Below, one piece after another: positions 1 through 32,413 of a stretch of DNA of 32,413 bases (position 1 is its first letter; each line of letters starts with the position of its first letter). This DNA comes from an uncultured Clostridia bacterium (GTDB taxonomy: Bacteria > Bacillota > Clostridia > Oscillospirales > Ruminococcaceae), in the NCBI GenBank assembly GCA_947629785.1, contig CANRFB010000027.1, positions 1 to 32,413 of the forward strand, in the 5' to 3' direction. The position numbers were made by a program, and so were the translations under genes. The notes beneath the pieces were generated by a model. It was not told where the DNA came from. It did no database searches and saw only the letters and a list, made by a program, of their open reading frames with translations.

Positions 1-3
1 TGA

Positions 4-45
4 AAAACAAAATCAGCAAACCACGCACCTACGCGATTTGCTGAC
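4..45. repeat. Hairpin direct repeat, copy 1
   Basis: This 42-bp stretch matches 12423-12464 with only two differences. It folds as CAGCAAA...TTTGCTG around a GC-rich inner stem, which has two mismatches in this copy but is perfect in copy 2. Read on the minus strand the hairpin is followed by ATTTTGTTTTT, so it could be a terminator in that direction. It may be the right end of a related element lying to the left, or flanking DNA next to the attachment site. Confidence 0.7.
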
Positions 46-56
46 GATTAGGCTTG

Positions 57-80
57 TGACCCGTACGGGAATCGAATCAA
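57..80 (-). other. Attachment core: 3' fragment of a tRNA gene
   Basis: Read on the minus strand this contains TTCGATT (T loop), CCCGT (T stem), ACGGGTC (acceptor strand) and A (discriminator), which is the 3' end of a tRNA. The bases before the T loop do not pair with CCCGT, so no full tRNA is present. A short tRNA 3' fragment is the usual trace left at the distal end of an element integrated into a tRNA gene. The tRNA identity cannot be told from this piece. Confidence 0.6.
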
Positions 81-89
81 GCCTTTCGC

Positions 90-154
90 ATTTTGTATCT
101 TTCGGTAACTTGCCACAAACCGCTATTCTACGCGGTTTGTGAAAGATACAAAAT
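90..154. repeat. Long bulged inverted repeat at the left element end
   Basis: ATTTTGTATCTTTC (90-103) pairs perfectly with 141-154, and ACAAACCGC (115-123) with 132-140. The unpaired 104-114 forms a bulge. The inner stem resembles the hairpins at 13-42 and 12434-12463. It lies between the tRNA fragment and the arm-type repeats, so a role in the recombination complex or as a transcription barrier is possible. Confidence 0.6.
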
Positions 155-191
155 TTCTGTCTTTTAGTAATTTGTCCTAACTTTTCATATC

Positions 192-213
192 AATAAGTCC
201 CAAATAAGTCCCA
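192..213. repeat. Left arm-type integrase sites (2 x AATAAGTCCCA)
   Basis: Two perfect tandem copies of AATAAGTCCCA. The same pair, with one change in the second copy, lies just downstream of the integrase at 12384-12405 in the same orientation. Paired 10-12 bp direct repeats near both ends are typical of arm-type sites for tyrosine integrases. Confidence 0.65.
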
Positions 214-241
214 TACCATTGGATATTTCTGCTTACAAATT

Positions 242-280
242 AACGGTATCAGCGCAAGTCGGCGTTGATACCGTTTTATT
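242..280 (+). terminator. Hairpin terminator
   Basis: AACGGTATCA (242-251) pairs perfectly with TGATACCGTT (266-275) and is followed by a T-rich run on the plus strand. No plus-strand gene ends here. It may insulate the element from transcription entering from the left. Confidence 0.5.
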
Positions 281-317
281 TAGGATCAAACACAGTAAAA
301 CAAGAAGGACCGACAAG

Positions 318-355
318 AAACCGGCAAACAGCTTTTTAATTCTGTTTGCCGGTTT
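318..355 (-). terminator. Operon terminator
   Basis: A perfect 14-bp stem, AAACCGGCAAACAG (318-331) with 342-355, has a 10-nt loop. It lies 10 bases after the stop of the DUF1893 gene, the last gene of the minus-strand operon. T runs are present on both strands, so it may act in both directions. Confidence 0.75.
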
Positions 356-364
356 TGATTCAGT

Positions 365-895
365 TCAAGTATTCTGTAAAATTAATTTTAATTTGTTTTT
401 CAACACCGTTAAAGCCTCTTTGGGATCTGAAATATTTTTAACCGTTTCTTCCATGGGACATATCCCGTCACCATTTCTGTTGATGATATTTTGCGTAAGT
501 TCATCATATTCGTAAGAAATATTGTAATTTTTGAAAACTTCCGCAGCCGTTTCGCTTATAACAGGGGAATAAACTGCTTTCACTCCGAGGATAACATAAA
601 GCATTGCCGCAGCTTTCCCTACAATTTTATCTGCTGCGCTGAAACCTTTCATATCCGTATGATTTTCGATAAATTCAATCAGCGGTTTTATCCCGCGTTC
701 CGTGCTCTTAATACTGATTCCTCATTAAAGTGTAGACAAAAAATCTGCGCAAAAACACATATATGCAAGTTTTTGCTTGATTTTTTGTACACTTTATAAT
801 CGGAATCAGTATAAAACTATCTCTCCGCGGCACAGGACGCAGGTATCACCGTAAGTTTCCATTATTTCTTTTGCTTTTTGCAGATCACTTTTCAT
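365..895 (-). pseudogene. DUF1893-family protein, split by a palindromic insertion
   Basis: The N-terminal part (895 to about 813) reads MKSDLQKAKEIMETYGDT, then CVLCRGEIV. The C-terminal part (about 710 to 365) reads KSTERGIKPLIEFIE, then GFSAADKIVGKAAAMLYVI and NGDGICPMEE, the hallmark segments of DUF1893. Between them lies a 102-bp palindrome (711-812). Removing exactly 102 bp rejoins the halves in frame with the usual family spacing and gives a protein of about 142 aa. As it stands, the first half stops at a TGA inside the insertion. A shorter product could start at the ATG at 652 but would lack about one third of the domain. The ATG at 895 overlaps the stop of the ECF gene. The family's biochemical role is not established. 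Confidence 0.85.
711..812. mobile_element. MITE-like palindromic insertion (102 bp)
   Basis: The ends ATACTGATTCC (711-721) and GGAATCAGTAT (802-812) are perfect inverted repeats. Complementarity continues inward through AAAGTGTA/TACACTTT and GACAAAAAATC/GATTTTTTGT to a central GCAAAAAC/GTTTTTGC. Nearly the whole unit is therefore one long stem with no coding capacity, which fits a miniature inverted-repeat element moved in trans. A TAA flanks both sides if the ends are taken as 712 and 811, but then the host gene would not rejoin in frame, so the target duplication is unresolved. Confidence 0.8.
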
Positions 896-1451
896 GCTTT
901 TTCAGATCCTCAACACGGTAAACTATCAGCGGGAGAAGTACCCATTGAAGTGCTATTCCGAAAAGTCCCGCTGTAATACTTGTCCAAATAGAAGCAATGC
1001 GGACACTTTCATTTCCTAAAAGATAAACAGCTGTAATAATTGCAACCGCACGAACTGCACGTCCCGAAATCTGCGATATGATAACTTTTCCGAAAGTCGG
1101 AATTTTTGCGTTGCGGAGAAGTCCTGCGGAAAGTCCGTAACCGCAAAGTTCTATCATCATAAAGGGAAGCATTGCCGCACCGGGCATTCCCGAAAGTGCA
1201 AAACTTGCAAGAGGTCCTAAAAGTCCTGCGATCGCTCCTGCATAAGGTCCTGCAAGAAGTCCTACAAGAATTATCGGTAAGTGCATTGGCAGGAATGCTT
1301 CGCCAAGTGATGTTCCAAGTCCCGACGCTGCACCTAAAACGTGAAATACCTGCGGAACTGCCACTGCTCCGATAATTGCAGCAAGTGCCGCAAGAGTTTG
1401 TACCTTTACCGAAAGGCGGGGTTTTTCCATAGTCTGAATTGCTGTTGACAT
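885..1451 (-). CDS. ECF-type transporter S component
   Basis: This 188-aa protein is almost entirely hydrophobic, with about six membrane segments and the S-component-like stretch FLPMHLPIILVGLLAGPYAG followed by a GPLASFALSG loop. S components bind a vitamin or metal-type substrate and dock onto a shared EcfT/EcfA energy module. No module genes are nearby, as is common for group II systems. The substrate is not evident. The flavoprotein-rich operon makes a flavin or flavin precursor an attractive guess, but no riboflavin-binding signature is clear. It lies between the permease gene and DUF1893, whose ATG overlaps this stop. Confidence 0.75.
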   Translation of the reverse strand: MSTAIQTMEKPRLSVKVQTLAALAAIIGAVAVPQVFHVLGAASGLGTSLGEAFLPMHLPIILVGLLAGPYAGAIAGLLGPLASFALSGMPGAAMLPFMMIELCGYGLSAGLLRNAKIPTFGKVIISQISGRAVRAVAIITAVYLLGNESVRIASIWTSITAGLFGIALQWVLLPLIVYRVEDLKKHEK

Positions 1452-1472
1452 ATTTTTCGCTCCTTTTTTATT

Positions 1473-2390
1473 TTATATAATGATATTTACAAACAAACCG
1501 GTTACAAGGGAAAATATCATTACAAAAGCTATGTAAATAATAAATCGTTTTAGTCCGAGAACGATTTTAAGCGCGCCTAAATTGGTGATTTTCGTGGCAG
1601 GTCCTGTAATCATAAAAGCCGACGCGCTGCCCATACTCATTCCCATTGCAAGCCATTCGCGGATAAGAGGTATCGTTCCGCCGCCGCAGGCATAAAGGGG
1701 AACACCTATCGTTGCCGCCATAAGCACGCCGAATCCCTCGTTTGATTTTCCGAAAAGTTCCGCAAAATCATCTGCGGGAACATATCTTTGAAACAGTGCT
1801 GAAAGCAGAACTCCCAAAAGAAACCACAATGCCGTTGCTTTTATATTTCTGCCTAAATTAAACAGAAAACGCAGGAACAGATTGGGGTTCGTATCGTGAC
1901 TTGCCCGCGGTTCAAAACCGTCAAAATTGAAAAACGGTTTGTCCTTATAGAAAATATGCACCACAATTCCTGCAATAATTCCGCACAATGTGCAGGAAAT
2001 TATTCTTATTGCAAGAGCAGTTCCGCCAAGGGCAGTGGAATACATAATAAGCTGCGGATTCAGCAAAACACTTGACATCATAAATGCCGCAAGCCAATCG
2101 TGGCGCATACCGTGTTTTGAAAATGACGCTGCAATTGGTATTGTTCCATACATACAAAGGGGAGAAGTAATCCCCAGAATACTTGCGGGGATAACGCCCC
2201 ATATGCCCCATTTTTTATTGCGGATACGGTCAAAAGCGTTGTGAATAGTGTCTTTTGCAAACACAGACACCAGCGAGCCTATCACCATTCCAAGTGCCCA
2301 ATAGCCCGCTATCTGCCGCAGCTGCACCATGAAATAGTAACTTATATACACAAATTCACGGTGCAGAACGTCAAACACTTCATTCATCAA
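1473..2390 (-). CDS. ArsP/UPF0718 (DUF318)-family permease
   Basis: This 305-aa polytopic membrane protein has two homologous halves. The first carries GITSPLCMYGTIPIAASF and SSVLLNPQL. The second carries GVPLYACGGGTIPLIREW and AFMITGPATKITN. These paired motifs mark the UPF0718/ArsP permeases, some of which export methylated arsenicals. Cysteines sit in both motif loops. Its start overlaps the end of the DUF362 gene by 11 bases, which suggests translational coupling. No ArsR, ArsC or other arsenic gene is nearby, so an arsenic role is not supported here, and the operon suggests another small-molecule substrate. Confidence 0.8.
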   Translation of the reverse strand: MMNEVFDVLHREFVYISYYFMVQLRQIAGYWALGMVIGSLVSVFAKDTIHNAFDRIRNKKWGIWGVIPASILGITSPLCMYGTIPIAASFSKHGMRHDWLAAFMMSSVLLNPQLIMYSTALGGTALAIRIISCTLCGIIAGIVVHIFYKDKPFFNFDGFEPRASHDTNPNLFLRFLFNLGRNIKATALWFLLGVLLSALFQRYVPADDFAELFGKSNEGFGVLMAATIGVPLYACGGGTIPLIREWLAMGMSMGSASAFMITGPATKITNLGALKIVLGLKRFIIYIAFVMIFSLVTGLFVNIII

Positions 2391-3474
2391 TGCTCACCAA
2401 ATTATAAGTGCGGCTGCCAAGACCGATTTCCTCGGCGTGTTCAAGTGTATGCAGACCGTTGCGGGATTCGATTCGCTTTACAAGAGAAGCACCGTCACCG
2501 TCTTTCTGTTCGTAAACAAGATCAATGCACGCCTGATCCAGTGCCACGGGATCCGTTGATGCAAGAATGCCAATATCGTGCATATCCGGCTCGGCGGGGT
2601 TGCCGTCGCAGTCGCAGTCCACGGACAGGCGGTTCATCACATTGACATAAACGATCCGTTCACCGTTTTCAAGATAATCTGATACCGACTTTCCGGCTTC
2701 CGCCATAGCTTCTAAAAATGCGTCCTGCTCGCCGCCCCACATACTGCCGCCTGTTCCGCCGCTGTGGATCCAAGCCTTTCCCTCGCTTGATCCAAGTCCG
2801 ATAGAGATATTCTTGATCGCTCCTCCGTAACCTGCCATAGCATGACCTTTGAAATGCGACAGAACAAGATAGGAATCATAATCTCCAAACGCCGCACCAA
2901 CATAATTTTCCGTCAGCACACTGCCGCCCTCAACAGGCAAAGTCATTGAGCCGTTTTCATCAAGTATCTGAAAATCTGCGATCTCGGTAAAACCGTGATC
3001 CTCCGCTACCTGATAGTGCATGGCTGTTTCTGAACGTGAACCGCCGTATGCGGTATTGCATTCAACGATAGTTCCGTCAACAGCCTCTACTACATCTTTA
3101 ATAAGCTGCGGATCAAGGTAGTTGCTTGCAGGCGGTTCGCCGGTAGATAACTTTACGGCTACTTTTCCGGTTGGTGTCCAGTCAAGTGCTTCATACACCG
3201 ACATCAGTCCTTCGGGAGATATGTCGGACGTCATGTAAACGGTAGGAATATCGGAATTTGTCTGACTGTCTGACGTGGTAATGCTGTTCTGACTGTCGAT
3301 TGGATCATCGTTCTTTTTTGAATCGCTGACGGACAGAGCAACGTTATGCGATGTCTGATCCTTATTTTCCAAGCCGACTGTTGTCGGTTCGTTCTGTGTG
3401 CCGCAGCCTGTTAATAACGTTGGCAGCAACAGTAACGTAAAGAAAACCGATAAAAACCTTTTTTTCATACTCAT
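2380..3474 (-). CDS. DUF362-domain lipoprotein
   Basis: The 364-aa protein begins with a lipoprotein signal peptide: KKR, a hydrophobic core and the lipobox LTGC with the lipidated Cys24. A Ser/Asn/Asp-rich linker runs to about residue 75. The DUF362 domain follows, with GGSRSETAMHYQVAEDHGF, LSHFKGHAMAGYGGAIKN, DCDCDGNP and GILASTDPVALDQACIDLV. DUF362 proteins are often linked to [4Fe-4S] ferredoxin domains, but no such motif is visible here. It should sit on the outer face of the membrane. The start has AAGGAGAC just upstream; the Met at residue 3 is an alternative. Exact function is unknown. Confidence 0.85.
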   Translation of the reverse strand: MSMKKRFLSVFFTLLLLPTLLTGCGTQNEPTTVGLENKDQTSHNVALSVSDSKKNDDPIDSQNSITTSDSQTNSDIPTVYMTSDISPEGLMSVYEALDWTPTGKVAVKLSTGEPPASNYLDPQLIKDVVEAVDGTIVECNTAYGGSRSETAMHYQVAEDHGFTEIADFQILDENGSMTLPVEGGSVLTENYVGAAFGDYDSYLVLSHFKGHAMAGYGGAIKNISIGLGSSEGKAWIHSGGTGGSMWGGEQDAFLEAMAEAGKSVSDYLENGERIVYVNVMNRLSVDCDCDGNPAEPDMHDIGILASTDPVALDQACIDLVYEQKDGDGASLVKRIESRNGLHTLEHAEEIGLGSRTYNLVSIDE

Positions 3475-3486
3475 GTCTCCTTGTTT

Positions 3487-4020
3487 TTATAATTTTTTGC
3501 CTAATTCATACGCCATTTGAAGATATTTTGAACGCTCTGTCATAGACGGCGTTCCGCAGCCTTTGCCAAGAACCGTTCCCATATCGGTCAGATTTAAATA
3601 CCGTACAAGCGTCCTGTAATTTGACAAAAGCGATTCAAAAGTCCAATCATCGGCGTTCCACGCTACCGCAATAAGTGCAGACTTCATGTGCTTTCGCTGA
3701 ATACTGCTGTTAAATGCACAGAAACGGTCTATCATGGTTTTAAGTTGCGCGCTCATTCCGTAATAATAAAGCGGCGTGACAAAAACCATCATATCGGAAT
3801 CAAGAATTATTTTGCGTATATTTTCAACATCGTCTTTCTGCGAGCAAGGTCCTTCATATCCGCATTTTACACAGCCTGTGCATGGGTGAATATTTGCATG
3901 GGCAGTGTCTATCACTTCTATATTATGTCCTGCCTCTTTTGCGCCGCGGATAAATTCCTCCGCAAGCATATTTGACGAACCGTGTTTGTTCGGACTTCCC
4001 TCAATAACTGCAATTTTCAT
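3487..4020 (-). CDS. NAD(P)H-dependent FMN reductase / iron-sulfur flavoprotein-like
   Basis: This 177-aa protein of the FMN-reductase flavodoxin fold begins MKIAVIEGSPNKHGSSN, the phosphate-binding loop for FMN. A compact cysteine cluster, C47-x2-C50-x2-C53-x5-C59, resembles the [4Fe-4S] motif of archaeal iron-sulfur flavoproteins, and TPLYYYGMSAQLKTMIDR is the usual second FMN motif. I chose the ATG at 4020 because it forms an ATGA overlap with the preceding stop; an upstream ATG at 4035 would add five residues. It probably moves electrons between NAD(P)H or ferredoxin and the operon's flavoproteins in the cytoplasm. Confidence 0.85.
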   Translation of the reverse strand: MKIAVIEGSPNKHGSSNMLAEEFIRGAKEAGHNIEVIDTAHANIHPCTGCVKCGYEGPCSQKDDVENIRKIILDSDMMVFVTPLYYYGMSAQLKTMIDRFCAFNSSIQRKHMKSALIAVAWNADDWTFESLLSNYRTLVRYLNLTDMGTVLGKGCGTPSMTERSKYLQMAYELGKKL

Positions 4021-4493
4021 AATGTTTCCACCCACTTCTTTAATTCATTTTCTTCAAATTTTCCGTTGAGCATTCTGCCGTCCGTGATCTTTACATCAGC
4101 CGCAACGGAATTTTTTAATCCTGCGGCTGTTTTTCCTAAACCGCTGCCGCCCGATGTGGCGAAAAGAACTATTTTCTTGCCCGAGAAATCATAGCTTTCA
4201 AGAAAAGTGTTTATGATCGTCGGCGCGGAATACCACCATATCGGAAAGCCAAGCAGAATTATTTCATGTCCTGCAATATCGGCGTTTTTGTCCGCAAGTT
4301 CGGGACGGCTTGATCTGTCGTTCATTTCAACAGAACTGCGGGACTTCTTATCCATCCAGTTCAGGTCTGCCTGTGTATAAGGAACGGAAGGTCTTATTTC
4401 GTAAATATCTGCATTTGCGGCATCGGCAAGTTTTTTTGCTGCCTTGGCAGTAACTCCACTTGCAGAAAAATAGGCTACTAAAATTTTGCTCAT
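4017..4493 (-). CDS. Flavodoxin (cytoplasmic)
   Basis: This is a 158-aa flavodoxin. MSKILVAYFSASGVTAKAA is the FMN phosphate loop, then come SRSSVEMNDRSSRPEL, GFPIWWYSAPTIINTFLE and FATSGGSGLG. There is no signal peptide. I chose the ATG at 4493 for its GAGAGG ribosome site and 15-base gap after the aldo/keto reductase stop; the upstream ATG at 4529 lies inside that gene. It is closely similar in motifs to the lipoprotein flavodoxin at 7691-8569, so the operon holds both inside and outside versions of the same carrier. Confidence 0.88.
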   Translation of the reverse strand: MSKILVAYFSASGVTAKAAKKLADAANADIYEIRPSVPYTQADLNWMDKKSRSSVEMNDRSSRPELADKNADIAGHEIILLGFPIWWYSAPTIINTFLESYDFSGKKIVLFATSGGSGLGKTAAGLKNSVAADVKITDGRMLNGKFEENELKKWVETL

Positions 4494-4507
4494 GTCTGTT
4501 TCCTCTC

Positions 4508-5449
4508 TTATTTCATTTCTTTTTCCCAACCACGGATAACATTCAGTTTATACCGATCCGCAGCGTCTTCAATCGCTTTTATCTCATCGGCAGTAAGTTC
4601 CAGCGCGGCTGCTTTTGCAGCGTCCTCTGCTTGTGAAGCCTTAGTAACACCGATTATGGGAAGTGTTCCTTTTGCAATTGCCCATGCAATGGGGATCTGT
4701 GCCGTGCTTACACCGTGCTTTTGGGCAATTTCTTTCATCACTGCTACAATTTTTTCGATCTGCGGCAGGAGAGGATTATAGGTTCTTCCTCTGTCGGAAT
4801 TTTCGGGAAGAGGGTTGGAAGTGCTGTATTTTCCTGAAAGTGCTCCCTGTTCAAGAACCATATAGGAAAAGAATGTGATCCCATTTTCTTTGCAGTAATC
4901 AAGTATTCCCGAATCCTCCGATGAACGGTTCAGAATACTGTAATGATTCTGTATCGCAGAAATTTTCAATCCCTCGTTTTCAAGAATGGCAGCAGCTTCT
5001 TTGATTTCGGCAAGGTTGTGATTTGAAAGTCCGATATGTCCGATCTTTCCGCTTTTGGCAAGAGGAATAAGTTCTTTTATCCACTTCGGAGCGCCCACAG
5101 GATTGTGTATCCAGTAAAAGTCCATATAGTCGGTGCCAAGCAGTTCCGCACTTGTGTTGAACATTTCCACAACTGCATTTTCCGATTTCGGATCTGCACA
5201 TTGAGGTGTAAACTTAGCAGAAATATAATAGCTGTCTCTCGGTACGGTGCGCAGAAATCCGCCTAAAATTTTTTCGGAAGTCCCCATGCCGTAAACAAAA
5301 GCTGTATCCCAGAGATTGAGTCCCGCTTTCATAGCAGTGTCAAAAACAGGGCGAAGCTCATCGGCGGTAAGTGTTCTGCCGAATGTTCCGTCATTGCCCC
5401 ACGCCCATGCGCCAAGTGCGATTTTTGGAAATTTTTCGTTTTTATCCAT
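4508..5449 (-). CDS. Aldo/keto reductase
   Basis: This 313-aa protein has the full AKR catalytic tetrad: D48 and Y53 in LWDTAFVYGMG, K79 in SAKFTPQ and H115 in YWIHNP. GLSNHN and the C-terminal IPIAWAIAKGTLPIIGVTKA are typical of the NADPH-binding barrel end. It reduces aldehydes or ketones with NAD(P)H; the substrate cannot be told. AGGAGG lies just before the ATG. The gene follows the fusion gene by 20 bases and precedes the flavodoxin by 14, so it is part of the operon. Confidence 0.9.
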   Translation of the reverse strand: MDKNEKFPKIALGAWAWGNDGTFGRTLTADELRPVFDTAMKAGLNLWDTAFVYGMGTSEKILGGFLRTVPRDSYYISAKFTPQCADPKSENAVVEMFNTSAELLGTDYMDFYWIHNPVGAPKWIKELIPLAKSGKIGHIGLSNHNLAEIKEAAAILENEGLKISAIQNHYSILNRSSEDSGILDYCKENGITFFSYMVLEQGALSGKYSTSNPLPENSDRGRTYNPLLPQIEKIVAVMKEIAQKHGVSTAQIPIAWAIAKGTLPIIGVTKASQAEDAAKAAALELTADEIKAIEDAADRYKLNVIRGWEKEMK

Positions 5450-5469
5450 TTTAATATCCTCCTGAATAT

Positions 5470-6720
5470 TTATTGATTTTCAGCCGTTATGTTATTTAAA
5501 TTCAGCCATTCTGCAATATCGTCAGGCAGGCTGCTGCCGCCGGAATAATGTACCGATAATCCCTCTCCCATGACCGCATCGGGTGCAAGCTTTGCAATTG
5601 CCGTAAGGCTCTGTCCGAAACGTCCGCCGCCGTGAGAGCAGAACGGAATGATAGTTTTGTCCGAAAAGTCGTATTCCTCTAAGAAAGACGCTATCGGCAT
5701 GGGAATTGATGCCCACCAGTTGGGATAGCCGAGAATTACAGTGTCATACTGTTCAAAATTTTCGACTTTATTTTTTATTTCCGGTCGCGCCTGAATGTTC
5801 TGGTCTTGCTGCGCCTGATCGAGTACGGTGTTGTAGTCATCGGAATATGGAGTAACAAGCTCGATCTCAAACAGGTCAGCACCTGTCTGTGACTGAATTT
5901 CCTCAGCAATGCCCCTTGTGTTGCCGCCCCAAGAGAAGAATGCGATCAGCACCTTGCCGTCAGTGCTGTTCTCTCTGTCTTTCTCTGCGCTGACAATATT
6001 TCCTGCGCCATTTACGGCATTTCTTACAAGCCGTATGCCGAGGTTGAAACTGCCCTTGTCCTCCGGCAAAGCGGCACGGTAAGCGGAGCGCATATTTTTG
6101 GCAAAATCATTCCAACCGCCGCCGCGGTAAACGCGCCGTGTTCCGCTCTCCGGACCTGTAGGATCGACCTCATTTGCCGTGCTATATTCGCCGTAGAGAT
6201 CCCACACCCACTCGCTGACGTTGCCGTGCATATTGTACAGTCCGAACCCGTTGGGAGAAAAGCTGTCCACCGCGACCGTGGTCTGACGGTATTCGCCGGG
6301 TTTAGTTGTGAGATTTCCTTGTGAAAAATAGTTGTCCTCTATTTCATAAGGGTAATGTCCGTAATAGTTGGATTCCTCCGGACTTATGGAGGTTTCGGTG
6401 TTGAACGGCGTTGTCGTTCCCGCGCGGCAGGCGTACTCCCACTCTGCCTCGGTCGGCATACGATAGCCGTTCGCGCTCCTGTCCCATGTGACAGTTTTTC
6501 CGTCAATGGTATAAACGGGCGTAAGGTTTTCTTTCTCGCTCAGAGCATTGCAATATGCTGCTGCGTCAAGCCACGAAACGTTTTCCACCGGCAGATCGTC
6601 TCCGTCAAAATTCGAGGGATCATTGCCCATAACTTCGGCATATTCGCTTTGCCGAACTTCATAGGGACTCATATAAAAATCGCTTACCGTTACGGTATGA
6701 AGCGTTTCGTCCGCAGAACG
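5470..6720 (-). CDS. SUMF1-like plus flavodoxin part of the interrupted DUF4405 fusion protein
   Basis: This is the continuation of the gene at 6721-7689 after an in-frame TGA. The reading frame resumes directly with RSADETLHTVTVSDFYMSPY, and the first ATG in it is at 6672, with no good ribosome site. Residues to about 218 complete a SUMF1/FGE-like domain (GYRMPTEAEWEYACRAGTT, GLYNMHGNVSEWVWDL, YRGGGWNDFA). The paired cysteines of true formylglycine-generating enzymes are absent, so sulfatase maturation is unlikely. From about residue 235 a flavodoxin domain follows (KVLIAFFSWGGNTRG, GYPNWWASIPMPIASFLE, FCSHGGGRFG). The topology of the N-terminal part would place both domains outside the membrane. 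Confidence 0.75.
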   Translation of the reverse strand, partial: RSADETLHTVTVSDFYMSPYEVRQSEYAEVMGNDPSNFDGDDLPVENVSWLDAAAYCNALSEKENLTPVYTIDGKTVTWDRSANGYRMPTEAEWEYACRAGTTTPFNTETSISPEESNYYGHYPYEIEDNYFSQGNLTTKPGEYRQTTVAVDSFSPNGFGLYNMHGNVSEWVWDLYGEYSTANEVDPTGPESGTRRVYRGGGWNDFAKNMRSAYRAALPEDKGSFNLGIRLVRNAVNGAGNIVSAEKDRENSTDGKVLIAFFSWGGNTRGIAEEIQSQTGADLFEIELVTPYSDDYNTVLDQAQQDQNIQARPEIKNKVENFEQYDTVILGYPNWWASIPMPIASFLEEYDFSDKTIIPFCSHGGGRFGQSLTAIAKLAPDAVMGEGLSVHYSGGSSLPDDIAEWLNLNNITAENQ

Positions 6721-7689
6721 TCACGGTTCGTCAGAAGGACTTCCCATTTCAAAACTGCCGCCCTTAATAAACACAAAGCCGTCCTCTATGGGTTGGGTTT
6801 GCAGATCGGACTGAACGATTTCCGAAGAAGTTTCCGTATTTTGGGATATATCCTTTGCTGTGCTTTCCGTTTCGTTTGAAATGCTTTCCTCAGACTGCTT
6901 TGAGGAATTTGCCTGCCAAGGAGCATTTTGCGCAGGCACTTTCAAACCGACTGCTACAATAACACAGGCAAGTACCGGTATCACAAAAGCTACAGCTTTG
7001 TGTATACGTCCGTCTGACTGTTTATTACCGAATTTGCAAAGCAGCTTATTTATATAATGCGCCGCCGCTGCGAACAGACACATCATTGCAATGGTTTCGG
7101 CAAAATACACGACCGCCGTTTTCGTCTCGTCAAACATCACGAAATGCGTCTGCAAAAACAGATAGCTCGGTATCTGCTGCGTGAAAAACGCGAAAACGCC
7201 ATACCCCGCCGCCAGTGCCGCAAGACTGCGCAGTACCCACGTCCTCGCGGCGTTCTTTTCGGAAAGATGAAACAGCTTTCTGCCAAGTCCGAAGAACTGC
7301 TCCATATGCAGACCGAGGTGCGCCGACATCAGGATAAATCCCCAATACGATGCGAACAGGTGAAGCTGCCGCGCCAAAATCATACCGCCGCTGATGTGCA
7401 GAAAGCTGAACACAAATCCCGACATCATAACGCCGCTTGCGAAAAGCGCCGCCATATCAAGCAAAAGCAGCAGGTCAACCGCCGTCCCGAACGCGCGGGA
7501 GGGATTGTATTTGCCTTTGGTGAAACTTTTCCACCAACCAAAATTCAAAATATGGTGCGTAATAAATAACGCCAACATAGCAGTTCCGAGCCATTCATGG
7601 CACTTTTGCCCCGTGAGTATCTCCATCATCAGAAGCGGCAGAAGCACGATCATGGCAAGGTCAACTATACGTTTTACGATCTGTTTCAT
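6721..7689 (-). CDS. DUF4405 membrane anchor part of the interrupted SUMF1-flavodoxin fusion
   Basis: The 322 residues hold about seven membrane helices (near 10-27, 34-50, 70-96, 108-128, 150-169, 191-212 and 231-249). Membrane-placed histidines H31, H45, H46, H110, H124 and H128 resemble a b-type haem-binding four-helix cytochrome as in DUF4405. A Ser/Gln/Glu-rich linker (250-302) leads into the start of a SUMF1 domain, FVFIKGGSFEMGSPSDEP, then TGA at 6721-6723. The family normally has Trp there (EPWR), so TGG to TGA is the simplest explanation. The base after the stop is C, a leaky UGA context. The start follows the upstream flavodoxin stop by one base. Confidence 0.8.
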   Translation of the reverse strand: MKQIVKRIVDLAMIVLLPLLMMEILTGQKCHEWLGTAMLALFITHHILNFGWWKSFTKGKYNPSRAFGTAVDLLLLLDMAALFASGVMMSGFVFSFLHISGGMILARQLHLFASYWGFILMSAHLGLHMEQFFGLGRKLFHLSEKNAARTWVLRSLAALAAGYGVFAFFTQQIPSYLFLQTHFVMFDETKTAVVYFAETIAMMCLFAAAAHYINKLLCKFGNKQSDGRIHKAVAFVIPVLACVIVAVGLKVPAQNAPWQANSSKQSEESISNETESTAKDISQNTETSSEIVQSDLQTQPIEDGFVFIKGGSFEMGSPSDEP

Positions 7690-7690
7690 A

Positions 7691-8569
7691 TCAGTTCACA
7701 CCCAGATCGTTTGCCCACTTCATCACGTCATCAGCAGAAGCATCGGCAGGGAAACGGCGTCCGTCAAGCCAATCAGCATCGCTTGCGGCAGATCGGAGTG
7801 CCGAATCGCTGCTGCCGAATCCGCTGCTTGCAGAAGTGCAGAACGCCGCCAAAGTCTTGCCGGAGAAATCATAGCTTTCGATAAATGTACTCATGATACG
7901 CGGCGCTTCGCCCCACCATATGGGGTAGCCTATAAGCACTACATCGTACTGCTCCATATTTTCCACTGGACCGGAGATCGCAGGACGAGCGCTTGGATCG
8001 TTCATTTCCACAGTCGAACGGCTGTTGGGATCGCCATAGTCAAGGTCAGCGTCCGTATAAGGCTGTTCCGGAATTATCTCATAGAGCTCAGCGCCAAGTC
8101 CGCCGGCGAGTTTTTGAGCAATGCCCTCGGTGTTGTTGGTAGCCGAAAAATATGCTACAAGTATTTTTCCGCACTCATCGCTGCTTGTTTCGGGAGCAAA
8201 AATTTCTGCGAAATTTGAAGTTTCTGCGGAATTTGCAGTTTCTGCGGAAGTTTCGCTTTCTGTTTTTGCTGCTGTCTCTGACGGTGCGGATATTTCGGAA
8301 CTTTCCGTACTGCTTTCAACGTCCGTTATTTCAGAAGAAGATGCCTGAGAAATTTCTGTAATACTTTCACTTTCATCTGTTTCAGAGGACAAAGATGTCT
8401 GAACAGCTTCTGCACTGCTTTCGTTTTCCGCTGTTACAGAGGATAAAGATGTCTGAACAGATTCCGTGCTTTGTGATCCAACATTTGTGTTGTCATTCCC
8501 CGCGCAAGCGGTAAAGCACATCGACATAACAGCCGCTGAAATAATAATTAAAAACTTTTTCATTTTCAT
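7691..8569 (-). CDS. Flavodoxin lipoprotein
   Basis: The 292-aa protein starts MKMKKFLIIISAAVMSMC and has the lipobox FTAC with Cys22. A Ser/Glu/Thr-rich linker with internal repeats (about 25-120) acts as a tether. The flavodoxin domain follows: GKILVAYFSATNNTEGIAQK, SRSTVEMNDPSARP, GYPIWWGEAPRIMSTFIE and SSGFGSSDSALR. It should be an FMN protein anchored outside the membrane. I chose the ATG at 8569 for the AAAGGAAG site just upstream, though the next Met two codons later is possible. The operon follows without a gap into the DUF4405 gene. Confidence 0.88.
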   Translation of the reverse strand: MKMKKFLIIISAAVMSMCFTACAGNDNTNVGSQSTESVQTSLSSVTAENESSAEAVQTSLSSETDESESITEISQASSSEITDVESSTESSEISAPSETAAKTESETSAETANSAETSNFAEIFAPETSSDECGKILVAYFSATNNTEGIAQKLAGGLGAELYEIIPEQPYTDADLDYGDPNSRSTVEMNDPSARPAISGPVENMEQYDVVLIGYPIWWGEAPRIMSTFIESYDFSGKTLAAFCTSASSGFGSSDSALRSAASDADWLDGRRFPADASADDVMKWANDLGVN

Positions 8570-8622
8570 AAATTTCTTCCTTTCGGTGTTTTGTAAAACG
8601 TTCAAATCGTTTTATGTCCTCC

Positions 8623-9165
8623 TTATTTTTTGAACGTAAGGCATTTTCCTATAACATCGCCTGTTTTTAAGTATTGATAAGTCGGAAATTCAAAGAGCAC
8701 AGGTCTCAGAGTGTTGTAATTTATTTTCCCGTCAGTATCAAGGTGTTTTTCGTCAACATAGGTGTTGTCTATCGTGCAGATAAAGCTTTCAAAATTCGGC
8801 GTTTCGTAAATATCAACAACGCTGCACTCTATTGTAAGAGGGGAAGCCGTTACGATAGGTGTTCCCGAGTCGCCGAGTACAAATTCAAAAACACCGGATT
8901 TATCGGTTTTATTTCCGCTGACCGAACCTATATAGTCCGCTTTCGGCAGCATGGCTTCGTCCACAAGGTTGATAGAAAGTTTTTTCGCCGTCTTAATGCA
9001 CCCGTTAATAAAATGCGGCGCAGCAAGGCTTACCATAACACGGTCATGCCCGATGATCCCAAGATGACCGACAAGCGTCCAAGTCGGCTTATCGCCGTTC
9101 ATTGCGCCTATAACCGTGATAGGCATGGGATAAAGAGCAAGTTTAGAGCCTATATTCTTTTTCAT
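8623..9165 (-). CDS. Flavin reductase-like FMN-binding protein
   Basis: This 180-aa protein of the flavin-reductase split-barrel family starts KLALYPMPITVIGA, with later HFINGCIKTAKKLSINLV and GKCLTFKK. Members bind FMN and often reduce free flavins with NAD(P)H. It is the first gene of the operon, with GGAGG eight bases before its ATG and a strong regulated promoter above it. In context it may supply reduced flavin to the flavodoxins or the extracytoplasmic carrier chain; that is inference. Confidence 0.85.
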   Translation of the reverse strand: MKKNIGSKLALYPMPITVIGAMNGDKPTWTLVGHLGIIGHDRVMVSLAAPHFINGCIKTAKKLSINLVDEAMLPKADYIGSVSGNKTDKSGVFEFVLGDSGTPIVTASPLTIECSVVDIYETPNFESFICTIDNTYVDEKHLDTDGKINYNTLRPVLFEFPTYQYLKTGDVIGKCLTFKK

Positions 9166-9189
9166 GATAATTACCTCCGATATTTATTA

Positions 9190-9239
9190 TGACATTGTGT
9201 CACTATAAATATAATAGCACCGTTCTGACACTGTGTCAA
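9190..9239 (-). promoter_or_regulatory. Operon promoter with twin palindromic operators
   Basis: On the minus strand, -35 TTGACA (9239-9234) and -10 TATTAT (9216-9211) are 17 bases apart. The perfect palindrome TGACACAGTGTCA (9238-9226) overlaps the -35, and a near-copy, TGACACAATGTCA (9202-9190), lies just after the -10. Two spaced 13-bp dyads around a promoter suggest a dimeric repressor, most like TetR-family operators. No such regulator is encoded in the window. Confidence 0.8.
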
Positions 9240-9290
9240 TATAATATTGTAAAATTTACCTTTTTAAAACAAAAAGTTCACATAAAAATA

Positions 9291-9325
9291 ACGATCCCCC
9301 AAACCGTCAGGCGGTGGAGGATCGT
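9291..9325 (-). terminator. Terminator of the small gene at 9401-9607
   Basis: ACGATCC (9291-9297) pairs with GGATCGT (9319-9325), with additional pairing inside. On the minus strand the hairpin is followed by TATTTTTATG. It separates the small gene from the redox operon promoter. Confidence 0.65.
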
Positions 9326-9400
9326 AAAGTATGGGCAGGAGTCATTTTACTGTTTTAGTTATGATATAACCTCATTGAAATTGTGCAGAGCATATCATAT

Positions 9401-9607
9401 TTATGTATTCTCATTCTGCTTTTTAAGTTCTTTCGCTAAATCCTGCAAGTCCTGACACGCATCAAAGCACATCTGATCATAACGGTCAATATCGTCAGCA
9501 TTGCTGCGAGAGGTAAGACATTTTTTAAAGTATACACTTTCCGAAAAATCAACAGTAACACCTACCGAAGCGCTCTCTCCGCACTTTTCAAACAAATCGT
9601 TCATCAC
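9401..9607 (-). CDS. Small acidic hypothetical protein
   Basis: This 68-aa protein, MMNDLFEKCGESASVGVTVD onward, has several cysteines and a charged C-terminal helix (DACQDLQDLAKELKKQNE). No family is recognised. Support comes from a strong promoter (9667-9695) with a consensus -35, an AAGGGG site before the double ATG and a terminator at 9291-9325, which together make a complete single-gene unit. It lies between the cargo operon and the excisionase and points the same way as the cargo. Confidence 0.65.
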   Translation of the reverse strand: MMNDLFEKCGESASVGVTVDFSESVYFKKCLTSRSNADDIDRYDQMCFDACQDLQDLAKELKKQNENT

Positions 9608-9666
9608 AAATCTGCCCCTTTCCGAATTGAGTAAAACAAAAATGTTCCAAAAAATTTTATAGATTT

Positions 9667-9695
9667 ATTCTATCACTTTTTGCACGTTTTGTCAA
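9667..9695 (-). promoter_or_regulatory. Promoter of the small hypothetical gene
   Basis: TTGACA (9695-9690) and TAGAAT (9672-9667) are 17 bases apart on the minus strand. The spacer contains one copy of TTTTTGCACGT (plus strand 9677-9687), repeated at 9728-9738 within the divergent excisionase promoter, so one regulator may control both. Confidence 0.7.
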
Positions 9696-9719
9696 TATAA
9701 AATACGGAATTAAACGAGT

Positions 9720-9749
9720 TTGTATCATTTTTGCACGTATAGGTATAAT
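9720..9749 (+). promoter_or_regulatory. Promoter of the excisionase operon
   Basis: TTGTAT (9720-9725) and TATAAT (9744-9749) are 18 bases apart, with TTTTTGCACGT in the spacer. It is divergent from the promoter at 9667-9695. Confidence 0.5.
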
Positions 9750-9863
9750 GAAGTTTATGAAACAAATTTAATACGTTCAAAACGGCGTTTTCGGAAAAAA
9801 GTGCGCTATAATTTGGACAGGCTCGGAGATACAGAGCCGAAAATTAAAACGGAGGTGCTGAAA

Positions 9864-10082
9864 ATGAACAGCAAAGAAAATCTGCCGATGATGTTATCGG
9901 CGAACGAGATCCAGACAATGGGATTCACGAGGAATATGGCATATAGCATACTTGACCGTGAGGACGTTCCCGTTGTGAAGATCGGCAGTCGAAAATTTAT
10001 TCAGAGGGATAAATTTTTCGAGTGGCTTGACAGCAGAGAAGCAAGCAAAGACGAAAAAACTAACAGGAGGGACAAAAGATGA
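9864..10082 (+). CDS. xis: Excisionase-like DNA-binding protein
   Basis: This 72-aa protein has a winged-helix excisionase pattern: LSANEIQTMGFTRNMAYSIL, then VVKIGSRKFIQRDKFFEWLD, with a basic tail. Such small proteins bend attachment-site DNA and steer a tyrosine integrase toward excision. The start at 9864 is set by GGAGGTG at 9851-9857; an open frame runs further upstream but lacks a ribosome site. Its stop overlaps the next gene's ATG (ATGA). It lies 1.1 kb before the integrase on the same strand. Confidence 0.75.
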   Translation: MNSKENLPMMLSANEIQTMGFTRNMAYSILDREDVPVVKIGSRKFIQRDKFFEWLDSREASKDEKTNRRDKR

Positions 10083-10399
10083 AAACTGAAAATCTTGCAT
10101 TTAACAAACAAAGTGCAAACATTTCAAAACCGCCAAAACCGAAACGCTCCGATACGGACAGGCTGAAAGAATGTTACGATCAGCAGAAAAAACTTCTGGA
10201 ACAGCAGACTGCCGCAAGGAAAAAGAGCAAGGACATTGAAAAGCGCATTTCAGACAATAACGCCAAAATCGCGGAACTGGAAAACAAGGAATTTTTCAAG
10301 ATTTGCAGAGAAAAGAAAATCTCTACACAGGAACTCATAGCGTTTTTGAAAAAAATCCCCAAAAATGTTTCTTTTGAAAATCTTAACGCAGGAGGATAA
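10079..10399 (+). CDS. Small coiled-coil protein (DUF4315-like)
   Basis: This 106-aa protein is Lys/Glu-rich, with a predicted coiled coil over about 28-72 (DQQKKLLEQQTAARKKSKDI onward) and the end KKISTQELIAFLKKIPKNVS. The overall plan resembles the small DUF4315-type proteins common on Clostridia mobile elements, but the match is weak. It overlaps the excisionase stop and is followed after 5 bases by the next gene, so the three are probably co-transcribed. Confidence 0.65.
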   Translation: MKTENLAFNKQSANISKPPKPKRSDTDRLKECYDQQKKLLEQQTAARKKSKDIEKRISDNNAKIAELENKEFFKICREKKISTQELIAFLKKIPKNVSFENLNAGG

Positions 10400-10404
10400 C
10401 GACA

Positions 10405-10950
10405 ATGAACGAAAAGATGATGACAGTTAAAGAGTATGCAGACCAACAGCACGTTTCTCGTCAGTCGGTCAATTCTAAAATCAACCGACACAAGGAAGAA
10501 TTGAAAAACCATATCTGCACGGAGAACGGCAAAAAAGTCCTTGACAGGTTTGCGCAGGAGTTTCTGAAACCCACAAAGGGCAATGTCCTGCTTATCAACA
10601 AAAATGCCGATTTAGAGAAATCTCTTGCAATTGAAAAAAGTGAAAGCAAGCAGAACAAAGCACTTGCCGAAAGTCAAGAAAACATGGCAAAGAGCTTTGG
10701 TTACGAACTTAAAATTAAAAATAAGGTTTTTCAAGATTATGTGAGAATTATGAAAGAAATGGAGAAGTGCATTATTGAACAAAATGCCGTCATCGCCCAA
10801 AAGGACGAGCGCATAGCCGAACTTACAGCTAAAGCTGTGGCGTTTGAAAATTTTGCGGAACGGCTTGATAAGCTGTTTGCACTTTTTGAGGATAACGCTA
10901 ATATTGGCATTGTTCAGAAAGTCGCATCGGGACTGTTTGGCAAGAAGTAA
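10405..10950 (+). CDS. HTH plus coiled-coil protein of the integrative element
   Basis: This 181-aa protein starts with a DNA-binding helix-turn-helix, MTVKEYADQQHVSRQSVNSK. A long coiled coil (about 68-150) and a C-terminal segment ending KVASGLFGKK follow. HTH-plus-coil proteins of this shape occur on plasmids and small integrative elements as replication or partition accessory factors. No named function can be assigned. GGAGG precedes the start by 10 bases. Confidence 0.65.
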   Translation: MNEKMMTVKEYADQQHVSRQSVNSKINRHKEELKNHICTENGKKVLDRFAQEFLKPTKGNVLLINKNADLEKSLAIEKSESKQNKALAESQENMAKSFGYELKIKNKVFQDYVRIMKEMEKCIIEQNAVIAQKDERIAELTAKAVAFENFAERLDKLFALFEDNANIGIVQKVASGLFGKK

Positions 10951-11006
10951 ACGCATTGCTTGAATGACGTTTACAAAAGAGGGGTTCTTTATTATAGCAA
11001 GCGCAG

Positions 11007-11048
11007 AAAAGTCATATGACTTTTCAAAATTTAGGGTAGTTTCCCTAA
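11007..11048. promoter_or_regulatory. Palindromes upstream of the integrase promoter
   Basis: AAAAGTCATATGACTTTT (11007-11024) is a perfect 18-bp palindrome. TTAGGG (11031-11036) pairs with CCCTAA (11043-11048) as a second short dyad. They lie about 45-85 bases before the integrase -35 and could bind the element's regulator. Otherwise the 215-base gap holds only the promoter. Confidence 0.45.
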
Positions 11049-11089
11049 GACCTGATAACAAAAATCTTTGACATATTTCTAAAAACTTC

Positions 11090-11118
11090 TTGACTTTACA
11101 ACGAAGAAGCGGTATAAT
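11090..11118 (+). promoter_or_regulatory. Integrase promoter
   Basis: TTGACT (11090-11095) and TATAAT (11113-11118) are 17 bases apart, 48 bases before the integrase ATG. AGGAGG follows at 11151-11156. Confidence 0.8.
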
Positions 11119-11165
11119 AGAAGTGCAGAAATATGCCAATGGTCAGATTAAGGAGGTTGACCTGA

Positions 11166-12368
11166 ATGGCATCTATCGAAAAAAGAGGAAACTCTTACAG
11201 AATAAAAGTATCCTGCGGTTACAAAGCAGACGGGAAACAAGTTACTCAGAAAATGACTTGGACTCCCGAAACCAATATGACGGAAAAGCAAATTGAAAAA
11301 GAACTGCAAAGACAAGCTGTTCTTTTTGAGGAAGATTGCAAAAAAGGACAGATAGTTTCTGCCGTAAAGTTTGAAACTTTTGCCGAAGAGTGGTTTGAGG
11401 AGTACGCAAAATTAAACCTTAAAAGCACAACTTACACGAGGCAAAGACAATTGACAAAGCGTGTATATGCCGCTATCGGTCATATTCGTCTTGACAAGCT
11501 TACAACACGTGAGATACAGAAATTTATCAACAGTCTTGCAAAGGACGGAGTAAACGAAAGAACGGGCAAGGCGTTATCGAGAAAAACAATGGTCCATTAT
11601 CTTTCGTTCATTTCAACGGTAATTGATTTTGCGGTAAAAATGGATATGCTCAGCGATAATCCTTGCAGACGAGTGTCGATTCCAAAGGGTTCAAAGAAAG
11701 AGCGGAAAATTCTCACAATTGAAGAAACGGAGAAATTCTTTGAACTTCTGAAAACAGCACCGCTTAAATATCAGGCGTTTTTCATTTTAGATATTTACAG
11801 CGGACTAAGACGAGGAGAAATGTTGGGTTTGGAGTGGAAAGACATTGATTTTCAGACCGGAGTAATACACGTTCAAAGAACGTCAAATTACACCAAAGCA
11901 CGGGGAATTTACACCGATACAACAAAAACAGAAAGCTCTGTACGATATGTGAAAGTACCAATGGAAATAGTGGAACTCCTCAGATCATACAAAGCAGAGC
12001 AAGACCAAGAAAAAGCCGAAGTAGGGGACAAGTGGTACGAAAACGACAGGCTTTTTGTAAAATGGGACGGACAGCCCATGAATCCGCAAACGCCATACGG
12101 CTGGTTAAAAGAATTTTGTGAGAAAAACAAATTCCCATTTTATGGAATACACCAATTTCGGCACTTGCATACCAGTCTTTTGATCGGAGCAGGGATAGAC
12201 CCGACCACGGTATCGGGAATATTAGGACACTCGCAGGTATCAACGACTTTGAACCTGTACAGTCATATGTTCCGGGAAAATCAGATAAGGGCTGCCGATG
12301 CAGTTGCAAATGCGCTTAGTTTTACAAAAAAGAACGACGTAAATATCGTTATGCACAAGACAGGATAA
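11166..12368 (+). CDS. int: Tyrosine site-specific integrase
   Basis: The 400-aa protein has an N-terminal arm-binding domain (1-60, GNSYRIKVSCGYKADGK), a SAM-like core-binding domain (about 70-165) and a catalytic domain with the full set R215, K254, H329, R332, H355 and Y365. It catalyses integration and excision of the element at 57-12479. AGGAGG lies 9 bases before the ATG. The two arm-type repeats follow its stop by 16 bases, placing the gene at the right end as is usual. Confidence 0.95.
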   Translation: MASIEKRGNSYRIKVSCGYKADGKQVTQKMTWTPETNMTEKQIEKELQRQAVLFEEDCKKGQIVSAVKFETFAEEWFEEYAKLNLKSTTYTRQRQLTKRVYAAIGHIRLDKLTTREIQKFINSLAKDGVNERTGKALSRKTMVHYLSFISTVIDFAVKMDMLSDNPCRRVSIPKGSKKERKILTIEETEKFFELLKTAPLKYQAFFILDIYSGLRRGEMLGLEWKDIDFQTGVIHVQRTSNYTKARGIYTDTTKTESSVRYVKVPMEIVELLRSYKAEQDQEKAEVGDKWYENDRLFVKWDGQPMNPQTPYGWLKEFCEKNKFPFYGIHQFRHLHTSLLIGAGIDPTTVSGILGHSQVSTTLNLYSHMFRENQIRAADAVANALSFTKKNDVNIVMHKTG

Positions 12369-12383
12369 GTTACGGAAAGATAA

Positions 12384-12405
12384 AATAAGTCCCATATAAG
12401 TCCCA
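12384..12405. repeat. Right arm-type integrase sites
   Basis: AATAAGTCCCA (12384-12394) and TATAAGTCCCA (12395-12405) stand in tandem just after the integrase stop. They match the pair at 192-213 at the far end of the element, in the same orientation. Confidence 0.65.
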
Positions 12406-12422
12406 AAGCCTGTTTTTAGGGT

Positions 12423-12464
12423 AAAAACAAAATCAGCAAACCGCGTACCTACGCGATTTGCTGA
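12423..12464 (-). terminator. Hairpin direct repeat, copy 2; likely terminator on the minus strand
   Basis: A perfect stem: CAGCAAA...TTTGCTG with inner CGCGTA/TACGCG. On the minus strand it is followed by ATTTTGTTTTTA, a good intrinsic terminator for the serine recombinase gene, whose stop codon (12433-12435) lies inside the 3' edge of the stem. It repeats 4-45 with two differences. Confidence 0.7.
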
Positions 12465-13437
12465 GAATTTGACTGGTGACGCAACTATCGACTAAGTCGA
12501 AATCGTTCAACACCTCTGAATTTTTCTCTATCTCTCGAATGTCTTTGAGGGAAACCGTCTTATTCTTATTTCCCATATTGAAAAATAATATCATTCTGTC
12601 GTCATACAGATATACACGGTTCACGAATATATTTATTAAATGATACCGCGCTTTAGGATCGCATATATCAAGTCCCGCAAGCTCCGTCAACCAAGATTCT
12701 ATTTGCGGAACTGTCGGTATGCGCCGTTCGTCAATGCGCGCTAATTCAAGTTCGTCAAGAATTTCATCTTCTTGCTTTTGAAGTGCTTCAAGCTTGGCCA
12801 TAAGCGCACGGTTTCCGGTCTCGGCTATCATGTCAACAACGTTCTCGATCTTGTACCGGACAGCTTTCAAACGTTTTTCAATGTCCTTTATGCCGGAATC
12901 TCCAAATGATTTTTTGAACGCATCGACAATCATTTTCGCGACGTCGTGTTTTGAATCCTCGCCGGTAACAAGGGAAAGAACTGTCTCGCATATGTACCAT
13001 TCAACGAAGTCTTTCCGCTCCGTCTTTTTTGGACAAGCTTTTTTCCGCTTGTGGTTTGAACAGGCATAATAATTATAAACCTTGTCGTTCGTGCCGTGGC
13101 CGCTTTCGCCGATCATCAGCGCGCCGCATTCACCGCAGTAAAGTTTTCCGGAAAGCAGATAGTCAACCTTTGCCGCTGCTCTTGCAGGAGCGCGCTTGTT
13201 TTCTGCAAGACGCCGCTGCACAACGTTAAACGTCTCTTTGTCAATGATCGCGGGACAGCCGCCGTCTATTTTTATTTCGCCCTTTTCGTCATTGTAATGC
13301 AGCACGCCTATGTATTTTTCGTTCGTAAGGATATGATCAAGACTCGACATTTTGAATTCACCGCCGAAACGCGTTTTATATCCTTTTGAATTCAGTGCGG
13401 CGGCAATTTCAGTTTTACTTTTGCCGTTTGCATACAT
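12433..13437 (-). pseudogene. Large serine recombinase, C-terminal fragment
   Basis: This 334-residue fragment carries the recombinase domain (GKSKTEIAAALNSKGYKTRF, ILTNEKYIGVLHY), the zinc ribbon CGECGALM...YYACSNHKRKKAC and a coiled-coil segment (about 185-230). It continues the catalytic fragment at 13439-13984 and is separated from it by one extra base in A6 at 13441-13446. With five bases the join reads PKLIFEMYANGK, which fits the family. The last residues (VTSQILSKSRRYAVC) are coded by the hairpin and attachment region, so the C-terminus may differ from that of the free phage. Confidence 0.85.
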
Positions 13438-13438
13438 T

Positions 13439-13984
13439 TCAAAAAATTAATTTCGGGATCTGGACCGTGTTGATGTCAACTTCATATTTTTTATTGACGA
13501 TCTTAAAGCCGAGAGGAACGGTTCCGCCGGTTGAATTGCCTTTCAGTGCGGATTCGCGCATACCGCGCTTTGTTTTCTGAGCAAGTTCGGCGGAATAATA
13601 TTCGGCGTTGGCTTCGAGGAGTGCTTCCGTCATTATGCTTTCGGGACTGTCGGAAAGGTATTCGGTAGCTGAAATTACCCGCACGCCGTTCTGCTTCAGA
13701 ATGTGCTTGTATTTTGCGCTGTCGTAACGATTACGGGCAAAGCGATCCAGCTTGTACACAATGACGTACTGGAACTTGTGCTTTTTGGAATCGGCGATCA
13801 TCTGCTGAAAAGCCTCGCGCTTGTCGTTTTTGCCGGTTCGGTCGCGGTCGATGTATTCGGTGATAATGTCGTATTCGGAACGCGCATATTCACGGCATAC
13901 ACGCCGCTGTCCCTCAATGCTCTGTTCATTCTGCTTGTCGCTGCTGTAACGCATATACAGCACGGCAGGCGGCTTTTTATCCAT
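13439..13984 (-). pseudogene. Large serine recombinase, catalytic N-terminal fragment
   Basis: The 181 residues hold the resolvase-type catalytic domain: VLYMRYSSDKQNEQSIEGQR with the nucleophilic serine in the RYSSD motif, VIVYKLDRFARNRYD, and the long helix ALLEANAEYYSAELAQKTK. The frame ends at a TGA just after the homopolymer at 13441-13446. Alone it would lack DNA-target recognition. The complete protein would be about 516 aa and would integrate and excise the prophage at 12480 onward. The break could be a real mutation, a phase-variable tract or a sequencing error. Confidence 0.88.
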
Positions 13985-14000
13985 AATATCAGTCCTTTCT

Positions 14001-14028
14001 CCGTCTGCTTTGCAGGCGGGATTTTTTT
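14001..14028 (+). terminator. Intergenic hairpin with T7 run
   Basis: CCGTCTGC (14001-14008) pairs with GCAGGCGG (14012-14019) with one mismatch, followed by T7 on the plus strand. It lies between the recombinase and repressor genes, both on the minus strand. It may block antisense reading from the integrase side into the repressor. Confidence 0.5.
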
Positions 14029-14030
14029 AT

Positions 14031-14810
14031 TTATATATCAACAATATCCGTAGTGCCGAGGACTAAACCAAAGCACCGGAAGTCGGTATATTCATTCAAA
14101 ACAATATCACTGTAATCCGGATTCAGCGATATAAGTCTGTTTTGACCGAGTTTCTTAATGTAGCCCTTTCCGTCAACGTCAAAAATACCTATCTGCCCCT
14201 CATCAATGGCAGGCTGTTGACGTACAAGGACGTAATCTCCGCTGCGAAACTCCGGCTCCATTGAGTCACCGTCCACTTTAAGAATGAAGTCTGCCTTGCG
14301 GCTCTCTTTTGTCAGCGGGACGGATACTTTCCTTGTATCTTCATAATCGTTGAGAATGTCGCCCAGTCCTGCCGATACGGGAGCATCTATATAATTTATC
14401 ATTATCAGGGCTGCATCGTCAAGATCAATGCCGGTAGAGCAGCGTTCGCACTCCTCGTCAAGAACAAGATCAACGATCTTTTTGCCGTGCTTGTCAAGCG
14501 AATGGTACTTATTCAATAAATTAATATCTTCGGGTTTTTGATATTCTTTGGACGGGAGATAGTTTTCACCCTTTTTCCATTCGGGATATAGAGTTGATAC
14601 TAAATTGTCAAGATCTCTGTAATCGCTGTTGCCTAAAATATAATCTATAGTTACACCAAAATACTCTGCCAAATTTAAGAGGGTTTCATAATCAGGTTCT
14701 CTTTTGTTATTTTCCCACATACCTATTGTGCTTTTGCCTGTATGAAATTGTTTTGCAAGCTGTTCTTGTGTCAATCCTTTTTCAACGCGTAATTCTTTTA
14801 ATCTGTTCAT
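14031..14810 (-). CDS. Phage CI/LexA-type repressor (XRE plus S24 peptidase)
   Basis: In this 259-aa protein residues 1-60 form an XRE helix-turn-helix (GLTQEQLAKQFHTGKSTIGM). Residues about 145-259 form a LexA/S24 autoprotease with the cleavage pair A147-G148 (VSAGLGD), nucleophile S183 (GDSMEP) and lysine near K219 (GYIKK). It should hold the prophage silent and cleave itself with RecA after DNA damage. GAGGTG precedes the ATG. It is transcribed from its own promoter (14831-14859), divergent from the Cro-like gene. Confidence 0.93.
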   Translation of the reverse strand: MNRLKELRVEKGLTQEQLAKQFHTGKSTIGMWENNKREPDYETLLNLAEYFGVTIDYILGNSDYRDLDNLVSTLYPEWKKGENYLPSKEYQKPEDINLLNKYHSLDKHGKKIVDLVLDEECERCSTGIDLDDAALIMINYIDAPVSAGLGDILNDYEDTRKVSVPLTKESRKADFILKVDGDSMEPEFRSGDYVLVRQQPAIDEGQIGIFDVDGKGYIKKLGQNRLISLNPDYSDIVLNEYTDFRCFGLVLGTTDIVDI

Positions 14811-14830
14811 ATGTTACACCTCACAACATA

Positions 14831-14859
14831 ATAGTACCACACTTTGTAGACAATGTCAA
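14831..14859 (-). promoter_or_regulatory. Repressor promoter (PRM-like)
   Basis: TTGACA (14859-14854) and TACTAT (14836-14831) lie 17 bases apart on the minus strand. Motifs of the form TTGTCTRCAWW at 14843-14854 (minus), 14865-14876, 14877-14888 and, less well, near 14912-14923 are likely repressor operators covering both promoters. Confidence 0.75.
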
Positions 14860-14907
14860 TAGCCTTGTCTGCATTTTGTCTATATTCACGAAAAGTGGAC
14901 TAAGCGC

Positions 14908-14936
14908 TTGACAAGTCTGCAAATTGTGGATATAAT
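14908..14936 (+). promoter_or_regulatory. Early lytic promoter (PR-like)
   Basis: TTGACA (14908-14913) and TATAAT (14931-14936), both perfect, lie 17 bases apart. The spacer carries a GTCTGCAAAT operator-like motif. The promoter drives the Cro-like gene and probably the whole early operon. Confidence 0.85.
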
Positions 14937-14971
14937 ATACTTATAATCTTAATTGATGGAGGTGATAAATT

Positions 14972-15160
14972 GTGACTGCTCTCTACAACTACCGACATAA
15001 AGCAGGGCTTACACAAGCACAGCTTGCCCAAAAAATCGGCGTTTCGAAGGCGTGCATAGGAATGTGGGAAAATGGTAACCGAAGTCCTAATATAAGTACA
15101 TTAAAAAAACTTGCACAAATTCTTGACTGTACAGTGGACGAACTCATTGCGGACAAGTAA
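14972..15160 (+). CDS. Cro-like XRE regulator
   Basis: This 62-aa single helix-turn-helix protein (AGLTQAQLAQKIGVSKACIG, then ILDCTVDELIADK) starts at GTG, chosen because GGAGGTGAT lies 5 bases upstream. Its place directly after the early promoter and opposite the repressor is that of a Cro protein, which would shut the repressor promoter and commit the phage to lysis. Confidence 0.85.
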   Translation: MTALYNYRHKAGLTQAQLAQKIGVSKACIGMWENGNRSPNISTLKKLAQILDCTVDELIADK

Positions 15161-15194
15161 AAATACGCGGTAAATGAAAGGCAAGTGATTCAAC

Positions 15195-16046
15195 ATGATA
15201 TTTAATCGTTTGAAAGAAATGCGCAAGGAAAGGAATATGACACAACAACAGTTAGCCGAACAACTTCATATATCTCCGCAAGTATACAGTCGATACGAAA
15301 AAGGCGACAGAGAAATGCCTATTTCTTTACTTATGGAAATATCTAATTTATTTGGTGTTTCAGTAGACTACTTACTTGACAGCGACACCATAACGGAAGA
15401 CGAGGAGGTGAGAAAAATGTATAAAAAATTTGTTGAACTTTTACAAAAAAACAATACAACTGCCTATCAAGTGTCAAAAGCGACAGGTGTTTCACAGTCT
15501 ACACTTTCCGACTGGAAGACGGGCAGAGCTACGCCGAAAGTAGATAAACTTTGCAAAATTGCCGAATATTTCGGAGTAACAATAAACTATTTACTTGACA
15601 GCGACACCATAAAAGAAAAGGAGCGAAACGTAATGAATTTTGGAGAAAATCTCCGCGAACACCGCATAGCTGTTGGTTTAACGCAGGCTCAGCTTGCGGA
15701 AGAATTGAGCTTAGCACCAAGCAGCATTAGTTTGTGGGAAAGTGGTGACCGCAAGCCGGATATTATTTTCCTCAAACAGCTTGCAAACATTTTCGGCTGC
15801 ACAACGGATGAATTGCTTGACACGGCGGAAATATGTGCAGAAAGACAAGACTATGAAGATCAGACAGAGGAAACAGAAACACCTGAAAACAGCGTTGACA
15901 TCAAAAATATCCTGCTTGAACAGGCGGCACTGATCCGGCAGGAAAGCAAGAAAACGCCTGACAAACTTCCGGAGCTTACCGAGGCACTCTGCAAGGTCAC
16001 TGCTATGCTGATAATTTTATCAAGAAAGGCAGATGAACCTACATGA
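15195..16046 (+). CDS. Triple XRE-domain regulator
   Basis: The 283-aa protein contains three helix-turn-helix domains in a row: residues 1-64 (MTQQQLAEQLHISPQVYSRY), 75-138 (NTTAYQVSKATGVSQSTLSD) and 147-208 (GLTQAQLAEELSLAPSSISL). A Glu-rich tail follows. The two linkers share YLLDSDTI and a 22-bp perfect DNA repeat. Good ribosome sites stand before in-frame ATGs at 15417 (GAGGAGGTG at 15402-15410) and 15633 (AAAAGGAG at 15615-15622). The gene therefore looks like three former genes joined end to end, and may yield one-, two- and three-domain products. Function: early phage regulation. Confidence 0.8.
   Translation: MIFNRLKEMRKERNMTQQQLAEQLHISPQVYSRYEKGDREMPISLLMEISNLFGVSVDYLLDSDTITEDEEVRKMYKKFVELLQKNNTTAYQVSKATGVSQSTLSDWKTGRATPKVDKLCKIAEYFGVTINYLLDSDTIKEKERNVMNFGENLREHRIAVGLTQAQLAEELSLAPSSISLWESGDRKPDIIFLKQLANIFGCTTDELLDTAEICAERQDYEDQTEETETPENSVDIKNILLEQAALIRQESKKTPDKLPELTEALCKVTAMLIILSRKADEPT
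15372..15612 (+). repeat. 22-bp perfect direct repeat inside the triple-XRE gene
   Basis: Positions 15372-15393 and 15591-15612 are identical, 219 bases (73 codons) apart, both coding LLDSDTI. This points to duplication or unequal crossover joining HTH units. Confidence 0.85.
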
Positions 16047-16114
16047 ATCTGATTTTATACGGGCTTATCTGGGCAGTTATCTACTTGATTTATTCGGAGA
16101 CGAAAGGCAGGTGA
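16043..16114 (+). CDS. Possible 23-aa membrane peptide
   Basis: MNLILYGLIWAVIYLIYSET plus KGR is a single hydrophobic helix. It starts at an ATG overlapping the end of the triple-XRE gene (ATG/TGA) and ends 5 bases before the next gene's ATG. A weak AAAGG lies 13 bases upstream. The tight packing is suggestive, but the short length leaves it uncertain. Confidence 0.35.
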   Translation: MNLILYGLIWAVIYLIYSETKGR

Positions 16115-16119
16115 AAAAC

Positions 16120-16386
16120 ATGGATAAAAACTTTAATGCAATTGTCATTAAGGGAGACCGTTCGGCGGCGTGGGAACGTTATAAGCACAACATGAAAATT
16201 TACGAAGAGGGCGGATCGCGTTCCGACTACATACCGCCGCCCAAGTATGAACATCAGATACCGCTCAGCGACTTCGTTCTTCCGGAGGACGGGCAGGAGC
16301 AGGAAGACTGGCAGGCGGTCAATCTGTACGGCATTGTAAAACTGTACAGAGCGATCCGGCAAGGCGAAATCAAAATGAAAGAGTGA
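16120..16386 (+). CDS. Small phage protein, unknown
   Basis: This 88-aa protein, MDKNFNAIVIKGDRSAAWER onward, ends in LYGIVKLYRAIRQGEIKMKE. The start at 16120 is supported by AGGCAGGTG at 16105-16113; an open frame from 16033 would overlap the upstream gene with a poor site. No family is recognised. It belongs to the early operon. Confidence 0.65.
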   Translation: MDKNFNAIVIKGDRSAAWERYKHNMKIYEEGGSRSDYIPPPKYEHQIPLSDFVLPEDGQEQEDWQAVNLYGIVKLYRAIRQGEIKMKE

Positions 16387-16393
16387 GAAAAAT

Positions 16394-16534
16394 ATGTGGA
16401 TAATAATTTCCCCGTGGCTGCTGGGAGCGGCAGTCGCTGCTCTTACGTTCCAGATAGTCGAAAATATTACCCTGTGTATGACGGGTATTTCCGAGGAAGA
16501 GGCAGAAGATGAACGTATTCATAAACGTTCCTGA
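16394..16534 (+). CDS. Small single-pass membrane protein (46 aa)
   Basis: MWIIISPWLLGAAVAALTFQ forms one membrane helix, followed by IVENITLCMTG and an acidic tail (SEEEAEDERIHKRS). The ATG is 5 bases after the previous stop, with GAGTGAGA as a weak ribosome site. The hydrophobic-then-charged layout and operon spacing suggest a real phage membrane peptide. Function unknown. Confidence 0.5.
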   Translation: MWIIISPWLLGAAVAALTFQIVENITLCMTGISEEEAEDERIHKRS

Positions 16535-16573
16535 AAAACAGGATATTTCAAAAATAACAAGGAGGAAAACAAC

Positions 16574-16981
16574 ATGGCAAGAATAAATAAGACCATGGAA
16601 GAGAAAATCGCAGAGATGGAAACCCTGCGAAATGAGGGCAATTCGCTCACTCTTAAAGCAATAAAAGAAACAGGTATGCCGCTGTCAACAGCTAAACGCA
16701 TTTGCTGTAAAATGCTTACCGAAGAAAAAGAGCCTGCATCGGCGGCCACCGACACAAGCTCAACAGATCCCACGTCAAAGGATTCTACCAATAGTATATC
16801 AGAAAATGCGGGAAATGTCAAGAAAAAAATTCCGCAGGCGGTAATGGACGCACTTAACGAGGAGATTTTTACGCTGCAAGAATATATTGATGAGGACAAA
16901 AGGAACATTCAATATTTGCAGAAAAGGATCGACGACATTGAAAATTTTGTGAAAAATTTCGGAGGTGCTGAAAATGACTGA
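16574..16981 (+). CDS. Phage HTH-like/coiled-coil protein, unknown
   Basis: The 135-aa protein has a possible N-terminal DNA-binding segment (SLTLKAIKETGMPLSTAKRI), a Ser/Thr-rich linker (about 54-80) and a C-terminal coiled coil (NEEIFTLQEYIDEDKRNIQY). A strong AAGGAGG lies before the ATG. It overlaps the next gene by 8 bases. No family is recognised. Confidence 0.7.
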   Translation: MARINKTMEEKIAEMETLRNEGNSLTLKAIKETGMPLSTAKRICCKMLTEEKEPASAATDTSSTDPTSKDSTNSISENAGNVKKKIPQAVMDALNEEIFTLQEYIDEDKRNIQYLQKRIDDIENFVKNFGGAEND

Positions 16982-17297
16982 AAAAGAAATGAAATTTTTT
17001 AAGGTGGTTAAAAGCTACGCGATGTCAGGCGGATTTTCAGACGTAAAAATAAAAAAAGAATTTGTTATTGCCGCAGTTGAAAGAATGGAAGAAATGAGTC
17101 GGGCTGCTCTTCGCGCGGTAGATCCGATAAGCGAAATAGAAAGACCATTACTGGCGGCAGCTATTAAAAGACTTGCCGAAACGTTATATTGTTCACTTGA
17201 CAAAACAGAACAGGGCGCTTGCGACGACCTTATAAAAACATTTGTGCCGGTAATGATAACCATTCCGAGAGAGGTCAAGGAGGGCGGACAGAAATGA
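16974..17297 (+). CDS. Phage hypothetical protein
   Basis: This helical 107-aa protein starts MTEKEMKFFKVVKSYAMSGG. The start at 16974 is set by GGAGGTG at 16961-16967. It has no recognised domain. Its TGA overlaps the ATG of the PcfK-like gene, so the two are probably translated together. Confidence 0.65.
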   Translation: MTEKEMKFFKVVKSYAMSGGFSDVKIKKEFVIAAVERMEEMSRAALRAVDPISEIERPLLAAAIKRLAETLYCSLDKTEQGACDDLIKTFVPVMITIPREVKEGGQK

Positions 17298-17668
17298 ACT
17301 ACACGGATCAGGCTTTGGAAAAATTAAAGAATGAACTCGGTTCATTCAAAGGCGGACAGAAAGAAAAAGCTATGAAGGAAGACGTAAGCGCGGCGCTCTG
17401 TGAGTTCTGCCGGCAAGAGCCGGAATTCGCACAAGCTATCGTGCAGAGCGATAAGACATTCTCCGACTGCATTAAAGCGGTCGCGGCAGGTACCGGAACG
17501 AGCATCTCAGACTTGGAAGCATACAAAAAAGCGGTCAATTTCTATTTTCCCGGCGCAAGGGTAAATTCCAAAATGACTATTGACCTTATCGGCGATGCTA
17601 ATACCGACTCCTCGGCAAATCAAGAGAAAAAGTCCGTTCTGGATATCTCCCTTGATGATCTGTTTTAA
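17294..17668 (+). CDS. PcfK-like / AcrIIA9-family protein
   Basis: This 124-aa protein contains the family core FAQAIVQSDKTFSDCIKAVA, SISDLEAYKKAVNFYFPGA and an IDL segment, and ends SLDDLF. PcfK-like proteins occur beside PcfJ on conjugative plasmids and phages. Some members (AcrIIA9) inhibit Cas9, so this is a candidate anti-CRISPR, though inhibition cannot be judged from sequence. The ATG at 17294 overlaps the previous stop and has GGAGG upstream; an open frame from 17219 lies inside the previous gene. Confidence 0.75.
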   Translation: MNYTDQALEKLKNELGSFKGGQKEKAMKEDVSAALCEFCRQEPEFAQAIVQSDKTFSDCIKAVAAGTGTSISDLEAYKKAVNFYFPGARVNSKMTIDLIGDANTDSSANQEKKSVLDISLDDLF

Positions 17669-17680
17669 GGGGGCGGGAAT

Positions 17681-19285
17681 ATGGCTGAATCGCTTAATGA
17701 AATTTTCCCCGATATGCCCGACTTCCCGGACGAAATAAGGCTGAAACTTCACCGGAAATATTCCGATCCGTATATATTTTTCTCACGGCAGAAACAGTCC
17801 GCGCATTGCTTTTGCACAAGTTGTTTCGGAACGTTTGATGTTCCGTCAAAAGAAATAGTATCTGACGTGTTCCGCACCTGTCCCGTTTGCGGTACAAAAT
17901 GCAAGACGCGTTCAGAGGGTATCGGAAGAAGATCCATATTTGATGAAAGACTTGTATGTTATCTTATGCCGACAGACGGCGGAAATGCTGTTTTTGCAAT
18001 ATGCGGGCTGCTATACAACACTTATGGAAAACCATATTTTCGAGGCGGTGTGCAGATGACTGTCAATGAGCTTGCAAAACATTATCACGGATCGGAATTT
18101 GAAATAAGAAACGTTATCAAATATTCACCTGACGGTATAAAGCAAGCTGACTATTATTGGAGATCAGCGTATGAAACGAAATTTTACGAGCCTTATCTGA
18201 CAAAAGGAAGTTACAATTACTCGGCGCGTATATATTATACGATAGAAAATCCCGAAATTCTCAAAGATACGTTTATGAAGTATATCCCTGCAAATTACAG
18301 CGGAGATAAACAGCTTACATATCTGAAATACGCTCTTGAATATCCCGCCGTTGAAATGCTTATGAAACTTGGCGGCGAACGGATCATCAGTGATATTGTC
18401 GATCGTAAATGCTCTCACAAGAGCGTTATTGACCTTTCGGGAAAAACAGCGGCGGAAGTCTTTATGACAGATCCGAACAACGCGGCAGTGATAAGGAATT
18501 TTATCAAGGAAAATAAAAACCGTGCCTGCGTTCAGGACTTGCAGATCTGGAAGAAACTCAATCAGAAAGAATACAAGGGCAAATACAAAATAAGCGAAGT
18601 CCGCGGGATCTCGGATTTTTGCTTTGATTACAGATTGATCTTTAAGTATTCAAAAATGATCGGGACAACGCTGCGGAAATTTATGAATTACATCCGAAAA
18701 CAGCATGATATATATGCGAGAGCGACAGGAAATTCGATCGATCATATTATGATGATATATCAGGATTACATTGATGAATGTACGCAGCTTGAATATGACC
18801 TGAAAGACAGTCAGATAAGTATGCCGTCCGACCTTTTTGCAGCGCATGAACGCACATCATCAGCGGTGCGGGCGATCATTGAGGAGATCCAGCGTAAAAA
18901 TGAGACAGAAAAAACAAAGCATTATCAAAAGGATCTGTACAAGAAACTGCTGAATATGTACGCATATTCCGACAATAACTACAGCATTATAGTTCCGTCA
19001 AGTGCTGCGGATATAATCCAAGAGGGAAAAGTTCAGCAGCATTGTGTTGCCGGATATGCGGAAAGACATATCCAAGGGAAACTTGCCATTCTTTTCATGC
19101 GCAAGACTTCCGAGCCTGACAAGGCTTTATACACCATTGAAATGCACGGCAAGGAACTTATACAGATACAAGGTTTCAAAAATCGTGTAAAACCGAATGA
19201 AACGGAAAGAAAATGGTTTGACCGCTGGCTCAGATGGGTAAGAAAGCCCGAAGATAAAAAGCATCCGAATGAAAAAACGGCATGA
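17681..19285 (+). CDS. PcfJ-domain protein
   Basis: This 534-aa protein has a zinc ribbon near the N-terminus (C45xxC48 and C67xxC70). The C-terminal PcfJ domain spans about 420-520: IIQEGKVQQHCVAGYAERHI, LFMRKTSEPDKALYTIEM and LIQIQGFKNR. PcfJ was first seen on the conjugative plasmid pCF10, and its molecular role is not settled. The gene follows the PcfK-like gene by 12 bases, the same pairing as on plasmids. AGGGGGC precedes the ATG. Confidence 0.85.
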   Translation: MAESLNEIFPDMPDFPDEIRLKLHRKYSDPYIFFSRQKQSAHCFCTSCFGTFDVPSKEIVSDVFRTCPVCGTKCKTRSEGIGRRSIFDERLVCYLMPTDGGNAVFAICGLLYNTYGKPYFRGGVQMTVNELAKHYHGSEFEIRNVIKYSPDGIKQADYYWRSAYETKFYEPYLTKGSYNYSARIYYTIENPEILKDTFMKYIPANYSGDKQLTYLKYALEYPAVEMLMKLGGERIISDIVDRKCSHKSVIDLSGKTAAEVFMTDPNNAAVIRNFIKENKNRACVQDLQIWKKLNQKEYKGKYKISEVRGISDFCFDYRLIFKYSKMIGTTLRKFMNYIRKQHDIYARATGNSIDHIMMIYQDYIDECTQLEYDLKDSQISMPSDLFAAHERTSSAVRAIIEEIQRKNETEKTKHYQKDLYKKLLNMYAYSDNNYSIIVPSSAADIIQEGKVQQHCVAGYAERHIQGKLAILFMRKTSEPDKALYTIEMHGKELIQIQGFKNRVKPNETERKWFDRWLRWVRKPEDKKHPNEKTA

Positions 19286-19299
19286 ACGGAGGAATGGAT

Positions 19300-20181
19300 A
19301 TGTCTGAAAATCAAGTCACTGTAATTGAAGAAGAGGCTCTGGAACGTCATGAACAGGATATACAGATACAGTGTGAGGTCCAAGCAAATTCCTTTATGGA
19401 AACGGGCAGACTTCTTAAAGCCATTAAGGACGGAAAAGAATATGCCATACGCGGACACAAGACATTTGTAGAGTATATAGAAAAATCCTGCGGGACGGTG
19501 TTTCCGTTCCGAGCCGGACAGGCGTATAAGTATATCCGTGTGTACGAAAGCTACGGAAATCGGCTGAAAACTTATAAAAACAAGTTCAGCCTTGACATTC
19601 TGGATATGTTCAGGGACGTTTCCGAAGAAGAATTTCAAAAAATTGCCGAGGAAAACGACCTTGAAGATATGACGGTAAAAGAAGCCGAAAAGCTGAAAAA
19701 AGAACTTGACGCCGCGAACGAACAAATATCATTTTTGCAGTCAACTGCAAAAGAAAAAGACGCGGAGATAGAAAAGCTGAAAAAGCAGCCTGTTGATGTC
19801 ATTGTTCAGGAGCCCGATCCGAAAGATGTAGAAAAACTTGTTTCGGAACGGCTGAAAATATCCGAAAAGGAATTTACCGCCGAAAAGGAAAAACTTTCGG
19901 AACAGATCAAGCAGCTTAAACAAAAAGCAGATTCGGCGGACGATATGAAAACCGAATATGAAAACAAGCTTTCGGAACTGGAGAAAAAATTCAACACCGA
20001 AAAAACTTCCGGCGAAACAGACGAGGCGCTGATAAAATTTAAATTCTATTTTTCGGAGATACAAGAAAACGTGAAGAAATTTCTTTCCGTATGTGATGAT
20101 CTTCCGGACGGTGAAAAGAAAAATAAATTCAAAGGCGCGGCGGTAAATTTTTTCAATGGTATTCTGGAGGAATTGAAATGA
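19300..20181 (+). CDS. DUF3102-like coiled-coil protein
   Basis: The 293-aa protein has an N-terminal region of DUF3102 type (SFMETGRLLKAIKDGKEY, FVEYIEKSCG, AYKYIRVYESYG, DMTVKEAEKLKKEL). A long coiled coil (about 125-240) and a C-terminal helical domain ending FFNGILEELK follow. Proteins of this layout are common early phage genes, perhaps DNA-binding or partition-like. The ATG at 19300 has CGGAGG at 19287-19292; the ATG at 19294 is also possible. Confidence 0.7.
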   Translation: MSENQVTVIEEEALERHEQDIQIQCEVQANSFMETGRLLKAIKDGKEYAIRGHKTFVEYIEKSCGTVFPFRAGQAYKYIRVYESYGNRLKTYKNKFSLDILDMFRDVSEEEFQKIAEENDLEDMTVKEAEKLKKELDAANEQISFLQSTAKEKDAEIEKLKKQPVDVIVQEPDPKDVEKLVSERLKISEKEFTAEKEKLSEQIKQLKQKADSADDMKTEYENKLSELEKKFNTEKTSGETDEALIKFKFYFSEIQENVKKFLSVCDDLPDGEKKNKFKGAAVNFFNGILEELK

Positions 20182-20210
20182 AACGTGAAAAATATCAGGA
20201 GGAATTTTAA
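20178..20210 (+). CDS. Ten-codon linking mini-ORF
   Basis: MKREKYQEEF starts on an ATG overlapping the previous stop (AATGA), and its TAA abuts the next ATG directly. The ribosome site of the next gene, CAGGAGGAA, lies inside it. It could serve to couple translation of the two genes, or be chance. Confidence 0.3.
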   Translation: MKREKYQEEF

Positions 20211-21524
20211 ATGGAAAACATTCAGACAGTAAAAGTTCTTTGTGCAGAGCTTGAAGATGTAAAGCGCATACGAATGGTAAACGTTACGCCTACCGCAAAC
20301 GGTCTTACCATTATAGGCGGCAGAAATAATCAGGGCAAGACCTCGGTAATAGATTCCCTTATGTGGGGACTGGGCGGTGATAAATACCGTCCGTCAAATC
20401 CCACAAGAGAGGGTTCTTTAGTTCCGCCTAAAATAAAGATAAAGCTTGATAACGGCATTGTCGTTGAGCGCAGCGGAAAGAACAGCGAACTTAAAGTTAC
20501 CGATCCGTCCGGCAGAAAAAGCGGTCAGAAACTTCTCAATTCGTTTATAAGTTCTTTTGCACTGGATATACCGAAATTTATGGAGATGAACTCCAAAGAA
20601 AAAGCAGACGTACTTCTTCAGATAATAGGTGTCGGGGATAAACTCGCAAAGCTTGACAACGAAGAAAGCATACTGTATAACCGCAGGCTTGAGATCGGCA
20701 GGATCGCCGAACAGAAAGCAAAATACGCAAGCGAACTTCCCGAATATGAGGGCATACCGAATGAGCCTGTCTCCCCGTCTGAGCTTATCCGTCAGCAGCA
20801 GGAAATACTTGCAAGAAACGGTGAAAATCAGCGTAAGCGGTCACATCTTGCGGATATGAAAAAGGAATACGAACAGCTTGTTTCTGCAATTGAAGAAACG
20901 GAACGCAGACTTTCCGAACTGAACGGCAAGCGCGAAAAACTCGGAGAAGATATACGGCTTGCAAGCGTTTCCGTTCAGGAACTGGTTGACGAAAGCACGG
21001 CAGAACTTGAAAACAATATCCGTAATATTGAAGCCCTGAACATCAAGATACGTTCAAATCTCGAAAAGGAAAAAGCCGAGGAAGAGGCGCGGCATTTTTC
21101 GGAAGAATATAACGGCATGACAGCCAAAATAGAACAGCTCCGTTCCGATCGGCGCGCGCTGCTTGACAATGCCGACCTGCCTTTAAAGGAATTGTCCGTT
21201 CAGGACGGAGAACTTATCTACAAAGGCGCAAAATGGGACTGTATGAGCGGTTCTGAACAGTTGAAAGTGGCTGTATCCATTGTAAGGAAACTCAATCCGA
21301 ACTGCGGTTTTGTGCTTATAGACAAGCTGGAACAGATGGATCTTGAAACGCTTCACGAGTTCGGGAAATGGCTTGAAACGGAAGGCTTGCAGGCAATTGC
21401 AACAAGAGTTTCAACAGGTGACGAATGCAGTATCATAATTGAGGACGGATACGTCAAGGAAAACAAAGAAAATAACGACAGCGGCGAAGTCAAAACGCCG
21501 TCATTCAAGAAAGGGTGTTTCTGA
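20211..21524 (+). CDS. SMC/RecF-like phage AAA ATPase
   Basis: The 437-aa protein is built like a small Rad50/RecF. It has a Walker A at 36-44 (GGRNNQGKTS), a central coiled coil (about 170-310), an ABC-type signature (CMSGSEQLKVAVSI) and a Walker B (FVLIDKLEQMD) followed by AIATRVSTGDE. The usual glutamate after the Walker B aspartate is a lysine here. It probably acts with the following Sak4-like ATPase in phage recombination. GGAGG lies 7 bases upstream. Confidence 0.85.
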   Translation: MENIQTVKVLCAELEDVKRIRMVNVTPTANGLTIIGGRNNQGKTSVIDSLMWGLGGDKYRPSNPTREGSLVPPKIKIKLDNGIVVERSGKNSELKVTDPSGRKSGQKLLNSFISSFALDIPKFMEMNSKEKADVLLQIIGVGDKLAKLDNEESILYNRRLEIGRIAEQKAKYASELPEYEGIPNEPVSPSELIRQQQEILARNGENQRKRSHLADMKKEYEQLVSAIEETERRLSELNGKREKLGEDIRLASVSVQELVDESTAELENNIRNIEALNIKIRSNLEKEKAEEEARHFSEEYNGMTAKIEQLRSDRRALLDNADLPLKELSVQDGELIYKGAKWDCMSGSEQLKVAVSIVRKLNPNCGFVLIDKLEQMDLETLHEFGKWLETEGLQAIATRVSTGDECSIIIEDGYVKENKENNDSGEVKTPSFKKGCF

Positions 21525-21526
21525 TA

Positions 21527-22651
21527 ATGGAGATTAATATTTCAACGGGTACTGTTCCCTCAAAGAAAAAGTTCGTAATTTACGGTACGGAAGGTATCGG
21601 CAAATCAACGTTTGCTTCAAAATTCCCCGATCCCCTGTTCATTGACGTTGAGGGCGGCACGAAAAATATGGACGTCAGACGTTTTGCAGATCCGCCTACA
21701 TCTTATGCCATGCTGATAAACTATATAGATCATGTAATGCAGAATGCGGGCATTTGCAAGACGCTTGTAATTGATACGATAGACTGGGTCGAACGTATGA
21801 TAGTAAATGACGTCTGCACTTCTCACGGTAAAAAAGGCATTGAGGATTTCGGTTATGGAAACGGCTATACATATGTTGCCGAAAAGGTAGGACAGTTCCT
21901 CAATAAACTTCAGGAACTCATCGACAAGAACATCTGCAACGTTGTACTTATAGCGCACGCCCAGATAAAGAAATTTGAACAGCCAAACGAGTCGGGTTCT
22001 TATGACCGTTATGAACTGAAACTCGGAAAGAAAACCACTTCACAGACAGCTCCTCTTGTAAAGGAATGGTGTGACGCTCTGCTTTTCATCAACTATGAAA
22101 CGTTTGCGGTAAAGCAGGATAAGGAAGGCAAGAAATTCAAAGCGCAGGGCGGCGAACGCGTAATGTATACAACGCATCACCCCTGCTGGGACGCAAAGAA
22201 CCGTTTCGGACTCCCTGAAAAAATTCCCTTTGATTATTCGTCTGTTGCGTTCATTCTGGACGATAAACCTGCCGTTACGGAACATTCCGATAAAAAGCCC
22301 GCCGAGCCTGATATTTCCGGACCGCAAAAAGCAGAGAACGCTCCCACGGTCCGGCAGGACAAGCCCGCAGAAACTGTACAGGAAAATTCCAATGAAAAAT
22401 TTGACCTTTCCGATTTTGAAGAAATATCCCCTGCTCTTGTCATTCCCGATAATATTCCAAAGGAACTGCAAGACCTTATGCGTATAAATAAGGTCAGCGA
22501 AGAAGAGATACGCCGCGCTGTTGCCATGAAAGGATATTATCCCGAAAATACGCCTATCGGAAATTATGATAAAGATTTCATAAGTGGAGTGCTTATAGAG
22601 GCGTGGGAACAGGTTTATGACCTTATTTCAGGCAACAGAACACCATTTTAA
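21527..22651 (+). CDS. Sak4-like RecA-fold ATPase (single-strand annealing partner)
   Basis: This 374-aa protein has a Walker A at 20-28 (GTEGIGKST), a Walker B around 79-83 (TLVIDTIDW) and VVLIAHAQIKKFEQP as a sensor-like segment. A low-complexity linker (about 250-300) leads to a C-terminal helical tail. This pattern matches AAA_24 phage nucleotide-binding proteins, the Sak4 group of RecA-like recombinases. The ATG at 21527 is two bases after the previous stop. The neighbouring DUF669 gene is a usual companion. Confidence 0.82.
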   Translation: MEINISTGTVPSKKKFVIYGTEGIGKSTFASKFPDPLFIDVEGGTKNMDVRRFADPPTSYAMLINYIDHVMQNAGICKTLVIDTIDWVERMIVNDVCTSHGKKGIEDFGYGNGYTYVAEKVGQFLNKLQELIDKNICNVVLIAHAQIKKFEQPNESGSYDRYELKLGKKTTSQTAPLVKEWCDALLFINYETFAVKQDKEGKKFKAQGGERVMYTTHHPCWDAKNRFGLPEKIPFDYSSVAFILDDKPAVTEHSDKKPAEPDISGPQKAENAPTVRQDKPAETVQENSNEKFDLSDFEEISPALVIPDNIPKELQDLMRINKVSEEEIRRAVAMKGYYPENTPIGNYDKDFISGVLIEAWEQVYDLISGNRTPF

Positions 22652-22675
22652 ATTTTAAGAAAGAGGTATCATATC

Positions 22676-23158
22676 ATGCAAGAAAATACAACTTACGACT
22701 GGGACAGCGAAATTAATAACGAGGAATCGGAGTTTGTGCTGCTTCCGGAGGGTGACTACGAATTCACTGTTGAAAAATTTGAGCGCGCACAGTTTGACGG
22801 CTCATCAAAAGTTCCGCCCTGCAAGAAGGCTATTGTAACATTCAGTATAAAGGGCGAAACCGATACGATAAATATAATAGAAAATTTCCTGCTTTATTCG
22901 GGAATGGAATGGAAACTTTCGGCGCTGTTCCTTTCGGTGGGAATGAAAAAGCACGGCGAGCCGCTGCGTATGAACTGGTCGGCTTTGCCGGGCAAAACAG
23001 GCAGATGCCACGTTTACACCGATACATACTATTCCAAAGATGATGTGAACAAGGAGACTCCGAAGAAAACAAACCGTATAAAGAAATTTTACGCATATGA
23101 CGATAATGTACAAGTGATAAAGCCCAATAATTCAGCATGGAAGAAGGGACAGTTCTGA
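22676..23158 (+). CDS. DUF669 protein (SSB-like)
   Basis: This 160-aa DUF669 protein carries FVLLPEGDYEFTVEKFERA, FLLYSGMEWKLSALFLSVG and the tail AWKKGQF. The family is often placed next to Sak4 and helicase genes and behaves like a phage single-strand DNA-binding protein; the short aromatic tail recalls SSB C-termini. Its N-terminal YDWDSEI recurs as FDWDSEI in the primase at 24756, with 19 identical bases. Confidence 0.8.
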   Translation: MQENTTYDWDSEINNEESEFVLLPEGDYEFTVEKFERAQFDGSSKVPPCKKAIVTFSIKGETDTINIIENFLLYSGMEWKLSALFLSVGMKKHGEPLRMNWSALPGKTGRCHVYTDTYYSKDDVNKETPKKTNRIKKFYAYDDNVQVIKPNNSAWKKGQF

Positions 23159-24759
23159 TGGAACTCAGACCGTATCAGCAAGAAGCTATGACTTCAATTC
23201 TCACGGAATGGGATAACGGTCATAACAATACCTTGCTTGTTCTTCCTACCGGCTGCGGAAAAACTATCGTATTTGCAAAGATCGCAGAGGAATGTGTCAG
23301 GCGCGGTCAGCGTGTTCTCATACTTGCGCACCGCGGTGAACTGCTTGATCAGGCGGCGGATAAAATTTATTCCGCAACGGGATTGAAAACCGCCGTTGAA
23401 AAAGCAGAAGAAAGCTGCATCGGTTCATGGTATAGGATCGTTGTGGGAAGTGTTCAGACGCTTATGCGCGACAAACGGCTTTCGCAGTTCGGGCATGATT
23501 ATTTTGACACGATAATCATAGACGAAGCGCATCACTGCATTTCCGACAGCTACCGGAAAATACTTGAATATTTTTCGCAGGCAAACGTTCTGGGCGTTAC
23601 GGCTACACCCGACAGGGGCGATATGCGGAATCTCGGACAGGTGTTTGACAGTCTTGCCTATGAATACACGCTTTCAAAAGCAATACGCGAGGGGTATCTT
23701 TCACCGATAAAAGCAATGACAATTCCTCTTAAACTCGACCTTACGGGCGTTTCCACACAGGCGGGAGATTTTAAAGCCTCGGACATTGACTCGGCGCTTG
23801 ATCCGTACCTTTTCCGGATAGCAGAGGAAATGCGGAAAAACTGTTCCGACAGAAAATGCGTTGTTTTTCTCCCGCTTATAAAAACTTCGGTCAAGTTCAG
23901 GAACATTCTGAACGAATACGGATTCAGAGCGGCGGAAGTCAACGGCGAAAGCGAGGACAGAAAAGAAATACTCCAAGATTTTGAAGACGGAAAATACAAT
24001 GTCCTTTGCAATTCAATGCTGCTTACGGAAGGCTGGGATTGTCCTTCGGTGGACTGCGTTATCGTTCTGCGTCCTACAAAAGTGCGCGGACTGTACTGTC
24101 AGATGGTCGGACGCGGCACAAGACTTTCCCCCGGAAAAACGGATCTGCTGCTGCTTGATTTCCTGTGGCATACCGAAAGGCACGAACTTTGCCGCCCCGC
24201 TCATTTAATTTGTGAAAATGATGAAGTGGCAAAGAAAATGACCGATGATCTCGCGGAAGCGGGCTGTCCCGTTGATATTGAAGAAGCCGAACATACCGCT
24301 TCCGAGGAAGTGGTTGCGGAACGTGAAGAAAGCCTTGCAAAAATGCTTTCGGAAATGAAAAAACGCAAGCGGCAGCTTGTTGATCCGCTGCAATATGAAA
24401 TGTCAATACAAGCCGAGGATCTTTCCTCATACAGACCTGCTTTCGGCTGGGAGATCGAGCCGCCCACCGATAAGCAGAAAGCAGCGCTTGAAAAGTTCGG
24501 TATTTTTCCTGATGAAATCGAGTGCGCGGGCAAAGCAAAACTTATTCTTGACAGGCTCGACAAAAGACGGCATGAAGGTCTTACAACGCCAAAACAGATA
24601 CGGCTGCTTGAGGGCAAAGGTTTCCGTCACGTCGGAAAATGGCTCTTTGACGATGCAAACAAGCTTATAGGACGAATTGCCGCAAATAACTGGAGAGTTC
24701 CCGCCGGTATAGTTCCGGCTGAATACACTCCGACGCAAATAAGTGGTGATATTTTATGA
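23158..24759 (+). CDS. DEAD/DEAH-box (SF2) helicase
   Basis: The 533-aa helicase has motif I PTGCGKT (30-36), motif II DEAH (122-125), motif III TATP and motif VI QMVGRGTRLSPGK. The C-terminal third (about 390-533) ends with a small helical domain (TTPKQIRLLEGKGFRHVGKW). It should unwind phage DNA during replication or recombination. The ATG at 23158 overlaps the previous stop (TGATG), and its own stop overlaps the primase ATG (ATGA). Confidence 0.92.
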   Translation: MELRPYQQEAMTSILTEWDNGHNNTLLVLPTGCGKTIVFAKIAEECVRRGQRVLILAHRGELLDQAADKIYSATGLKTAVEKAEESCIGSWYRIVVGSVQTLMRDKRLSQFGHDYFDTIIIDEAHHCISDSYRKILEYFSQANVLGVTATPDRGDMRNLGQVFDSLAYEYTLSKAIREGYLSPIKAMTIPLKLDLTGVSTQAGDFKASDIDSALDPYLFRIAEEMRKNCSDRKCVVFLPLIKTSVKFRNILNEYGFRAAEVNGESEDRKEILQDFEDGKYNVLCNSMLLTEGWDCPSVDCVIVLRPTKVRGLYCQMVGRGTRLSPGKTDLLLLDFLWHTERHELCRPAHLICENDEVAKKMTDDLAEAGCPVDIEEAEHTASEEVVAEREESLAKMLSEMKKRKRQLVDPLQYEMSIQAEDLSSYRPAFGWEIEPPTDKQKAALEKFGIFPDEIECAGKAKLILDRLDKRRHEGLTTPKQIRLLEGKGFRHVGKWLFDDANKLIGRIAANNWRVPAGIVPAEYTPTQISGDIL

Positions 24760-26987
24760 ATGATATTGAACAGTTACTTGAACACATAGACCCCGCAAAG
24801 CTGAATTATCAGGAATGGGTAAATGTGGGCATGGCATTGAAACACGAAGGATATTCGGTCACTGACTGGGATAAATGGAGCAGGAAGGACGCGGGGCGAT
24901 ACCATTCGGGGAAATGTGAAAAGAAATGGCAGAGTTTTAACGGCTCTGCCTCCCCCGTCACGGGCGGAACGCTTTTCCAATATGCCAAAGATCAGGGCTG
25001 GACTCCGCAGCATGAAGATATTACATTCGACTGGGACAGCGAAATTTCAAGAGAAACAGACGATATTCCTTTCATCAACAGCAACGAGGGAATAAAACTT
25101 TCCGAGCCTGAAAACTGGGATCCGAAAAATGAAGTGATACGTTACCTTGAAACACTGTTTGACGCTAACGACAATGTGGGTTATGTTACCGAAACATGGG
25201 AAAAGAACGAGGACGGAAACGTAAAATATCTTCCGACAAAAGGCTCATGTTCACGGACGGCAGGAGACCTTATCAAGGAACTTAACAAATGCAGCGAAAT
25301 TCAGGACGTTCTCGGCGATTATAAGCCGGAAGCAGGTGCGTGGGTAAGGTTCAATCCGCTTGACGGAAAAGGCGTTAAAAACGAAAATGTTACCGAATTC
25401 AGGTATGCGCTTGTAGAATCGGACAGTATGCCCGTTGAAAGTCAGAATGCCGTTCTGAGAGAGCTGGAACTTCCCATTGCAATACTTGTGTATTCGGGCG
25501 GAAAGTCGCTGCACGCTATTGTAAAGATCGACGCCGCCGATTATGACGAATACCGCAAGCGCGTTTCATATCTTTATGACGTATGCCGTAAATCAGGGCT
25601 TGATGTAGACAAGGCAAACCGCAACCCGTCACGTCTGAGCCGTTTGCCGGGCGTTACACGGAACGGTAAAAAGCAGTACATTGTTGATACGAACATCGGG
25701 AAAGAAAGCTGGGACGAGTGGTACAACTGGATAGAAAAGATAAACGACGATCTTCCCGAACCCGAAAGCCTGTCGGCTGAATGGGATCATCTGCCCGAAC
25801 TTTCGCCGCCGCTTATTGACGGCGTACTCCGACAGGGACATAAAATGCTGCTTGCCGGACCGTCAAAGGCAGGAAAGTCATATGCGCTTATTGAGCTTTG
25901 CTGTGCGATCGCAGAAGGCACTGAATGGTTCGGCTTTAAGTGTACCCGCGGCAGGATACTGTATGTAAATCTTGAACTTGACCGCGCTTCCTGCCTGCAC
26001 CGTTTCAAGGACGTATATTCCGCACTGGATATTCCCTGCGATCATATCGGAAATATTGATATATGGAATCTGAGAGGCAAGTCGATACCCATGGATAAAC
26101 TTGCGCCGAAACTTATCCGCCGTGCATCTTCAAAGAATTACATAGCCGTGATAATCGATCCCATATACAAGGTAATAACCGGGGACGAGAACAGCGCGGA
26201 TCAGATGGCGCATTTCTGTAACCAATTTGACAAGGTATGCAACGAGCTCGGCTGTGCGGTCATTTATTGCCACCACCACAGCAAGGGCGGTCAGGGCGGC
26301 AAGAAATCAATGGACAGGGCAAGCGGTTCGGGAGTATTCGCAAGGGATCCCGACGCGCTTCTCGACCTTACGGAGCTGCCTCTTAAAGACAGCATACTGA
26401 AAGAAAATTACAACAAAGCAGGCTGCGATATATGCCTTAAATGGATAACGCGCTTTGAAAATGATTTTACCGAAAATGTATCCCGTGATGATGTTCTCAG
26501 CCTTTCAAAAATGAAAGAATATGCCCGTCAAAAGCTCCCTGAACAGTCGTATGCTCTCTTATGCAACGAACTGAAAAAAGCCGAAAAGGACGTAAACAGG
26601 CGCACTGCGTGGCGTATCGAGGGAACGCTCAGAGAGTTTGCGGCATTTGAACCAATTAACTTATGGTTTGACTATCCGATACACAACGTTGATCAGAGCG
26701 GCATTCTCAATGATCTTCAGGTCGAAGATAACACACCGCCTTGGCAAAGGGCTGTGGAAAAACACAAGGAATCAGCAAAGAAAACGCGTCTTTCCAACAT
26801 TGAAAAGTTTGAACAGGCATATAACGAATGTTATCTTGACGATGTTCCGCCTACTATGCAGGAAATTGCCGACTACCTTGACAAGCCGATAAATACGGTC
26901 CGGGACTGGGCAAAAAAAGCAGGATATACAGTTAAGAAAAATACAAAATTTGTCATTAAAGAAGACGATACATCCGACGAACAGTGA
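24756..26987 (+). CDS. Phage primase / RepA-like ATPase
   Basis: In this 743-aa protein residues 1-85 form a PriCT-like domain (WVNVGMALKHEGYSVTDWDK). Residues about 215-305 look like an archaeo-eukaryotic primase core: VESD (E221xD223), YSGGKSLHAIVKID and NPSRLSRLPG. Residues about 340-560 form a RepA/AAA_25 ATPase with Walker A GPSKAGKS (368-375), Walker B AVIIDPIYKV and YCHHHSKGGQGG. A helix-turn-helix near the end (TMQEIADYLDKPINTVRDWA) could bind origin DNA. It combines primer synthesis and helicase functions, and the repeats right after its stop could be its origin. Confidence 0.85.
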   Translation: MNDIEQLLEHIDPAKLNYQEWVNVGMALKHEGYSVTDWDKWSRKDAGRYHSGKCEKKWQSFNGSASPVTGGTLFQYAKDQGWTPQHEDITFDWDSEISRETDDIPFINSNEGIKLSEPENWDPKNEVIRYLETLFDANDNVGYVTETWEKNEDGNVKYLPTKGSCSRTAGDLIKELNKCSEIQDVLGDYKPEAGAWVRFNPLDGKGVKNENVTEFRYALVESDSMPVESQNAVLRELELPIAILVYSGGKSLHAIVKIDAADYDEYRKRVSYLYDVCRKSGLDVDKANRNPSRLSRLPGVTRNGKKQYIVDTNIGKESWDEWYNWIEKINDDLPEPESLSAEWDHLPELSPPLIDGVLRQGHKMLLAGPSKAGKSYALIELCCAIAEGTEWFGFKCTRGRILYVNLELDRASCLHRFKDVYSALDIPCDHIGNIDIWNLRGKSIPMDKLAPKLIRRASSKNYIAVIIDPIYKVITGDENSADQMAHFCNQFDKVCNELGCAVIYCHHHSKGGQGGKKSMDRASGSGVFARDPDALLDLTELPLKDSILKENYNKAGCDICLKWITRFENDFTENVSRDDVLSLSKMKEYARQKLPEQSYALLCNELKKAEKDVNRRTAWRIEGTLREFAAFEPINLWFDYPIHNVDQSGILNDLQVEDNTPPWQRAVEKHKESAKKTRLSNIEKFEQAYNECYLDDVPPTMQEIADYLDKPINTVRDWAKKAGYTVKKNTKFVIKEDDTSDEQ

Positions 26988-27135
26988 TACAAAAAACATA
27001 ACTTTCTATACTTCGTACAACTCACGAAAAACATAAAATTATATATTTCGTATCTGCTCATATTAGTACGAATAATATAAAAATTATGTATTTCGCACAA
27101 CTCACGAAAAATATAAAATTTATGTTTTTTGTCGG
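26988..27135. repeat. Iteron-like repeat cluster, possible replication origin
   Basis: About four imperfect AT-rich units of the form ACGAAAAACATAAAATTATA then TTTCGTAC start near 26988, 27024, 27067 and 27104. The best pair, 27012-27040 and 27092-27120, matches at 27 of 29 bases, 80 bases apart. Each unit has ACGAAA/TTTCGT ends facing inward. The position after the primase/helicase gene fits an origin; a regulatory site for the next genes is the alternative. Confidence 0.55.
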
Positions 27136-27149
27136 CACGACGGAAAACA

Positions 27150-27220
27150 CATACCCTAAAGGGTATGGTAAACCACCCCGTGTCCGGTGTGTACGGGGAA
27201 CACCAAGGGGTGTGTTCCCC
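27150..27220 (+). promoter_or_regulatory. GC-rich block of overlapping hairpins
   Basis: CATACCCTAAAGGGTATG (27150-27167) is a perfect palindrome. CCCCGT (27176-27181) can pair with ACGGGG (27193-27198), while GGGGAACAC (27195-27203) can pair with GTGTTCCCC (27212-27220). The last two use the same GGGG and exclude each other. With the AT-rich repeats this fills the 290-base gap before rusA. No believable gene lies in it. Confidence 0.5.
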
Positions 27221-27277
27221 GATACTCACAGACACGGACAAATGCGAATTTCAAAATCGAAAGCGAGATGTTAAAAA

Positions 27278-27676
27278 ATGGCAACTGAATTTTTTATGGC
27301 AATGGCAAAAGTTCCCACGGTAACGCATCAGGAACATCAGGTGAGCGTCAGGAACGGCAAGCCGTTTTTTTACGAACCAAGCGAACTGAAAGATGCAAGA
27401 CAGAAACTTACGGCGCATCTTGGAAAACACGTTCCCGATGTTCCCTACGTTTCGGCAGTGAGATTGACGGTCAAGTGGCTTTTTCCGATAAGCGGCGATC
27501 ATCGGGACGGCGAGTACCGGACAACAAAGCCCGACACGGATAATCTCAACAAGCTGCTTAAAGACTGCATGACGAGGTGCGGGTTCTGGAAGGACGACGC
27601 TCTGGTAGCCTCGGAGATATGCGAGAAGTTCTGGGCGGCAAATCCGGGGATATATGTCCGCATTGAGGAGTTGTAG
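27278..27676 (+). CDS. rusA: RusA-family Holliday junction resolvase
   Basis: This 132-aa protein carries the RusA metal-binding pattern KPDTDNLNKLLKDCMTRCGF (D86, D88), then WKDDALV (D107 or D106) and a C-terminal EKFWA segment. It cuts branched DNA made by phage replication and recombination before packaging. The ribosome site is weak; I kept the ATG at 27278 since MATEFFMAMAKVPTVTHQ fits the family's N-terminus. Confidence 0.9.
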   Translation: MATEFFMAMAKVPTVTHQEHQVSVRNGKPFFYEPSELKDARQKLTAHLGKHVPDVPYVSAVRLTVKWLFPISGDHRDGEYRTTKPDTDNLNKLLKDCMTRCGFWKDDALVASEICEKFWAANPGIYVRIEEL

Positions 27677-27680
27677 GCGT

Positions 27681-27902
27681 ATGGAACTGCCGGAGATAAA
27701 GCGAAACCTTGAAAAGCCTGTCAGACTTGTGTTAAAACGGCATTATGTTGACGGGAAATATATTCTCAGTGGGTGCATACTTCGTATGAACAGAGAAAGA
27801 ACGGGCTTTTTCTATCAGGCAGAATTGCGCGAGATCTCCACGGGAACGGTGATCGTTGCGGCACTGGAAGATGTTTACCCGCTGAATGGCAAAACGCCTT
27901 AA
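27681..27902 (+). CDS. Small phage protein, unknown
   Basis: This 73-aa protein contains MELPEIKRNLEKPVRL, YILSGCILRMNRERTGFFYQ, AELREIS and VIVAALEDVYPL. Short proteins of this plan often sit between rusA and the late regulator in Clostridia phages. The ATG at 27681 is 5 bases after the rusA stop. Function is not known. Confidence 0.7.
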   Translation: MELPEIKRNLEKPVRLVLKRHYVDGKYILSGCILRMNRERTGFFYQAELREISTGTVIVAALEDVYPLNGKTP

Positions 27903-27954
27903 AAGGGCATTAGCGTTCGTCTGAGAGCGTTTGGTTTGGAGATGATAAATAAAA

Positions 27955-28374
27955 ATGACACCAAAAGAGTTTTTACAGCAGGCGTATTTCATAGACAGGC
28001 AGATAAGGCTTGACCTTGAAAAACTATCTGCAATGCGTTCCGCGCTTTTCGGAAAAGGCGTGAATCATGTATCCGGCAGCACAAGCTGCGAACGTCACGG
28101 AAACGGCGTTGAAAACGCATATATCCGCGTTCTGGCATATGAGGAAAAGATAAATGCCGAAATAGACAAGCTTTCCCGAAAGCGTGAGGAGATCGAAAAG
28201 GTCATTGACAGGATCCCCGACAAAACAGAACGCGAGATCCTCTCCAGACGGTACCTGCTCTTTCAGAAATGGGATAAAATTGCCGAGGATATGCACTACA
28301 GCACCCGAAGAATTTTTCAGATACACGGCAGAGCACTAAAAAACATTTCAGTATATTTCAGTAAATTTCAGTAA
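27955..28374 (+). CDS. DUF1492 / ArpU-like late transcription regulator
   Basis: In this 139-aa protein the first half is a helical DUF1492 region (RLDLEKLSAMRSALFGKGVN, EEKINAEIDKLSRKREEIEK). The second is a sigma-70 region 4-like helix-turn-helix (REILSRRYLLFQKWDKIAED, YSTRRIFQIHGRALKNI). Such proteins switch on phage late genes. The gene stands directly before the packaging genes and a candidate late promoter (28383-28411). Its end is coded by three tandem ATTTCAGTA units. Confidence 0.85.
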   Translation: MTPKEFLQQAYFIDRQIRLDLEKLSAMRSALFGKGVNHVSGSTSCERHGNGVENAYIRVLAYEEKINAEIDKLSRKREEIEKVIDRIPDKTEREILSRRYLLFQKWDKIAEDMHYSTRRIFQIHGRALKNISVYFSKFQ

Positions 28375-28382
28375 ATTTTTAC

Positions 28383-28411
28383 TTGATTTCATCTTAAAAA
28401 TGTGATATGCT
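28383..28411 (+). promoter_or_regulatory. Candidate late promoter
   Basis: TTGATT (28383-28388) and TATGCT (28406-28411) lie 17 bases apart in the only sizeable gap before the packaging operon, just after the late regulator gene. Confidence 0.5.
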
Positions 28412-28487
28412 TAGAATGCGAGAATAAGAATTAAAAGTGCCTTAAATAATACTCCTTTTTTTGGACAATTTATAGAGTTGAGCAGGG

Positions 28488-28517
28488 ATCTCCGTTTCAT
28501 GCAAGTGAAATGGAGAT
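28488..28517 (+). terminator. Hairpin before the terminase genes
   Basis: ATCTCCGTTTCA (28488-28499) pairs with TGAAATGGAGAT (28506-28517), with one G-T pair, and is followed by a T-rich run. It may end early transcription, or act as an attenuator read through in late transcription. Confidence 0.55.
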
Positions 28518-28554
28518 TTCCTGTTTTATATAAAATCTTACCGTGGTGGTGACA

Positions 28555-28923
28555 ATGAATGAAAAAAACCTGATACCGCTTAATCAACGAACAAAGAGCG
28601 AACAAAGAGAAATCGCCGCAAAAGGCGGAAGAGCATCGGGCATTTCAAGAAGTTTCCGCAGCGCTACGAAAAAGCGGCTGAAAGAGCATCCCGAACTGTT
28701 TGACGAGATAATTTCAATGCTTGAACGAATGTCCTTAGACGGCGATCTGAAAGCTCTTGACCTGCTTCTGGAACTGTCGGGGGAATCTCCCAAGCAGATG
28801 GAACTTGCCCTCAGAAAGCGTGAGCTGAAACTCAAAGAAAACGCGGTAAAAGCCGTTCGGGAAACTCCCGACGAGATCCCCGGACTGTATAAGGCTTTAG
28901 GAGACGGTGACAATGACGTTTAA
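28555..28923 (+). CDS. terS: Small terminase subunit (probable)
   Basis: The 122-aa protein starts MNEKNLIPLNQRTKSEQREI and then AAKGGRASG, a KGG-type motif. A helical part follows (LFDEIISMLERMSLDGDLKA) and a Lys/Glu-rich C-terminus. Place, size and the overlap with the large terminase gene support a small terminase, which would recognise the packaging site. No classical DNA-binding HTH is obvious. Confidence 0.7.
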   Translation: MNEKNLIPLNQRTKSEQREIAAKGGRASGISRSFRSATKKRLKEHPELFDEIISMLERMSLDGDLKALDLLLELSGESPKQMELALRKRELKLKENAVKAVRETPDEIPGLYKALGDGDNDV

Positions 28924-30172
28924 AAAACTTTCCCCGAAGCAAAAGGAGATCTTCCGCTGGTGTTATCGGGATAATTACGACGCGCTGATATGCGACGGAG
29001 CTGTCCGCAGCGGGAAAACTATCTGCATGATAACTTCGTTCATACTCTGGGCAATGCGCAAATTCAACGGCGCGGTGTTCGGCATTTGCGGCAAAACAGT
29101 CCGTTCCGCCGAAAGGAATATAATTTCGCCGCTTATGAACATTGCGGACATTACCGCGTATTTTGCGGTGAATTACACCCGCTCCGTGAACCTGCTTACC
29201 GTTGAGGGCTGCGGGCGGAAGAACAGCTTTTACATTTTCGGGGGCAAGGACGAAAGCAGCTATATGCTCATTCAGGGCATAACCCTTTCGGGCGTGCTTT
29301 TTGATGAAGTCGCACTTATGCCCCGCTCTTTTGTGGAACAGGCGATAACAAGAACGCTTTCGGTGGAAAATGCAAAACTCTGGTTCAACTGCAACCCCGA
29401 CAGCCAATTCCACTGGTTTTACAACGAATGGATAAAACGCGCCGAGGAACGCCGTGCGCTGCGTTTGCATTTCCTGATGTCGGATAATCCGATCCTCACG
29501 GAAAAGCAGCTTGAAAGCGCGGAACGGCAGTTTACGGGGGTATTTCACGACCGTTACATAAAAGGCTTGTGGGTATCGGCGGAGGGTGTTATTTACAGAG
29601 ATTTTGCGGATAATACGGAAAAATTCCTGCTTGACATTCCGCCTGATGATATTGTTTACTGCGCTGTGGGTTTTGACTTCGGGGGAAACGGTTCGGCACA
29701 CGCGGGGATATGTACGGGATTTTCAAAACGTTTGCGGAAAGTGGTCATTCTTGACGAATACTACCGCAAGGAAGTAATTTCTCCGGCACAGCTGGAGAAT
29801 GATATTATACAATTTGTCAGGCGTTGTCAGCAGAAATACGCCGTTTACGACGGGTATTTTGATTCAGCCGAAACAACGCTTATACGCGGGGTAAGAACGG
29901 CTTGCGCCCGTGACAGGCTGCATTTTGAAGTTCATAACGCGCGGAAATCTGCCATAATCGACCGCATCAGGTTTACAAACCTGATAATGTCGCAGGGCAG
30001 ATTTTTCATTATGAAGAATTGCAAACACGCTATTGAAGCGTTCCGCTCGGCGGTCTGGGACAGCAAACACCTTGACGACCGCCGCTTTGATGACGGGAAT
30101 TACAACATTGACAGCTTGGACGCTTTTGAATACAGTTTTGAACCTATGATGAACGATATTATCGAGAGTTAA
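28913..30172 (+). CDS. terL: Large terminase subunit
   Basis: This 419-aa packaging motor has a Walker A (CDGAVRSGKTI, about 28-38), a Walker B (GVLFDEVALM with D131, E132), a coupling NCNPDSQFHWF motif and the nuclease domain motif VGFDFGGNGSAHAG with a later YFDSAE. It powers DNA entry into the procapsid and cuts the concatemer. AGGAGA precedes the ATG at 28913; a GTG six bases earlier is less likely. The last residues ES and the stop lie in a repeat element. Confidence 0.93.
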   Translation: MTFKKLSPKQKEIFRWCYRDNYDALICDGAVRSGKTICMITSFILWAMRKFNGAVFGICGKTVRSAERNIISPLMNIADITAYFAVNYTRSVNLLTVEGCGRKNSFYIFGGKDESSYMLIQGITLSGVLFDEVALMPRSFVEQAITRTLSVENAKLWFNCNPDSQFHWFYNEWIKRAEERRALRLHFLMSDNPILTEKQLESAERQFTGVFHDRYIKGLWVSAEGVIYRDFADNTEKFLLDIPPDDIVYCAVGFDFGGNGSAHAGICTGFSKRLRKVVILDEYYRKEVISPAQLENDIIQFVRRCQQKYAVYDGYFDSAETTLIRGVRTACARDRLHFEVHNARKSAIIDRIRFTNLIMSQGRFFIMKNCKHAIEAFRSAVWDSKHLDDRRFDDGNYNIDSLDAFEYSFEPMMNDIIES

Positions 30173-30365
30173 GAGTTTTTAAAAGAGTTGAGAGTGGAGA
30201 GTTAAGAGTTGAGATATTGACATAAACTGTCAATGCTCTTTTCTCCTCTTAATGCACTGCAAAAATAAATTATTAAAATTTTGCTGTTTTCTTTAAATCG
30301 AGAGTACAAAGTTGAGAATTTATCTCAACTCTCAACTCTTAACTCTTAACTCTATCAAGGCTCTC
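30164..30365. repeat. GAGTTAAGAGTTGAGAG-type inverted repeat, copy 1
   Basis: Stacked GAGAGTTAAGAG/GTTGAGAG units (30164-30214) face complementary CTCAACTCTTAACTC units (about 30322-30353) across an AT-rich loop containing ATTGACATAAACTGTCAAT. It fills the gap between terL and the portal gene. GAG AGT TAA at its start supplies the end of terL. Confidence 0.75.
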
Positions 30366-30388
30366 AATATACAAGGAGTTTTTAAAAA

Positions 30389-31807
30389 ATGAGCATTATT
30401 TCCGATGCAAAGAAAGTATACGGCAAGGACGTCCCCGAACTGGGCGGGTTTTACCGTCATATTGAAAAATGGAACGCTCTGTTCGCAAACAAGCCGCCTT
30501 GGGCGCGGACGAAAAAGAGCGGGCTGTTTTCGGTGGGCGAACGTGAGATGTCACGTCTGGGAACGGCAAAGATCGTCGCGGACGAATTCGCGCGGCTGAC
30601 GTTCTCCGAACAGGTCAACATCTCCGCCGCAGAGCCTTACGGCGAATATGTTATGAAAGTCCTGAACGACAACGGTTTCTGGAAGCGTATGCCCGAATTC
30701 TTTTCGGCGGCTTACGCTCTCGGCGGCGGTGTGCTGAAAGTTTATGCGGACAAGGGCAAACCGTGTATCAATTACATTCGCGGGAACCTGTTCGTTCCCC
30801 TTGAATGGAATGAGCGGGACATAATTTCGGGAGCGTTTCAGGGTAAACTATACCGCGGCGGTGCATTTTACACGCTGTTTGAAAGGCATTATCCAAACGA
30901 TAACGGCGGGTATTCCGTGGAACATAAGCTTTATAAGTCAAATTCAAAATACAGTCTGGGCTCTGAATGTCCGCTGTCGGCTGCTTATCCCGAACTTCCC
31001 GAAGTCGCGGAGTATAGGACGGACGTTCCGATGTTCCGCTATTTCAAGCCGGACGTCAGCAACAATATTGACGAAATTTCGCCGCTTGGAGTTTCGGTGT
31101 TTGACGGGGCTGTTGACACTCTGAAAGCCCTTGACGTTGCGTTTGACAGCTTTTCAAGAGAATTTATCCTCGGCAAAAAACGAATTATCGTTCCGTCCTC
31201 TTGTATCCGCACTGTCGTAGATATTGAAACGGGAACGTCCAAGCGGTATTTTGACGCGGACGATGAAGCGTTTATCGCTCTGAAATGCGACGAGGAAAAA
31301 GACCTGAAAATTACCGACAACACCGTGGAACTGCGTGTTGAGGAACACGTTTCGGCGATAAACGCGCTTTTAAATATCCTGTGCTTTCAGGTTGGCTTGT
31401 CTTCCGGAACATTTTCTTTCGAGGGATCGCAGGGAGTCAAGACCGCGACGGAAGTTATTTCAGCCGACAGCAAAACGTCCCGCACCGCAAAGGCAAACAA
31501 GAACCTTGCGGCGGAACTTATCGAGGGACTTGTTAAAAGCATAATAGCCCTCGGCGTTGCGCTGGGCGATATTCCCGAAAGCGACGATTACGAAATATCC
31601 GTTACCATGCCCGACGGCATTGTAATTGACGATAACACGAAGATAGAAAACAACATCAAGCTTGTGGCTGCCGGTCTGAAATCCAAGCTCGCGGCGGTGA
31701 TGGACGTTCTGAATTGTGATGAAACGGCGGCTCAGAAAGAACTTGACCGCATTGCAAAGGAAAGTCAGGTGACGGGCGGTATGCTTGATCTTAGTTTTGA
31801 GAGTTAA
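30389..31807 (+). CDS. SPP1-type portal protein
   Basis: The 472-aa protein has features of Gp6-like portals: KIVADEFARLTFSEQ, GGGVLKVYADKGK, FDGAVDTLKALDVAFDSFSR and the C-terminal QGVKTATEVISADSKTSR segment with helices after it. The portal is the dodecameric ring at the capsid vertex for DNA entry and exit. AAGGAG precedes the ATG. It lies between two copies of a large inverted repeat, and its last ES and stop are coded by the second copy. Confidence 0.85.
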   Translation: MSIISDAKKVYGKDVPELGGFYRHIEKWNALFANKPPWARTKKSGLFSVGEREMSRLGTAKIVADEFARLTFSEQVNISAAEPYGEYVMKVLNDNGFWKRMPEFFSAAYALGGGVLKVYADKGKPCINYIRGNLFVPLEWNERDIISGAFQGKLYRGGAFYTLFERHYPNDNGGYSVEHKLYKSNSKYSLGSECPLSAAYPELPEVAEYRTDVPMFRYFKPDVSNNIDEISPLGVSVFDGAVDTLKALDVAFDSFSREFILGKKRIIVPSSCIRTVVDIETGTSKRYFDADDEAFIALKCDEEKDLKITDNTVELRVEEHVSAINALLNILCFQVGLSSGTFSFEGSQGVKTATEVISADSKTSRTAKANKNLAAELIEGLVKSIIALGVALGDIPESDDYEISVTMPDGIVIDDNTKIENNIKLVAAGLKSKLAAVMDVLNCDETAAQKELDRIAKESQVTGGMLDLSFES

Positions 31808-32017
31808 GAGTTGAGAGTTAAGATGTTGACATTAAATATTAGCTTTCTGTTCTCAACATAATTAATAATTAACATCTTTTAAGTGGTATTTAAATCTCAC
31901 GTTTCTTGATGCACGGCAGACATTAATTTGAAAATCACAAAATTATGCCTGAAAGGGTGCAGGCTCAGCCTGCTCTCAACTCTCCACTCTCAACTCTTAA
32001 CTCTTTTAAAAGTTTTC
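31799..32017. repeat. GAGTTAAGAGTTGAGAG-type inverted repeat, copy 2
   Basis: It starts GAGAGTTAAGAGTTGAGAG at the portal stop, continues ATGTTGACATTAA (similar to copy 1) and ends with CTCTCAACTCTCCACTCTC then AACTCTTAACTCTTTTAAAAG (31974-32013). Inside is a GCAGGCTCAGCCTGC hairpin (31959-31973). The right arm is also complementary to the left arm of copy 1 on the other side of the portal gene. Confidence 0.75.
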
Positions 32018-32054
32018 AACACTTAATTCTTAAAACTATTTTTAAGGAGCAGAT

Positions 32055-32413
32055 ATGACTACCCTCGAAAAGTTACGGCTGTCACAGCCGCTGACGGATA
32101 TTTACACCGCTATGGAAACCGACCTGATGATGGCTATCGCCCGTCAGATCGCCGAAAACGACAACAACGAGATAAATGCGACTTCCGAGTGGCGCTTGAA
32201 AAAGCTGGCGGAACTTGGCAGGCTGAACAGCGAGACGGTCCGGATAATCGCTTCATACACGGGGATCCAGTCGGAAACTCTGACGGAAACCATTGAGACC
32301 GCCGCAAAGGGCATTACAGAACGCCTTGAACCCGCTTTGCAGGCTTGCGCGGAAGACGGTTACATTTCCGTTGCAGAGGGTTCAACGCCTATTTCCGAGG
32401 GCGTAAAGAACGT
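32055..32413 (+). CDS. Phage minor head/capsid protein, 5' part
   Basis: MTTLEKLRLSQPLTDIYTAM, a helical region and ITERLEPALQACAEDGYISV are visible before the window ends. The gene follows the portal, where SPP1-like phages carry the minor head protein, and the helical N-terminus fits the Phage_min_cap2 type. AAGGAG lies 7 bases before the ATG. The 3' end is outside the window. Confidence 0.7.
   Translation, partial: MTTLEKLRLSQPLTDIYTAMETDLMMAIARQIAENDNNEINATSEWRLKKLAELGRLNSETVRIIASYTGIQSETLTETIETAAKGITERLEPALQACAEDGYISVAEGSTPISEGVKN

Follow-up and report, generated by a model that had tools for sequence, protein, structure and literature searches.

The window (the whole 32,413-nucleotide stretch analysed, from the genome of an uncultured gut bacterium of the Clostridia) carries, from left to right, the end of another element, a fragment of a tRNA-Glu gene, a set of flavoprotein and transport genes on the minus strand, a small module with a tyrosine integrase on the plus strand, and a prophage (Table 1). 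Matched pairs of 11-bp repeats lie near the tRNA fragment on one side and behind the integrase gene on the other.

Table 1. Features of the window, in order of position
Feature	Position	Strand	Remarks
Right end (terminator hairpin) of neighbouring tandem element	1..57	.	
Left attachment core, 3' fragment of tRNA-Glu(TTC)	58..76	-	exact copy of 19 bases of intact C40 tRNA
Left arm, two 11-bp units AATAAGTCCCA	192..213	+	
DUF1893 (TM1506) ORF	365..652	-	PF08973; 88.6% DNA identity to C39 over 383-706
ECF transporter substrate-binding component	885..1451	-	PF12822; 95.6% DNA identity to C39 over 813-1467
ArsP-type permease	1473..2390	-	PF03773; 90.4% DNA identity to C39 over 1475-2387
DUF362 protein, lipoprotein-like N-terminus	2380..3474	-	PF04015; lipobox LTGC by eye; 72.7% DNA identity to C39
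NADPH-dependent FMN reductase	3487..4035	-	PF03358
Flavodoxin (Flavodoxin_4)	4017..4529	-	PF12682
Aldo/keto reductase	4508..5449	-	PF00248
DUF4405 cytochrome - FGE domain - flavodoxin gene, interrupted	5470..7689	-	in-frame TGA at 6721-6723
Lipoprotein-like flavodoxin	7691..8605	-	PF12682; signal by eye
Flavin reductase	8623..9165	-	PF01613
Possible excisionase (small HTH protein)	9861..10082	+	phrog_668 E=7e-4, weak
Two accessory ORFs	10079..10950	+	DUF4315-like 10079-10399 (PF14193 below its cut-off); 10405-10950
Tyrosine integrase	11166..12368	+	PF00589 (Phage_integrase), catalytic domain C-terminal; arm-binding domain residues 1-62
Right arm, AATAAGTCCCA TATAAGTCCCA	12384..12405	+	
Terminator hairpin that would serve tRNA-Glu	12420..12466	-	-22.8 kcal/mol, z -6.2, 0/200 shuffles
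Remnant of right attachment site (GACTGGTGAC), prophage attL	12471..12480	.	
Prophage with serine recombinase, repressor, primase, terminase, portal	12481..32413	.	runs off contig
Serine recombinase, broken in window copy	ORFs 12433-13437 and 13439-13984		

The element and its tRNA-Glu target

At the left end, GACCCGTACGGGAATCGAA is the reverse complement of the tRNA 3' end, and its 19 bases recur inside the intact tRNA-Glu(ttc) gene of contig C40 in the same genome, as the preliminary description had proposed for a tRNA fragment at this place; ARAGORN recognises no tRNA gene in the window itself. The tandem repeats that it had placed just inside both ends are likewise real: the paired AAGTCCCA units form a double repeat, ATAAGTCCCAWATAAGTCCCA, present in two exact copies (193-213 and 12385-12405), with no third match at up to three mismatches in the window and none in 100 shuffles. 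An 11-bp tandem stands 110-116 nt from the core in 22 of the 28 left ends listed (the search began at 60 nt). The window's own double unit also occurs 3' of integrases 85-99% identical to this one, and six relatives (L192-L197), whose full-length integrases show that same identity, share both arm unit and attachment sequence. A tRNA-Glu-targeted tyrosine-integrase element, with matched arms at its two ends and the redox operon inside, is supported. The excisionase claimed beside the integrase fared less well, its ORF having only the weak match in Table 1, no NCBIfam match and, in its longer form (9720-10082), no Pfam match. Homologues of the two accessory ORFs lie upstream of the integrase in the sister genome G017, and no relaxase was found among the Pfam-scanned ORFs of 58-12480. 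By eye, a hairpin-like repeat occupies the place matching that of the terminator hairpin in other elements too.

The element is not a lone one but one unit of a tandem array. The tRNA-Glu 3' sequence occurs in nine copies in the genome, one of them within an intact, recognised tRNA gene, and element junctions are seen on contigs C55, C88, C56, C91 and C114. Sequence resembling bases 1-57 ends other elements on C88, C55, C56 and C91 (91-95% identity over 74-77 bases), those bases being the right end of a neighbouring element that belongs to this family. The assembly comprises 162 contigs, and the order of the array is unassembled, five of the nine contigs bearing the attachment sequence ending within 0.4 kb of the repeat.

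The same site is used elsewhere: related integrases adjoin the same tRNA in other Ruminococcus-type genomes, and the tRNA-Glu 3' sequence was found in 30 of 52 loci read from genome contigs, 18 of the 30 having the rest of a tRNA-Glu (anticodon-arm motif) and four of these 18 being confirmed by ARAGORN. In G016 an intact tRNA-Glu lies about 110 bp from the end of the integrase gene. Presence and absence of an element are also seen: G001 carries an element of 24.3 kb whose far flank matches DNA directly abutting tRNA-Glu in G012 and G004 (74% over 192 bp). These two genomes were considered as empty sites and rejected: the tyrosine element is missing from them, yet the flank is itself a serine-recombinase gene, so that neither site is pristine.

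On this reading, bases 58 to about 12480 belong, as a single unit, to a tandem series of small integrative elements whose IntTn916-type tyrosine integrases use the 3' end of tRNA-Glu(TTC) for insertion. A typical unit comprises a tRNA 3' copy, two 11-bp arm units about 113 bp inside the left end, accessory cargo and the integrase gene, with two further arm units 3' of that gene and then a hairpin that would replace the tRNA terminator.

The right end had been placed at 12479, which does not hold: this is a prophage junction, because a serine-recombinase prophage displaced the right attachment core. The tRNA 3' sequence is exact at the left end and cut at the right after GACTGGTGAC, with prophage from 12481 onwards. 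The recombinase shows Resolvase, Recombinase and Zn-ribbon domains and is accompanied by phage genes, as in serine-integrase prophages; an unbroken relative lies on C95, and the junction of CTGGTGAC with GCAACTAT is also found behind other element ends on C95 and in L234. For the other end of the window prophage, C28 gave the best inverted half-site (18/28) among 2161 positions scored in six contig stretches; C126, a second guess made by eye, reached 14 and was rejected. A scan of viral_contigs returned three relatives of the recombinase at 43-45% and no match to the 25-base attP pattern, and all 705 matches among phage records were below 60%. The prophage would have arrived in a later step, by insertion into the right attachment site; as it moved the core away, excision at 57/12479 is not expected, and the element is probably locked until the prophage leaves. 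Such nesting of serine prophages suggests that one tRNA end serves two unrelated recombinase families, each able to lock in the other.

The flavoprotein operon

The ten genes of the redox operon described between the ends are present as ten ORFs on the minus strand (885-9165), with the DUF1893 ORF besides, except that two ORFs (6721-7689 and 5470-6672) are one reading frame split by TGA. The homologue in G087 is a single ORF of 731 aa, and a frameshift was ruled out, the interruption being an in-frame stop. By homology, the cargo would serve flavin-based electron transfer, probably in part extracytosolic, its parts being a DUF4405 cytochrome-flavodoxin fusion, exported flavodoxins, reductases and an ECF component, although its central gene is interrupted. 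The Pfam scan found no ApbE among the operon proteins.

The operon is a mosaic. At the DNA level its last three genes match an operon on contig C39 of this genome with 88-96% identity, the C39 version being syntenic with G017, and probably derive from a close relative of that operon; 8615-9472 is 92% identical to C127 of G017; and the middle stretch, 3400-8620, has no match above 77% in 21 genus genomes (its own included), bar stretches of fewer than 80 bases. While the operon does lie inside the element, as claimed, it is not confined to mobile DNA: C39 bears an incomplete copy, and among the 12 stretches with the operon that were read (5-20 kb each) 11 have no integrase match, the operon of the twelfth lying outside the repeats that bound an integrase element. 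The operon of G107 was considered as cargo of a second element and rejected, since the G107 integrase is part of a prophage lying between repeats of tRNA-Met (6284 and 15827 in L123), with the operon (113-5231) outside them.

The left and right ends of the window could instead come from two different AAGTCCCA elements, fused by a deletion within the array, the stretch between not being one mobile unit. In favour of such a fusion, segments of the stretch differ in their nearest relatives, the middle one has no match above 77% in the genus genomes beyond short stretches, and G017 carries a pair of integrases, 98-99% identical, whose right arms are the same, so that arrays can hold several such elements. 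It is nevertheless unlikely, as the arms at both window ends match each other whereas those of the neighbours differ, and as L226 holds a left end starting TCAAGCCTTTCG together with a broken integrase of the same type (65-83% in pieces) within 1.5 kb. An ordinary chromosomal operon beside attachment-like remnants, where nothing moves, would agree with the many integrase-free relatives, the synteny of the C39 version and the right site split by the prophage; the intact integrase ORF, the matched arms, the left attachment core and the further element ends, both to the left and within the array, make it distinctly improbable. Moreover, in none of the 12 stretches does the operon stand at the same place in a relative without the element, the arrangement that the preliminary description had named as contrary to mobility. 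Fragmented assembly, with so many contigs broken near the repeat, invites the thought that the repeated attachment sequences are a metagenome artefact, but the same integrase-to-tRNA junction lies on long contigs of other genomes (L211, from R. flavefaciens strain YAD2003, G001 and G016) and tandem fragments recur in other MAGs, which leaves this very improbable. The reading of the window as an array member with a mosaic redox cargo, a prophage in its right attachment site and arm units read by two integrase residues is given a probability of roughly 0.84.

Arm units and the integrase N-terminus

The predicted model of integrase residues 1-65 (mean pLDDT 86, pTM 0.65) has the β-β-β-α order of the IntTn916 arm-binding domain, with strands at 3-7, 10-19 and 25-32 and a helix at 40-60; residues 5 and 12 face each other on the predicted β-hairpin of strands 1 and 2. 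Foldseek gave no match for this domain at E<=0.001 and Pfam names no arm-binding domain in the integrase, whose best PDB sequence matches are the Int chains 6emy/6en0.

Unexpectedly, across sister integrases the bases at arm positions 5 and 6 vary with residues 5 and 12 of the protein, respectively; the repeats are therefore arm sites. An earlier rule (v1), by which residue 12 alone sets both bases, was right in 45 of 48 training rows by eye, these being the 48 of 56 aligned integrases that were given an arm by eye, and was rejected when it failed in four of the nine scored rows among 18 first held-out loci (wrong: L290, L305, L292, L294; right: L291, L293 and L302-L304, the last three one lineage; L289 had no prediction, L288 and L295-L299 no clear arm, L300 and L301 no N-terminus). 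Its replacement (v2) was fixed before the second set was searched, and only that set tests it, because v2 was made with the first held-out rows in view. The second set joined 23 automatic loci to 60 stretches chosen for a complete integrase, a part of all matches, and 14 of 76 rows were left out as at least 95% identical to earlier ones. Rule v2 was correct in 29/30 cases for arm base 5 and 28/31 for base 6, against shuffled means of 17 and 19. The strict criterion for an arm requires A at position 1 with CA at 7-8 and so favours the A...CA form; 31 of the 62 integrases had no arm under it, and by eye 18 of these fit, four contradict (L364 and L365 at both positions, L385 and L386 at base 5) and nine are unscorable.

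Could arms and residues agree through shared ancestry only, with no direct reading? Information on the arm is found in many catalytic-domain columns as well, and arm bases 3 and 4 have their best columns outside the arm-binding domain. Independent switches are few and no sign test reaches 0.05: among 84 strict-arm rows of 128 (56 + 10 + 62), five pairs for base 5 = G gave 4.8 the same way (p 0.06) and six for base 6 = C gave four the same way and two unchanged (p 0.125), none being contrary in either case. On the other side, residue 5 is the best of 388 columns for base 5 (excess 1.13 bits, then residue 12 with 0.83, then 0.60) and residue 12 the best of 388 for base 6 (0.87, next 0.67); in the v1 training rows the partial Mantel r is 0.41 given the catalytic part (0/2000 permutations), versus 0.10 the other way round; and L210 and L216, 68% identical elsewhere, differ within residues 1-62 solely at Q5K and carry arms AAAGAACA and AATGGACA. 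Ancestry as the sole cause is unlikely.

A two-residue code on one β-hairpin is the likely explanation. The N-terminal three-stranded sheet would read the arm unit A-A-N-N-N5-N6-C-A, residue 5 in strand 1 specifying N5 (E to C; R/K to G; Q/S/T to A) and residue 12, opposite it in strand 2, specifying N6 (R to C; E to G; Q/S/L to A); the E5/R12 of the window integrase thus fits CC. The pairing matches ordinary side-chain/base preferences, arginine going with G, glutamate with C and glutamine with A. Elements stacked at one tRNA would, by such a code, keep private arm sites, each integrase handling its own ends. It is this covariation, a by-product of the analysis, that matters, since dozens of sister integrases with differing arm sites form a natural experiment on DNA choice by an arm-binding domain. 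If the rule is true, arm sites, and hence element ends, are predictable from the sequence of an integrase, arrays can be divided into their units, and the mutual avoidance of ends at one tRNA becomes testable.

Relation to known systems

The element itself is of an ordinary kind: a mosaic island, one of a tandem array, whose respiratory cargo has precedent. The preliminary description had thought a redox cargo unusual for such islands, a view set aside by the vcrABC islands of Dehalococcoides at ssrA, which (PMC3146451) are likewise about 12 kb long and combine an integration module with a respiratory operon of discordant phylogeny, although their target is the tmRNA gene and their cargo a dehalogenase operon. 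According to PMC11334425, DUF4405 proteins are haem-binding and, in Firmicutes, are found clustered with Flavodoxin_4 genes, one Oscillospiraceae cluster included; the window operon shares this pairing but lacks ApbE, has DUF362 and ArsP partners, and joins DUF4405, FGE and flavodoxin in one (interrupted) reading frame. The tandem accretion of IMEs, CIMEs and ICEs, as outlined in the review PMC5704250, also places serial elements at one tRNA, each keeping attachment copies, and names prophages as possible partners; unlike the elements treated there, that of the window has no relaxase ORF, and here serine-recombinase elements share the tRNA site and split it. By comparison with the IntTn916 subgroup, whose integrases are classified in PMC8138268, the element has the same N-terminal β-β-β-α arm-binding domain, catalytic domain and insertion at a tRNA gene, whereas the arm units of its family differ in diversifying as AA-NNNN-CA in step with two integrase residues.

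Anatomy of the element and its interrupted right end

Bases 57 to 12479 of the window, a complete contig (C27, 32,413 bases) of a 3.05 Mb genome in 162 contigs, had been described in a preliminary description as a flavoprotein operon carried as cargo by a tRNA-targeted integrative element. It is indeed an integrative element, of a type already known, and carries a redox cargo; it lies within an array and is split at its right end by a prophage. Of the features claimed for it, the tandem repeats near both ends are borne out, with no other match to ATAAGTCCCAWATAAGTCCCA in the window at up to three mismatches (0 of 100 shuffles), as is the tRNA 3' fragment at the left, whose 19 bases are identical in an intact tRNA-Glu(ttc) on contig C40; at the right, the tyrosine integrase stands, but the excisionase comes down to a weak helix-turn-helix (HTH) match. 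For the repeats, the best explanation is that they serve the element's own integrase as arm sites.

Features of the window and of related contigs (C, same genome) and fetched stretches (L)
Feature	Sequence	Coordinates	Strand	Basis or remark
Right end of an adjoining array element	window	1-57		
Reverse complement of tRNA 3' end	window	58-76		
Double repeat ATAAGTCCCAWATAAGTCCCA	window	193-213 and 12385-12405		
Flavoprotein and transport gene run	window	365-9165	minus	ORFs, Pfam
Cargo by Pfam: ECF component, ArsP permease, DUF362, FMN reductase, flavodoxin, aldo/keto reductase, FGE-flavodoxin ORF, DUF4405 ORF, second flavodoxin, flavin reductase, DUF1893	window			Pfam
In-frame TGA	window	6721-6723		inside fused cytochrome-FGE-flavodoxin gene
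Candidate excisionase	window			weak HTH match only
Module with tyrosine integrase as last gene	window	integrase 11166-12368	plus	
Hairpin	window	12420-12466		terminator when read on the tRNA strand; -22.8 kcal/mol, z -6.2
GACTGGTGAC	window	12471-12480		
Serine-recombinase frame across its own attachment site	window; L173 (C95); L234	12433-12480; 6960-7039; 2397-2460		
Mu-like prophage	C28 (L156, L157)	~12.2-29.7 kb		by eye
Remnant of ~1.5 kb	L226	9728-11283		window's left-end sequence, broken integrase, tRNA-Glu sequence
Array neighbour, apparent mobilization genes	C88 (L043)	632-2452		named by eye
Array neighbour, apparent restriction-modification-like operon	C114 (L048)	1335-5202		named by eye
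Paralogous ~95-aa ORFs	C55 (L044)	2983-4358		
Truncated integrase with redox genes	L202	2045-10121		Ruminococcus MAG
Operon adjoining prophage	L123 (G107:C47)	113-15901		exact 24-base tRNA-Met repeats at 6284 and 15827
Residue 5 difference, Q to K	L216	10001-10195		matching arm
Exchanged arm-binding domain	L177	4087-4281		retained arm does not fit newly acquired domain

Position 12479 does not hold as the end of the element: what follows GACTGGTGAC is no tRNA but the end of a prophage that encodes a serine recombinase along with a repressor, primase, terminase and portal. The junction of CTGGTGAC with GCAACTAT recurs on C95 after a different element end, and in the MAG contig L234 after the C-terminal part of an integrase (residues 333-400) that is 99% identical to the window's; on C113 a third serine recombinase occupies the same position with different phage-side sequence, and in L205 and L221 the right end of a tyrosine element is likewise followed by a serine recombinase. 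The other half of the window's prophage site is probably on C28, where ACGATTTCGA lies ahead of the tRNA core at matching spacing and scores as the best inverted half-site (18 of 28; runner-up 16) among 2161 GAC positions on six contig stretches, a set that includes the C28 site itself. Because the prophage moved the right core away, the tyrosine element would not be expected to excise alone. The serine recombinase is broken into two ORFs in the window copy and unbroken in the C95 copy.

The recombinase reading frame crosses its own attachment site, so that its last residues vary with the place of insertion (...DSCVTSQILSKSRRYAVC in the window, ...DSCVTSNISRKSFC... on C95 and ...NSCVTSLILSKSRRYAIC in L234). 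The same kind of tRNA end repeatedly holds serine-recombinase genes, after tyrosine elements or right at the tRNA (C95, stretch L173; C113, stretch L259; L205; L221; and genome G012, stretch L161). Close to where the serine prophage probably ends on C28, the Mu-like prophage has ORFs that by eye are transposase A/B-like, terminase-like and portal-like.

The tRNA-Glu site as a tandem array

The 19-base tRNA sequence occurs in nine copies on nine contigs of the genome, only one of them inside a recognised tRNA. On C55, C88, C56, C91 and C114, an element's right end, with its arms and hairpin, is followed by the core and then by the left end of the next element, and the arms of adjoining elements differ across these junctions. 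The order of the array is unassembled, five of the nine contigs with the repeat stopping within 0.4 kb of it. Among 28 left ends distinct within their first 60 nt, taken from the loci fetched by then and searched from 60 nt on, an 11-bp tandem unit lies 110-116 nt from the core in 22, and 6 lack one there. Two to four paralogous ORFs of ~95 aa, which we take to resemble SpoVG, precede the integrase on C55, C108 (L050), C111 (L051) and C147 (L024).

Scanning genome_contigs with the integrase turned up 52 loci, mostly in Ruminococcus, Oscillospiraceae and Clostridia MAGs, and also in R. flavefaciens YAD2003 and R. bicirculans 80/3. The tRNA-Glu 3' sequence is present at 30 of the 52 and is followed, by its anticodon-arm motif, by the rest of the tRNA in 18 of those 30; ARAGORN confirmed tRNA-Glu in all four loci submitted (L196, L204, L206, L211). 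By eye, other tRNA-like ends adjoin more distant integrases. Genome G001 has a 24.3 kb element bounded by the intact tRNA-Glu and a repeated copy of that tRNA's 3' end, and the element's far flank resembles the DNA directly abutting tRNA-Glu in G012 and G004 (74% over 192 bp). The check for empty sites in relatives is thereby answered in part: G012 and G004 lack the tyrosine element, but this flank is the end of a serine-recombinase gene, and the sites are thus not pristine.

Arm repeats and integrase residues

To the right of most related integrases, AA-NNNN-CA occurs twice at 11-bp spacing, with a middle that varies by integrase; the fifth and sixth bases of this unit are here called arm 5 and arm 6. 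Across 48 rows, arm distance follows distance in the arm-binding domain once the catalytic domain is controlled for (partial Mantel 0.41, 0 of 2000 permutations), against 0.10 (12 of 2000) for the converse. A first rule, with residue 12 as predictor, failed on part of the first held-out set. The revised rule, fixed before 396 family genomes were searched, assigns arm 5 from residue 5 (E to C, R/K to G, Q/S/T to A) and arm 6 from residue 12 (R to C, E to G, Q/S/L to A).

The second held-out set comprises 62 integrases, from the fetched part of the matches, that share under 95% identity with all earlier rows, 31 of them with a strict arm (A at position 1, CA at 7-8). The rule is correct for 29 of 30 at arm 5 and 28 of 31 at arm 6, where shuffled arms give means of 17.3 and 19.3 and maxima of 24 and 26; it misses L314 at both positions and L333 and L380 at arm 6, and L363 has a residue that it does not cover. 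Thinning to 22 rows by arm-binding-domain identity leaves 20 of 21 and 19 of 22. Training rows give 44/48 and 48/48, and the first held-out rows, which helped to shape the rule, 5/5 and 4/4. The 31 rows without a strict arm, judged by eye, comprise 18 that fit, 9 unscorable and 4 that contradict it (both positions in L364 and L365, arm 5 in L385 and L386).

Of the 388 columns scanned in 61 representatives, residue 5 is the most informative on arm 5 and residue 12 on arm 6; arm bases 3 and 4 are best tracked by columns of the catalytic part. L210 and L216 differ within residues 1-62 at residue 5 only, with arms that differ to match and remainders 68% identical; L216 is also listed among integrases with exchanged arm-binding domains. 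The exception L177, whose arm-binding domain is 98% identical to that of L014 and whose remainder is 90% identical to L012, is, judged by these identities, a domain swap. On the catalytic-part tree there are 13 changes of arm class and few independent pairs: for arm 5 = G, about 4.8 of five run in the same direction (p 0.06), and for arm 6 = C, four of six do and two are unchanged (p 0.125), with none contrary in either case. Since the arm-binding domain has predicted strands at 3-7 and 10-19, residues 5 and 12 should, by strand register, face each other across the hairpin; a Foldseek search with the predicted domain gave no significant match.

The repeats first noticed have led to a testable, putative recognition code for integrase arm sites; among the open-access papers listed in literature searches, judged by title and the opening of the abstract, none presents a code of this sort and none treats this array.

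Origin and nature of the redox cargo

The cargo operon is a mosaic. Bases 383-2387 align to the genome's own contig C39 as three pieces (88.6, 95.6 and 90.4%), about the divergence between two host operons, C39 and C68 of the sister genome G017, over the corresponding region (90.5, 93.4 and 94.2%); the C39 gene order (ArsP, DUF362, ECF, DUF1893) is syntenic with G017 at ~95%. Bases 8615-9472 resemble G017:C127 (92%) and bases 9397-9750 resemble C58 in two pieces (88-90%), and 3400-8620 has no match above 77% in 21 genus genomes, the own included, bar stretches under 80 bases. The integrase end is 95% like G017 elements, with genes immediately upstream that differ in part; the G017 contigs with integrase matches measure less than 5 kb, too short to show what those elements carry.

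DUF362 relatives occur in 27 of 120 searched genomes, the own included. An integrase match is absent from 11 of 12 operon-bearing stretches (5-20 kb each), and in the twelfth, from G107, the integrase is part of a prophage between tRNA-Met repeats and the operon lies outside. In flanks of up to 10 kb, often less, several redox genes lie near an integrase at one of the 52 loci, L202, where a truncated integrase 86% identical to the window's adjoins DUF4405, flavodoxin and aldo/keto reductase genes; single matches are a flavin reductase in L200 (27%) and, at the far edges of L227 and L235, ArsP and an FGE-flavodoxin respectively. Redox cargo thus looks unusual for this integrase family, but respiratory operons are already known in such islands (PMC3146451).

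The DUF4405 and FGE-flavodoxin ORFs form a single frame with a TGA in between; a homologue in G087 is one 731-aa ORF with, in an alignment by eye, tryptophan at the TGA position. According to PMC11334425, DUF4405 proteins are haem-binding cytochromes, and in apbE clusters of Proteobacteria and Firmicutes they are often accompanied by a flavin transporter and by a Flavodoxin_4 gene whose product is flavinylated. Because of this precedent, we read the operon as a predicted flavin-based electron-transfer module. Pfam finds no ApbE among the operon's proteins, whereas the DUF4405/Flavodoxin_4 clusters described there carry apbE.
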